From assembly GCF_019649055.1 (NCBI RefSeq), contig NW_026570333.1:372001-436000 (forward strand): 64,000 nt of DNA, read 5' to 3'. Within the stretch, counting starts at the first letter, position 1. Each line of letters starts with the position of its first letter. Shown piece by piece: positions 1-64,000 of the stretch. Below the pieces are notes generated by a model. The model did not search any database and was not told the DNA's origin. It saw only the letters and a program-made list of their open reading frames with translations. Position numbers and translations under genes: made by a program. This stretch comes from Paramacrobiotus metropolitanus. Taxonomy: Eukaryota > Tardigrada > Eutardigrada > Parachela > Macrobiotidae.

Positions 1-82
1 CGCATGAGTGATGTTGTATTTAGTGCAAAATTGTCAACAGTTTAATTAAAATGTTGATTATTGAAATTATTTGCACTGACAG

Positions 83-164
83 GGTGGGTGCTGCTGGACT
101 GGATGTGCTACCGCTACATGGAGACGAATGCATCCTGGTCGGTGGCCGGCGAGGCGTGTCGACG
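83..164 (+). CDS. uif: uif copy 1 exon 1: C-type lectin domain, N-terminal part
   Basis: Acceptor AG at 81-82, donor GTACGT at 165. The exon enters with two bases of a split codon and leaves with two. The residues carry the start of a C-type lectin fold: an aromatic-rich strand, CYR, and SW followed by a Cys. The same exon recurs at 30261-30350 in copy 2. Confidence 0.7.
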
Positions 165-3100
165 GTACGTGAAGCTTGTCCACTTCCGTTGCATGTGTCC
201 ATCCGATTGATTTACCTTACTTTATGCGTATTAAACGACATTGCCAAATGTGACCTCGCGGTTACGCGCTCATACGAATCACTGCCTTTATGCTCTGAGA
301 CTTTATCAGGGGGATTTTTTCTGATTATTTTACGATCAAGCGCGGGTCATGGCTGCACTGTGGGTGGGTGGAAACCCTCCCGATACTAAATTGAACAGAA
401 AATATTCAGTTGTCCCTTGAAAGTTGTCGCTAAATTTAAAAATTCGCATTCCAGAAAAATACCTAAAAACATTTTTTGGATTAGTTTTATTATTTTTTTC
501 ATTCTTGAATTCGCCGTAAATCGAAGACGTTCGCTGCCGGGTTGCGATTACTGAGTTGTAGAAATAATATATCTTCGAATTTTAGAAGCCGTTTTTTTCT
601 GAGCAGTTATTTATTTTAATCTGTTGTTTTATTTGCATATTTGTATTTTTTAGAAATGCTATCAAGCTTTTTTTTTTAAATTAACGAATTTCGTTGTCTG
701 TTTTTGAACACCATTGAATTTATACATTGACCATACTAACACATGCAGTCTTGCAGAGAAAACGTAGTGTAGTGAGTGACAGAGCCGCCGGCATTGCGTT
801 AATTCAGTCACGCTTAACTAAAATTTTCTCTCGTGTTTTCAATATTTTTTTCCGCTTTTTTCCCTTTCTCTTCTTGTGTAATACGGAATTTAGGAAGAAC
901 CGTGAACAGCGTTTTCTGCAAATTTGCAAAATGGTTGTCCTGTGCAGGACCAACGCTTGAACAAACAATTAAAATGGTAAAACGAACTACCCAATTTAAT
1001 TATGGAATCCTATTTCCCCCCACAATAAATTAAACACTAAAAAGGTTTAACAGAATTATGTCAAATAGGCATTCTTCCAGTTTTATTTTTACATAGGTTT
1101 TCAATAGCCAGTTCGATACACAGAGTAAAATAAAATGGCAGTATAATTAAAGATAGTTAAATGAAGTTAGTAATGCGATAATTATTTGCGTTATTAAAGA
1201 AATTCTCGTAAATCAGTATCGGCAGCGATCTGCTGACCATGTCCGACTACTCATCCCCCACCAACGCCTGGATCTCCGGCCAGCTGCCCAACACCTCGGT
1301 GTGGCTGGCGGCGGCACTGACGCCGGCGAGGACGCTCTCCTGGAGCGACGGACAGGAGATAGGGCCGTACTCCGGCCTGTGGGCCATCGGGCAGCCGGAC
1401 GCCGGTGGCGGGGAGTGCGTGGCGTTGGATGGACGCTTCGACACTGACAACTGGTACCTGGCGGCGTGCGAGACGCTGCTGCCCTTCGTTTGCCAGCAGC
1501 CGGCCTGTCCCAAGGACACCTTCACCTGTCCGGGCGAGAAGAAGTGTTTATTGATGGACCGGGTGTGTGATCACGAGGGCAACGTGGAGTGCGGATCGTG
1601 GGCCGATGAGTTTGACTGTCCGCCAGGGAACGGACGCACTGAGGCGCCGGGTAAGGATTTTTCCGCGATTTATCTAGAATTTCCCAGCTGAATGTGTTTT
1701 TTTCTTATTTTGTTGTCCCATTCATTCGACTTGTCATTTTTTACTATGCATTTGAAGTACTTGCTGTTTTTTGAAGTACGTTTTGAATATTTTATTAATG
1801 CTTTCCGTTCACAGAAAAGCTTCACAGTAACTTCAGAAACGATCACGTTAAGCATCATTCGACCAAGGCGGCATAACCACAGAGAAAATTTTATTTGAAA
1901 AATCGTTTTGAATTATTTGTTAATTTTTTTACATAGATAATTCATTTTTAATTGACATTTTTAATTTTTTAAACACATGCCTTATTCGGCATTGTTCGTT
2001 ATAATTGTAATAATAATCGTTTTGACGACTTTTAAATATGTACGAGTATATTTGGAATTTTGTTTAGAGCACACTGTATCCACCGGATTTTTGTTGATTA
2101 AGTACAGCTTTGAATATATTGTTGAGGGTGTTCTCTACCGGTCGGTTTCGGTTTGTTTCCAAATAAGTACCGTATGAGATATATGCTTCTGGATAAATTA
2201 TTATTATTATTACTGTTATTTTCAAACTACAGTAGCCGAACTCCATTCGGGAAACTTTTAAGGCTATTGGAAAATGTTTTTGGTATTTTTGAAAATTTAA
2301 ATGCTTTGTATTAGGCTAACAAAAATAGTGAGAAAAGCCGAAAATAGTTTTTAATAGTGACGGTTGTAATTTTTATTTTCCGGTGTGAAGTTTGATGTTA
2401 TGGAGGGCCACAAGCACTCACTGTACTACGTTCTACCTCTGTACCGATAAGCACGCTGTAAAACTAGCCGTTGTAACATGCCAGCAGTAGCATAAGGAGA
2501 ACGACAAAATTCGACAAATTTAAACTCTTTTTAAAATTTTGTTTTGCCAGTGTGTGCCCACTATCTGACCGGGGCCAGCGGCAGTCTATCCAGCCCCAAC
2601 CACCCGGGTCCCTACCCGCGCGTGGCCTCCTGCCTGTGGCTGATCGAGACCCCGGCCGGCACCCGCGTCGACCTGCAGTTCAGCGAATTCGCCACGGAAG
2701 CGAACCAGGACACCGTCAGCGTCCTCTCCGGGAGTCCCCTGCCCGCCCGCGCCCGGGCGCTGGCCGTCCTCAGCGGCCAACCCGCCCCCACGGCCCTCCA
2801 CTACACTGCCGACAACAACTTCCTCATCCTCCGTTTAACCGCCGACGCCAGCGTGGAGATGGCCGGCTTCCGCGCCACCTACAAAGCGCTGAACGCCCGC
2901 TGCGGCGGCGACGTACAGGCCACTGTGGGATGGCAGCGTGTGGCGGTCATGGAGGTGTGTGTACCGCTTCCAGGGGGCCGTCGGGAGTGTCGTCAGTTTG
3001 GAGGTGGAAGGGTTGACCGGCGAGGATGTGGTAAAAGTGCGCGATGGAGGTGATGCCGCGGCGGGGTTGTTGGCGGAGGTGCGGGCCCCCGCGGGGGAGG

Positions 3101-6100
3101 GAAGGGTGGTACAGTCCACCGGGAATGTCATGTATGTGTATGTGCGGATGACGGGGGCCGGGGGAGGAAGGGTCGTGGGGCTGCGGTATGCGGCGACGTG
3201 CGATCTGGAGTTGACGAGGAATTCCGGGATTATTAACACGGCCGGGAATGTTCAACAGGTGAGCCGAAAATTTGCTTAAAGAAACGTTTTATTTCAAAAT
3301 TGAGCATTTGGATAAAATTTTAGTAAATTATTTTAAGCTGGACTGAAACAGATTAATTAAATATTTCTAATTTAGTGATATATCGATTTATAGATTACCG
3401 GTAATTTGTTTTAATAAGAAATAATTTGCAAATTTAGTTATAAATTAATTTAAAAGTTTATTGATTAATTTGTAAATTTATTCGCGGCATTCGGAAGTTG
3501 TAAGTTGATATTAATAATTACGTTTTTCTGTCATTGATATTCCGATAAAAAAATAAAAAGATTCGACGTACCTTTTAAAGCATGAAATTACTGTTTTCCG
3601 TTTACATTTAACAAAAATATAATAAAAAGTGCTTGAGCAGTTTTTACCAACTAAATTCCTAATCCTGATTAAATTAAAGTTAAAAATTGCCTACGTAAAT
3701 TAATTTGTTAATACAAAAATTAGCAGTACCAGTATTCAAAATTAATATCGAGTAAAACCGATTCATCACGCTAAATGAGAATTTATTAATTTTGAAACTG
3801 TGGATGAATTTATAAATTTACTGATCTATTACATTCATCAGTGCTTGTTGTCTTATTATCTTAAAATTTGGATTTTTATTCTGCCGTTAATTTTTGAGTT
3901 TGCTTCAGCTGTGCACAATCGTTTGCCGGTGTTGTTGTAGGCTGAGTTGTAGCGCAGCTGGTGAATTATAAGTTAATTAAAGCCTATGGAGTGTCATTAC
4001 TACGACTCATTAGCGTTCATGCCGGCATCGTAATCTGGCTTGACCGGCTTTTATTATGATGATAGCCGTTCCCGCGCAATCTGGCCTGTTCGTGGCGCAT
4101 CAAACCGGCGGCCGCGTCGGCCTTCGTGATCGAGATCAGCGAGCTGTCATTGGGCCCAGTGGACGAGCTGGAGGTGTACGAGATCACTCGACTGTCCACC
4201 GCCATCGCCTTCACCAACCGCAACGGCACGGCGGTCGGATGGGCGCCGCGCAGCATCCACGTGGCCTCGGGGGACGCCCTGATCAAGGTGGTCAGCGGGC
4301 CCTTGGGACCGGTCACCCGCCTCACCGCCGCCTACTCCCTCGACTGCCCCTCGCTGGCCGCCGGGGATTCCGTGCTCCTGTCGCACCAGGAGAGACGTTT
4401 CGGCACCGTTGTGACGGCAACCTGCCCCTTGGGATACGAATTCGGTGAGTTAACCTTTCACGCAATTTTTTGTTGGAATTAACGTGGTTTTGGTAGTTTG
4501 CTTCAATGAAGAGTGATTCTGCGCATCGTAACACTGCAACATATTTCCTTATATTCTCAGTAAAACACACAGTCTGAATAAACTTCTCTATCAATGTTGG
4601 TGTAAAACAAAGGGCTGGCTGGCCGGCTGGGTGAGCAACATTGAGTAACATCGTGTGAATAACCGGTACAGTCAATAATTTGAACACTTTTTCGTCTCCG
4701 TTGCTTTTACGCGTTGGTGCGGTTGTTATTTCGATTGTGATTCGGTTATACTGTTTAATATTATTATTACGGCATTTCCTCATTCCCGCGCTTTAGACAA
4801 GTTTTTTTTGGTGTTCTTCGAAATGTGTTTGTCCTTTATGCTGCAGTTAATAGTTAAATAGGAGATATTCGTTATTAACTGATCCTGCTTCGAATGTGTT
4901 TGTTGGATGTTTTTTTTACACAATTAGTTCCTATGGTCATTAGGTGTGAAACGGCGGCTGCGGAATGGCTAGTACGGTATTTATAAATAATACGAACTCG
5001 CCATCGAAGAACGAGATACCTACATTAGGTTCTGGACAATTATGATCCAACTAGCAGACCCCGCGCAAATTGCGCGGGGTCTGAATAATGCGATAGTATA
5101 CCAAAAGGCAAAATCCCATTATTGCGTTACTGTCAATTTCGGATACCCTATGATGTCCGTAATGTTCTCCTGCTTGCTTTACTGTTACTATTTTTCTGCC
5201 AACGCGTTTGTTTACTTACTGTTACTTCCGGTTTTAAAAAGTTACTTACTTAATAACTACGTACTAAGTTATAATTTTGCCTCCGGAACCAGCTCTCCGG
5301 AGTTCCGGCATAAATTTGGCGAATTTTGTTTTAAATCATAGTAAAATTTGCAGTAACAGAACTTTACCTACTGGATACTATCAGCACAAAAACCTTGTTA
5401 CTTATTATTACAAACCACAGACCGAAACTGTTACTTTTACTAACTTTTTAATATTAGTCGACTGGTGTCTACGCAGTACGATGCTCACTCGTCAGTAGAC
5501 ATTCCTACTCTGTTCAGTAAAGCAACACTGATTGAAAATCCAGATTTTTCATTAATGTACCGGAAAAGCTGCCTTTCACATTGACTGCAGCGATGACCTT
5601 AAACTTGCAACGCGAAATGTTGCTCCAGATCGGTCACCAGTCAGTTAAGCTTCGTGGAGTGGCTGCACAGGTGTTCTCTATTCGATGCTTACGGTATATA
5701 GGTACCTGCACTGATATAGACTATTCATTTTATTGAAATTTTCTAAACCCAGCAACCGTTTCGCAAAATGTCATTTGCATCTTTGCTGCTTCGCGAGCTC
5801 CGCTCGCGCCGCAACTCGGCGTCGCCTGCGGCTCCGCCTTCCATGGCGAACTGATGGAATCATTGCAAGTTTCGCAAAAGTCTCTCGTTCTCAATAACGA
5901 AGCGTTCCACCTTGGTTAACTGCAAGTTAACGCCTAAGGACCGCTAAGCAATCCCTCGAACGAAAAAATTTTGCTATATATACGTACAGATAAGTAGCAT
6001 CTGATGTTCATAAAATTCGTAATACACATTTACTGTAAGTGCGGAGGTAACAAACAATCCAAGATCATGTAAGATGTGCAGCTGACAGCATGCTGTCCTT

Positions 6101-9100
6101 TAATCAACCCTACTGGTTACACATGCAATGCCGCCTTCCTCGGACATCGATTTTCACAGAATATAGGTACAGTAAATCAAAAGTAAATTTTTTGGACTTA
6201 CAGCGGCAAATTAGTAAAAATTGCAACCGCCCAGGAAAGCGCTGTAACGTTAAACTGGTCAAACCACTGCGAACGACAGTTCCTTGGGAAATAATTTTGA
6301 GCAATTGAACTGTAGTTCCGTACTCGAAGACTGTGTTACGTCTTCCTTTTAAAATCCTCTTTTATTCTTGAAGCCAAATATGAAATATTGATCAGATAAT
6401 TTATAAATTCATTAAAAGCTAAGGAATAATACGCGATCACGATTCAAGAACATAAAAGTTTTCCCCAGTCCTAGCCACGTTGGTCAACGCGTTATTGCTG
6501 CCTAGACAGTGGTGAGATGGTCGGGTTTGCAGTGGTGGATTCTTAACTTTTCCCATAGTCTTTCTATGTTATGGTTTTCAAAGTTTTCTTTCAAACGTTT
6601 ATGTTTTTCAAAAAATTGACTTTTGCTGGCAAATATATTCGTTAAGATCTATCGAACGACATATAGACATCGAAGTTTGGTCGAGCGTAGCGTTAACGCA
6701 TCGATGACACACACGGAATTTCGTTAAGGCTTATCCTTTTATTATTATAGATTATCTGTGGTATACCGGTTTTTTTAATGTGTGCATGAATCATTAATAC
6801 TTTCTGTATACTTTTAATATTAAATTGTAGGTCATTCAGTTGTGTTAAGAATGCATAAATCGGACTGACCTCAATAATTATAAAATCGCTTGCGGCATAA
6901 TAAAAGAAGGATTGTTATCGTGCGTAATGAAAATTACGCAGGCTTTTAATGGAGCAGTCGTTACATACACGCCGCTTCTGTCATTAATTTTTATACTTCG
7001 GTGATTGTTGCAGCGAACCGGGAGGCTAACCTGACCAGCCGCTGCGGTCTGGACGGGGTGTGGAGTGTGGCGCGCATCCCGGCGTGTCAGCCGAAATACT
7101 GCGGTCCTCTGCCGTTGTTCGCCAACGCGCTGCCGGTCAACATCAGCGGGTTTGTGTATCCGGCAGCGGTGGGGTATCGCTGCGTGGAGGGGTTCGTGCT
7201 GGCCAGTGGACAGGACGCCGCGGCCATCCGCTGCTCCAACACCGGCATCTGGAGCGGCACTGTTGTTTGCCAACCTGTCAAATGTTCCTCCAATTGGCCG
7301 GTGGTGGCTAATCTGCAGATGGAGATAATCGCCGGCAACGGATACGATTATGGGTACGAGTACGAAAACAACCAAAAAGTACTGAAAACATACGAACTAA
7401 ATCCAAGAAAAATCACAAATAACTGGTAATAATTGTCAGTTAATTTAAAAGTATGCAAGAAATGTACAGTTGGAATGAAAACATGTTTTATAAAATTGTT
7501 CAGAGATTTGTCGTCATCGCTCGTAAAATGTGCCGCCTGATACATGTGGATAATCGTAGTGCGGCGGCTAATTTTCTTTCACTGTAGTATTTGCACGTTA
7601 TTGTTTGCGACATTTAAAGTGAAAATTGCTTGTTTTTTGTACAGTTTTTGATCTGAAAATTGTTCAACCGGGTTTTTCCAAAAAGTTAATTCTGGCAATC
7701 CGTTCAGTTCGCTTTACAATTTACGATTTATTTAAAGCAAACTTTCGTTTAAAAAAATGTTGCATTTGATTTATGGGTAGACATTGTTTTTGGCATGATG
7801 CTTGGGGTAAAATCCTAAAATGTAATAGCCACTAGAGAATTCAATTTTGAGCTTAAAAAGCAGGCCCTAACAATTTTGTAAACATTTTAATATATAACGG
7901 AAATTTCTCCTCAACTGGAATTCGTAATATTCGTAAAAAAATAAAATTTTAAACTATTGGTTTGTTTGTTAATCGCCAAATTATATACAATCGTGAAATC
8001 TGCATAAAATACTGTGAAATAAAATTACCCTGATCTGCGTTGTAATTTCAATTGCTCGTCAGATCGGTGGTGGAGTTCCACTGCCAGCCGGGATTCCTGA
8101 TCAGCGGCGCGTCCGCGTTGACCTGCCTAGCCAACACCTCGTGGTCGGATGCCCCGCCCTCCTGTCGCCGGCGTCCCTGCCTCCAGCCGCCCTCCATCCC
8201 CCACGGCTTCGTCTACACCCCGGCCAACCAGCCCAACCCGGTGTACCTCTACGGCGACACCGTGTCCGTCGGGTGTCAGCCCGGATACCGGTTGAACGGA
8301 GACCCGGAGACGTCCTGCAACCAGGACGGCGGCTTCACCAATGTGCCGATCTGCGAGAGCGTCAACGAGTGCAGCCAGGAGGACGTCTGTGACAGCGTGT
8401 CGGCCACCTGTGTCGATGTGCCGGGCGATCATTATTGCCGCTGCAAAGAGGGATTCCAGGGGATACCGCAGTGCGCGCAGAATACGCTGCTCGGTGTCGG
8501 CGCCTTCCAGCCTGATATATACAGTATGCAGAACAAAATTAAAATTTAAAAAATAAGATTCTGAATGAGAAAATTTTATAAGTTAAATCTATTTTTTGAA
8601 ATATAAAACTGTGATCTCCCTTATGGTTGTAGAAAAATATCCAACATTAAAATATAAGAAGCAACTGTTACAATATATTAGAAAAAAATGATTTATCAAA
8701 TATGCAAAGCTTCAGCGCTTAATTTTTAGCAGCGTGTTCGACTTTTAAATCAGCGCCGTCTGGAGTAAATTAAATTAATTGCTGCAAAAAATACTCACAC
8801 GTTTAAAGTCTTTGTTATTTTACCTATTTGATTCGTCGACGTGATGCAGCTCTTTCTCAGGTTTTCTTAAGCCAGTTTTTGTGGATATTTTCAGTTGTGT
8901 TTATTTATTTCATTTTTTAATTGAATGGTACGAGTTACCTTATTTTTTCCGATTTACTATATGATCTACTTTATTAACGCTACTATACGGGTTTTTGACA
9001 AGCCTTTACTGAATGGCGAGCGTTTGCAGAGATTTCTGTGTCGGGATCGGTGGCGGGTCTGGACGAGCGGCAGATTGGTCTGTCCTCGAAGGGCTGGTGC

Positions 9101-12100
9101 GGGACGAGCGCGGCGGCGGCGGACAACTGGGTGTTAGTGGACCTGAACGCGCCCAAAGTGGTCAGCGCCGTGCGCATCCTGCCCGTGTCCGGCAACGGCC
9201 GGCTGCTGGCCAGCGTCCGCTCCTTCACCTTCGCCTTCAAACTGCATGAAAACGACTCCTTCACTAACTACGCCGAGCCCAACGGCAACGCCCTGCAGCT
9301 GCCGGTCAGTGCTCCTTTTTAAGCCGATTTCCGTTGGTCTTGCTTGCTTTTTTTGTTAAATTTTCATTATGACATTACATTATTTTGCGTACCGATGTTT
9401 GTTCAGTCTGGAGTTGTCGTAGAGTAGTGGCGCTCATTTGACGCTAGTAGTGTTCGGGTGTAACAGAGCAAAAGTGATTATATATTATTATTGTTTATTA
9501 GCAAAAGTGATTGTGAGCGGGTTTATATCGCATACGTGCAGACTTTATTTTTTCTACCTTTTAATTTGCCGCTTCGAGCTCAGGACTGGAAACGTATACG
9601 TCTATATATATACGTATATATACTATACGTATACGTATATATACTATATGTATAGGTATATATACTATATATACGATATCAGTATACTTCTGCAGAGGCT
9701 AGAGCTGTCTAATTAATTGACAATTTTTTATCAGTGATCTCATGCATTGACCTTTTTGTACCGCAGGTCTTCTTAAATTCGACGAGCGGGACGCATCTGC
9801 CGGCGCCGGTGGAAGCCCGCTTCGTGCGCATCTCGTTGGCGGATTTCTACGGCGCGCCGTGCATGCGGATGGATCTGATTGGCTGCTGGAAGAAGCGCTG
9901 CTTCGACGTCAGCGAGTGCGCCGAGAACAACGGCGGATGCGACCAGATCTGCATCAACACGCCCGGATCGTACCACTGCGAATGCAACGACGGATTCCAG
10001 TTGTTCTCCCAGAACGGGACCAGTGCCTTCACGATTCCGGCCGCCGAAACGGGAACACGAGAAGGTTCGTAGTAAATTTATGTACTTTCGTTTATGGATG
10101 CGAACCGGCGAATGCTGCTCATATCTTATTCACGACAGCAAAGAAACTCAACGGAATAATATATTTCGTTTTAATATAATTTTATTTTATATTTCGTTCT
10201 TACATTTTTCTTTAAGTAAACCGGAATAGTGTGAGTCAAATAAAAGTGAGCAAAATATCGTGATTTTTTTGGACAGATATTCTTAAATTTTTAACATACG
10301 AGTAAAAGTGGCTTGAAACACTCGTACTTGGGCGTTGTTTCAAATGACAACGCCGGAAAATTAAAATAAAATGCAAGTTCTGGAAAATTAATGTTGGCGC
10401 ATAATAAATATGTTTAAAATAAATCCTGGAAAACGCTTCATATTATTAAAAATGCCGGCAAAATAGCCTAAATTAAAATTAACAAATTTCAAAAATAACA
10501 AAAGCATATTTGAGAAGACTTTAATTAAAAAATCACACTGAAAAAGAACTGATTGGTTCAGGTGATGGAATTTTGCTGAACAAGACGTGCGTGCCGCAGT
10601 CGTGTCTGCCGCTGATGCCGCCATTAAATGGCGTCCTGTTGTCCACGCAAAAGTCTTCCGCTTCGCCGACGAAGCGGCGTTCGCGTGCAACTTCGGCTTC
10701 GAAATGATGGGCACGTCGGTGCTGAAGTGCGGCGTCAACGGCGCGTGGAGCAGCAGCCAGCCGCTGTGCATCCCCGCCACCTGCGACAATTTCCTCGATG
10801 ACGTCATTCAAGGGGTGTGGGTGGAGCCCAAGACGGCCGTGGTCCCGCTGGGCCGCAACGTCTCCGTCGCCTGTCAGGCGCCCGAATTCAAATTGCCCGC
10901 CGCGCTGCCCATTAAAAACCGCAAATGCGTCTTTGACCGGCGAAGCAAGGAGAAATTCTACTGGTGAGACGGATTATGCAGGTTTTGTTTTCTGCTTTTT
11001 AGCGTTAAGTACTTGTTCTCCATTTTTTTAGCTCTAATTAATACTTGAGCAAACTCTGATTAAAGAAACTTTAAAGAAAATAAATGATTTTTCTTATAAT
11101 TTGCATTGGTTTTTTTATTGACTTATTTTCAGTGTTTTTTTGAAAGATAGGTTTTGCTATCTCGATATTTAAAGTATTTTTTACGAAATACATAATATGT
11201 TCGTAATTTGTGCTGCAAGCAGCATCCCCGGCAACCGAGTTACAGATTATGTGAGCCGTAGTGAAGTGGCACGTTCAGAAGGCATCATGATAAAGTCTAT
11301 AGATTGGCATAGTGTGTCAATGAAAATGTGAACAGCAAATCATTCAAATTTAATTCTGTCATTTTTATTCCATGAACGAAAGTAATTTTAGTGAATTGGT
11401 TTACATTTTCTTTTTCATCTACTTTTTACTTCCGTATATTTACTCTTAACTACTTTTCCTTGGCGCAATGGGAAACCGTTGGTATGGGATGTCCCTGTTG
11501 CCGATATCTTCGCCGAAACCTTCATAGGGCATACAGTACAGCAAGTGTTCCAGGAAGTGCAGCGGAAGTAAGAGAAAATCAAAAGCTACGGAAGTACGAT
11601 GGAATCACGGATCGTTACGTAATACAACTTCTGGCTTTTGAGACTACAGGAACCTTTTGGGCCGCTAACAAAGAAATTTTTTAAGGAGTTATCAAGGAAG
11701 ATTTGCGAATGTAGCGGTAACCCACGGTCGGGAGAGTTTTAGCGCCAGAGAATCAATATTGAGATACAACGAGGAAGTGCAGTGCCTGTCCTCGGAACTT
11801 TTAACGACGATGTTTTTAGCTCTTAGATTAGCTGGTCGGGAATGATTAGTGCCCGTGTTTGTTTGTGGCACCTCTGGCTGCGATTTTGTTAACAACAAAT
11901 TAAAAATTTGCATTTACACACTTATTATTCATCTACAGTACTTTTATTTTCATTGAAGATTTGGTTTGACTATCCATTTTTAGGTCTCCATTTTTCCAAA
12001 TCTATATATCAGCTATTTTTTTCGAAATTTAATTCCCCACGGCTTTGTTCATCAGGTTAACGGGAAGCAAACCCACGTGCAAAGTGGTGGACTGCGGTCG

Positions 12101-15100
12101 CCCTCCCGTCCTCCCGGGCTCCTTCTACTCGAACCTGTCCAAGACGACGTACGGCACGCTCTTCCGCTTCGCCTGCGTCTTCCCCTTCTCCCTGGCCGGA
12201 GAGAGCAGCAACCGTGACGATCAAGTCCGCTGCAGCCGATCCGGCGTCTGGGACTTCGGCAGTCTCCGCTGCGACGGCCCCGCCTGCGCCGACCCGGGCG
12301 CCCCCACCTTCGGCTCCCAAACAGCCACCACCTCCTTCGAGGAGCTCGCTTCGGTCCGCTTCCAGTGCGACCGCCCCGGGTACGCGCTCTCGTCCACCGC
12401 GCCCCTCCTCTGCGTTCGCCAGACCGAGTGCCCCCTCCCGCGGGCGGTCAGCATCCCGCCGGACGCCGTCAAGGCCACCTCGGAGATGCCGGGCTTCGAA
12501 GCCGGCCAAATCGGGTTCAACTCCTTGACGGGCTGGTGCGCGTTGGCCGATAACACCACCTACGTGGAGATGGACCTCGGAGGGGTGTTCAAGGTCACCG
12601 GGATCCGGGTGCGGGGCGTGGTGACCCAGCAGGTCCTAGGGAGGGTCACCCGCGTGCGGCTGTTCGGGAAAGTTGGCGTGAATGATGGGTATGATGTCCT
12701 GGTGCCGGAAGTGGATGTCGCCGGGGAGGGCGGGACGTCCTTTGGGAATCTGGCGACGGTGGCGTTGGGGAAGGCCTTTAGGGTGCGGTTCGTGGCCGTG
12801 GGGGTGCTGAGCTACATCGGGCATCCCTGCATGAAGATGGAGGTGGACGGGTGTCCCGCCGGAAGACAGGATGACGTCCAGGACGCCGTGGTGGGATGGA
12901 ACAGCTCCCTTCCGGTCTGCCAGGACGTCGAGGTGAGTCTGGGGAATTTTCTCATTATGCAGTTTTATTTATATGTGTGTATTTCATTGTATACTATTTT
13001 TATAATGATATTTTTCCTTAATTTTTGTTGCTTTTTGTTGAATTTCATTTTGTTTTCAAATATTTTCACTTTTCTTTATCAAGAAAAGTTGCTTAATCGC
13101 TGTTGTTTTTTCTTTTTTTTAGGGCTGTTTGTTAAGATTTTTTAGTATTTAATGATTTTTGTTTATTGCAGTATTATGTTATTGCTTTTTATATGTCGTG
13201 ATTTCGTGTCTAATTTTGTTGCATAAAATTTTTTTTGTACTTATTGCATTTGATTATTTTTTATATCCGTTATTTTTTTTGGCTAATTTCTTGTTTTTAT
13301 TTACATTTTGTTGAGCTTGTGATTGGATGTTTATTTCAGTTTTTCTATCGTGTTTCTGTTGCCTCTCGATTAGCTGATTGTTTTTTTGACAGCCTCCCAA
13401 GTTTGTTTCGTGTCCGGATAAGCCGGTGCAGGTGCGGCGCCTACCGGACGGACGGATGCCGGGCGTGCAGTACGAGATCCCGCGGGCGGTGGACAACAGC
13501 CAGCGCATCGCGCGCATCGAGACGCGCCCGGCGGACTTCCTGCCGGGCCGCGTGGTCTTCGACGACATGGCCGTGGAGTACGTGGCCTTCGATTCCGACG
13601 AGAACAAGGCTAGCTGCACCGTGCAGGTGAGTCGGACAGTTTTTGCGTTACATTTAACAGGCAACGATGAGGCTTATTTGTAGTTATATTCGCAAAATCA
13701 ATAATTTTACTTAACAAATTAAATTTTGTTCTTACTGCGGCACAGCTAACTCCATATTACTGCGTTTTTTTTAACTTCTCCGCGTTTTGCGCAGTTTCGA
13801 CAGCGATGAACTGCCAAAAAAAGTTATACTTGTAATTGGTAAAGTCAGTTTTCTTCAAAGTTCAAACGGAAGGAAACAGATGTCTGTTAATTTAACTGAG
13901 TATTGTGCCCTGTAAACTTTCAGCATATTTATTAAACAAACAAACAAACAAACCGCGGAAATGGCTGAATGACTCTGGGTACAAGAAAACAACTGCAATT
14001 TGGTTAAAATGTGGAAAGCGTTTAAAAAATATACAAGAAAAAATCTGTATATGGGATTTCTCCAGATTGAGATTGTTGATGAGGAGCCGGCGCTGATCAG
14101 CTGCCCACTCTCTTACAACCTCACCCTGGACCCGCACGGTGACTTCGCCAGTTTGCACTTTGACGCGTTGAGCCACCCGGTGGAGGTGGTCGGGCGTCTG
14201 CGCCACCTGCAGCTCCTCTACTTCCCCGACCGCGCCCGGCTCCCCGCCCACGCCTTCCTCAACGTCACCGTGGTGGCCTCCGACCCCGCCCAGGCCCTCA
14301 ACACCACCACCTGCAGCTTCCAGGTCGCCGCGCTCCCGGCGCCCTGCACCGACGGCCCGGCGGTGGCCCCGGCCAACGGGATAACCGACTGCCGCTCTAC
14401 TGACGAGGAGACCGTCTGCAGCGTCACCTGCAACCCCGGCTTCACCTTCTTCGACGGTCTCCCGGGTCCGCGGGAGGCCCGCTGCCGCAACGGCGTTTGG
14501 GCGGCCACCGGGAACGTCTCGGTCGCCGACTGTGTCCCCGCCGAGGGGCACGACGCGGTGTACGACTCCACCACCCGCATCCTCTACGTCTCGCCCCTCC
14601 CGCCGTCCCCGGAGTGTCTCCAGCTGTACACCGCCGCGCTGACCAACCTCCAGGCGCCGGTGTCCGAGTTCCTCTCGACGAAATGCTCCAAATCCATCGA
14701 CGTGTCGGTGACGGTGGCCGCGTTGTCCGCCACCCTCCTCCCGTCCAACACCTCCACGCTGGCGCTCCAGGGAGTCCTCCGGTACCGCATCACCCCCGCC
14801 CGCGCCCTTCCGCGTCTCTATGACCTTTGCGGACTGACCATCGACACGCTCCTCGACCTCTCGGTCCCCTCGACGGACCAGCAGATCAAAAGCCTCGCGC
14901 AGTTGGCCGATCCCGCCGGAGTGTGTCCGACGCTGGAGGCCACCGAGTCCCATGGAGATCGCGGTTTCACGTGCCTTCCGGGACAAGTTCTAATCCGCAA
15001 CGCCACCAAAATGATCTGCCTGGATTGCCCCCGGGGTTTTTATTCCGCCGACAGCGCCACCTGCCGCCAGTGTCCGCCGGGAACCTTCCAGGACGACGTC

Positions 15101-18100
15101 GGCCAACCGGGATGCAAAAAATGCCCGGATGGGACTTTTACCCCAATTCCCGGCGGGAAGACTGCTGATTCCTGTCTCCCGGTGTGTGGACCGGGGACCT
15201 ACTCCCCCAACGGCGTGATCCCGTGCTTATCGTGCCCCCAGGACACTTACAGTCCCCGCGGGGGAATGGAGTGTCTCCCATGCCCGTCGGACACTTTCAC
15301 CACCCTCCGGGGCGCGGTCAGTCCCTCCCACTGTCGCGAGCGGTGCCAGCCGGGGGAGTACTCCCTCTCCGGCACGGGACTGGCGCCCTGTGGCGGGTGC
15401 CCCGAAAACTACGTGTCGACGGCGCCGGCCAGTCGGAGGTGCTCGGAATGCCCCTTGGAGGCCACCACCGAGGGGCAGAACGCGACGGGATGCGTGCCGG
15501 TGGTGTGTCCGGGGGAGCTGTGTCAGAACGGGGGCCGCTGCGAGGTGGCCGGACACCGGGCGGTCTGCCGGTGTGTACCGGGATTCAGCGGGGAGCGCTG
15601 CGAGAAGGACGTGGATGAGTGCGAAGCGCAGCCGTGTTTGAATGGCGGGAACTGTGTGGATGGGCGGAACGGGTATCAGTGTGTCTGTCCTGCGGGATTC
15701 ACTGGTAAGCAGAAATACCGAGTGACAATAATTCTTGTCATGGCCTTAATGTAACGTATTTCGTAATTTATATGATAATTTGCAATACTTGATGCGATAT
15801 TATGATGTATTATTATACTGAAAATTTTCTTTTAGTTTTTTTTTTATTTATTTGATGCCTTAAAGAATTACTGTAACCGTGTAACGTACGAGAATTAAAT
15901 TCGAAAAAAATAGATTAAATAATTATATGACTTCAAATGTTTTAATGCAAAAACTTTGGGCATTTTAACTGCATTTTTCCTTGAATTAGAAAAGATACGT
16001 TTTTAACATGTTTTTGTAAGCCGTCTGTTTTGTCATTGCTTATGTTATACTTGACGCTGTGATTTAGGACGTCGAACGCTTGCAGCCCATACACTACGAT
16101 GCCCGATAATATCTGTATTTTCTTATTGGCTTATTGTACTTGTATGCTCAGTTTGCATAGAGGTACTTATGGAAACGCTGCTTCTTAGCGTAAATATTTA
16201 TTGGAATTTTACGAAAAATCTGAACTTTATCTACCACGAGATTTAAAATAAGAGCAATGAATTTTCCTTAACAAAATTTCTTTGACACTAAAAGGTCACC
16301 GGTCGAGCCTTGAGAAAAAAAAGAAAATAAAATTAAAATTCGATAATCGTAGGCCTTCAGTGTGAATTGCCGCCGGACGACTGCGCGGCGGTGAGCTGTC
16401 CGAACCGCGGCATGTGCCAGAACCAACAACACCCGCAGATGTACCGGTGTCTATGCCGAAGCGGCTTCACCGGGCCGCACTGCAACGAGACGCTGGACCC
16501 CTGTGTGAAGACGCACTGCCTCAACGGCGGCCAGTGCCAGCACCTGCAGATGGACCGCTTCCTCTGCCACTGTCCCGAGGGCTTCGAGGGGACCTTCTGC
16601 GAGAACAACATCGATGACTGCGCCGACGCGCCCTGCGCCAACGGCGGCACCTGCACCGACCTCATCCACGACTTCCGCTGCGACTGCCAACCGCCCTTCA
16701 GCGGCCGCTACTGCGAGGACGTCGGCGATCTCTGCGCCAGCGCCAACTGTGTTAACGGTCAGTCACAGGGAGGGAAAATAACGACCGCAAAAAAGATGTT
16801 TTAGTAAAATTTTTGTATTACAATTTTGAAATAATTAAAGTACCAATACAAATGGCATATACTTAAAATATTAATGTATTTTTGCTATATTTTATGGTGA
16901 AATACAGGCTTCATTTCACGATCTAATATTTGATAAAAATATAAATATTTAACGGTTAAATTTATAAAAAAAATTTGCCCTGATTTTTTTCACCATGCTC
17001 TGCTTGGTGAAGAGTCTAAATATGATAAATACGTGGTGTAACGGCGGTATGCCAACGTCTGTCAGGCCAACGTTGTCAGGTTCCCTTGCAGTATAAGAGT
17101 TAAGTGATTTTGTTGTTTAGCAATTTGGATTTTAAATGGGAATTAGTTTTCACCACAGCATGTAACTTGCAAAGTAACTGAAAAATTTACAAAATAAATT
17201 ATTTAAGTATTTATCAAGTAAATTTCTTCAGTAATTATAAATTTTTTCTGTAATCGATTCGTGTATCATGTTAAACCGATTTACAGTAGCACTAATTTAT
17301 AATTTATTTATGTACCATAAGGTACGTAATGTTATTTCGTTGATCAGTAGTAATTTTAACTTCAACTGATCATAACTAATTTTAAATAAAGCGGATGAAA
17401 ACCATCCTTCAGTAATGATGTCAAGGAAAACGGCATGTCGCAGGTTTTTGTTACGAAGAGCTGCGCGCGGAGATCCCTCAGGGGGTGTGCGTGTGCCAGC
17501 CGGGGTGGACGGGCGCCGAGTGCAGCGTGATGGTGGACAACTGCCAGGAGAGCCCGTGTCTGAACGAGGGGACATGTATCAACGGACTGGACAGCTTCTC
17601 GTGTCAGTGTGTTGAAGGACGCACCGGCGCCAAATGCCAGCATTCGATCGACCACTGCCAAAACGTCCAGTGCCAACACGGCGGCACTTGCAGCAGTCTC
17701 AAGGGCGGATTCAGGTGGGAAGTGGCTCCAGTATTTTTAAAAATTATTTGATAAAGTAATGATATTATGTTTTTTTAAATAATGACTGGTGAAATTCATC
17801 CAGGCAGTTCAGGAATTTTTATGCATGTTGGTAACATTTCGTACAAATGTAGCACGGTTATTTGGTCTTACTTATATCTTACTTACATTATAATCTTCAT
17901 ATTTTTGTAAATATTGTCCTAATTAAAATTACAGTTGGCGTATTAGATAAATAAAAAGTATTACATCTGCGTATTAGATCTGCATTTGCCTCTAAAAATT
18001 TGTAGACGTTAATAGACTCAAATGTTTTTTTCTGCATGCAGCGAAACTGCTTTTCATTAATTACCTCGTACTGCACGCGCCCTTCTTTATTTTGCATTCC

Positions 18101-21100
18101 ATGGTCGCGGTTTTTGTGTAGGTGCGAGTGTCTACCCGGCAGCAGCGGTGACCTTTGCGAGACGAACACGGACGACTGCCAACCGTCGCCGTGTCACGCC
18201 AACAACACGGAGACCTGCCTTGATAGGTTAAACGACTTCCAGTGCGTCTGCCGCCCCGGGTACGGCGGTCGGACGTGCGAGAAGTCAACCAATGTGTGCG
18301 CGGAGCAGCCGTGCCGCAACAACGGCAGTTGCGTGGAGGATTCAACCGCCGCGGAGGGTTTCCGCTGCGTCTGTCTGCCGGGCTGGCGCGGGGCCTTCTG
18401 CGACGTGCGGGAGACGGGCTGCGAGCCCAGTCCCTGTCAGAACGAGGGCGCCTGCTTCGACGTGGCGCTGGGCGGCAAAGCGGCCGTGTTTTGTCAGTGT
18501 CCGGCGCCCTTCTACGGCAGCCGCTGCCAGTTCGCGATCAACCCGTAAGTTGACCTTTTTCCAGCAGTTTTCAGCTGAAGCAGCTGAAAATAGCTTTTTT
18601 AAGAGAAAAAATTTTCTCGTTTTTTTAATGACCATATTCTTATAAAGATTTAATTTGTTTTACACTTTGAAATCTAACTTTAAATCTAAATCAAATCTAA
18701 CCGACTTATTTTTTCGAAATATCGTCGATTTATTTTTTGTTAGTTGTCCAGTCAACTTACTCGCGATTCTGATGGGAGTTTTGTTTTGATAATTCGGGTT
18801 CATGGTTGCCCACGTTTTCTATTCAGTAAGGATGAGTTTTCTTTGAATAGTAAATTTAACGGGCTTGGAAAAAATTCCACAGGAAGTGTGGAATTTTCTT
18901 TGGTTTTTATTTGATTTTTATTTGATTTTTATTTTTTTTATTTGATTTTTTCGAGTATTTGTTTTTTATTTGATGATTGTGATGTGTAACTAGTGTTTGT
19001 GCGTAGATGCGCAGGTAATCCGTGCCAGAATAACGGCCAGTGCATCGCCAACGGCACCGCCGCGGCGACATGCCAGTGCAGCGCCGATTATGCCGGCGCC
19101 GGCTGCACCCACCCGGTGGAGCGTTGTGCAGCGGGAATGTGCCCGAACGGAGCTTCATGTCAGGATGAGGATGCCGGCAGCCGCTGCGCGTGTCCCGAAG
19201 GCGTTTCCGGTCAGTAAGCCAGTCCAGTCTGTCACAAAACACGCACCGGCACGCCTGAGATTGTGTGTAAAGCGTAGTGTAGTGGCGCATGCCATTGCAG
19301 CCAGATCAGCTCAACGTTGAAGCTACAAACGAAGCACAAAACAGTCTGCCAAAACATGTTCAGTGTCGGTGCAGTTTTTTTCTGATTAGTTCGATTGGTA
19401 ACAGGAAGTAAGCCCCGCACTCAAATAACAAAAGTAAAAATCGAGAAATTATTTAAAAATTATTTAAATAAGTCAAAAAACATTTACCCATGGACCCCAC
19501 TGCTGGTATTTTGCTGCTGACTTGCAACTGATTTTTTAAAAGGTAACGACTGCGACGCGGAGGACAGTCTGTGCGGTCCGATGTCGTGCCCCCCGGAGGC
19601 GAGCTGTCTGAGCACGAAGAGGGCCGGCATCGTGTGTCGGTGTCCGGTGGACAAGACCGGCGCGGACTGCAGCAAACCCGTGGATGCCCACTTTGATTTC
19701 GTCTTCAGCGACGAGTCGCGCTCCTCCGCCGTGGAATCGTTAGTGCCCTTCGTCCTCAACACCTCCGCCCTCTCCCTGGCGGTCTGGATGCAGTTCGCCG
19801 AGGCCGCCGACAACGGCACGGTCCTGCAGCTGTATGGCGCTGATAGCGATGTGCGCTTCGAGGATACCAAGCAATTACTGGTAAGGAGAAAAAAATTGGA
19901 AAAATATTTACGTACGAGGTATAAAAGTTCGACGTCTAGAAATATGGAATTAGTTAAACATAGAATTTGACCATGTTGCAGCAGTTTTGTTTGACATATA
20001 ATTCAATCAATGTATCGTTTTTTCAGAAGTTTATAACTTGATCAAACACATTCAGTAAACGTTGTAAAATCGGCTGAGCGTTGGTTTTCCTGTAAATTTG
20101 TGGTATTTCGTAGTATGGTGGCTTATTGGTATCTTATATTTCTCCTTGCTTCACGAAACACTGTTACAGTACAACTTCTAATGGAAATGTGCGCAGTTGA
20201 AATTCGTATAGCCTTTTTATGCTATTACCTTTATATGCTGCAGTTCGCCGAATCGCCATCATAAGTACCGGCTTAAATATGTAGTACTCATATAAATAGT
20301 ACGAGTATTATTGTGTTACGATTAATTAATTAAGATTTTGTAAAATAATTTTGCATTTATTATAATTTATATTTTATTTCTCCGGCAGTTGGCCATTAGA
20401 AGTACCGGCATAACTATGTTTTTAAAATTTGTTATCATTTTTTTATAATTTATATTGTATAATTGTGTTACGGCTAACATTGTGTTTCTTACAAAAATAT
20501 GTACAGTAAAACCGGCGTACATTGAACACCTGCGGTTCCAAATTTTTCGTTCAATGTAGACGCCTGTTCAATGTACAGAACAGCTGCCCCCCGGGGGCTG
20601 CCCTTGGGGGCAGTGATTATGCGCACTCAAGCGGCTCCTGAGGGCGAACGGCCCGGAACGGCTGCCGCCTTAAGAGGAACAGCCCATTAGCGCATTTTCC
20701 TGCATAACAAGTGAAAAACTGTGTGGCGTTAAAGTTGTAATAAGCGAATGGATAGTGAACTCTGGTCCGGTAAGCGCGTTTTTTCGCTTTCGAAACCAGA
20801 TTCCGGCGCTTTGTTCATTTTCAAAAGGTGTAAATATTAGTAAATAACTAGATCCGTTCCAGCTAATTTGTTCAGTGTTCACTTTAGAGAGATGTTCAAT
20901 TCACTTCAATATACGCGAGGTCCCCCCTGTGTTATAGTCTACGAGACGTGCCGGTTCCGTAATGACCGAGCAATGTACCCCAGTGTTCAATTTACGCGAG
21001 TGTTCAAAGTCACAGGTTTTACTGTATCAGTCGGTATGTCCTATGTAGTCTGTACACAAAACTGCAGAAGTTCTATTCTAAAATTACAATACAGTCACAA

Positions 21101-24100
21101 GTTTCCTATAACAGTAAAAGAATTGTACTGAATACACAGCCTCAGCCGACTACGGAAATAGGCGGCCTAATCACACAGAACATATTTCGTCTAAGTTGAC
21201 CGATGCTGGTGCTGTTCCCACTTCCCATGACAGAGGCCGCGTTCCCGCGTGCGTTTATGTCCGTATAGTTATCACAGTAATAACCAGGCACTACTGCTAC
21301 AAAATTAGGTTATGAGGTAATTTACAGCTCTATCGCAACAAGTGTGGACACTTTTTCTCAAAATCACTTAAGGTCAGGAGTCGACAAATTTATAATTATT
21401 TTATTTTGATATGGTTGCTGCATGTGTTTAGCATGTTTTGCATTTTGGTTTGCCCTGCTGAAAGCGTGTTCTAATTTACTGCTATATAAAAACCAAAACC
21501 GACCGGTTTAAAAATGTGGCTCGACCCATTGACTGTGGTTGCCATCTTCCGACTTAAAATTTGTTTAAAATTTCACTGATGCCGCAAAGCAAAATTAATA
21601 CGTGGGGGATGTTTCGCAACCAAGGCTCTTGTGATATAGGCAGGACACCTATCGAATCCCATGAAGCCTGCGTGACCTTTGCAAAGTTACGGCGGGCCCC
21701 GTTAAATACGGGGATGACCTCTTTTGCGCCTTCGCCGAGCAGCCGCCGAATGTCGCAAGCACCCGTTCTTGATAAAATCTCATTCAAAAGGTATTGGGCT
21801 TTTTTTTTAAACTTTTCGTCCGCACAGAAAGCCCGAGGCATCTCGTTCCAGTTATATCAAGCAGCAGTCTTAACTTTGTTTAGTCGCCGCTTTAATGGTT
21901 TTTTCTTCCATTCGTCCGGCACTTATACCTCCTCGCTTGTGTTGTTGATATTTGTCAACACTCTAAAATAAACTAACGTAGCCCACGACTGATTCATGGA
22001 AGTTATCAGTTCGAGGTCACTCAGCTCCATGTGCTAGGCAACCGCATTTCTCGGTATGTCCTTTTTACCATAGAAGTCTATGGGAGAACCACTTTGTCCC
22101 GGGATCACCGCAAGCAGTGATTATGCAGGATGCTTCTGATAGCGTTTAACGGACACCTTGTGGATCATTCAATAACTTCCAAAAAACTGCACGCAAAAAA
22201 CTTAAGTGGTGATACTTTTCCAGGAGCATTCATAAGCGTAAGACAAACGACCGCTACCCCCTCCCCTGAAGTACCGCTTGTCTCCCTACTGGCACATCAA
22301 AAGACATTGGTTTTGATGTTTTTGGATCCGCAATAAAAAACTACACTAGAATAGTGCAAAACAATAAACAAAATGACGTACCAAATTATTTTTAAATTTA
22401 TTTTATGAACTGTCCACACTTGGTGCGATAGAGCTGTATATTTATTTTTCTGCCAACTGGCCATCACAAGTATGAACCGGCAAAAATATGTTTACATTTA
22501 TTCTAATTTATATTTAATCTTTTCCGCCAGTTGGCGTACCAACATAAACATATTTTTAATGTTTACACTTCTTATAATTTAAATTTTATTTTTCTGGCAG
22601 TTGGCCGTCACAAGTACCGGCATCTCCATCGCCTTCTCCCCCTCCCACCCCTTAATTATCCCGTTAACCGCCACCCTTCCGTTGAACGACGCCGCCTGGC
22701 ATCACGTCGTCGTCACCTACTCCTCCGTGGACGCCGCCTGGAACATCACCGTCGACTCCATCCGCCTGGACGGCGGGCCTCTCTCCTTCTCCCACCGCCT
22801 CCCTCCCCGCCTTCGGCTCAGTCGTGTTGGGCGCCTTCCGGGGCCGCGTCAGCCAGGTGCGCCTGTGGGACGCCGTCCTGGACTTCCGCACCGAGATCCC
22901 CTTCCTGCAAGACTGCACCCGCGGGCGGACGAACAGCGACAAGGGCCTGCTGTACCGCCTGGTGGACGTCCTCCCGGTCAGCGGCTTCGTCGATGTCCAA
23001 CGCCCGTCGCGCTGTGGACATGGGAAGGGTCGAACGAAGGAGGGACAGACGCTGGTGTGTCCGGCGACGAAACATTACTTCACCAATCAGGGTAAGGGGA
23101 CAATGAAAATGCAGTGATAGCCAATTATTATTAGCCATTATGCGCAACATGAGGTCACGTTGAGCACTTCTGTATATGTCGGGAAATCGTAGTATTGTGG
23201 CTGACAACAATGAACCCACACGCTAATCTAAGCACAAGCATTCTACATAGCTAAGCCCGATTAAGATTTAAGTAAGTTTATCCAATCTTTTTTATTCATT
23301 ATGGAATAATAGAATCACAAAACTAATTAGAATTCTATCAAATGAAATTATTTTTTTTAGACAAGACAGCTGAAGTGGACACATTTCTGAAAGAATTCGT
23401 AATGTGAGGTGAATATTGTCTATATATCTAGGTTACGCCAGCCTCTCGTGGCCGCTGCCCAAAGGTCACCGGCCCCGCGCCCTCCTCGTCAGCACCCTCC
23501 CGCCCACCTCCGCCCTGTCCCTCGGCCGGCACTCCGTCTCCTTCGTGGACTACGCGCCGACCTCCGTCCTGACCTGCCACTTCGACGTTATCCTCCACCC
23601 CGACACCCCGCCCTGCCAGGACCCCGAGCCGCCCCTCGGGGGCGCCGCCGACTGCGTCTCCTACGGCCCCAATGACCGCTACCGACGCTGCACCATTTCC
23701 TGTCCCTCCTCCTCCGCCTTCGTCGAACGCGTCCCGAATTATTTCCAGTGCGAGGACGATGGACGTTGGCACCCAAACTATCACGGGGAAGGACCATTAA
23801 CCCGCTTCCCGGCGTGCGGCCCGGTGGTCCCCGCCCGGCGGGTGGTGGCTCTGGAGGTGGCCTACGACGGGGTGCTGTGTTCGGAGCAGACGAAGGCGTT
23901 TTGAAGGAGAACATCGTGAAGAAATTACTCCAGTTGCAGTTGGATTGGCCGCTGTGTCTGGCGGCCAATTGTCCCGGGTTAAGCGCTACCATAACCTGCG
24001 GAGAAGGGGGAAGAAGGTCCCGGCGGCAGATTGACGGGGAGGGCGGGGTGGTGGTGAACGTGACCTTTCCGGTGGTCAGCCAGCCGGTGCGCAACACGGC

Positions 24101-27100
24101 CACGAAGGAAGCGACGCCCGTGCGGAGTGTGCTGAGAGGCTGCTGTACACCGCCCACGGGGCGGCGGTCAGCTTCGAGGAGGAACTGGCCAATGCGCGCC
24201 CGAATCTGCAGCGCACGCTGATCCGCGACGGCTGGCAGTGCGACAAGGCCAATGTGCTGAAGGACGGGCAGTGTGTGCCCTGCAGTCCCGGCACGTTCTT
24301 CCAGGTACGTTGGAAATAAGAACAATTTTCAGGTACATAGTTCTCTAAAGGAAGTAATTATAAATGTTTTTTTGAATTTAGTTTGCGTTGATTTAGGTAA
24401 GTTGATATAAAAAAATATTTAAATTTGTCTTAACCCGTTCCACACCATGCGTGTTAGACCGACATGTTGGAGGACTTCTTCTGTAGAGTTCGTTGTTGTG
24501 GTCATAGGTTGCTTTAAATGGTTTTGTTTCAAAGAAGAGATGTTAGACTACAGTTTGAACTATGAAGTCGTTAGCTCCACCATGTCCGTGAGGTCTGGAA
24601 AGTGACCAAACATGGTCAAAAATGACCAAACCGGGCTCCCGGAGGTCCTGCTTGTCTCTACACTTACCTCCAGATCAGATAATTACCACAAAAATTAGAA
24701 AGGTAGTTATTGTCAAGCTTTGTGGAAGAGCCAAACAATGTTCAGAGAAATAAACACCCGCTGGTCAGTTCTGGTCAACTGAAAATACCATGTCGAATTT
24801 GACACGGTTGGGCATGGTACTTACTTATTAATAATCTTTTAAAATCCATATCAATTGACTGAAAAATCGTACACGGTAGCACAAGCAGTCAAAAGAAAGC
24901 TCATAAAAACCTTTAAATAGTGGCCTGAGTACAGTGGTCAGCAGACTGACCACTGGTCAATAATGACCGGAAATACGGAAAATATAATTTTTGACTGAAC
25001 GCTTCTAAAATCGTTGTGAATTAAATGTAAACAAATTTTATAATAGTACCTCACAATGGCACTATAGTCACCCTGATGCGCAGAAGATGGCCCGATGCAT
25101 GTGAATGTGCTTTGAAAGTTATTATTACCATATGCAGAAGGTATTCGGCAACCTGGCTAATAAATTTTCCCGTTCTTATGATTTGTTCTTTTCAAGTTTC
25201 ACATGAGTTCAACTAGAGTAACGAGTAAATAAACCTGTAAAAGTTACTAATTTCGAACTGATACTTTGGTAATTAAACTTCTGCGCTTGCAAAAAACACA
25301 CATTCCAACCTTCCGGTTCATGGGCACTGGTAACCTTTAGCACTGATCTGCGCAAAACGGTGACTATATCAGAAAGGAGCATCTTACAATGCGTTGCTGA
25401 GTTTTGACAACGTCTAGACACTATTCAGCAAAGGTGTCGCCTGAGACAATGCAAAGTACATGCACTCCCTCACAGATTTTGGACAATTAATGTCTAAAAA
25501 ATAAGTCGTTCGCCTGTACAGTAAGTAATAGGCTTTTTTTAACAACTTTGCTGAATCTTATGTGGATACTTCCAAATTTCGTAGCAACTGGTCATTTGTA
25601 TGACACTTGGAAGGATTGACCACCGGTCCATAGCGATGGTAACCACGTTAGCCAAGTTTTTTACTCTTTATCTCAGCTATCCCATTCAGTTGCGCAACCG
25701 GATATAGTTTTACTTCAACTGTGTACGTCACTTGAATTGTGGTCCACAATAAAGCCGATGACCAACTGTCCAAAACGTAGAGCGGAAGTGACCAACTGTT
25801 GCTAATTATCGAAGCAGCACTTATGCACTGCATATGAGTGGTTTTTCCTTTTTTAAATTTTCCTTGACTGATGGTCAGCTTGATGACCATCACGGTGAGT
25901 CCTTGTTGAAGTACTCGTCGAGATCTATCGTTTGAGCTATTGGCACATTCTGTACGAATTTTCTATCAGCTGTTATAAACGGCGATGGATAACATGTCGG
26001 TGCAACATGGTTACCATGCGTGTCATTCCGACATGGTCATCTCCTGCTTGACCTATGGTCGCTAAAATTTTGAAAAAAATATTTTTCTCTTAATTGAATT
26101 TTTCTGTCCCAGACTGCCAAGTTTCAAAACTGTACTCCCATCCCTTCTAGTACCCGGTTTTCCTGGGTTAATAAAAAAAATTCCGAATTTTTAAAAAATA
26201 ATAATTTAAATAAAGAATCTTAAAATTACTTTAGGAATTTAAAAAAAAATGTTCACTTCACTTGTAGGACAACGACTGCGTCCGGTGTCCATTGGGACAG
26301 TTCCAGGACGAATGGGCGCAACTGCGCTGCAAGCCCTGCCCCCACTCGACCACCTTGACCACCGGCGCCACCGCCCCCGGCGACTGCAAGCCCCTGTGCC
26401 CCCCCGGCACCGCCTTCAACCTCTCCTCTGCCCGCTGCGCCCCCTGCGCCGCGGGCTCCTTCCAGCCGCGTCCCGGCCAATTCGCCTGTCTCCCGTGTCC
26501 CCCCGGGATGACCACGCTGAACAGCAGCGCCACCTCCGCCGCCGAGTGTGTCGCCGACTGCCCCCCGGGGCGGGAGTTGGCGGCGGAGGGGTGTCGCGAG
26601 TGTCCAAGGGGCTTATTCAGGGAACGGGGAACACGCCCCGTGTGTGTCGGATGTCCGACGGGATTCTCGACGGTCATGAACGGGACTGTGGATCCCCGCG
26701 AGTGCAGTGTGCCGTTGTGCGGGCCGGGCTCCTTCCTGGACGTGGCGGGCGGTGGCTGCGTGATTTGTCCCTTCGGCTTCTATCAGCCGCTGCCGGAACA
26801 GACCGGCTGTCTGCAGTGTCCCGAGGACACCACCACGCTGCGATATGGCGCCACCTCCATCGACCGGTACGTTCACAATCCGCCGAACTATAGCTCATAA
26901 TTTTCTAAACAATTTTTTATGTAATTTATTACCGTTTTTTTATTTTCATGCGTTTTTTTCAAAGGCTCGGTATATTTTATCTGTACACTTTTTAATTATA
27001 ACCGATAGGAATTTCACTTTTACCCAGCAATATCGCGAGAAAGCGTAGTACTGTGGCATTTAATGCGGGGGAATCCATTGATACATTACCCTTTGTTACC

Positions 27101-28717
27101 TTGAACTTGAATATGACCGGAGAAATGGGTGTAAAAAAGTCTAAAAACCTTCGATCTTTTTTGCAAGGTTTTTGAATGTGTTTGGGTAGGTGTGTGTCGA
27201 CGAACAAGTGCGCCAACGGGCAGGTGACGTGCCACCCCAACGCGCACTGCTTCCGCAACGGCGACGGCTTCAAGTGTTTGTGCAAGCCGGGATTCCGCGG
27301 CGACGGCATGGAGAATTGTGACGTACGTCATCCAAATAAACATTTACGTCTTAATTCTCCGATAGCTAATTAATAATTTAATTCTGTGATTTAGTAGAGA
27401 AATGTATTAATAATGAATATCTTCTATTATATAATAATTATATAAATTTTGCGTGCACAGGACATGTGCGACGATTACTGCTTCAATTCGGGTAAATGCA
27501 GTAAAGACAGCCGCGGCCAGCCGGTGTGTAGCTGCCCGTCGACGTTCTACGGCGAACGCTGCCAGTCCAAGTCGGAGGCGGCATATATAGCCGGGGGCGT
27601 GGCCGGCGCCGTCCTTGTAACCATCCTGATCATCCTGCTGGTGTGGATGATCTGCGTGCGGGCCAGGAACCGCCGCTGCAAACAGTCGCCTTCCCAGATG
27701 TGCCACGAGAAGGCCGCCTATCCCTACGCCAACGACCCGCACGGAATGGCGCTCTACGCCATCGAGTACCCGCCCTCCTGCAGCACCACCGCCACGCTGC
27801 GTTCCCAGAATGTGGGCGGACACGGCGGGGTGGGCTATTTCGACGAGATGGAGGAGACGCACGGTTGGGATGTCAGCGGACTGGTCGGCTTCAACGGTAC
27901 GTAGTGTGGCATATATTTTAATTACGGACATCGTTAGTTAATTTTATCGAGGATAAATTTATGGAAATATTTTTCTTGTTTAAATCGGTTTTCGAAAAAT
28001 TGGCCCATGTTGCTGGCGCGAATCTATTGACTTAATCACAGATACGAGTAGCTGCGTCATAATCAGCTAATTATAGAAGGGTGCGCCCTTCTAAACCAGG
28101 AAATTTATGTGTGCTGTGTAGGAATGTAGTGACGGAAAGATCAGTACGATAGGAATAATTACCGTGATAACCTATTATAGTGAGGCTAGTGACCTTACTT
28201 AATGAGCTGAGCTGGTTTTCTCAGTGTGGTGTATGTTTGCAGTCTGCTTGTTTTATTTGTCTGCACTCTGGCAGATTCAGCTGCTGACTTTGTAGTGTAC
28301 TGGCTACTCGCTACCATGGCAAGCTTTTCCTAAGGCTGTTAGGATTTTGAAAAATCAACAAAATGTAGAGCAAAATGTTCGATAGTTTTCGAAGTTCTGT
28401 TTTTTTGTAATGACTACTTTACGGAGATGACAAGTTTTCCTAATTTAAAATATAGTCAAAGAAAAGATTATGATTGTTGTGTTGCCGGTACAGGGAAGAG
28501 CTTGCTGATGACGGACGGGCAGCTGGCGAGCATCGTGCAGTCGAAGAGCGCGGAGACGGGCGGGACGGTGACGCCGGTGGAGCAGCGCGAACGCAGTCTG
28601 TACGAGAACGTCCAGCGGCACACCACGACGCGCCGCATGCACGACATGCCGCCCGTGCCGCTGCCGGCCCGGGGCGGCGAGGACCTGCGCCATCCCGAAT
28701 ACACCGCCCGATTGTAG
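83..28717 (+). CDS. uif: uninflatable-like transmembrane receptor, copy 1 (23 exons visible, 5' end outside window)
   Basis: Spliced gene for a large single-pass cell-surface protein. Domain order read from the exons: C-type lectin, LDL-receptor class A, three CUB, several sushi, EGF, discoidin (FA58C), EGF, sushi, second FA58C, HYR, sushi, cysteine-rich GCC2/GCC3-type repeats, a long EGF run, LamG-like, sushi-like, more cysteine-rich repeats, two EGF, a membrane span near 27.57-27.65 kb and a cytoplasmic tail of about 150 residues. This order matches Drosophila uninflatable, an apical epithelial protein needed for tracheal inflation and reported to antagonise Notch; SVEP1-type proteins share several modules. 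The signal peptide exon lies left of the window. All introns are GT..AG and codon phases match at every junction, but only if five small indels (about 2953, 10650, 22810, 23895, 24115) are discounted. It is therefore either a real gene with assembly errors or a very recent pseudogene. The orthology is inference. Confidence 0.75.
165..1216 (+). other. intron 1 of copy 1
   Basis: AT-rich intron. The first 200 bases align well with the start of the matching intron in copy 2. At 761-780 it holds one copy of a dispersed motif (AACGTAGTGTAGTGAGTGAC). The short reading frames here look random. Confidence 0.6.
761..780 (+). repeat. dispersed CGTAGTGTAGTG motif (one of about 13 copies)
   Basis: AACGTAGTGTAGTGAGTGAC. 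Identical 20-mer at 29715-29734; close relatives at 34171, 19271, 27043, 40481, 39970, 9418, 20109, 23188, 38302, 38862, 7553 and, reversed, near 16091, 35331 and 44447. All lie in introns or spacer. TAGTGTAGTGG fits the tRNA A-box pattern TRGYNNANNNG, but no B box was found nearby. Confidence 0.55.
1217..1650 (+). CDS. uif: uif copy 1 exon 2: C-type lectin C-terminal part plus LDLa
   Basis: Acceptor at 1215-1216 (AATCAG), donor GTAAGG at 1651. The first base completes the codon split by exon 1. It encodes the long-loop half of a C-type lectin domain (VWLAA, W.DG..., then two conserved Cys near the end). A six-cysteine LDL-receptor class A module (CPKDTFTC...[11 protein letters not shown]) follows. 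The acidic calcium-binding end of the LDLa module is present but atypical. Confidence 0.75.
1651..2550 (+). other. intron 2 of copy 1
   Basis: AT-rich intron with donor GTAAGG and acceptor TTTTGCCAG. No gene, RNA or clear repeat was recognised. Confidence 0.55.
2551..3258 (+). CDS. uif: uif copy 1 exon 3: CUB domains 1 and 2, start of CUB 3 (frameshifted)
   Basis: Acceptor at 2549-2550, donor GTGAGC at 3259. CUB 1 starts at a Cys-Ala-His motif, with the [10 protein letters not shown] signature near residue 15. CUB 2 follows from about 2900 and a third CUB starts near 3200. Near 2953 the sequence lacks five bases that copy 2 keeps in frame (36017-36035), so the second half is read one frame over. 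The exon ends in phase 0, which matches exon 4 only in that second frame. Confidence 0.7.
3259..4065 (+). other. intron 3 of copy 1
   Basis: Very AT-rich. Its last 44 bases, together with the first 16 of exon 4 (4022-4081), occur in inverted orientation in copy 2 at 37075-37137. Confidence 0.55.
4066..4444 (+). CDS. uif: uif copy 1 exon 4: CUB domain 3 and start of a sushi domain
   Basis: The only AG that gives an open frame is TGATGATAG at 4064-4065. Starting there gives a [10 protein letters not shown] stretch, a normal CUB beginning, which supports this start. Donor GTGAGT is at 4445. The exon carries the rest of CUB 3, ending at a Tyr-Ser-Leu-Asp-Cys, and then the first half of a sushi module (CPLGYEF). 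Confidence 0.7.
4445..7013 (+). other. intron 4 of copy 1 (2.57 kb)
   Basis: In copy 2 the equivalent intron is only about 190 bases, so roughly 2.4 kb was gained here or lost there. It contains a perfect 29-base palindrome at 5055-5083 and a GC-rich patch at about 5785-5835 with a second palindromic core (CGCGAGCTCCGCTCGCG). No coding gene or transposon ends were identified. Confidence 0.5.
5055..5083. repeat. perfect 14-bp inverted repeat (GC-rich hairpin)
   Basis: CAGACCCCGCGCAA and its exact reverse complement are separated by one base. It stands out as a GC-rich island in AT-rich intron DNA. It could be the core of a small mobile palindrome. No function can be assigned. Confidence 0.8.
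7014..7353 (+). CDS. uif: uif copy 1 exon 5: sushi domains
   Basis: Acceptor GTTGCAG at 7007-7013, donor GTACGA at 7354. It finishes the sushi module begun in exon 4, encodes one full sushi ([10 protein letters not shown] ... GIWSGTVVC) and starts another. The incoming split codon (g|cg) and outgoing phase (gg|a) match both neighbours. Confidence 0.72.
7354..8062 (+). other. intron 5 of copy 1
   Basis: AT-rich. One copy of the dispersed TCGTAGTG-type motif lies near 7553. Nothing else was recognised. Confidence 0.5.
8063..8523 (+). CDS. uif: uif copy 1 exon 6: sushi repeats and an EGF
   Basis: Acceptor CGTCAG at 8057-8062, donor GTATGC at 8524. It completes one sushi (EFHCQPGF ... SWSDAPPSC), encodes a second ([10 protein letters not shown] ... 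C) and then a calcium-binding-type EGF ([10 protein letters not shown] ... YCRC). This exon is missing from copy 2. Confidence 0.72.
8524..9029 (+). other. intron 6 of copy 1
   Basis: AT-rich intron, acceptor CGTTTGCAG. Nothing recognised. Confidence 0.5.
9030..9304 (+). CDS. uif: uif copy 1 exon 7: first discoidin (FA58C) domain, N-terminal half
   Basis: Acceptor at 9028-9029, donor GTCAGT at 9305. The split codon a|ag with exon 6 is in phase. It has typical discoidin features: the [15 protein letters not shown] opening and a [19 protein letters not shown] strand pair. FA58C domains usually bind membranes or carbohydrate. Confidence 0.72.
9593..9682. repeat. TATA/TACG simple repeat
   Basis: An irregular run of TATATATACGTATA-type units in the intron between exons 7 and 8. 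It is low complexity with no apparent function. The same intron holds one copy of the dispersed CGTAGAGTAGTGGC-type motif at 9418-9432. Confidence 0.7.
9767..10064 (+). CDS. uif: uif copy 1 exon 8: discoidin C-terminal half and an EGF
   Basis: Acceptor TACCGCAG at 9759-9766, donor GTTCGT at 10065. It ends the discoidin fold (EARFVRI ... CMRMDLIGC) and encodes a calcium-binding-type EGF ([16 protein letters not shown] ... YHCEC). Confidence 0.72.
10065..10561 (+). other. intron 8 of copy 1
   Basis: AT-rich intron. Nothing recognised. Copy 2 lost most of this intron together with exon 9. Confidence 0.5.
10562..10963 (+). CDS. uif: uif copy 1 exon 9: sushi domain (one-base frameshift)
   Basis: Acceptor GGTTCAG at 10555-10561, donor GTGAGA at 10964. 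The frame set by exon 8 reads into a sushi start ([16 protein letters not shown]), but near 10650, at an A run (CAAAAG), the sushi continues in another frame ([16 protein letters not shown]). The second frame is the one in phase with exon 10. A one-base loss in a homopolymer explains this. The exon is absent from copy 2. Confidence 0.65.
10964..12055 (+). other. intron 9 of copy 1
   Basis: About 1.1 kb, AT-rich. Two short frames, at 11391-11684 (+) and 11692-11913 (-), show no recognisable family and no codon bias like the exons. Confidence 0.5.
12056..12932 (+). CDS. uif: uif copy 1 exon 10: two sushi modules and the second discoidin domain
   Basis: Acceptor CATCAG at 12050-12055, donor GTGAGT at 12933. 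The sushi modules are [16 protein letters not shown] ... and [12 protein letters not shown] ... . A complete discoidin-like domain follows ([40 protein letters not shown], ending CMKMEVDGC). The frame stays open past the donor into the intron by chance. Confidence 0.75.
12933..13392 (+). other. intron 10 of copy 1
   Basis: T-rich intron, acceptor TTTTTTTGACAG. Copy 2 lost the whole equivalent intron in a deletion that fuses exon 10 to exon 11. Confidence 0.6.
13393..13626 (+). CDS. uif: uif copy 1 exon 11: HYR domain, first part
   Basis: Acceptor at 13391-13392, donor GTGAGT at 13627, phase 0 at both ends. It reads as a hyaline-repeat-type Ig-like module ([14 protein letters not shown] ... 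[14 protein letters not shown] ... C). Confidence 0.7.
13627..14065 (+). other. intron 11 of copy 1
   Basis: AT-rich intron, acceptor TTTCTCCAG. Nothing recognised. An upstream ATG at 14000 lies in the intron and is not a start. Confidence 0.55.
14066..15704 (+). CDS. uif: uif copy 1 exon 12: HYR end, sushi, GCC2/GCC3 cysteine-rich repeats, two EGF
   Basis: The largest exon. Acceptor at 14064-14065, donor GTAAGC at 15705. Order: a second HYR-like stretch (EEPALISCP ... LNVTVVASD), a sushi ([12 protein letters not shown] ... C), about 150 residues without a recognised fold, then tandem CxxCPxGxY/F modules of the GCC2/GCC3 (ephrin-receptor-like) type from about 15020 to 15500. Two EGF modules finish it ([12 protein letters not shown] and [14 protein letters not shown]). 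The whole exon is open. Confidence 0.75.
15705..16352 (+). other. intron 12 of copy 1
   Basis: AT-rich. A reverse-complement match to the dispersed motif (ACACTACGAT) lies near 16091, at the same relative place as in copy 2 (about 44447). Confidence 0.5.
16353..16757 (+). CDS. uif: uif copy 1 exon 13: EGF repeats
   Basis: Acceptor AATCGTAG at 16345-16352, donor GTCAGT at 16758. It encodes about three EGF modules ([42 protein letters not shown]) and the start of another. Phase 1 at both ends, the usual symmetric EGF phase. Confidence 0.75.
16758..17443 (+). other. intron 13 of copy 1
   Basis: AT-rich. The stretch AATATTTGATAAAAATATAAATA near 16926 is shared with copy 2 just left of 45380. 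This marks where the LTR element inserted in copy 2. Confidence 0.6.
17444..17714 (+). CDS. uif: uif copy 1 exon 14: EGF repeats
   Basis: Acceptor GTCGCAG at 17437-17443, donor GTGGGA at 17715. Two EGF modules and part of a third ([28 protein letters not shown]). Phase 2 at the end matches exon 15. Confidence 0.72.
17715..18121 (+). other. intron 14 of copy 1
   Basis: AT-rich intron, acceptor TTTTTGTGTAG. Nothing recognised. Confidence 0.5.
18122..18544 (+). CDS. uif: uif copy 1 exon 15: EGF repeats
   Basis: Acceptor at 18120-18121, donor GTAAGT at 18545. Three full EGF modules ([44 protein letters not shown]) after the end of the module begun in exon 14. Confidence 0.74.
18545..19006 (+). 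other. intron 15 of copy 1
   Basis: AT-rich, with a TTTGATTTTTAT short tandem run at about 18906-18960. Nothing else recognised. Confidence 0.5.
19007..19209 (+). CDS. uif: uif copy 1 exon 16: EGF repeats
   Basis: Acceptor GTGCGTAG at 18999-19006, donor GTCAGT at 19210. Two short EGF-like modules ([12 protein letters not shown] and [14 protein letters not shown]). Confidence 0.7.
19210..19542 (+). other. intron 16 of copy 1
   Basis: Contains a good copy of the dispersed motif (AGCGTAGTGTAGTGGC) at 19271-19286. Otherwise nothing recognised. Confidence 0.5.
19543..19880 (+). CDS. uif: uif copy 1 exon 17: EGF and start of a LamG-like domain
   Basis: Acceptor TTAAAAG at 19536-19542, donor GTAAGG at 19881. 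One EGF-like module ([11 protein letters not shown] ... CRCP), then the first beta strands of a laminin-G / pentraxin-like sandwich ([15 protein letters not shown] ... LSLAVWMQF). Phase 0 at the end. Confidence 0.7.
20504..21024. mobile_element. MITE, Tc1/mariner-superfamily type (521 bp)
   Basis: The ends are inverted (CAGTAAAACC ... GGTTTTACTG) and flanked by TA on both sides (20502-20503 and 21025-21026), the Tc1/mariner target. A second matching block, TTGAACAC, lies 18 bases in on both sides. CAGTAAAACC ends are typical of pogo/Tigger-like families. No transposase frame inside, so it is non-autonomous. Confidence 0.75.
21325..22436. mobile_element. DNA transposon with 28-bp inverted ends and TA target duplication (1.1 kb)
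   Basis: The left end TACAGCTCTATCGCAACAAG and the right end read as reverse complement agree at 27 of 28 bases, counting the flanking TA. Short frames inside (21554-21841 minus, 21561-21971 plus) are not recognisable as transposase. It is probably a non-autonomous derivative of a Tc1/mariner-type family. Confidence 0.75.
22601..23091 (+). CDS. uif: uif copy 1 exon 18: LamG-like domain, main part (frameshifted)
   Basis: Acceptor TCTGGCAG at 22593-22600, donor GTAAGG at 23092. Strands typical of a LamG/pentraxin fold: [15 protein letters not shown], then [18 protein letters not shown]. The change of frame falls near 22810 in a C-rich run (CCCTCCCCGCC). The second frame is the one in phase with exon 19. 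Confidence 0.7.
23092..23431 (+). other. intron 18 of copy 1
   Basis: AT-rich. One copy of the dispersed TCGTAGTATTGTGGC motif near 23188. Confidence 0.5.
23432..24304 (+). CDS. uif: uif copy 1 exon 19: sushi-like region leading into cysteine-rich repeats (two frameshifts)
   Basis: Acceptor ATATCTAG at 23424-23431, donor GTACGT at 24305. It contains a sushi-like stretch ([14 protein letters not shown] ... CEDDGRWHP) and ends at a [10 protein letters not shown] motif that continues in exon 20. Coding similarity passes through all three frames, with shifts near 23895 (GCGTTTTG) and 24115 (GACGCCCG), both at short homopolymers. Only the last frame is in phase with exon 20. Confidence 0.65.
24305..26267 (+). 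other. intron 19 of copy 1 (2 kb)
   Basis: Almost entirely taken up by a possible piggyBac-like element (24434-26167). Confidence 0.5.
24434..26167. mobile_element. possible piggyBac-like element flanked by TTAA
   Basis: TTAA (24430-24433) is followed by CCC, and the far side reads GGG then TTAA (26168-26171): the piggyBac target duplication with CCC..GGG termini. The block CCATGCGTGT..NCCGACATG occurs near both ends in direct orientation, and TGACCA-type words are frequent inside. The inverted match beyond CCC is weak and no transposase was recognised, so the class is tentative. Confidence 0.45.
26268..26866 (+). CDS. uif: uif copy 1 exon 20: GCC2/GCC3 cysteine-rich repeats
   Basis: Acceptor CTTGTAG at 26261-26267, donor GTACGT at 26867. 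Four CxxCPxGx(Y/F) modules in tandem ([39 protein letters not shown]), each ending in a TTL.GAT-like turn. Fully open frame. Confidence 0.75.
27190..27322 (+). CDS. uif: uif copy 1 exon 21: EGF
   Basis: Acceptor TGGGTAG at 27183-27189, donor GTACGT at 27323. One EGF with the [19 protein letters not shown] pattern. The preceding 323-base intron holds a dispersed-motif copy (GCGTAGTACTGTGGC) at 27043-27057. Confidence 0.74.
27461..27896 (+). CDS. uif: uif copy 1 exon 22: last EGF, transmembrane segment, cytoplasmic start
   Basis: Acceptor GTGCACAG at 27453-27460, donor GTACGT at 27897. One EGF ([10 protein letters not shown] ... CSCP). A hydrophobic span of about 25 residues rich in V, L, I, G and A follows, then a basic stop-transfer (VRARNRRC) and a cytoplasmic stretch with several Tyr. 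This fixes the topology as type I, single pass. Confidence 0.78.
27897..28493 (+). other. intron 22 of copy 1
   Basis: AT-rich. Nothing recognised. Confidence 0.5.
28494..28717 (+). CDS. uif: uif copy 1 exon 23: C-terminal cytoplasmic tail and stop
   Basis: Acceptor GGTACAG at 28487-28493; the split codon g|gg is in phase. 73 residues including an SLYENVQ motif, which could be phosphorylated, ending in TARL before TAG at 28715-28717. The frame extending upstream into the intron is chance. Confidence 0.72.
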
Positions 28718-29070
28718 CCGTCCTCTTTTGTTAACGCAGAGTTCTTTTCTATTCGTTGCAAACGTTATTGAACAGTTAGACGCGTTTAATTATTACCTAG
28801 TTTACTTCTTAATATTATCTGTACATTGTGTGATAGGTATTGTTTATCCCATCGCAAATATGATTATTGAGAAATTAAGTGAAGATAGTTTTATGAGCAA
28901 TATTCGAAGAAACCAGCATCGCTCACGAAAAAACATTCAAACGAAAAATGTGTCCAAGTTGGCACGAGAAGAGACCGTACACAACACTCTCAAAGCTTTC
29001 CCACGCATCATTTCCAAACTAAAACGCTGAACAGAAAAAAAGTGGAGCGACTCTCGCCCGTTCTAATAAA
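28718..29070 (+). terminator. probable 3' UTR with AATAAA poly(A) signal
   Basis: AATAAA at 29065-29070 is a plausible polyadenylation signal about 350 bases after the stop. The short frame at 28728-29030 overlaps it and has no family resemblance. No transcript evidence is available. Confidence 0.35.
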
Positions 29071-30260
29071 GAATTTTTTACCGATCTCCTTCAGTAAAAC
29101 CTTAACCGGATCGCACCAGAGACCAAATGTTTCGCATGCGATGGGAACAAGAAAGCAACGATCACTAACCCAACTATATTTCCTCTTTTTGGCGGTAAAG
29201 GCCACTCAGTAGACTCCGATGTCGCAAAATGTAAGAGTCACACATCGTATCTCTGCATCGTATCTCATTCATACATGTCGCATTAAAGGCTGTCCTCGGT
29301 GCCATTTCCAGTGCGTGGCTCCGTTCTCGCACAAACTGGAAGAATAATTCGGGACTGTAAGAAAGCTATCAGTACAGTGTGTTTTCCGTTCGGTAAACGC
29401 CAGTCCAAGCGAAAGTCGATGCAACACGTAAACTAGGAGGCAAAAAGTGCTTCGAGGTTTGTCGCGAGCCGGACACTTTCTCCATAGGAATTCGCGAAAG
29501 GTCATGGGTGTACTCGCTCTTGCTGGTTTGCTTTACCACAAGTCGGCTCGCAAACGCTGCAGCAAGATAAATATGGATGTGCTCACGCTGCACGCGTCCT
29601 GAAGGCGTTTCTGGTATACTTATAAAGCTTTTTCTTCAAAATTAACGAATTTTATTTTCTGTTTTCGACGACCATTGAATATACGCCATTGATCATGCCA
29701 CCCATGCCAAGAGAACGTAGTGTAGTGAGTGACAAAATAATATCAAGCACTCTCGCTTTAGTCACGCTTCCGATACTAAAATTTCTGCTTTTGATTAGTA
29801 TAAAACTGGACACGCGAATTTTTTGTTTGTACTGACTGGCCTAATAAAAGATGCATCAAAATTATCAAATGCGACGTCGAAAGTTCATGTAGACCAGGAG
29901 TGCGTAGCTTTCCTCTCAATTTTCTGCTGCTTCCAGATGCTTCCATCGGTGCTTCCAGGCTGCTTCTGCTGCTTCCATCGGTGTAAACCGGACTTCGTGG
30001 AGTTATTAGTAGCGTTGTAGTGTAATGCATCGCAAGGCAGCCGCATTGCCAATCAAGTGAATCAACTAAAGACGATCCAGCTTGGTGTGCTTTCGCTAGT
30101 ACGTTGACTGAATTGATTTGCGAATATTATATTTTACTGAAAGTGCAGTCTTTTTTCCAGATAATTGCAAAAATCTGGTGTACGCAGGAGCGCTGTTGGA
30201 TGAACGCGAACTTTTCAACAGATTAATTAAAACCTTAATTGAAATTACTTGCAGTGACAG
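29071..30260. other. spacer between the two gene copies
   Basis: No gene recognised. At 29640-29790 it holds a block also found in intron 1 of copy 1 (about 675-810) and of copy 2 (about 34085-34200), including the AACGTAGTGTAGTGAGTGAC motif at 29715-29734. From about 30190 it aligns with the left edge of the window, so it becomes intron sequence of copy 2. No copy of the 5' exons or signal peptide was seen. Confidence 0.5.
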
Positions 30261-30350
30261 GATGGGTACTGGCTGTACTGGATGTGCTACCGGTACATGG
30301 AGATTGGAGACTATGGTATCCTGGTCGGTGGCCGGCGCGGCGTGTCGACG
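30261..30350 (+). pseudogene. uif: copy 2 exon 1: lectin N-terminal part
   Basis: Acceptor at 30259-30260 and donor GTACGT at 30351 are preserved. One extra base (GTACTGGCTG against GTGCTGCTG in copy 1) breaks the frame. Confidence 0.75.
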
Positions 30351-30894
30351 GTACGTCAGGCTTGTCAACTTCCGTTGCAGGTGTCCATCCGATTGATTTA
30401 ACGTACGTTATGCGTACTAAACGACACTGCCAAATGTGACCTGGTGGTTACGCGTTCGTACGTATCGTTGAGTTTATTCTCTGAGATTTTATCAGGGGAG
30501 TTTTTCCTGATTATTTTACAATCATGCAGGGGTCATGGCTGTACTAGGGATGGGTGAATACGCTCCAGGTACTAGACTCAACAGAACATCGCCAGTTTTC
30601 CTTTGGAACATGCCGTTGAATTCAAATTTTAGAAAGCCTACGATTTTATCACTTGGAAAATTTTTTGGATAATTTTTTTCTTCCTTCAGGTCGCCGTAAA
30701 TCGAATACATTCGCTGACGGGTTGGGATTTCCGAGTCGAAGAAGTATTTTTTCTGTACATATATTTATTCAGGCAATAGCCAATTAAACGTAACAAAAGG
30801 CCTGCGCCGAAAGACACTAATTAAAAAGTTTGAATTTACACATTGAAAAAACAACCAAAGTCATTACTGTCACATCCAACTTTCGGTCGCGCGT

Positions 30895-31455
30895 TTAATG
30901 TACCCAAGACAACAGCCGCATTTCCTCTAACAACAGCGAGACTAAAACGTTGTCTAAGGAAAGCGTAGATCGAGATTCCCCGGTCACATCGCGAATCTTC
31001 CTCCCGACAAAACGTATCATCTCAGCAAATTCCGAACCAAAAGTTCCAAGAGTTTCGACTGCGAGGGTGTAGAACAGATACCCCATATCCTCCAAAAATC
31101 CGTACTTCCCGCGCTTAAAGTCGTCCGCCAGCCGTGCCACGTTACCTGACTTCTTTGAGCTGGCTTTTACGTGCGAGGTAGCCACGGTGTCCCAGCAGGT
31201 GGCGTCCCACACTACCGCCTTTCCGTCACGCAGGGGTATCAGTATCATGCCGTCCGGTCGCTTGTTATCCTTGTCTGACAATCCCGATGGCTCATTCTGA
31301 CAGGGGAAGCCCGCCGTTTCCCAGCCGCGTTTAGCAATGTTGTTCAGTTCGAGATGCCGGGACCATCGTCCTTTGCTACTGGAACATGACAGTCCGTGGT
31401 GGCCGTTAGTTTCCACGTGGCTAGCACAATTGACACAGTCGTGCTCTTCAGCCAC
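30895..31455 (-). pseudogene. non-LTR element ORF: CCHC finger and restriction-like endonuclease
   Basis: Near the start is a CX2CX8HX4C finger (CVNC ... HHGLSC). An RPDG ... VVWDATCWD block follows, fitting the PD-(D/E)XK-type nuclease that sits at the C-terminus of R2-like elements and nicks the target. Ends at TAA about 150 bases before the presumed 3' end. Confidence 0.7.
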
Positions 31456-31946
31456 AGGAAGCCGAACCGTAATGCGACGCCAATTCTTATTTCCTCGTCA
31501 CGCAAGGATGTATGGAGACTTGGTGCAGAGAGAGCGTTGAGCCATGCCCCGGAATCACGATTCAAGGCGGCTAGCAGTACTGCTTTGTCCGTTTCATTGG
31601 TAGCGGCTAAACGCAGTGATGACACCACGTAATCGATTGCCGGACGGTCCCATGCAGTCTGAAACTTTCTGGCGCCGTCAATCGGAGGCTCACTTCTTGT
31701 TAGCGTTACCCATTGCTGAACGACAGGTGCTAGGTGCGCTTCGTTCGTTGACGGGTTGATGGAGGAGACCAGGCTGACCACTGAATACGCCGATGCCAGG
31801 AAGGCAGGAAAAACTAGCAATTTAGTGGCGCAAAGTCCTAATCCACCGTCTCTTACTGGAAGCGTCATCTGGCTCCATTGCATATCGTTCACCCGGATGT
31901 TCAAAATGGATGATAAACCAGTGCGTATACACTCATCATTTTCCAT
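31344..31946 (-). pseudogene. non-LTR element ORF: linker after RT
   Basis: 200 codons downstream of the RT core with an LPVRDGGLGL motif, commonly seen in the thumb/linker of non-LTR polymerases of this type. It ends by frameshift into the endonuclease frame. Confidence 0.6.
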
Positions 31947-32707
31947 TTACGGCATATGTTCATAACATCTCGCGGTGCGAAATCCATACAGCAGGTTTGG
32001 TATAAACAGGCAGTTTTTCAGTAGATATATTCTAAAGAGAGCTTTCCGAATGGCGTATAGACGATTCGCAGTGAAACTTCCGGTGCTGTAGATTTCGCAT
32101 TTTCCTAGGTTAAGCTCTAAGCCCATCTTGAAGCCGCGAGCAATAATGGTGCGTATTGCCGCGATAACTTTATCCGCCTGTCCAGCCAGCGTGACATCAT
32201 CCAGGAAACCCACCGCAATGTCACAGTCTAAGTTTTCAAACAGCGGCAATGTACCAAGTCCGTAACCTAGTAGCCCGTATGGATCTCCTTGCTGTACACC
32301 GGTCTCCGATGACAACTGAGACGAACCGCAGGACAAATGTGAAGGAAAACGGTACGACTGCCAGATGTACCGATAGCAGGCAGGAAAGGTTGCGTGTACA
32401 GCAGTGAGTAAAGTATCCCGACGGAGTGTGTTAAAAGCATTGCGGAAATCCAGCTTAACGACGACTCGGGCTTCTGTGTGCGTCGTTTCGATGTAGCTGC
32501 GGACAGCATGCACAGCGGCTTCGGCTCCTCCACGTATCCCAAATCCGAGCTGGGACGGCCTGGACATTGCAGCTGCTTCGTCAGAACAGCGGTTGCTAAT
32601 AACTTTCGAAAACAAACGTCGCAAAGTTTCTCCCACGGCCTCGGCTGTATCCCGCCGTCTCTTTTGAGGAGCGAGATTAGATCTGCGCCAAAAGAGTAGG
32701 GCCGCAC
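31947..32707 (-). pseudogene. non-LTR element ORF: reverse transcriptase core
   Basis: Two overlapping minus-strand frames (32267-32707 and 31947-32636) together cover the RT core. Motif A is KLDFRNAFN, motif B QQGDPYG, and the catalytic box reads FLDD instead of the usual Y/F-A-DD. The need to change frame shows it is broken. Confidence 0.7.
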
Positions 32708-32711
32708 ATCT

Positions 32712-33545
32712 TCAGGCAGGTTTTTTGCTAAACACCATGGCAGCCAGGTCGGTTAGGGCTAAGCACAGCTCGCTCTGTGTGTCATCTTTGCGTGCGAGGA
32801 GGTCCTTCAAGTGCTGAGGACGTAAGCCAAACACACCTCCAGCGGAACCGGACGGGAAGCTGAAAACTGCGGCCATCAGCTCGGCTGGAGTGACTGCGGG
32901 CGGTGTTATACTGTCATCTGGGTCCGCAGGGAACTGGCAGTCATCATGTGCTGGGGGATGTTTGTCGCGCATCGATTCAATGGCTCTAGGGTTTATTTCC
33001 GCGAGTTTATCATCGCCCAGCATAATCCTGATTGCCCCCTTCACATTTTCATCCTGAAGCACAGAAGCCACTTGAGCGCGTAACCTGTCAGGTGGCAGCT
33101 CATCGTGCCTGGGTTGGTCATTGCGAGGAACAGCGTGGCGCTTCGCTATTGACAGGTCTGCAAGGTTTTTCCGGATGTGAGCTGCGAGAGATTCCCTGCG
33201 CAAGTTTTTCGTCGGAGGGAGTGACAAGGCCGTGGGTGCGAAAAGCAGCAGGTCGATCCAGCTCTCCGATGAGTTAGTGCGGATGCATTTTCTGATGATT
33301 TCCGTCAACACCCTGGCACACTGCCGTCTTACAGCTTTCGGAACTCTTTTCGGGATGTGGAAACGATCACCCTCCACAAACAACTGCAGCGGGTGTTTAA
33401 GAGGTTGTCCTGGGGGTGGAGGTGGAAGCTGGGCACAGAAGGAACCAGAGGCATGTTTGCGGGAACATGCCCGTGTGTGAGCAGCGAATCCAGCTCCCTG
33501 CGTGAAACACACTCGACTGTGCGGGCAAGGCTGATCGCGAACCAT
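32712..33545 (-). pseudogene. non-LTR element ORF: N-terminal zinc-finger-like region and RT start
   Basis: 277 codons. A Cys/His cluster near residues 8-28 (CPHSRVC ... H ... C) looks like a DNA-binding finger. Basic helical sequence follows, and near the end the SGSAGGVFGLRPQHLKDL motif, which marks the start of the RT fingers in many non-LTR RTs. The frame breaks at 32712 and the RT continues in another frame. Confidence 0.65.
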
Positions 33546-33851
33546 ATTAGGCGTGCAACAGGAAAAAGACCCACCTAATGCGTCCGCGAGAGAGCAGGAT
33601 GCCCAAGAAGATTAGGTTGCCGCGAGCAGCTCCCCGTTCCGTGGCACTTTCCCCTTCCGTGGTACGGTGCCACGGTTAAATCTTCTGGAGCCACCCTTGC
33701 AGCCAAAGGGTAACACACCCAAGGCGCGCAGGGAAATTTAGCGCAAAATTCCACCCATCCAGGGATCAATCGTAGACGGTAGATAACAATACAAAATACT
33801 GAATACTGTGCATACAAAATTAAATGTTAAATTAGCGCATAAAAATTTTTT

Positions 33852-33910
33852 TTTAACTAAAGCTAACTAATAACTAGGGTTTTCTTTAACTAAAGCTAAC
33901 TAATAACTAA
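33852..33910. repeat. tandem duplication (about 34-bp unit)
   Basis: Two near-identical copies of TTTAACTAAAGCTAACTAAT separated by AACTAGGGTTTTC, near the presumed 5' end of the non-LTR element. Confidence 0.7.
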
Positions 33911-34448
33911 GGTCTGTACATAAGCCACAATTCACTGCTGCGCCGTACACTTACTTGAACTATTACTTGAAGTATTTTTTTTGAACTGTAGAGGCTTTTT
34001 TTCTAAAGCGCAGCTTTAACATTTATCTTTTCTTGCTTTATGTAGTCGTATTTGTAATTTCTGTAAACATTTATAACTGCTTTTCATAATAAACGAATTT
34101 TTCAACTTTCAGTATCCTGTCCGGCTTTATTAATTGCGCACTAGTGACCATGCTAGACAATGCAGAGGCAACTTAGTGTAGTGAGTGGCGAATGAGGTGT
34201 ATCGTGAACGGTGGAGTAGAGTTTCTGACTGGAAATAATCTTTCGCTTACTTAACATTTTTTTCCAGTTTTTTCCCACTGGTGTTCTCGTGTAGTACACA
34301 CATGTTCTTAAGTAGGCAGTACGATATCAAGAGAGTTAAATACGATGTTTACAAATAATTCGTGTAATGGCAGTATAACTACACATAGATACATAAAATT
34401 AGTAAAGCAATAATTGATTGCGTTATTGATTAAAATCTTGTAAATCAG

Positions 34449-34873
34449 TATCGGCAGCGATCTGCTGACCCTGTCCGACTACTCACCCCCCACCAACGCC
34501 TGGATCGCCGGCCAACTGCCCAACACCTCGGTGTGGTTGGCGGCGGCGTTGACCCCGGCGAAAACTCTCTCCTGGAGCGACGGACAGGAGATGGGCCCGT
34601 ACGCCGGTCTGTGGGCCATGGGCAGCCGGACGCCCAGGGCGGGGAGTGCGTGGCGTTGGATGGACGCTTTAACGACGACAACTGGTACCTGACGCTGCTG
34701 CCCTTCGTCTGCCAGCAGCAGGCTTGTCCCAAGGACACCTTCGCCTGTCCAGGGGAGAAGAGGTGTCTGCTGATGGACCGGGTGTGTGAGTGATAACGAG
34801 GGTAATGTGGAGTACGGATCGTGCGCCGATGAGTTCGACTGTCCGCCGGGGAATGGACGCAATGAGCCGCCCG
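34449..34873 (+). pseudogene. uif: copy 2 exon 2: lectin C-terminal part and LDLa, broken
   Basis: Splice sites are kept (AG at 34447-34448, GTAAGG at 34874). A one-base loss near 34619, a 12-base loss near 34693 that removes a lectin Cys, and an insertion near 34792 creating TGA TAA destroy the frame. Confidence 0.8.
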
Positions 34874-35624
34874 GTAAGGATTTTTCCGCGATTTATTCGC
34901 GATTTCTCGGCAGTTAGCTGTATGTTCACGCTTCACTGGACTCGTATTTTTAAATCCATATCTAAACGAGACGCTGTTTCTGGTTGTCTTCGTCATAATT
35001 AAGTCATATCTGTTATTTCAGTTACGTTTTAATATCCTCATGATGCTTTTGAATGCTATTTTGAATTGTCACCGACAGGTCACAGACTTGTCTTTTTGCT
35101 TAAATTATTTTACCGTGTTTCTAATTAAGTTTTTTTTATAAACATATTTTCAGGCTTCCAGCAGACGAATTATTGTCATTTGTCATTAAGTAAGTCATCA
35201 TTAATTAAGTATTTTTCGTCATATGTATGGTATGGAACAGAATTTTGGGAATAATAAAAAAATTTCAAACAGCAGTTTTATTTTAAATAACCGGTGTTTG
35301 GAAGATGAAGGATTGATGCAGCCAACCCACTACACTACGTCTTAGTCTGCATTCTCCAGCACTTCGTGAACCTTATACGAGTATGAGCCGCTTAAATGAA
35401 ATTTTGTTGCTGTATGTACTTAGTAAACGGTTTTTATATGTGGTTTATTGCGCTGTTTAGGGAATAAAAACATCTACAGCATTAATATTGTTATTTTTTA
35501 TTCTTATTATAAGTTTTTCATATTTTTAATTCGCCATTCTCTTCAGATTTCCGCTTTTTGTATTTTCAGAAATTATTCAATATTTTTAAGAAAACCGCCA
35601 TAATAACCGGCTTTTCTCCGACAG
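34874..35624 (+). other. intron 2 of copy 2
   Basis: AT-rich. A reverse-complement dispersed motif (CACTACACTACGTC) lies at about 35331. Nothing else recognised. Confidence 0.5.
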
Positions 35625-36328
35625 TATGCGCCCACTATCTGAGCGGTGCCAGCGGCAGTTTATCCAGCCCCAACCACCCGGGCCCCTACCCGTCTCCTGC
35701 CTATGGCTGATCGAGACCCCGCCCGGCACCCGCGTCGACCTGCAGTTCAGCGAATTCGCCACGGAAGCGAACCAGGACACCGTCAGCGTCCTCTCCGGGA
35801 GTCCCCTGCCCGCCCGCGCCCGGGCGCTGGCCGTCCTCAGCGGCAAACCCGCCCCCACGGCCCTCCACTACACCGCCGACAACAACCTCCTCATCCTCCG
35901 TTTAACCGCCGACGCCAGCGTGGAGATGGCCGGATTCCGCGCCACCTATAAAGCGCTGACCGCCCGCTGCGGCGGCGACGTACAGGCCACTGTGGGATGG
36001 CAGCGTGTGGCGGTCATGGAGGGGGAGTGTGTGTACCGCTTCCAGGGGGCCGTCGGGAGTGTCGTCAGTTTGGAGGTGGAAGGGTTGACCGGCGAGGATG
36101 TGGTAAAAGTGCGCGATGGAGGCGACGCGCGGCGGGGTTGTTCGCGGAGGTGCGGGCCCCCGCGGGGGAGGGACGGGTGGTGCAGTCCACCGGGAATATC
36201 ATGTATGTGTACATGCGGATGATGGGGGGCGGGGGAGGAAGGGTCGTGGGGCTGCGGTATGCGGCGACTGCGATCTGCAGTTGACGAGGAATTCCGGGAT
36301 TATTAACACGGCCGGCAATGCTCAACAG
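35625..36328 (+). pseudogene. uif: copy 2 exon 3: CUB domains, broken
   Basis: Nearly identical to exon 3 of copy 1 over CUB 1. It lost seven bases near 35690 and one base near 36128, both shifting the frame. It keeps GGGGAG near 36022, where copy 1 has a five-base loss, so this copy shows the original frame there. The donor has become GTCCGC. Confidence 0.8.
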
Positions 36329-37249
36329 GTCCGCTGTAAGGGCGGGACGCTTCGCCCTCCTGAGTAGCTTTTCGCTGTTTCTGGGGATTTCCACGCCGCA
36401 CATTGCTGCGCTGTTTTGACGGATCTGCAGCACAGTTGCACTGGCTGCAGAATCCTTCCTTGTTAGTCTGGTGTTGCTGCGCCACGGTGCGCATTAGATT
36501 CGGCAATAAAGCCTCATCCGGGTTCACCGCTGTTCGCTGCCTAGGATACGCGTGGCGCCCATACGGCCCCGCGTTATACCGCCCAAAATCTACTGAGAAA
36601 TTCTGTTTAATTAAAAATTGAGCATTTATATATGAAGTTTTACGCATTATATACATAGTCTTCGATATTCCGAGAAAAAGAAAAGCTAGCCATACATCTT
36701 TAAATAATAGTTATTAACTTATTGTTCTCAATTAATACCAGTGCCGAAGCAAGTAAAAACCTAGTCACAAACTTACAGTTAAAATTAGAACAAAGCAGCT
36801 GCACGCTTGATTAAAATAAGGTCATTTCTATGCGCCAGGCAATTTTCTGGACGCATAGTACTTTCGTTAAAATAATTTGTAAAAACAGAAATTAACGATA
36901 TATTTGAAATTATTTTGGAATGCAGACGAACGATCCCGTTGAATGAGAAACTGCAATTGTGGCCGAATTTACAGAGCTTTATGATTTATTACTGCTAGCG
37001 TTAAATTACATTAAATTTAATTAAAATGGTAGTGAGCTTTATTATTACTAAAATTAGTCGTATATTGTGCGGGAGATTGCGCGGGAACGGCTACACCATC
37101 ATAAAGAAAAGCTGGTCAAGCCAGATTTAGATGCCGGTAGATCGTTAATTACACAGTATCGGTTGCCTTAATTACACAGTATTGCCCATTAGTTCACTGG
37201 CGGTGCAACAACAACAACCGGCAAACACTGACCGACAGCTAGAGAAGTG
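36329..37249 (+). other. intron 3 region of copy 2
   Basis: Mostly unrelated to intron 3 of copy 1. It contains the inverted segment 37075-37137 and, just right of it, two ATTACACAGTAT copies about 27 bases apart (from about 37148). Confidence 0.5.
37075..37137 (-). other. micro-inversion relative to copy 1
   Basis: 63 bases whose reverse complement matches 4022-4081 of copy 1 (GATTGCGCGGGAACGGCTA ... GATGCCGG), about 90% alike by eye. In copy 1 this segment holds the exon 4 acceptor and first codons, so here the exon start is lost. Confidence 0.8.
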
Positions 37250-37611
37250 GGCCTGTTCGTGGCGCATCAAACCGGCGGCCGCGTCGGCCTTCGTGATCGA
37301 GATCAGCGAGCTGTCATTGGGCCCAGTGGACGAGCTGGAGGTGTACGAGATCACCCGCCTGTCCACTGCCATCGCCTTCACCAACCGCAACGGCACGGCG
37401 GTCGGATGGGCACCGCGCAGCATCCACGTGGCCTCGGGCGACGCCCTGATCAAGGTGGTCAGCGGGCCCTTGGGACCGGTCACCCGCCTCACCGCCGCCT
37501 ACTCCCTCGACTGCCCCGCGCTGGCCACTGAGGATTCCGTCCTAGTCTCGCACCAGAAGCGGCGTTTCGCCACCGTCGTCATGGCCGCCTGTCCCGTGGG
37601 ATACGAATTTG
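37250..37611 (+). pseudogene. uif: copy 2 exon 4: CUB 3 and sushi start, acceptor lost
   Basis: Similarity to copy 1 starts abruptly at GGCCTGTTCG. The body is open and highly conserved and donor GTGAGT at 37612 is kept, but the original start lies in the inverted piece. Confidence 0.75.
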
Positions 37612-37801
37612 GTGAGTTTTTGTCTGTTTGTTCCTACTTTTGCGCGTTGGGTCGGTTCGGCGAGCTCAACAAAGACTAAGGCTTACGCGATTATTATATA
37701 GAGGTAATTCGGTTCGGAAGTCGGTCCAAACACGGCGCTTCTGCAGTTGTTGTTGTCGAATAACATAAAATAATTACTGCATGCCTCGGTGACTGCTGCA
37801 G

Positions 37802-38141
37802 CGAATCGGGAGGCTAACCTGACCAGCCGCTGCGGCCTGGACGGGGTATAGGGCGTCCCGCGCATCCCGGCGTGTCAGCCGAAATACTGCGGTCAGCTGC
37901 CGTTGTTCGCCAACGCGCTGCCGGTCAGCATCAGCGGGTTCGTGTATCCGGCGACGGGGGGGTATCGCTGCGTGGAGGGCTACGTGCTGGCCAGTGGACA
38001 GGACGCCGCCGCCATCCGCTGCTCCAACACCGGCGTCTGGAGCGGCACCGTCGTCTGCCAACCTGTCAAATGCTCGTCTAACTGGCCGGTGGTGGCTAAT
38101 CTGCAGATGGAGATTATCGCCGGCAACGGATCTGATTACGG
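37802..38141 (+). pseudogene. uif: copy 2 exon 5: sushi, with in-frame stop
   Basis: Acceptor CTGCTGCAG at 37793-37801, donor GTAGGC at 38142. TAG at 37849-37851 is in the conserved reading frame where copy 1 has a Trp codon. Confidence 0.8.
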
Positions 38142-39627
38142 GTAGGCAAACAACCAAAAAATATTGAAAAATTAAGAACAAAATCAGAAATACTACCAGA
38201 TAATAAAAAAACGAGAAAAAAATGGTAATAAATATGTTGTATGAATTCTCAAGAAATTTTTTCGTCTTGCTCATAAATGTATCTCTAATTTCTGCAAGAT
38301 TAGCGTAGTGCGATGGCTCCCGCATGTGCGCATTATTGTCTTCGGCATATTTTGATTGATGCAATTACTGATGCAGTGGGTAATTTTCAATGAAAAGGTT
38401 GAGAAAAGCTGTTCGTTTTTGCAACACTGATGAAGTATTGTTTTTGATGTGAAAATTGTCAACCGGATTGTTACAAAAAGTCAGTTCTGGCAGTCTGTTT
38501 CGTTCGAATTAAGAAATTGCGCATTATTTATAGCCGGCGGTGGCTGATCTGAGTAATCTGCAGATGGAGATTATCGCCTGCAACGGATACGACTTCGAGT
38601 AAAAGAACAACTGCCGCAATATCAAAATAATCTTATTATCTGATGAAATAAAGAACTCTAAAAATAACTTAGAAATATGTTTACAACAGCAAACGTATCA
38701 AAATAAATTAAACAATATTAAAAAATAAGCAAGCAAAAATATCGAAGTTAATTAGATATATAGGTTAAGAATGGTTAAGTTTAAGGGAATTTATTTATAA
38801 ATTTTATTTGATTCTAAATATAAACTGTTTAGAGATTTTTCGTCTGTCGGTCATGAGTGTTATCGTAGTGTGATGGCTATACTGTCTCGGCCGAATCGCT
38901 GTGGCTGCAAACATGCAGGGTCACATTATTATGTACGGCTACAGTGATTATTGATGCAGTTTTAATTAAAAGCATGAACCTGTTTAAAAGTTTTCCTTTT
39001 TGCGTTCCCGAAGAAGTGTTTTTTATACAAAAATTATCAAATGGCTTTTCACATCGAGATAGTTTCGGTAATCTGTTCAATCTGAGAATCAGCAAAGAAT
39101 TCAAATTAATGTTAAAATCCCGGATGATGGAAATACTGATTCTGATTTATGCAGAGATATATGTTTTTGTACACGATGAATTCAGATTTCCCTGGTTAAA
39201 AAATACCGAGGGTGAACGCTTTGTCGGGCCGATTAAAAATTTAGCATTAAATTAGAGCCAGTGGAAACTCAATCGGTGACTAAAATACCGATCAAGCAAT
39301 GTACTGTAAACCTTTTAAAAAATATTCCTGAACTTTGCATACGAACCGGCATATGTACGTAGTACATTAAATTATAAGAATAAAAAAGTTTAATAAAATG
39401 CAGAAAAAATATAAAAAAAAAATATAAAGTTTTAACTAAAACATTTTAAAATTTAAAGACTATTTCGTTTGAACTGTTTTTATTCATTGACTCGGTGTGT
39501 ATCTCTTTCTCGACTTTATTATATAACCCTGCTTTTGGGTATTTTCAGTTGTGCTTATTTATTTATTTCAGTTGAATAACAGAGGCTATTTTTTATTCTT
39601 CTGTTTTACTGTTAATTTTATTTTACT
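38142..39627 (+). other. copy 2 region where exon 6 should be
   Basis: No sushi/EGF exon equivalent to 8063-8523 is present. At 38533-38601 there is a second, partial copy of the end of exon 5 (AATCTGCAGATGGAGATTAT) with a TAA. Two dispersed motifs (CGTAGTGCGATGGC and CGTAGTGTGATGGC) lie near 38302 and 38862, matching the duplicated piece. Confidence 0.6.
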
Positions 39628-39874
39628 TCTGGACGAGCAGCAGATCGGTCTGTCGTCTAAAGGCTGGTGCGGGACGAGCGCGGCGGCGGCGGACAACTGG
39701 GTGTTAGTGGACCTGAACGCGCCCAAAGTGGTCAGCGCCGTGCGCATCCTGCCCGTGTCCGGCAACGGCCGTCTCCTGGCCAGCGTGCGCGCCTTCACCT
39801 TCGCCTTCAAACTGCATGATAACGACTCCTTCACTCCCTATACTGAACCCAACGGCAACGCGTTGCAGCTGCCG
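39628..39874 (+). pseudogene. uif: copy 2 exon 7: discoidin N-terminal half, 5' end lost
   Basis: Similarity begins at CTGGACGAGC, about 30 bases into exon 7 of copy 1. The donor is changed from GTCAGT to GCCAGT. Confidence 0.75.
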
Positions 39875-41019
<1,145 letters not shown>

Positions 41020-41020
41020 T

Positions 41021-41786
41021 AAAGTAGTAGACTGCGGCCGCCCTCCCGTCCTCCCGGGCTCTTTCTACTCGAACCTGTCCAATCGACGACGTACGTCACG
41101 CTCTTCCGCGCTTCGCCTGCGTCTTCCCCTTCTCGTTAGCCGTGGAGAGCAGCAACCGCGACGACCAAGTCCGCTGCAGCCGATCCGGCGTCTGGGACTG
41201 CGGGAGCCTCCGCTGCGACGGCCCCGCCTGCGCCGACCCGGGCGCGCCCACCTTCGGCTCCCAAACAGCCACCACCTCCTTCGAGGAGCTCGCTTCGGTC
41301 CGCTTCCAGTGCGACCGTCCCGGGTACGCGCTCTCGTCCACCGCGCCCCTCCTCTGCGTCCGCCAGACGGAGTGCCCTCTCCCGCGGGCGCTGACCATCC
41401 CGCCGGACGCCGTCAAGGCCACCTCGGAGATGCCGGGCTTCGAAGCCGGGCAAATCGGGTTCAACTCCTTGACGGGGTGGTGCGCGTTGGCTGAAAACAC
41501 CACCTATGGGGAGATGAATCTCGGTGGGCTGTTCATGGTCACCGGGATCCGGGCCTCCGAAGTTTGTTTCGTGTCCGGATAAGCCGGTGCAGGTGCGACG
41601 CCTGGCGGACGGACGCATGCCGGGCGTGCAGTACGAGATCCCGCGGGCGGCGGACAACAGCCACCGCATGGCCCGCATCGAGACGCGCCCGGCGGACTTC
41701 CTGCCGGGTCGCGTCTTTTTGAGGATATGACCGTGGAGTATGTGGCCTTCGACGGCGATGAGAACAAAGCTTCCTGCACGGCGCAG
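41021..41786 (+). pseudogene. uif: copy 2 exons 10 and 11 fused by deletion
   Basis: Exon 9 and its introns are missing, so exon 10 follows about 100 bases after exon 8. At 41553/41554 the discoidin half (GGGATCCGGG) is joined directly to the HYR exon (CCTCCGAAGTTTG), removing about 790 bases relative to copy 1. Frame breaks at the junction (TAA) and again near 41715. Donor GTCAGT at 41787. Confidence 0.8.
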
Positions 41787-42409
41787 GTCAGTCAAAACAT
41801 TTAACAGGCAACAACGCTGTTACATTTAATTTAATTTTTTTCTTCAAACGAAGTGATGGGATGCCTAGAGTAGTCATTAATTTGTGAGCTCGTTATATTC
41901 TTACTGTGCCTTAGTACTACGATACAGCTGCAGTTGCACTGTACACAGCTTATTTTTCGTTGACAGTAACCGTGTAACGTCAGCTGACAATCATTAATAC
42001 ACCGGTTACACCCGGTAGAAACACAGCAACGATCAGGAATTCAAAAATGTTTCTAACTGCAGAGTGCAGATGCACATTTCAAAAGCATATAAATCTTCTG
42101 GTATGTTGGAAAGTGTGATAATGGAGAGGAATGCCGTTGGAAATTTTATGAACTGCAGGCACTGGCATGTGGCTAGATGGTCTCAATTTGTGGCAGTGTG
42201 CTTCTGGCGGAAGATCTGCAATCATTCTGACTTTACGATCTGTGATCAAAATACAGCTTACGGTATTAAAACGAGTAAACATCGCTTTTGCGGGATGGAT
42301 TAAAGGTCACAGACGTAGCCGTGTAAAGATACGGGCCTAACAAATCTCTGAATTATTTCAAAAAAACCAAGTATACAAGAAAAATGCTGTAAACCGGATT
42401 TTTGCGTAG
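41787..42409 (+). other. intron 11 of copy 2
   Basis: AT-rich. Nothing recognised. Confidence 0.5.
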
Positions 42410-44038
42410 ATCGAGATCGTTGAGGAGGAGCCGGCGCTGATTAGCTGCCCGCTGTCCTGCACTTCGACGCCACCAGCCACCCGGTGGAGGTGGTCGGACG
42501 TCTGCGCCACCTGCAGCTCCTCTATTTCCCCGACCGCGCCCGGCTCCCCGCCCACGCCTTCCTCAACGTCACCGTGGTGGCCTCCGACCCCGCCCAGTCC
42601 ACGAACACCACCGCCTGCAGCTTCCAGGTCGCCGCGCTCCCGGCGCCCTGCACCGACGGCCCGGCGGTGGTCCCATTAAACGGGGCTACGGACTGCCGCT
42701 CCACCGAGGAGGAGACCGTCTGCAGCGTCACCTGCAACCCCGGCTTCACCTTCTTCGCCGGTCTTCCGGGTCCCCGGGAGGCCCGATGCCGCAACGGCGC
42801 GTGGGCGTCCACCGGGAACGTCTCGCTCGCCGTTTGTGTCCCCGCGGAGGGGCACGACGCGGTGTACGACTCCATCACCCGCATCCTGTACGTCTCGCCC
42901 CTCCCGCCGTCCCCGGAGTATCTCCAGCTGTACACCGCGGCTCTATCTAACCTCCAGATGCCGGTGTCCGAGTTCCTCTCGACGAAATGCTCCAAATCCA
43001 TCGACGTGGCGGTGACGGTGGCCGCGTTGTCCGCCACGCTCCTCCGCTCCAACACAGCCGCGTTGTCCGCCACGCTCCTCCCCTCCGCCACGCTCCTCCC
43101 CTCTCTGGCGCTCCAGGGAGTCCTCCGGTACCGAATCTCTCCAGCCCGCGCCCTTCCGGACTGACCATCGACACGCTCCTGGACCTCTCGGTCCCGTCGA
43201 GCGACCAGCAGATCAAAAGCCTCGCGCAGTTGGCCGATCCCGCCGGAGTGTGTCCGACGCTGGAGGCCACCGAGTCCCATGGAGACCGCGGTTTCGCGTG
43301 CCTCTCGGGACAAGTTCTCATCCGCAACGCCACCAAAATGATCTGCCTGGATTGCCCCCGGGGTTTTTATTCCGCCGACAGCGCCACCTGCCGCCAGTGT
43401 CCGCCGGGAACCTTCCAGGACGACGTCGGCCAACCGGGATGCAAAAAATGCCCGGATGGGACTTTAACCCCAGTTCCCGGCGGGAAGACTGCTGATTCCT
43501 GTCTCCCGGGGACCTAGGGGGGGACCGGGGACCTACTCCCCCAACGGCGTGATCCCGTGTCTATCGTGCCCCCAAGACACCTTCAGCCCCCGCGGGGGAA
43601 TGGAGTGTCTCCCATGCCCGTCGGACACTTTCACCACCCTCCGGGGCGCGGTCAGTCCCTCCCACTGTCGCGAGCGGTGCCAGCCGGGGGAGTACTCCCT
43701 CTCCGGCACGGGACTGGCGCCCTGTGGCGGGTGCCCCGAAAACTACGTGTCGACGGCGCCGGCCAGTCGGAGGTGCTCGGAATGCCCCTTGGAGGCCACC
43801 ACCGAGGGGCTGAACGCGACGGGATGCGTGCCGGTGGTGTGTCCGGGGGAGCTGTGTCAGAACGGGGGCCGCTGCGAGGTGGCCGGACACCGGGCGGTGT
43901 GCCGGTGTGTACCGGGATTCAACGGGGAGCGCTGCGAGAAGGAGGTGGATGAGTGCGAAGCGCAGCCATGTTTGAATGGCGGGAATTGTGTGGATGCGCG
44001 GAACGGGTTTGAGTGCGTCTGCCCCGCCGGATTTACTG
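42410..44038 (+). pseudogene. uif: copy 2 exon 12: HYR, sushi, cysteine-rich repeats, EGF, with several indels
   Basis: Acceptor TTTGCGTAG at 42401-42409, donor GTTAGC at 44039. It shows a deletion of about 45 bases near 42455, short local duplications of GCGTTGTCCGCCACGCTCCT at 43023-43105, a deletion near 43160, and a disrupted stretch GGGACCTAGGGGGGG near 43508. Between these the sequence is almost identical to copy 1. Confidence 0.8.
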
Positions 44039-44700
44039 GTTAGCCTTTATACCGAACGGCATTAATTTGTTATGATGGCTTCAGTGTAACGTATTTCGTA
44101 ATTTATACTCGTATGAAAATTTGCAATATTTGATGTGAAATTTAATTACATACAGTATAGTACTGTAGGTACTGCTGATAATTTCCCGGAGTGTATTTTA
44201 TTTATTTGATGCTTTAATTTATTATGTACTGTCAATTACGAACTTTGAATTCGAATAATGATTAGTATAAGAAATAACTGCGTGACTTTGATTAAGTATT
44301 AATAAAAACACTTTGGACATTTCTAACTTCGGGTACGTTTGTCTATAGTAGAAAAAAGTTACTTAGTTTAAAACTTTATTTATGCCGTCTGCTTTGTCAT
44401 GGTATAATATATGGTTGACGATACATTAAAATATATCACAGCCCATACACTACGATTATCGATATTTTCTTTGTTTTATTGTTGGCTTATTGTATGCTCC
44501 ATTCGCACTGAGGTATGGAAACGCTTCTTCTCAGCGCAGATGTTTTATTCAAATTTTACAGGAAATCTGAACTTCGTCCACCACGTGATTTACCAAAAGG
44601 ACCATTGTTTTTCCTCAACAAAATTTTTTTTATACTACACGTAACCGGTAGATCCTCGAGAAAAAATAGGAAGAAATAATACTGAATTTAAAAACCGTAG
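44039..44700 (+). other. intron 12 of copy 2
   Basis: Alignable in parts with intron 12 of copy 1, including the ACACTACGAT motif near 44447. Nothing else recognised. Confidence 0.5.
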
Positions 44701-45105
44701 GTGTTCAGTGTGAATTGCCGCCGGATGACTGCGCGACGGTGAGCTGTCCGAACCGCGGCATGTGCCAGAACCAGCAGCACCCTCAAATGTACGGCTGTTT
44801 ATGCCGAAGCGGCTTCACCGGGCCGCACTGCAACGAGACGCTGGACCCCTGTGTGAAGACGCACTGCCTCAACGGCGGCCAGTGCCAGCACCTGCAGATG
44901 GACCGCTTCGTCTGCCACTGCCCCGAGGGATTCGAGGGGACCTTCTGCGAGAACAACATCGATGACTGCGCCGACGCGCCCTGCGCCAACGGCGGCACCT
45001 GCACCGACCTCATCCACGACTTCCGCTGCGACTGCCAACCGCGCTTCAGCGGCCGCTACTGCGAGGACGTCGGCGATCTCTGCGCCAACGCCAACTGCGT
45101 CAACG
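44701..45105 (+). pseudogene. uif: copy 2 exon 13: EGF repeats, frame intact
   Basis: Acceptor AACCGTAG at 44693-44700, donor GTCAGT at 45106. Same length as exon 13 of copy 1 with few substitutions. It is the last exon before the LTR element. Confidence 0.78.
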
Positions 45106-45379
45106 GTCAGTCCAAAAAAAGGAAAAATAATATCCGCGAAATTTGGTTTGAAAAAATGAAATTTATTTCAGTATTTTCAATTTTTTGTCTTACAGTTCTG
45201 AAAGAACTACCTATTACTGTTTACAGCACCAGTTTAAGTGGTATATAGATTTGATGTATAATATTTGATGTATAATATATATTTTGCGGTGAAATAACGG
45301 TTCTTTTTTGCGGTAAAAAATCCGATAAAATATGATTTTTTACGGGGGAATATTTGATAAAAATATAAATACTGTACGG

Positions 45380-46181
45380 TGTAACAGACAAGCACGAGGA
45401 GATCACGAGTGATGCTTTATTGACAAATAAAGGGGGAACAATGCTGCGTAATAGCAGGAAAGCCAGAACAAAGTACTGATGGCTAATAGCAAGCGTGTGC
45501 TAGAAAAGCTCTTGAGCGTCCGTCAAGGCGTGAAAGGAGCAACTGGCGGCCAGCACGTGCTGTGTGCCATCAGCTGTGTGATGATGCGCAGACTGGACTC
45601 TATCCAACGCGAGCGTATGAACGCTGAGTCATACTGCGAGAGAGGAACGAGAGAGCAAGTGTGGCTCAGTGTGTGCGCTGCGTATATCCGCTTCAGCGGA
45701 TGAGTGCAGTGCAGCAGCACACGTACGTACAGCGAGAGAGGTGGTAACGGCAAGCAATGGTGCCAGTACGTCCTGTGTGGACCGTACGCACCAGGCGCAG
45801 TCGTACGCCTCTGACATGCCTCTGGGCGGGAATCCGAGCTCCCGCGAAGGATGCTCCGACTCGGTACCGCACCAGTACCGCACAACTCTCCGGTCGGACC
45901 CATGTGGGGTCGCCGGTACGCGTCCTCTGGCAGTGGGAGTCCGGTGTCTGGTCGACCGTCTCTTCTTCACTTCCGAACCCATGAGTGGAAGCCACTCACA
46001 GCCGAGAAATCCGGAAGCCGCTCGGGCGTTTCGTTGGACCGGTGACGCTTCTGTTGGCTGGCTTCTTGCGTCTGTTGGCAGCGGAGAACAATGTAAAAAG
46101 AAAAATGTAATGAAAGTTTATGCAGCGCGAAAGAAAGTAAATAAAGTTTAATCACAATTCCAGTGAGCAAAAGGGGTTACA
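45380..46181 (-). repeat. probable 3' LTR
   Basis: Starts TGTAAC and ends GTTACA, a perfect 6-bp terminal inverted repeat. On the sense strand, AATAAA at 45416-45421 lies about 36 bases before the end. Two element-type hairpins occur inside (45766-45787 and 45897-45911). No clear polypurine tract precedes it, and another GTTACA at 46371-46376 could be the true edge. The 5' LTR is outside the window, so this cannot be checked here. TACGG (45375-45379) may be the target duplication. Confidence 0.6.
45897..45911. repeat. hairpin, perfect 5-bp stem, ATGTG loop, inside the LTR
   Basis: GACCC ATGTG GGGTC. Together with 45766-45787 (GTACGTCC TGTGT GGACCGTAC) it ties the LTR to the rest of the element. 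Confidence 0.75.
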
Positions 46182-47911
46182 AAACAGATCTGTCAAAGAG
46201 ATCGAACTAGAAAAATACAATTCCGTTTGTTAGGAAAAATGTTAAAAAAATGCAAAAATCTATCCGGGGGTCCTATTCCGACTAGGATGACGTCCACGGG
46301 GTCTCCTGTCCACTTTCATCCGGTAAAGTTGGGTCCGGGGCATCGGTTCCCGGGTTACCCGTCGTAACCGGTTACATTCTCCGAGGTCGGATAAGCACGG
46401 TTAAACACTTACTTCCGACTCGTATCCGTCCGTTCGGGATAGAGAGGCACTGTTGCAGATGCAAATGCCGAGGCATCCTCTCTGAATGGGGAATAGGACC
46501 GAGGTCGGTTTGACCAAGGTCGGCCTACCGGTAAGTCGACCGGCGGCTGGGGGAAATTCGGCTATGTTCCGAATTGCTAAAGTCCAGGTCGGGAAAAGCT
46601 GTATGTAAATCATGCGGCCTGTGTGGTCGTCATGTACAGCAGTTCCGTTCAAAAAGTGGTCGGTTACAACCGTTTAATCTGCTACCACGAGCCTGGTTTA
46701 AAGTAATCCGAGTCGAGCTGGCTCGAAGGTCCGATCGGAAATCATGGGTTTGTTCGATGGAAGCGTCCAGTCGACTTCCATCCGGTATATTCCGTTGTTA
46801 TCCGACCTTCTGTCGAGGTCGGTCATCCTATCCGTCGGTGGTCGACTAGGGTTAACCTGCAATAACATGCCCATGTGGGGCTAAACAAGTGCCTTCAGGT
46901 CGAATTCGTCCACCGCGAACAGCTATCAATCTTCTTCCGTCATGTTGACTGAGTTTCCGACTTCCGACTTGTAGTCGGTTATGGTCGACTTCGGGAGGTC
47001 GGATGAACTGTGTGTTCATCCGTCCGAAGGTTAAATTTCTCCGTTAGGAGGTCGGTTCTGGACTTCCTAATGGCTTGGCCGACTTGTTGTCGCATTCTTC
47101 CGACTTCTGTGGGGTCACTTCCGACCTCAACTTCAGGTCGGTTATCCATATTATCCCTATTCCAAGGTCGGCTGTATCCGACGTCGCTAGGTCGGGTGAA
47201 CTTTGTGTTCATCCGCCAGAAAGCTAAGTGTTTCCACAAGGAGGTGGATTTCCTACTTCTTGCTGGTTTTTCCGACCTGTTGTCGTTTACTTCCGACCTC
47301 CGTTCGGAAACTTCCGACTTACTTTAGGAGTTCTATGCGTCCGGCTACAGTTGACCGGGTCTCCGTTGTTCGGATATCCTACGGTCAGTTCGGACTGGCA
47401 GAAGGATATTCAGCAGCACAACTCCGTTTCTCCTGTGGCTACTTTTCTGACACGAACTCTGGGTCGGATCCGAGCTGCTGTTGGCTTGTTTATCCGATTC
47501 TTCCGTTTTGTTTTGTCGCGAACCTGAGACGCCTAGCCGCTTCTGTTGGGGGTAGACGACTCACGTCCACGGGGAATTCTTCTTTGCCGGTGACGCTGGC
47601 CAATTGGCCGGTACTGTTCGAGTCAATGGCAGCACGTTCGAGGTAGTCGTGGTCACCGGTGAATCGGCTGGTTTACCCGATATCGTCCGGGGGAGACTGC
47701 GGTTGGACTCCAGGTATAGGTTCCTAGTTGAGTTCCTGTAGATCCGGGTTCAGCCGGAGAATCCGGTTAAGCTGCCACGTAACTACTACTAGCTTCCGTT
47801 CATTCTTCATGGGCGACTTCTGTTGGCCGTTATGGTCGACCTGTGTGGTCGGCCATAATGTCGATTTCAGCTCCCGAGTTTCCAAAACCAATCTTTGTGA
47901 TCGGCTTGCAC

Positions 47912-47932
47912 AACCGACCTTTGTGGTCGGTT
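47912..47932. repeat. hairpin, perfect 8-bp stem, TTTGT loop
   Basis: AACCGACC TTTGT GGTCGGTT. The longest perfect stem of the family, in the non-coding 3' region. Confidence 0.85.
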
Positions 47933-48497
47933 AGAGACGCGATATCCGTTATGTCTCCAAATTATGGGTGAAGTACGGAGTCGACCTTTGTGGTCGGCTC
48001 AAGTACATGTAGTCAAATCCGAGTTTTCTTGCGCTGTTGGCAGCTCGGCCGAGGGATTTCCGCTTTTACACTGGTGAAGGCTGCTCGGCTACCCGGTTCC
48101 GAAGTTGGCCACGGGTGCTCGGCAAACATGGCGATGAACACGCAGCGACGTATTCAGCGCCACGTTAGCGTAATCCTCTCAGTCTATGCTCCGGAGTCGG
48201 TTGGCCGGAGTAATCTTCATAGCCGGTCGTGGTTAATGGCGTGGTGTAACCATGTAACTATCGGTCGGCTCCGTGTAACGCGGGTTGGGGCTTCTGTTGG
48301 CTCCAATGGTCGCAGAACGTGGTTGTCGATCTGCTATGTTAGCAGATATGGTTTGCGATCTGTTCGTGCCATGCTGGGGAACTGAGGTCGGTTTGCTCAG
48401 TTCTGTCCAGGGATTCCTCGGAAGACGTACCGGAACGGTGGAAAAAGCCGGCTTGTCAGGTCTAACCACTCATATCCGGGTCAAACCGAAGAATCCG

Positions 48498-48516
48498 GCC
48501 GACTTGTGTAGTCGGC
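48498..48516. repeat. hairpin, perfect 7-bp stem, TGTGT loop
   Basis: GCCGACT TGTGT AGTCGGC. Compared with 47912 the innermost pair is changed on both sides (C-G to T-A), a compensatory difference. Confidence 0.85.
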
Positions 48517-48737
48517 ACTCTGGCAAAGTCGTCGTTGACGTCCGTCGCGTACATGGTTAATCGGTTTCTGTAAAAAAACTAAAGAAAAGTGTCCATTCCG
48601 AAGTCGTTTCTCGACAGTGCAATTTATCCGCTAGGCTGTTTCTCAGTCGGGTCGGTTCTCGACCATGCCGTTTCTCGGCGTTGAGTCCTCTTAGTTGTTC
48701 CAAATGGGGGATCGGGTTCCAATGTGGGAACCCGATC

Positions 48738-50220
48738 TTAACTGAGTGGGACTTCGACGGGTTTGTCGCCGCCGAAGTAATCTTCTTCATCTTCATCATC
48801 CGGGCCAAATCGGTTATGTGGCCGGATAGTCGGATCCTTGGGTTTACAAGTCGCCGGGCCACTCCGTTGAGACATCTCGTCAGTCTCATCCGTTTCTTGG
48901 TTGAGGCGATCCGCTCTGCCCTTCTTCGATTCCCTGGCCGCCTGTTTGCGGAGCCGCAGCGCATACGGTCGTGCGCCGGGTGCTATGTCGTCCGACATCC
49001 AAGGTTCGTAGGGCGATGAGTTAAATCCGCTGGGCAAGGTCTTCTTCTGTCGGTACCAGCTGATGAATCTGGTCGCGTCGTCGCTGGGATCTACGTGATC
49101 CTCACGAAAGGCATACTTTGTCGCATACCGTTCGTGGGTGTACAGCAAATCGCGCATCCAGATGGCGAGGATAACACTTCTCATTGGTGTGCCGAGTTGG
49201 GCGACGAGGGTTTCCACAGCCGCTGGTATCATTTCGTTCTGGTACAGGCCGTACAGGGTGTAATGGCAAAAGTAATTGCCGAGTCGTGCTGCGAAGATGA
49301 ATCGCAGGAATGCTGTGACTCCGTCCTGGGCCATATCGACTTCCCCTTCTGGAAGGTACTGGGTTAAATCCAGTGCTGCCCGAGCCGCGGTGATAACGAA
49401 GGCTGGATGTGCGTCCGTTATGACGAACTGGGCGATACTTTCCATCTCGTCATGGGGGTATTCCCGAGCTCCTAGTTGGCTCACACGCGTTCCGTCCGGG
49501 CTATACAGCGGTACGTTCAGTAAGACCGGGTCGGTCATTGACGGTAACGCATTCGATCTGGTGTACGGATGTTCAACATTCTGTGCTGTGTGCGCAGACA
49601 TGTTGAAGTCCGGTTGCCACCGATGTTGTTCCAGTAGCGTCTGGTATCCAGATCGGACGAGGAATTGACGAAGGTTTTCTACCATGCGCCAAACTTGTGG
49701 TCGATTCCGTTCCTCGTAGTTCATGATGTTCATAATGTGGTTTGTCCGTTCGGTGGGATGTAGCATGACGACCTCGATTCCTTGTTGTCGAGCGCGGTCA
49801 TAACGAGGGTCTTCCCGGATCGGCACTTCCACTTGTGGTAGTTGTGCCATCTGGTCGGCTACTTCGACGTCCATTTGCTCAGGTTGAGCTGCTGGTTCCG
49901 CTTGGACTTCAGCCGCTGGTTCCGCCTGATGGCCCTCCGGCTGCTGTTCGGGTGGGACAAAGTTACGTTTCGACTTATTTGTTAAGTCTACCGTAAGTCC
50001 GATTCCCGTTTCTCCGGATCCAGTTCGTTTTCCTGGTGGAGCTCTGGTTGGCTCTTTTCCGACTTGACGGATAACTGCTCGTTGCTCTTCGATTCTGTCT
50101 CGAAGATCAACAGGACCGATCCTATGTCGAAGGTCATGTCCCGGGAGATCCCTGCTGGGTCGGCGTTGCTGCTGTTGAGCCGTCGGTTGAGTCCGGTTTC
50201 CGTGTCGGGGGATCTGCTGG
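48738..50220 (-). CDS. LTR element ORF C, second frame, unknown family
   Basis: Continues ORF C in the next frame. The ATG at 49874 is internal, as sequence open upstream of it reads sensibly (NFVPPEQQPEGHQAEPAAE). A globular, mostly helical domain of about 260 residues (VWRMVENLRQFLVRSGYQTLLEQH ... FLRFIFAARLGNYFCHYTLYGLY) ends in a charged tail (GPDDEDEEDYFGGD). Compact helical core plus acidic tail is compatible with a nucleocapsid-like protein, but this is only a guess from shape. No homologue is recognised. Confidence 0.65.
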
Positions 50221-50896
50221 GAAACAGTTGGACGAGCCTGTGTGACACTGGCGTTGCCCTATGTGGGATTGCCATCAACTGTTCCCGAGTCGCCGGTGTG
50301 AGGGTAACTGGCTGTTGGGTTCCGTCCGGCATATTCATTATCATTGTTACCGATGCACTGGTCAATGGTCGGTGTGGATCTCCGACGAAGACATCTCGTA
50401 CATCGTGAATGAGCTGTTCGCTATCCGAGCGACCCTGTGTGGGTGCCGGTAACCGAATTTTTATTTCTGGTTCATAGTCGGTCGGTGGAGGATGGACCTT
50501 CATCGAGGCAATTCGTTTGTCGACCTCTCTGATCTTCTTCTGGTCCTCCAATTGACGGTTAGCGTCTTGCAGCTGGCGATACTCCCACAGTCTATCCGTT
50601 AAGACTGGTGGTCGGGTTCCTTCCCATCTCGGGTCGCGGGTTCGTTGCCGCTGAAGTGTAGCCAGGTTATCCTGTTCATGCGACTCTAGTTGGTCGACAA
50701 GGTATTCTCTGCCGGCCAGGTACCGATATGCGCTCAAGTTACCAGCGACAACATTAATGTAAAGTGCCGCTGCCTGAGCTCGGTGTTGTGGTCCCGTGCC
50801 GGTAACTCGTTCGTTCGTGAAGGATACGATACATTGCGCGCAAGGCAATCTGTTGTTGTCCCTCGTCGCGTTATCCCTGCACTGTTGGCAGTCCAC
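49988..50896 (-). CDS. LTR element ORF C, first frame (302 codons), zinc-ribbon start
   Basis: Starts with two CxxC pairs (residues 3-6 and 19-22), a likely zinc ribbon, then a helical charged region. Coding character changes frame near 50220: from there the natural protein (Gln/Arg-rich, then KEPTRAPPGKRTGSG) runs in the frame of the 48738-49874 ORF. The last 70 or so codons here are therefore probably out of frame. Confidence 0.65.
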   Translation of the reverse strand: MDCQQCRDNATRDNNRLPCAQCIVSFTNERVTGTGPQHRAQAAALYINVVAGNLSAYRYLAGREYLVDQLESHEQDNLATLQRQRTRDPRWEGTRPPVLTDRLWEYRQLQDANRQLEDQKKIREVDKRIASMKVHPPPTDYEPEIKIRLPAPTQGRSDSEQLIHDVRDVFVGDPHRPLTSASVTMIMNMPDGTQQPVTLTPATREQLMAIPHRATPVSHRLVQLFPSRSPDTETGLNRRLNSSNADPAGISRDMTFDIGSVLLIFETESKSNEQLSVKSEKSQPELHQENELDPEKRESDLR

Positions 50897-51133
50897 CGTG
50901 TAAGCTTCCGTTCGGTTCTGTCAAAACAAAAGTAAGCAAACCGTTTCTCGGTTGCATCCTATGATTTACACCCTATAATTACTACGGTCGGGCCAGGTCG
51001 GTTTTCGAACTGGTCCAAGACGCCTTTGTGGTCGTCTAATGAGGTAAGTCGACTTCTGTTGGTCGATGACGCCTGTGTGGTGTCACTGGAGGAAGGTCGG
51101 TTATGCCTCTCCTCCGACGCGTTCTGCGTTCCC

Positions 51134-52192
51134 TCACTCCCGTGTAGGTGCTTCTGTCGACTCCGGCCGACTTGCTTGGTGCGAGTCAGCCAGCTCGGTC
51201 GGTTGTGCCGAGGTGGATCGTTCCTTCGGTAAGTGTCCGTGCCGGTGAGTTGATGGGTTTAAGGCGATGAACCGTTGGCCGCCCTGGACTTTATCGGTGT
51301 TTGTGGCAAATCTTTGTTGATAGAGTGCTTTCGATAAGACGAATTCCAATTCGTCTTCCAGGGAATACTTCTTGCGTCCAGCAATTACGTCAGGTTTAAG
51401 CTTGTATTTGGGGTCGACCAACTGCGGTTCTGCTGCTGTCCACTCGAACTCGAACCGTGCTGTAAGTTGGTGGAGTATTTCTCCACGGGTAAGTCCGTCG
51501 GGATGCCAGGACATTTCCATACACGCTTCGATGGCGTGTGTCCATCCTTCATATGTTGAAGGGGCCGGGTCCTTTTTAGCCGGCGGGAACTCGTAGTACA
51601 TCCGCTTTGTGCTGGTGTACGTACGTATTATCTTCCCGGCATGGTATCCCATGTCGCAGTAATGTCGCACGTTATTCTGGCTCAGTTGTCGCCAGTCGCC
51701 CGTCTGGTCTACCTTCCAATGTTGGAGGAGTTTGAAGGCGATTCTTGGTGTGGCGAATTTCGGTCCACACGTAGCCAAGGCCTTCAGGGCGGCGAATGTG
51801 TACATCCATCCCGCATCGTATTCCGAAACACTCGGTTTCGGTTTTGAAGCCGATTTGATGCCGGTGTACTTGACCCTAACGTTGGTCAACGGAGGGATGT
51901 CGTCCGGCAACACTTCCATGGTGTCCTCATTCCATTCGGAGAGAAGTGGCCGCTCGTCGGTGTCAGGGGTTATCAGTATCCGTTTACCGTACTGACGAGG
52001 GATGTATACTCCGCCATCGTCTTCATTGCCTTTGGACTCTTCAGCTTTGTCGCTGCTGTCCTTCTCTTCCGGTTGTCTATCCGGTATCTCCGGTTCGCCC
52101 TGCTGTTGGGGTGCCGGGTTCGACGGTGGTGGTGGTTTACCATTTTCGTCGTCGTCATCGTCATCGTCTTTCGGCGATCCGTTCCCAGGTGT
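51134..52192 (-). CDS. ORF B extension after an in-frame UGA (about 352 codons)
   Basis: Exactly the same frame as ORF B and open right after its UGA (52193-52195). The acidic/proline character carries on across the stop (DDDDDDDE, PPPPSNP), which suggests one original protein of about 2500 residues. A folded-looking part (VSEYDAGWMYTFAALKALA ... YYEFPPAKK ... LTRGEILHQL) follows from the internal Met at 51919. Readthrough, a point mutation to stop, or independent initiation at 51919 are all possible. Confidence 0.65.
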   Translation of the reverse strand, partial: TPGNGSPKDDDDDDDENGKPPPPSNPAPQQQGEPEIPDRQPEEKDSSDKAEESKGNEDDGGVYIPRQYGKRILITPDTDERPLLSEWNEDTMEVLPDDIPPLTNVRVKYTGIKSASKPKPSVSEYDAGWMYTFAALKALATCGPKFATPRIAFKLLQHWKVDQTGDWRQLSQNNVRHYCDMGYHAGKIIRTYTSTKRMYYEFPPAKKDPAPSTYEGWTHAIEACMEMSWHPDGLTRGEILHQLTARFEFEWTAAEPQLVDPKYKLKPDVIAGRKKYSLEDELEFVLSKALYQQRFATNTDKVQGGQRFIALNPSTHRHGHLPKERSTSAQPTELADSHQASRPESTEAPTRE

Positions 52193-55100
52193 TCAGAAAT
52201 CGTCGTCGTCGTCCTCATCTTCGGTTTCTTCCTCGGATGACGAGATCGGTTCGGATGACTTTGGTTCCTTCTTCTTAGCCAGCTTAGTCGACTCTATCTT
52301 GGCCGACTTTAACTTTCCCTTCTGGGTCAGATCTTCCGGCTCCGGCGAAATTTCCATGGGCGAGGACGGCGGGAGTGACTGTACGTCTCTCGGAATGAAC
52401 CGTCCTTTAGCGCTTCGAGTCGGCTTCGCCATACTTGCTCGTCCCGCTGGGGCTACCGCCGTGCCGACATATGTTGTCGGTTCGTGTGGTGCTCGAGGTC
52501 GGGGTAAAACTTGGACTCGTCTTTGTGACGACTGTCCAGCCGTACGAGCTATATGCAGCAAGGCAGCTGCATCCTCCGACGGTTGTTCGTTGGAGTCGCT
52601 GTATTCTTCAATAGGTTCCGTGCCAGCCGGAGGCTTGTCCGTGTTGACGTAAGACATTTGGAGGTTAAACTCACGCCGATGTTGTTCCGGTATGAAGTTA
52701 GGCACGGTATACCGTACCGGTACGTCTCGTTCCGCATTGGTCGTCTGGAGGGTATGTTGTTCGACCAAAGACGTAATCCGGTCGCTTATCCTGTCCGTGA
52801 TGATTTCGTCGATGTTCCCCTTCTTGTCCATATACATCACGTTATATACACGGGCAATTTGGACCAACGTTGATCCGCGGGGGTTCCTACTATATCCGAT
52901 ACACCGTGCAATTCTAGTCGGTGTATCGCCCGCATTCCTGGCGGCTGCACTTTTAAGTGCCTTGATAAGGTCCGGTGGGAGCAGCTCGGCCATCCGTCCC
53001 CATTGTCGGTGAACGGCTACTGCTAATCCGAAATCCAGAATCCAGGCGACGATCTGCATCATGAGTTGATGCGTCAACCATTTTCCGGTTTCGCCTCCGA
53101 CCTGGATGTTATTGGACAAGTCTCGGACTAAGGACTGGTACATGTCCGCGCCGTTTTTCCTGGCGTTTTCAATGCTCCTGACGACTTCAACGTGTACTCG
53201 GACGGTACGGATTAATGTATCGACCGGGTCATCCGGCTGTTCGTCCGGAAGGCGCTCGCGCACATCGTCTGGGGCTGGCCACTGTGATTCATCAGTGTCC
53301 GCTCCATGGTCGAACATTTCTTTCAGGTCGCCTTTAAATCGTTCATAAGGGTCACCTTCTCCATTGTCGGAGTTTGAGTCTTGTTCTTCAATGTCCGAGA
53401 TGTGATCGGATTCCACGTCAGACTGTTGCCTGGATGTGGAGGGCTGGGGTTGTTGGGTCGGAGTCGGCGGTTTTGGTGGATTCCGTAGCCGACCTCCTGA
53501 AGTCTTAGCTGGCTTTGTGCCGGTTCGCTCCATGACCTCTTTGAATTTACGCTCAACCGCTTCCTTGTCGTGCGGTTGTTGAGCTTTTTCCCTCTGCTCA
53601 GTCCTTTGTGGGCCGGCATCCGAAATATCCAGGTCATCGGATGACTTATGCCGCTTGGCCGGATTAGGCTTCGGCGTCTTCACCGTAGAGTCCGACTTCG
53701 GTTTGGTCGTCTCTTTGGCCTTCGATTTTACTGGTTTCTTCTGGGTTTCCGTCAGTTGTGACTTAGCGGATTGTTTCGCTGCTTCCTTCTTGGCCTTCCG
53801 TTTATCCTTGTGGGATTTCGCGGAATTAGCCGAGTTAATGACCCGTGTGTCGAGATCATCGTCGATCTGCACGGAAGGTTGTCTGGTTGGAGGGGGGACT
53901 TTCATCTTGACGGGTTGCTGTGCCGTCTTCTTGGTCGACTTGGGTTCCGGAGCGGTGACTTTATGTCGAGTCGGCATAGCCGCTTGTAGGGCTTTAGGTC
54001 GACTCTTTTCCGCTCGGTAATGTTCTCCCATACGTTTCATCACGTCGGCCATCTTCTCGGTAAGCCGGTCGTGGTCGCGCCGAGCTTCCGTGGTATTTCC
54101 GACTATGCTGGCACGTCGGATTCGTAGCGAGTGCCAGAGTTCCCTGTCCTCCGGGTATGCCATGTCGATGCAGGCATCCTGTTCCGACCTTGTCAAGTCC
54201 TTTACATGTTGTAAGGCTGGGTCATCGTGGAATTCGCGCGACGAGTCCTGAGGTGGCTTCTCTTTAGCCGTACTCCGTTTGGTCGGTATATTTACCGACT
54301 CCTTTGCCGACTCGTTCGTTCGAGACTCGTCAATTGTTAGACATGGGCCGGAGTGTACCGAGGTCGGTTCGTCCCTTTGTGGTGACGTTTCGACCGTGGT
54401 TTCGACTCGCGCTTCCGAAGGGGATGTTGTGTCCATCGCGTCTTCGGTTTTCTTCGGTTTCGTCGGGGTATTCCGTGGTGTAAACCTGAGTGGTTTCTCC
54501 GTTGTCAATTGACTCGGCAGCTTAGTCGGCTGGGATGCTGATCGGGTCGGCGAAATTTGTTTTACCGGCGATCTGCCTCGTTTTGGCGTGGATCCCTTCG
54601 GTGGTGCTTCTGCCTTCTGTTGAATGGAGTCATCGGAATCGACGTTGTCCGCATTCTCCTCATCTTCACTACTATCCGACATTGTTATCGGAATCTTCTC
54701 GGTTACCTCTTCTTTGGGCCGAGGTTGAATCTCCAGTGTGTAGGCGCCTGGGTTGATGCTGGGATTGCGGAGCCGTTGGATCGTTTGGATCATGTTCGAA
54801 TCCAGCGGGAGTTGTCGTAGCTCCTGTTTTCCGCATCTTAGAGTCACCAACCGTCGCAGGACTTTGTCCCTATCCTGGATCGTAGCATGGATCTTCTGGG
54901 CCGTTTGAGTCTGTTGCTCTTCGGTCATGGTCCGATCTCGGATACCTCCTTGAAGTTGTGCTTCGTAGAGTATCCGTTGAAGATCTAATGTCTTAGCTTG
55001 GCTGACCAACTTCTTATGGATGCCGGGAGTAAATAAGGCCTTCGCTCCCATCACTTTCCGTGATGGGCTCGGCACTTCAGCCGGTGGTAGGGAAGACGGA

Positions 55101-58100
55101 GTCGCCTTCAGGATTTCCGAGAGTCGTTCCTTGGTCCTGACTGGTGATGGCGACTTTGGCGGGAAGAGACGCCTGCGTGGACCGTGCTCTTCAATGTTGT
55201 CCGTCGGTTTTGGTTTCCTTATGAATTTCGGCGAGTTTGATCCGCCTGGTTGGAGGACGAGTCGACCGTCAGGTGTCCGTTCACTCTGCGGTTCTCTTTG
55301 TGAGAGCCCAGGTAACGTGGTCGGTCGCTCGAGGGGCTTAGGTCGGCTAGTTTCCGTTGCTGCAGCTTCCTCCGACGTGTCCATCGGCTCGTCTTCACCT
55401 TCGGGTCCTGGTACCGGTACTTCATCCATCGGCTCGTCTTGGTGACTCGCCGGTGGGACTACCTGTGTCGGTTTGACAGGTTGTACCTTAGGCTTTTTAG
55501 CGGAGGGCGGCCTCTTCGGCTTACGTTGCGCTTCCGCTTCCTTTCGCTTGTAGAAGTCGTCTACGAAGGACTGAATCATGGCCGTCAAAGTTTGCAGCCG
55601 TTCCTGGTTCTTTGCCGACCACACTGTTGTTGGTCGGAGGATGAATCGGGCTTCCTTGGCATTATTCTCCAAGTGTCGGAGATTGATATCGATCTGACAG
55701 TATTGCGGACTTCGTTGGTCGGTTTCATCCATCATCTTTCGAAGTTCGACGATGACGGCGTCCGCTCGCAGTAACTGTGTGTTAACTGCTTTTACCCATT
55801 CGAAGTCGGGTTTGGCTGGTGGGGCTGGAGGTGGAAGTCGGACAGAATCAAAACTCGGTTTCCGAGCCGACTGGATCTTTGTGATCCGAGACGGTCGACC
55901 TTCAGTCATGGCGTTTGTTGCCAAGCTGGTCGATTCCTGTTCTTTGTCCCGTTCCTTCTCCTCCTCGTACTCGTTTACCCTTGTTTCCAGCCATGAAGTC
56001 GTTCGGATTAGGTGTTGTCGAGTCCTGGTCGTCTGTGGGGCGTCCGGATGACAGAGTCGTCGTATGAACCGGGCATTGTTTCCCCACGCTAGGACATCTC
56101 GATCCAAATCATTCGCTTCTTGGCTGTTATCTTCATAGAAATTTCTGCGGGCCCTCATCTCTGTGATGAGTTCCGCTACTCTAGCCAGTAGTTTGATTAT
56201 ATGTGGCGCGACCGTACTCGGCAATTCGTCCGTGTCCGGTATGGCTTCCATGATTCGGGCTTCCGTGGCGGGAGACTTGGGCCGATCGGCCATTTCCATC
56301 GGTTTCAGTTGGGCCAAGTCTGCTGTTGAGGTCGGCTGGGATTGAATCCGAGCTGTTGTCGAGATCGGCTGACTCGAGGTGTTCGACTGTTGCGAGCCGG
56401 ATGCGCGTTGTGCCGCTTTCCGTTGTTCCTCGAGTTCCTTTAGCCGTAAGATTTCTAGGTCGGTTTGCACGTCCTGAATGTGCATCTGAGAGACTCTAAT
56501 TTGGTCTTCGATTGCCGTCCGGATATTACGGATGGTCGGATCTGTTCCGTCCATGTTATCGACTTGGCGTTGCAAGCTATCGGCAATCCTTTGTGTACGA
56601 GCCAACTTGTCGTTAAGGGCTTCACGCTTTTCTGCCAATGTGGGCTCGAGCGGTTGTTGCGAAGCAGTCGGCTGCGGCTGAGTGGAAGTCGGCTGAGCCC
56701 TTTGTGGGTTAGCCTCTAAGATCTTCCACAAGTCTTCGACCCGCCTTGAGCAGATACTATACTGCTGGTCCAAGGCATCGCGCATTTGCTTCTCCATGGC
56801 GTTATTCGGGTCGAGTTCCCGGAGTTGTCTTCCGAGCTTCTCCATGACGTCGACCGCTTCTCGGTACTGGTTCTCAACTTCGCTGATGTCGACTGCCTTT
56901 TGTTCGGCTGCCTCAGCGAGTGGAAGTTCGACGTCAATTCCGGGTGATGGGACTGGAGAAGGTGGTTTCCCACGAGCTGGTACTGGCGCTCCCGCTTTGT
57001 TCGGGTTTGCCAAGTACTGTTTGACATGATCAATCACCGACTGAAGTGCTTCGATTAGCCGGTCCCGGTTCGGACCCGGCGGTGGAATTCCCCATGAGCC
57101 TAGAGTATCGGCCCAATCCAACTCGAGTCGTAGTGCTCGGTCGATCGGGGTGAGGTCGGTTTCCTCTTGTTCCGTTAGGGTTCCACTTAGTCGGTGGTAA
57201 AAGATGTCGGCCAAATCCTGTCCAGCTTGGGTAATTATGTCCAAATTGGCGGTTAAGTTTTCCATTGGTGTCGTGCCGACTAGAGTCATCACCGCTGTCG
57301 TAGTCGGTGCTGCTCGGCGAGGTGGAGACGGCGTGGCGATCCGAGTGTACTCGGCTTCCGCATTGAGGATCTCTGTGATCCGCTCAACTACCGACCTGAG
57401 TTGTCGTTCGTCGACTTCGGTCGGCTCTTCTTTGCGGAGTAAGTCATCTGCCTTTTTCAAGTAGGCTGTCAAGTCGTTCATCTTCTGCCGTGCCACTCTC
57501 AGAGTTTCGCCGTCCGTTGGCGTGTTTTGTACGAACGTTCGCTGGAGGTCTTCCAGTAAGTCCCATCCATCGCTGATGATGGAGGACATCTTTTCTCTGC
57601 GGCTTTTTCGCATTGCCGAGTGCATCTCCGCCGCCGATGAGGTCGACGGTAATGCATCCGAGGTTTCCGTGTCCGAGTCGTGTGGTAAAGGTTTCGCCGT
57701 TACGGCCTGTGTGGTCGTCGTCGGCAAAGGCGATGATATCGGTGAAGTCATAACGGCTCCCGGTAGTAACGTCGTCGGTTGGACGTTATCCGTCAGTAAG
57801 GACGGAAGTTTCTCCGCCGAGATAGCCGTCTTCACCTGATCCAGGACTGTTCGGAGTCGGTGTTTGTCCACCTCTGTGGTTGGCAAACCATACCGAGTAA
57901 GATCTTCAGTTAGCCCTATGTGGGCTATAAGATCGTGAATCTTCCGAACTGGATCTAGGGTGGTAGGATCTCGGATTCCATCAGCTATGCGTCCGTAGAT
58001 TCCTTGGAGAGCTTCTTTGCCGTCGAGGATAGTTTTCCAGACTTCTGTCGTCTGGTAATCCTGTCCTATCTGAAATGCCATCGCATGGTACCGGGGCTGG

Positions 58101-58642
58101 GGAACCTGTTGTTCGGCTCCTCCTGTTTGGCTCTGGATTATCTGTCGAATCCTCCGGTAATGCATATTTAGTCGAATGGCCTGATCGTCCGTGGTTATGC
58201 CGCCGTCCTGTTCGGCAAGTCTGCGGGCGATCCGTAAACTTCGGTAAAGGTCGTTTACTAACCCTGCTCTATTGGTTACGGCGACCAAATCTCCACCTTG
58301 CGTCATCCTCACTTCGTCGAGGATTCTATCTCCCGTTCGGATAGCGGCCTGTACCTCTGCCAAGGTGGGCATTTGTACGTCTTCTGACCGACGTTCGGCT
58401 GCGTCCAGAATCTGGGCAAGCTGTGGATATAGGTTAGCTCGGTTCTGAGCATTCCGTATCCTGTTCCGGATTGCAGTTAGCAAATCCAGGCTTGTCGGCA
58501 TTCCGGTCGTTAAGTAAGACCGAAGTCCTGACATGAAGTCGCGGATGGCCCTTCTGTGGCTATCGAGGTTCATTGCCTCGGTAGTCCCTGCTTGTGTGTC
58601 TTCTAATACTGTGTCCATCCGACCTGTGACTATTGTAGCCAT
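52193..58642 (-). CDS. LTR element ORF B, giant 2149-aa protein, unknown family
   Basis: Open for 6.4 kb, which rules out chance. Roughly residues 1-1000 are repeated helical units of 70-110 residues (for example ILDGKEALQGIYGRI, IISDGWDLLEDLQ, IITQAGQDLADIF) joined by Pro/Thr linkers such as TTTTQ and PTTEV, resembling a chain of helical bundles. Residues about 1040-1780 are Lys/Pro/Ser/Thr/Glu-rich and probably disordered. Residues about 1800-1960 form a compact helical domain (WLTHQLMMQIVAWILDFG). The end is acidic (EEETEDEDDDDDF). No enzyme motif, signal peptide or long hydrophobic span was seen. It is far larger than any usual gypsy product. Confidence 0.8.
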   Translation of the reverse strand: MATIVTGRMDTVLEDTQAGTTEAMNLDSHRRAIRDFMSGLRSYLTTGMPTSLDLLTAIRNRIRNAQNRANLYPQLAQILDAAERRSEDVQMPTLAEVQAAIRTGDRILDEVRMTQGGDLVAVTNRAGLVNDLYRSLRIARRLAEQDGGITTDDQAIRLNMHYRRIRQIIQSQTGGAEQQVPQPRYHAMAFQIGQDYQTTEVWKTILDGKEALQGIYGRIADGIRDPTTLDPVRKIHDLIAHIGLTEDLTRYGLPTTEVDKHRLRTVLDQVKTAISAEKLPSLLTDNVQPTTLLPGAVMTSPISSPLPTTTTQAVTAKPLPHDSDTETSDALPSTSSAAEMHSAMRKSRREKMSSIISDGWDLLEDLQRTFVQNTPTDGETLRVARQKMNDLTAYLKKADDLLRKEEPTEVDERQLRSVVERITEILNAEAEYTRIATPSPPRRAAPTTTAVMTLVGTTPMENLTANLDIITQAGQDLADIFYHRLSGTLTEQEETDLTPIDRALRLELDWADTLGSWGIPPPGPNRDRLIEALQSVIDHVKQYLANPNKAGAPVPARGKPPSPVPSPGIDVELPLAEAAEQKAVDISEVENQYREAVDVMEKLGRQLRELDPNNAMEKQMRDALDQQYSICSRRVEDLWKILEANPQRAQPTSTQPQPTASQQPLEPTLAEKREALNDKLARTQRIADSLQRQVDNMDGTDPTIRNIRTAIEDQIRVSQMHIQDVQTDLEILRLKELEEQRKAAQRASGSQQSNTSSQPISTTARIQSQPTSTADLAQLKPMEMADRPKSPATEARIMEAIPDTDELPSTVAPHIIKLLARVAELITEMRARRNFYEDNSQEANDLDRDVLAWGNNARFIRRLCHPDAPQTTRTRQHLIRTTSWLETRVNEYEEEKERDKEQESTSLATNAMTEGRPSRITKIQSARKPSFDSVRLPPPAPPAKPDFEWVKAVNTQLLRADAVIVELRKMMDETDQRSPQYCQIDINLRHLENNAKEARFILRPTTVWSAKNQERLQTLTAMIQSFVDDFYKRKEAEAQRKPKRPPSAKKPKVQPVKPTQVVPPASHQDEPMDEVPVPGPEGEDEPMDTSEEAAATETSRPKPLERPTTLPGLSQREPQSERTPDGRLVLQPGGSNSPKFIRKPKPTDNIEEHGPRRRLFPPKSPSPVRTKERLSEILKATPSSLPPAEVPSPSRKVMGAKALFTPGIHKKLVSQAKTLDLQRILYEAQLQGGIRDRTMTEEQQTQTAQKIHATIQDRDKVLRRLVTLRCGKQELRQLPLDSNMIQTIQRLRNPSINPGAYTLEIQPRPKEEVTEKIPITMSDSSEDEENADNVDSDDSIQQKAEAPPKGSTPKRGRSPVKQISPTRSASQPTKLPSQLTTEKPLRFTPRNTPTKPKKTEDAMDTTSPSEARVETTVETSPQRDEPTSVHSGPCLTIDESRTNESAKESVNIPTKRSTAKEKPPQDSSREFHDDPALQHVKDLTRSEQDACIDMAYPEDRELWHSLRIRRASIVGNTTEARRDHDRLTEKMADVMKRMGEHYRAEKSRPKALQAAMPTRHKVTAPEPKSTKKTAQQPVKMKVPPPTRQPSVQIDDDLDTRVINSANSAKSHKDKRKAKKEAAKQSAKSQLTETQKKPVKSKAKETTKPKSDSTVKTPKPNPAKRHKSSDDLDISDAGPQRTEQREKAQQPHDKEAVERKFKEVMERTGTKPAKTSGGRLRNPPKPPTPTQQPQPSTSRQQSDVESDHISDIEEQDSNSDNGEGDPYERFKGDLKEMFDHGADTDESQWPAPDDVRERLPDEQPDDPVDTLIRTVRVHVEVVRSIENARKNGADMYQSLVRDLSNNIQVGGETGKWLTHQLMMQIVAWILDFGLAVAVHRQWGRMAELLPPDLIKALKSAAARNAGDTPTRIARCIGYSRNPRGSTLVQIARVYNVMYMDKKGNIDEIITDRISDRITSLVEQHTLQTTNAERDVPVRYTVPNFIPEQHRREFNLQMSYVNTDKPPAGTEPIEEYSDSNEQPSEDAAALLHIARTAGQSSQRRVQVLPRPRAPHEPTTYVGTAVAPAGRASMAKPTRSAKGRFIPRDVQSLPPSSPMEISPEPEDLTQKGKLKSAKIESTKLAKKKEPKSSEPISSSEEETEDEDDDDDF
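55290..55308. repeat. hairpin, 7-bp stem, TTTGT loop, inside ORF B
   Basis: GGTTCTC TTTGT GAGAGCC. All pairs match apart from one G-T. Another unrelated stem with the family loop. Confidence 0.8.
57911..57927. repeat. hairpin, perfect 6-bp stem, TATGT loop, inside ORF B
   Basis: TAGCCC TATGT GGGCTA. The stem has no sequence in common with the GTCGG-type stems but has the same geometry and a family loop. Confidence 0.8.
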
Positions 58643-60498
58643 TCGTAGGAAGTCCCGCAGCTCCTGCAGTGTTGGGAGCGGTTCACAGGTGGCCCTTGTG
58701 GGACCTGCTGTGTCGGGTTCACTTGGAAGGTCGGAACTTGGATAAGAGGATTAGAGCTGAGCGTCATTAACGGTGAGGGTTGGGTTCCGGTCGGGACGAC
58801 TACTGGTTGAGTCGTCGTCGGCTGTAGAGCTCGGATTTCATTCTCCTTTTCCGTCAACTTCTCAGTCCAATATCCGATTAGTTCGGAGTTAGATTGGACG
58901 GCTGAGGGGTAATACTCCTTGGTTGGATCGAGTGTAGCCAGGCGCTTCTTCACTTCATTTATTTCATGAAGGTATTCGCTGCGCTTTTGCGCTAGAGCGT
59001 CCAGCCGGGCTAGTCGGATTTCTTCATCAATCACCGCCTGTGTGGTCGGTGCTGATATTCCCGACGAGCGCAAGTTTTGTTCTTGTGCTCGTATTTGCCT
59101 CTCCAAGTCGGCTGCAATGTCGACTTGTTTATCTTCCTGCCGGCGTATTCTGCCGAATTCAGCCGTGTAATTATCCATATTCTGAGGAAGGCGTGTCCAT
59201 GACACTCTTAGCTTCACGGCCTCTTTCATGGCCTCCTCCCTCCGGAGACGTAGTTTTCCGATCTCCAGTGAAGGTGTTCGGCCAGGCGTTTGTCGGCCTG
59301 CCGAAGTCGACGGAATTGGTTGAGACGTCGGCGTGACAACCTGTGTGGTTATCGCCGGGGGCCCTGGGTTAGGGTCTCCCAATCTCTGGCCAACATGCCG
59401 AACTACCGCTTGTTGGCAGATTCGGAGTGTTTCCTTTTCTTCGGCGTGGAGCTTCAAGGTGGCGTCGTTCAGACGGTTCTCGTAGTACGACAATTCAGCC
59501 AACAACTTCGTTCTGTACGGAGTGTGGCTCGGATCCATCTGTGAGGTCTGCGTAAGTGCTTGGCTGATCGTGTCTATGTGAGCACGAGCCAATTTTGCCT
59601 GTTGACGCAATTCCTCTTCGGTTCTGCCGTTGGTGTTGACGGTTTCGACCTGTGTGGTCGTCGTCGAAACAGGCACTTGTTGGCTCTGTCCTCCGACCTG
59701 ACTTCTGTGTTGGTTCAGCCGGTTCATTAAGTGGGTCGTCGCATTTGGATCCATCCAGAGGTTCTGTTGTCCGGGTGGCCTAAGATGAGTCGGCGAGATC
59801 GGTGGCGTAAGCAATACTGGCCTTGGTGGCGAGATTGTGCCATCCGGGCTGACCATACTCATCGTTGCGATCGTCATAGGTGAGTGTGGCATTCCGGGCG
59901 TAGGCGGAACTGCTACGAATCGCATCGGTGGTGGGTATGCGAAACTATTCGGCGCCAATGTGGGCGTCGTATAAATCGGACCCGCTGTGTTGGCCATTCC
60001 TGGCGTCATTGTGGGCACCGTGTAAATCGTTACGGGCGTGTTCGCCATCCCTGACACTATTGTCGGTGTCGGGTAAGCTGCCATGGTCATCATTGTTGAT
60101 GCCGAGCTGGTCGGTCCGACTATTGTAGTCGGTACCGACCACTGGTAAGGTGGCATTTGACCATGTGGGCCTGCTGCCGTTGTCGGAGTCGTCTGACTCA
60201 TTCCCGTTCCGAGATTCCACAGACAGCCTGTGTTATCGACTGCTGTGTTCGGTGGCAGAATTTGTGGCGGTATCGTTCCACGTTGGGGCCCGACCGTAAG
60301 ACCTGCTAACACATTAGCTGTTACGTTAGCTTGAGGATTGTCTACCTGCGGTAATGGCGTCTGTGTGGCCGACCGCGAATTATCCGATCGCGATGTCGAG
60401 CGGTGAGTCGGGTAGGGCTGTGGTCTGTTCGATCCGCTACCACTGCGTCCACTGTTTGATCCGCTGGAAGGTGGGTCGTGTCGGCGACGACCTGACAT
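58630..60498 (-). CDS. LTR element ORF A, 622 aa, unknown family
   Basis: Begins with a Ser/Arg/Gly/Pro-rich basic stretch. About 200 Pro/Thr/Met-rich residues follow, including degenerate repeats (GMANT..xIYT.PT), then charged helical segments likely to form coiled coils (about residues 290-360 and 420-560). It ends in a CRSCG motif. No membrane span or signal peptide, so it does not look like an envelope protein. The stop overlaps the ATG of ORF B by 13 bases in another frame. It could be structural (Gag-like) or an assembly factor, but no family was recognised. Confidence 0.75.
   Translation of the reverse strand: MSGRRRHDPPSSGSNSGRSGSGSNRPQPYPTHRSTSRSDNSRSATQTPLPQVDNPQANVTANVLAGLTVGPQRGTIPPQILPPNTAVDNTGCLWNLGTGMSQTTPTTAAGPHGQMPPYQWSVPTTIVGPTSSASTMMTMAAYPTPTIVSGMANTPVTIYTVPTMTPGMANTAGPIYTTPTLAPNSFAYPPPMRFVAVPPTPGMPHSPMTIATMSMVSPDGTISPPRPVLLTPPISPTHLRPPGQQNLWMDPNATTHLMNRLNQHRSQVGGQSQQVPVSTTTTQVETVNTNGRTEEELRQQAKLARAHIDTISQALTQTSQMDPSHTPYRTKLLAELSYYENRLNDATLKLHAEEKETLRICQQAVVRHVGQRLGDPNPGPPAITTQVVTPTSQPIPSTSAGRQTPGRTPSLEIGKLRLRREEAMKEAVKLRVSWTRLPQNMDNYTAEFGRIRRQEDKQVDIAADLERQIRAQEQNLRSSGISAPTTQAVIDEEIRLARLDALAQKRSEYLHEINEVKKRLATLDPTKEYYPSAVQSNSELIGYWTEKLTEKENEIRALQPTTTQPVVVPTGTQPSPLMTLSSNPLIQVPTFQVNPTQQVPQGPPVNRSQHCRSCGTSYEWLQ
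60116..60132. repeat. hairpin, perfect 6-bp stem, ATTGT loop, inside ORF A
   Basis: CCGACT ATTGT AGTCGG, extendable to GGT..ACC with one bulged base. Confidence 0.8.
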
Positions 60499-60674
60499 TG
60501 TTGCTTGCTGTCAAGGAAAGGAAATACGGCGCGTTAGAATTCTACCAACTCCCGTACATTCAACTGAAGATGTTCCGGTCAACTGAAGAGATTCCATTTC
60601 GACACCAAAGGTCCATCTATACCTAGCTACTGTTGAGCTACCTAAAACTTATTCTAAGTTTTACACCTATGGCC
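60499..60674 (-). other. gap between pol and ORF A
   Basis: 176 bases with stops in all sense frames. No promoter or splice signal stands out. Confidence 0.5.
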
Positions 60675-61305
60675 CTATAACTGAGTCTGTGCTGTTGTGA
60701 CTGTTGTTTTGGGTGTCTTGGGTTTTGCTATTTTGACTGGTTTCTCCGAGTCTGCCCGTCCCTCGGTGATCCGTTCAAAGATTTCCTTATGGGCTTCGTC
60801 TTCAGCGACTTCAGTTTCCTCCAGCATCTGTTGTGCTGTCAGCTTCGGTTTCTTAGCTGTCCCATACTTCCGTTTCGGCTTAGTCGGTTCGACTGCCTGG
60901 TCGGCTGCTTCGACTTCCGTAGTCGGCGCCGATATATTCGGTAAGTCGACCTTCCGTTTTGTGTACTTCCGCTTGGGCTTAGTCGGTTGGACTGCCGAGT
61001 CGGCTACGGGGGGGACCTCTGTGGTCGGTGCCGACGAGTCGGTTTCCTTAACCGTCCTCTTCTTCCGAGCCGGCTTTGTCGCCGGCTTCGGTTCCTCTGT
61101 AGGTCGGTTAGCTGGCTGAACCAGTGCTTCCGACTTGTCTTCCGACTCCCTCGGTTTCTCCGTGGTCGGCTGAGCTTTGTTCTCAGTTTCGTCCAAGGTC
61201 GGTGCTGGTTCGGCAGCTATCACGTCTTGCTTCTGAAGTTCTTTCAGGGCAGGTGTCTCGAAGTCGGTCGGTGGTTTCTTCCGAGGTCGACCTCGTTTCT
61301 TCTCT
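60675..61305 (-). CDS. Pol C-terminal basic tail with AT-hook-like motif
   Basis: Best read as the continuation of pol in another frame. It opens with KRGRPRKKP, an AT-hook-like DNA-binding motif. Later, two copies of a module of about 37 residues (SAPTTEV ... V.PTKPKRKY) each end in a basic cluster. It is absent from ordinary gypsy integrases, where a chromodomain sometimes sits. Its role could be chromatin or target binding; that is inference. Confidence 0.6.
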
Positions 61306-62044
61306 TACCGTCGGTTCGGTTTTGTCCGCGTCGTTAGTCGGATCCGAAGGTTTCTCGACGGTTTCTTCCGGTTTGTTCTTCGGCTTCCGAGTAGGTTTCC
61401 CTTCTGTCGGGTCGGCTACCGGGCCTGTTGACCGAGTTGCTGGTCGACTTGTCTCGACTCGGCAATGTTTAACTCGGTCGACGGCTACCGTATCTTCACG
61501 TCCGTCTTCGCATCGAAGGAGTAAGTTGTTTGGGCCAACGTAGTTGATGACCGTCCAAACCCCATCGTAGCGTTCCTTTCGGGTTGGGTCCTTGGTCGGG
61601 AATTCCACCGTTACCTTATCCCTCGGTTTGAAGGTCGGACTCGACTTCTTCTTGTTGTAGTGCTCGGCATTTCGTTCGAATGCTTCATCAATGTTGATGC
61701 GAGCAATCTCATGCGAGCGCTGAAGTCGTTCTTTTATCCGTCGGATGTATTGTTCCTTATCCGTAAAGGTTTCTGGTGTATTCGTTCCGGCCACTACGTC
61801 CTGTGGCATGGTCATTTCTCGACCATACAACATGTAGAACGGTGAGAACTTAGTCGCGGCATGGACGGCTCGGTTCATTCCGCAGACGACGTAATCCAAG
61901 GCTCTGTGCCATCGGTGTCCGTCTGTTACATCGCAGAACTTCCTTATTCCGTCCCAAATTGTTTGCATTTGCCGTTCGACTTGTCCTTGTCCTTCCGGAT
62001 GATGGGCAGTTCCAAGTGTGTTGATGCCGAAGATCCGTGCAGGA
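61183..62044 (-). CDS. pol: Gypsy integrase, catalytic Glu and C-terminal domain (other frame)
   Basis: Continues the integrase after the frame break: HHPEGQGQVER carries the third catalytic residue (Glu), then the usual FSPFYMLYGRE segment. Next comes a KPRDKVTVEFP ... GVWTVINYVGPNN module resembling the GPY/F-type C-terminal domain, and a charged P/T/E-rich tail. Near 61305 the natural sequence moves to the frame of the 60675-61300 entry. Confidence 0.8.
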
Positions 62045-64000
62045 TCTAGCGAACGTCTTCGCCGTAAAATGAGTCCCTCTGTCCGAGTGGATGAAGGTCG
62101 GCATTCCGTATTTCCGTAGGACGTCCTTGACGAAGAACCTTTCGAATTCCCTCGCGGTATTCGTCTTTGTTGCCCGGGCTACGGTGAACTTCGTCAGCTG
62201 GTCGGTTACCACTGCGATGTACTGGTATCCCTTCGTCTCCGTCCGAGGAAGAGGACCTTTAAAGTCCGCGTATATGCGATACCAGGCTTCACCGACTTCC
62301 GTCTTTTGGAGTTTACCCGGTGGTGGACGTCGTTGCTTGTTCGTCATGATGCACTGTCGGCATTTCTCAATATAGGCAATGGCGTCGCTATTCATGCGAG
62401 TCCAGAAGTAACGCAGCTTCAGTGCTTCGATCGTTTTCTCCCGTCCGAAGTGGTTTCCGGTTTTTCCGTCGTGGAGCGATCGGATGATTTGATTCCGCAT
62501 AAAGAGTGGTACGACGAAGCAACGTTCCAACTTTGTGTTGATCGTCTTCAGTCTGTACAATACTCCTTGCGCCATCTGGTAGTGTTCCAGATGCTTCGAC
62601 TTATGGTCTAGTTTCTCTGGGTTTTCCAGTTCATCAATGATTTTGCGTAGCTGCGGGTCTCGCAACTGCGCTTTCCGAAGTTCCATGTTCGGTTCGGGTG
62701 GAGGTGGGAGTGTCTCTTCAACTTCCAACTCGTCATCCTCCGCCGTGTTGACGGTCCGAATGGTCGGTTCCGGTGTCTCCGGTGCTGGGATGTTTATGAC
62801 TCGGACCTCTGTGGTACTCAAGTCATCCCAGTCGGTTATGACGTTGCATCCGAAGAGAACCGGTGGAAGGGGGATTTTCGGTGGGTTTTCCTTATCCTTC
62901 TTTTCCTTCTTGGAGGCGTTCGCCTTCAGACGTCTAAGAGTCCGTATTGTACAGACCTTAACCTCGTCCTTGAAGTCCTCGAAGTTGGGGACTTGATCCA
63001 ACTCTTCGTGTGGATCTTTGTCTTCACTACGTTCGAGTGGCCATCTCGACAGGGCGTCCGCATTGTCGCAGAAAACTCCTGGCTTATACTCGATGGTTAT
63101 GTCCCGTCCTTGTAAAGCCAGTGCCCATCTTGTTAGTCGAGGGTTGATGCCAGGTCGGTTCGACTCGCATCGGAGCAGATTCTGTAGTGCTCGGTGATCT
63201 GTCCTTACGGTGAATGGTCCGTGGTCGATGAAGTGCTTAAATTTCTGCACGGCCCATACCACGGCCAAGCATTCCCATTCGGTAACTCCATAGTTGAGTT
63301 CCGGTCCTCGTAGGACTCTGCTGGCGTAGGCGATTGGATGATCGTCTTGTGAGATCACCGCGCCAAGTCCGGCTCCGCTTGCGTCACATTCGATGACGGT
63401 CTTTTTGGTCGGGTCGAACTTCGCCAGTACAGGTGCTTCGGTTAGCGCTTTCTTGATGTCGTTGAACTCAGCCGTGTGGGCTTCCGTCCAATCGAGCTTG
63501 ATATTTTTATCCTTCCGGAGGAGCTCATACATTTTTGAGGTTTTCTGAGCGTATCCTCGGATGAATTTCCGATAGTAGTTGGCCAGTCCGAGGAACGACC
63601 TGAGTTGCCGTTCAGTTCTCGGGCAGCTTTGTTCTGCAATACAGGCCACTTTCTCGTCGTCGGTCTGAACTCCGTCTTTGCTGAGGACGTGTCCAAGGAA
63701 CAACAGTCTGTCCGTTCCGATCTCGCATTTGGAGGGTTTGACCGTAAATCCAGCATCGCGGAGGCATTCGAGAGTCGCTCGGAAAGCCTCTAGGAAGTCT
63801 TCGAACGTTTTGCCGAAGAAGATGATATCGTCGATGTAGGCGAATACACCTTTCTTCCGAGCTGATGCTGTAATTTTATCCATATGCATTTGGAAAGTTG
63901 CTGGTCCGTTGCAGACTCCAAACGGCATACGGTTAAATCGCCACATGCCTTCGGGTGTTACGAAGGTCGTGTAGTCTTTGGATTGTTCGTCCATAGGAAT
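61850..64000 (-). CDS. pol: Ty3/Gypsy Pol: reverse transcriptase, RNase H, integrase (partial)
   Basis: Open from the window edge. The visible part starts inside the RT palm (MPFGVCNGPATF) with the catalytic YIDD box and FLGH. RNase H follows (VIECDASGAGLGAV, TDHRAL, NADALSR), then a linker of about 130 residues with acidic and PPPPEP stretches. The integrase has an HX..CxxC-type finger (H-x-C-x2-C, near IEKCRQC) and the first two catalytic Asp (IYADFKG, IHSDRGTHF). The frame is lost near 62045, just before the catalytic Glu, which is read in the next frame (61183-61968). Pol copies the element's RNA and inserts the DNA. The shift inside the integrase core is more likely a mutation or assembly indel than programmed frameshifting. 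Confidence 0.9.
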   Translation of the reverse strand: MPMDEQSKDYTTFVTPEGMWRFNRMPFGVCNGPATFQMHMDKITASARKKGVFAYIDDIIFFGKTFEDFLEAFRATLECLRDAGFTVKPSKCEIGTDRLLFLGHVLSKDGVQTDDEKVACIAEQSCPRTERQLRSFLGLANYYRKFIRGYAQKTSKMYELLRKDKNIKLDWTEAHTAEFNDIKKALTEAPVLAKFDPTKKTVIECDASGAGLGAVISQDDHPIAYASRVLRGPELNYGVTEWECLAVVWAVQKFKHFIDHGPFTVRTDHRALQNLLRCESNRPGINPRLTRWALALQGRDITIEYKPGVFCDNADALSRWPLERSEDKDPHEELDQVPNFEDFKDEVKVCTIRTLRRLKANASKKEKKDKENPPKIPLPPVLFGCNVITDWDDLSTTEVRVINIPAPETPEPTIRTVNTAEDDELEVEETLPPPPEPNMELRKAQLRDPQLRKIIDELENPEKLDHKSKHLEHYQMAQGVLYRLKTINTKLERCFVVPLFMRNQIIRSLHDGKTGNHFGREKTIEALKLRYFWTRMNSDAIAYIEKCRQCIMTNKQRRPPPGKLQKTEVGEAWYRIYADFKGPLPRTETKGYQYIAVVTDQLTKFTVARATKTNTAREFERFFVKDVLRKYGMPTFIHSDRGTHFTAKTFARSCTDLRHQHTWNCPSSGRTRTSRTANANNLGRNKEVLRCNRRTPMAQSLGLRRLRNEPSRPCRD

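Follow-up and report, generated by a model that had tools for sequence, protein, structure and literature searches.

Why does a single retroelement carry one five-base loop, A-C-A-N-A, on dozens of stems that differ in sequence, and what might read it? The question arises from a 64,000-nt stretch of DNA (the window) of the tardigrade Paramacrobiotus metropolitanus (GCF_019649055.1, contig NW_026570333.1, positions 372,001-436,000), in which a first-pass annotation had described at least 25 same-loop hairpins on varying stems. That description is borne out, and the family is larger, with about 70 members element-wide.

The element and its hairpins

Two thirds of an element of 28.5 kb, from its 3' side, lie in the window; the element extends 9.9 kb past the window, and its sense strand is the minus strand. 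The element has reverse transcriptase (RT), RNase H, and integrase in order, as seen with Pfam, together with paired LTRs, and is thus a Ty3/Gypsy LTR retroelement. All of the features given here lie on the minus strand. The pol region in the window (61853..64000) encodes the end of RT, RNase H, and integrase of the Ty3/Gypsy type (PF00078, PF17917, PF17919, PF17921, PF00665); the start of RT is outside the window. It is followed by a 331-aa ORF (integrase C-terminal side) and a 209-aa ORF (together 60675..62178), which gave zero Pfam matches, and by a 626-aa ORF (58633..60510) that starts with MSGRRRHD, the same leader that opens the 3' ORF's gene model in the database. The giant ORF (51137..58750) comprises 2185 aa plus a 352-aa piece, which in several other copies joins the upstream giant-ORF sequence without a break. 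The 3' ORF (48741..50920), with CxxC..CxxC near its start, is present as 506- and 310-aa pieces; its frame is broken in this copy and is open at 713-730 aa in nine others. A 3' non-coding part (45817..48737) leads to the 3' LTR (45380..45816), which is 437 bp long and has TG...CA ends. Its 5' partner, outside the window (L021:9440-9921), matches it by blastn at 92.5% over 455 columns and at 98% over 52. An Rfam scan of 45364-64000 returned 0 matches at gathering score.

Hairpins were scored as direct, with a mismatch under the loop, with a 5' bulge, or as 1x1, 2x1, or 2x0 shapes, and the coordinates below span the loop plus 9 bases per side. The stems that flank the loop differ widely, as in TAGCCC ACATA GGGCTA (57908..57930), GGATC ACAGA GATCC (57363..57385), CTCATC ACAGA GATGAG (56151..56173), GGATC ACAAA GATCC (55869..55891), TCGTC ACAAA GACGA (52513..52535), CCGACA ACATA TGTCGG (52461..52483), CCTTCA ACATA TGAAGG (51543..51565), GACTTA ACAAA TAAGTC (49969..49991), GCCGACT ACACA AGTCGGC (48496..48518), CGACC ACAAA GGTCG (47978..48000), AACCGACC ACAAA GGTCGGTT (47911..47933), CGACC ACACA GGTCG (47833..47855), TGAAC ACAAA GTTCA (47193..47215), and CGGATGAAC ACACA GTTCATCCG (47000..47022). 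Further direct hairpins have the loops ACAGA (63698..63720, 61009..61031, 56532..56554), ACAAA (62523..62545, 55288..55310, and, with a G.U pair, 47885..47907), and ACACA (59642..59664, 59333..59355, 55767..55789, 50427..50449). A mismatch lies under the loop in hairpins with ACAAA (63619..63641, 61167..61189, 59067..59089, 56987..57009, 55905..55927), ACAGA (58035..58057, 50085..50107), ACACA (54419..54441), and ACATA (46554..46576), while a 5' bulge is found with ACATA (59566..59588), ACAAA (59280..59302, 54367..54389, 51016..51038), and ACACA (59030..59052). The 2x1 shape occurs with ACAAA (61066..61088, 49108..49130, 46217..46239), ACATA (53953..53975), and ACAGA (51046..51068), the 1x1 shape with ACACA (51065..51087, 49578..49600), and the 2x0 shape with ACATA (48326..48348) and ACAGA (46800..46822). 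The 3' LTR has an ACACA hairpin (45765..45787), and a similar one is present in the 5' LTR. Of these 48 hairpins, 11 fall in the 3' non-coding part, and those that the annotation had named are where it placed them. Among the otherwise differing stems, CCGACC/GGTCGG-like stems recur.

Abundance and loop specificity

Across the element, 72 of the 227 sense-strand ACANA motifs fit simple hairpin shapes versus 6 expected; within positions 45766-62815 alone, 24 pentaloops sit directly on four or more Watson-Crick pairs, and the count over all tried shapes is 46. In the 27.5-kb internal region, a perfect stem of at least 4 pairs encloses 34/223 motifs, and one of at least 5 encloses 21/223; the corresponding counts in the flanking host DNA (45 kb) are 1/279 and 1/279, and 3/279 motifs there lie in hairpins. 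The counts far exceed those in shuffled sequence, a comparison that the annotation had proposed: 22 observed versus 0.46 (maximum 2, n=200) with dinucleotide shuffles of the window part, 12 versus 0.32 (maximum 3) for the part upstream of the window, and 26 versus 0.98 (maximum 4, n=300) with synonymous-codon shuffles of 11 ORF pieces. The related shapes, in which the mismatch under the loop is mostly purine.purine or a base is bulged two pairs below the loop, include six hairpins with the bulge on the 5' side below the loop versus 0.19 expected.

The excess depends on the letters of the loop. When every pentaloop pattern containing one or two wildcards is ranked, ACA.A is at the top, and stems of at least 4 pairs are rare around one-letter variants at the last position (ACANC 1/215, ACANG 0/164, ACANT 1/113) or the first (CCANA 0/173, GCANA 0/125, TCANA 0/80). 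Positions 2 and 3 are slightly tolerant, because ACGNA (5/245), ACTNA (3/115), and AGANA (5/127) retain some stems. The sites span the LTR, the 3' non-coding part, and coding sequence, as the annotation had also stated; within coding sequence all three codon phases are used (6, 5, 3). Their spacing along the element looks random, with a mean of 373 nt, which fits a dose effect.

Selection on the loop and stem

Loop substitution was compared across 16 other element copies for 24 hairpins and 17 unstructured ACANA motifs. Within hairpins the rates are.025 (A1),.033 (C2),.014 (A3),.155 (N4), and.019 (A5), versus.115,.136,.102,.084, and.047 at positions 1-5 of the unstructured motifs. In five divergent copies the contrast is weaker, with 25/300 versus 34/216 positions changed (p =.011) and, for A3 alone, 11/75 in hairpins versus 12/54. 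Third codon positions are changed in 138/1639 cases inside hairpins versus 4638/23034 outside (8% versus 20%), and 44/109 versus 1070/1552 third-codon sites are variable (p = 5e-9). Selection on the loop and on the silent sites within hairpins is thus strongly shown.

Selection on the pairing is moderately shown. Double changes in the five divergent copies leave 19 pairs intact and 7 broken, versus 43 and 74 in a slid-partner control (p = 9e-4), and across the 16 copies 12/20 distinct double changes keep the pair, a moderate covariation. With an energy cut of -8, 38/51 doubly changed cells are kept paired in ACANA folds; in folds forced on seven other loop patterns of the same region, which may share stems with the real hairpins, 64/111 are still paired. 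Single changes that break a pair make up 97/707 pair comparisons, as expected of decaying insertions. Pairing tends to persist between copies, all of which come from one genome, so that the annotation's second condition for refutation does not hold either; for example, copy L039 has a compensatory change in the hairpin at 48496..48518 and a rebuilt stem in that at 47000..47022. There is good support for the annotation's proposal that the structure is recognised: conservation of the loop largely coincides with a stem, N4 varies freely, and the third codon positions are under constraint.

Loops of related lineages

In a second lineage, represented by the two divergent relatives L046 and L047, the loop is different. 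The pattern CACRNAA was discovered in L046, where 11/17 occurrences are in stems, and was then tested in L047 (6/13), giving 17/30 together; in the window element it is in stems in 0/23 cases, and ACANA is in stems in just 2/85 cases in L046 and L047. A third lineage (L044 and L045, which share a 2-kb overlap) has ACANA in stems in 1/52 cases and no firm loop code, although CAATWA hexaloops are perhaps its code. Another relative, L041, carries a tandem array of 24-nt units bearing hairpins CCGACC-AACCA-GGTCGG. Because the loops are lineage-specific, a reader encoded by the elements is favoured over one of the host; exclusive loops are not what one would expect if a single host protein read them in every lineage.

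How the hairpins may work

These findings are best explained, with slightly more confidence than doubt, if the roughly 70 hairpins are near-equivalent loop sites for a predicted RNA-binding protein, encoded by the element, by which the long genomic RNA would be gathered, most likely for packaging. The recognition unit would be the five-base loop on any stable stem, and the sites would lie in one single-stranded nucleic acid, most probably the sense genomic RNA of the 28.5-kb element. A putative reader, for example the element's own capsid or a nucleic-acid-binding protein that it encodes, would occupy many sites simultaneously, so that mass action could let it pick out the long genomic RNA and coat or condense it, most likely for entry into particles. 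Simple genome selectivity is weakened because the hairpins of the 3' non-coding part and LTR probably persist in spliced messages.

That last point also counts against a different purpose, in which a spliced accessory protein, putatively the product of the 3' ORF, would use the hairpins to coat unspliced genomic RNA and carry it from the nucleus. Export is a real but clearly less likely purpose than packaging. It draws on P0001, a database gene model and the sole source for this join, which joins the MSGR leader, common to the giant-ORF region, to the 3' ORF; on the four-cysteine motif CxxC..CxxC, present in P0001 and in the majority consensus of 17 aligned sequences and mostly kept; and on Cer1, where export of the genomic RNA requires an accessory protein made from a spliced message and carrying a cysteine loop that is essential (PMC10309623). 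Against it, no homolog of the 3' ORF beyond P0001 was seen among the 8000 candidates scored per search, and two AlphaFold models of the product (mean pLDDT 30.6 and 37.5) gave no usable fold. The acting strand is a further matter. Hairpins occur in one orientation (187/1185 ACANA with stems of at least 4 pairs in sense and 1/202 in antisense over 17 fetched pieces; 0/17 antisense motifs in the 27.5-kb internal region), which suits either strand, and it is conceivable, if unlikely, that they act in minus-strand cDNA or antisense RNA with the loop UNUGU, for example in reverse transcription or as targets in an antisense precursor. Single changes to G.U (77 cells) are no commoner than those to A.C (107), which would be G.U in antisense, and the counts are 13 and 11 among states common to three or more copies, so sense-RNA pairing is not distinguished from that of the opposite strand; stem-internal mismatches followed by two further pairs are likewise similar for A.C (13/36) and G.T (5/14), with 4/54 for other mismatches. 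When each of the 72 hairpins is taken with its surroundings as a 41-mer, just 18/72 fold better in the sense orientation, but for random 41-mers of the element the figure is likewise just 91/300, and poorer sense folding is thus a general property of the element. Lineage-specific loops would require a reader on either strand.

A dense, dispersed set of sites could also be bound by a host protein with a role in stabilising, translating, or protecting the long transcript, the element's reader being putative so far; yet lineages within the same host have exclusive loops in the pieces read, and host DNA flanking the element has few such hairpins, which makes this role improbable. Least credible, to the point of near dismissal, is an origin as tiny mobile palindromes, the alternative that the annotation had offered, or as by-products of protein repeats (PTTQVG peptides, tandem duplication). 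The array in L041 and the recurrence of PTTEVG and similar peptides in the ORFs are compatible with it, and tandem duplication may supply some new sites while leaving their upkeep unexplained. Mobile palindromic elements would need both orientations and related stems, whereas here the hairpins are on one strand and the stems differ; repeats do not account for the use of all codon phases and non-coding sites, the excess over codon shuffles, or the link between loop conservation and stems.

Comparison with known systems

The retroviral Rev/RRE, CTE, and psi elements are structured RNAs, compact and local, that viral or host proteins recognise; unlike them, the tardigrade signal is distributed along the whole element. 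In lambda boxB, a GNR(N)A pentaloop has a free fourth base. The tardigrade loop likewise has five bases of which the fourth is free, a likeness that serves as a lead only, and membership in the GNR(N)A class is rejected, as it needs G at position 1, where A is conserved here and GCANA has no stems. Dispersed packaging stem-loops with a common loop motif are described for MS2, STNV, enteroviruses, and the hepatitis B pregenome (PMC6281560 and others). As there, many stem-loops lie along the genomic RNA, with one loop motif and variable stems. The MS2 motif, as given there, includes an A in a 5' bulge, comparable to the bulged base of the six element hairpins, and a loop of (x)xYA, unlike the tardigrade loop with four of five bases fixed (PMC6281560). 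Also unlike the viral signals, the approximately 72 sites are in a 28.5-kb LTR retroelement, the loop differs by lineage, and the reader is putative.

Within LTR elements, one comparison is to Cer1 of Caenorhabditis and its CERV protein: both elements have a long unspliced RNA and a cysteine-motif accessory protein, here putative and spliced according to the gene model. No sequence relation to CERV turned up among the scored candidates. In PMC10309623, which also summarises RNA export by Rev and in Mason-Pfizer virus, the Cer1 protein surrounds fibrils thought to be genomic RNA. The main text of that paper describes no hairpin array; "hairpin" is used once, for a protein fold, and "stem-loop" never.

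Implications for giant tardigrade retroelements

Viral dispersed packaging signals rest on short, loose motifs, whereas the element's loop is strict, with stems and fourth base free. Dozens of sites, constrained at silent positions, are available for scoring across many copies, and the loop has switched naturally between lineages, so that the notion of a multivalent RNA tag spread over a whole genome can be tested directly in this element family, with matched and mismatched hairpins already at hand for finding the reader. More broadly, and with confidence and doubt evenly balanced, the giant Ty3-type elements of one tardigrade genome may label their own genomic RNA with hairpin loops, repeated tens of times, whose code is specific to the lineage: ACANA for the family in the window, C-ACRNA-A for the second lineage, and perhaps the hexaloops for the third. 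Each code would have a coevolving element-encoded reader. The finding is relevant to the discrimination of very long retroelement RNAs from host RNA and from the RNA of related elements; if the loop code is true, each element family would handle and package its own RNA but leave that of sister families alone.

Abundance and shape of the hairpins

The Ty3/Gypsy-type element that carries the hairpins, as typed by its reverse transcriptase, RNase H and integrase, is about 28.5 kb long from LTR to LTR and is read on the minus strand. Its 3' LTR lies at 45380-45816 on that strand, and its 5' LTR lies outside the window, at 9440-9921 of L021, the piece that holds the upstream part. The two LTRs are 92.5% alike over a long matching piece; this copy shows no matching target-site duplication, the 5 bases beside the LTR ends (45380 and L021:9921) being different. 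At least 40 pol-piece loci, the window's own among them, are found at 92-100% identity (237 candidates).

Compared with 20 dinucleotide shuffles, the element has an excess of perfect five-base-loop hairpins, both on stems of at least 5 (42 against 15.5) and on stems of at least 6 (18 against 3.4). Loops of 7, 8 and 9 on stems of at least 5 are also raised (51, 31 and 45 against 17, 15 and 16), and loops of 3, 4 and 6 show no excess over dinucleotide shuffles. The first-pass annotation had described a family of at least 25 hairpins with a constant pentaloop on varying stems, and such a family is indeed present: 34 of 223 sense-strand ACANA motifs sit on a perfect stem of at least 4. Most one-letter variants of the loop, and the antisense motif, have no comparable stems; those with some are ACGNA (5/245), ACTNA (3/115) and AGANA (5/127). 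When the geometry is relaxed, further ACANA loops are seen above a single mismatch (8; host DNA, 0) or above a stem whose 5' side has a base bulged two pairs down (5; host DNA, 0). With the 5' LTR left out, 72 of 227 ACANA motifs match one of the seven shapes tried, compared with 6.1 expected on the basis of the element's 27,745 other pentamers; 39 are direct, 15 have the mismatch under the loop, 7 are 2x1, 6 have the 5' bulge, 3 are 2x0, 2 are 1x1 and none has a 3' bulge. The same shapes accommodate 3 of 279 ACANA motifs in the host flank. In the element the loops ACANT (18/115), ACGNA (21/249) and ACTNA (11/118) are raised as well. These 72 hairpins are spread along the element with a mean spacing of 373 nt and gaps that look random; regular spacing was rejected, the coefficient of variation of the gaps being 0.95, against 0.98 (range 0.79-1.24) for random placement. 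Known RNA families gave no match in the window part of the element.

Two further observations concern sequences outside this set. In the sense strand of 45817-64000 and L021:1-9424, CCGACC occurs 94 times and its complement GGTCGG 29 times, and AACCGA 79 times against 4 for TCGGTT. This bias would reflect either a large number of half-stems that lack a partner or a distinct motif that acts single-stranded. G-C closed hairpins with the loop AGAAA or AGAAC, at 48659, 50948, 48675 and 48611, are perhaps a weaker second class.

Selection on the loop and on silent sites

When the codons of 11 ORF pieces (21.4 kb) were shuffled synonymously, as the first-pass annotation had proposed, an average of 0.98 hairpins was left (maximum 4, n=300), compared with the 26 that are seen. 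The loops of the 14 coding hairpins are divided among the three codon phases (6, 5 and 3); that the phases differ had been noticed at the outset. Third codon positions are changed in 8.4% of cases within coding hairpins and in 20.1% outside.

These rates of change come from a comparison of window positions 45850-53950 with 17 fetched pieces, drawn from the first 19 other pol-piece loci, of which 16 were alignable with long matches 83-94% identical. The region holds 63 ACANA motifs; 24 fold well, 17 do not, and 22 intermediate ones were excluded. Positions A1, C2, A3 and A5 change in 1.4-3.3% of cases in the well-folding motifs and in 4.7-13.6% in the non-folding ones, and the variable N4 changes in 15.5% and 8.4%, respectively. 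Non-coding hairpins show changes in 4 of 468 cases at the fixed loop bases and in 31 of 118 at N4, and their stems change no more slowly (8.2%) than non-coding DNA outside hairpins (8.4%). The contrast is weaker among five divergent copies, where loop changes number 25/300 in hairpins and 34/216 elsewhere (p =.011); in one relative alone, L039, loop conservation in hairpins is little above that elsewhere.

Other origins of the array can be weighed against these results. Base composition or codon usage as the cause is rejected by the dinucleotide and codon shuffles, and repeats in the encoded peptides by the non-coding sites, the three codon phases and, again, the codon shuffles. Tiny mobile palindromes, which had been offered as the alternative to a recognised structure, do not hold up either, because the hairpins have a single orientation. 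In L041, another relative, new hairpins may arise locally by tandem duplication: at about 1030-1720 it carries some 30 tandem 24-nt units, counted by eye, that code for PPTNQVGF-like peptides, and in and beside this array are at least 21 exact CCGACC-N5-GGTCGG hairpins, with loop AACCA in 15 and ACCCA in 4.

Stem covariation and the acting strand

Covariation of the stems, the other part of the original claim, has moderate support. Across the 16 copies, Watson-Crick pairing survives in 12 distinct double changes and is not kept in 8; with partners slid by 1-3 bases as a control, 17 are Watson-Crick, 8 G.U and 45 broken. In 76 hairpin comparisons with the five copies that are more divergent, one of which (L033) is also among the 16, double changes are paired in 19 cases and broken in 7, compared with 43 and 74 for slid partners (p = 9e-4, uncorrected for relatedness). 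One clear compensatory case converts GCCGACT-ACACA-AGTCGGC to GCCGACC-ACAAA-GGTTGGC; another stem has been rebuilt, from CGGATGAAC-ACACA-GTTCATCCG to CGGTGAAA-AACATAG-TTTTACCG. Against these stand the folds forced on seven other loop patterns of the same region, which can share stems with real hairpins: doubly changed cells are still paired in 64 of 111 of these and in 38 of 51 for ACANA folds. In addition, single changes break a pair in 97 of 707 pair comparisons in the divergent copies.

A preference for G.U as proof of the sense strand was rejected, since single changes lead to G.U no more often than to A.C (77 and 107 cells; private changes 17 and 27, changes shared by at least 3 copies 13 and 11). 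Fold energy by strand was also rejected as evidence: the antisense strand folds better across the element generally, and the measure is therefore uninformative. The observations show a structure of fixed orientation, and the G.U/A.C comparison does not tell its two possible strands apart.

Lineage-specific loops

Genome-wide, CCGACCACANAGGTCGG has 186 exact sites, compared with none for the reversed control. L039 (C25:671000-680000), a 75% relative, has 10 of 63 sense ACANA motifs in stems of at least 4 and none of 10 antisense. It lacks most pol and giant-ORF sequence, yet keeps hairpins, and is either a deletion or a non-autonomous form; its 3' part joins its 5' part directly, window position 50449 adjoining L021:186.

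Identities of about 60-70% between pol amino-acid sequences, taken by themselves and not from a tree, suggest two further lineages. In lineage 2, L046 and L047, which have no mutual blastn similarity, carry another constant loop, CAC(A/G)NAA, discovered in L046 and tested afterwards in L047; of its 17 occurrences in L046, 11 lie in stems of at least 4, as do 6 of the 13 in L047. Neighbours differing at one or two positions do so in 0/55 and 0/37 cases in L046 and in 4/59 and 1/56 in L047. Dinucleotide shuffles of L046 give 0.02 such hairpins against 11, and codon shuffles of the L047 ORF 0.11 against 6. In the window element none of 23 CAC(A/G)NAA motifs is in a stem, and direct ACANA hairpins in L046 and L047 number 2 of 85. 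A genome-wide count of the core GACCACANAAGTC gives 345 occurrences (reversed control, 38); among the sites listed, these form runs that each keep to one strand. Several recurring hairpins with the five-base loop AACAG (ACCGAC..GTCGGT), partly from local duplication, are also seen in L046 (sense 2597-4306).

Lineage 1 (L044 and L045, which overlap by 2 kb) does not use ACANA (1/52). Six-base loops on stems of at least 6 are raised there (10 against 1.6, maximum 4, in 30 mononucleotide shuffles). CAAT(A/T)A, a pattern picked after the fact, is a hexaloop in 3 of 4 cases, a hint that it is perhaps a third loop code.

Candidate readers and proposed mechanism

Relatives of the giant ORF are found in L047 (36-52%) and L045 (22-31%), and a search of L046 found none. 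By eye, this ORF and the 626-aa ORF (51137-60510 together) seem to be built of roughly twelve consecutive helical modules, each 65-90 residues long. No accessory ORF matched Pfam above curated cut-offs. Among 8000 scored candidates from a database of 5.8 billion proteins, the 506-aa ORF piece at 48741-50258 has one match, LOC129596996 of P. metropolitanus (88%), which makes the host this species or a close relative. In this database gene model the 3' ORF (48741-50920) follows the MSGR leader of the 626-aa ORF (58633-60510), an arrangement that would imply splicing to a leader used in common. Four cysteines are present in the 3' ORF; these, and the leader that its gene model has in common with the giant-ORF region, resemble the layout of CERV, the spliced accessory protein of the Caenorhabditis element Cer1, as described in PMC10309623. 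The presumed Gag (L021:2743-5430) has a sub-threshold Pfam match only and, read by eye, a CCHC-like knuckle (CNFCKFSNHDQARC) and glycine-arginine stretches. Judged by sequence, both products are candidate readers. No relatives of the 3' ORF with solved structures were found, and AlphaFold models of its product and of the C-terminal part were unusable.

The leading titles in the open-access literature include none on such a hairpin array in an LTR element, a result that does not establish its absence from the literature. They do include reviews and cases of dispersed signals in RNA viruses (PMC6281560), and a word search found neither "retrotransposon" nor "transposable" in the main text of a transcriptome paper on this tardigrade (PMC11191345).

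In the proposed mechanism the loop would be the part that is read, with four positions fixed and the fourth free, and stem sequence would be irrelevant. The fourth base is likewise free in boxB-type pentaloops, whose first base differs from that of ACANA. Because the loops are exclusive among lineages that share one host, the reader is taken to be element-encoded, and it would change together with the element lineage. Many equal, randomly spaced sites over the whole transcript would suit a multivalent mode of binding, scaling with the length of the RNA; as the putative purpose, packaging or condensation is ranked ahead of export.
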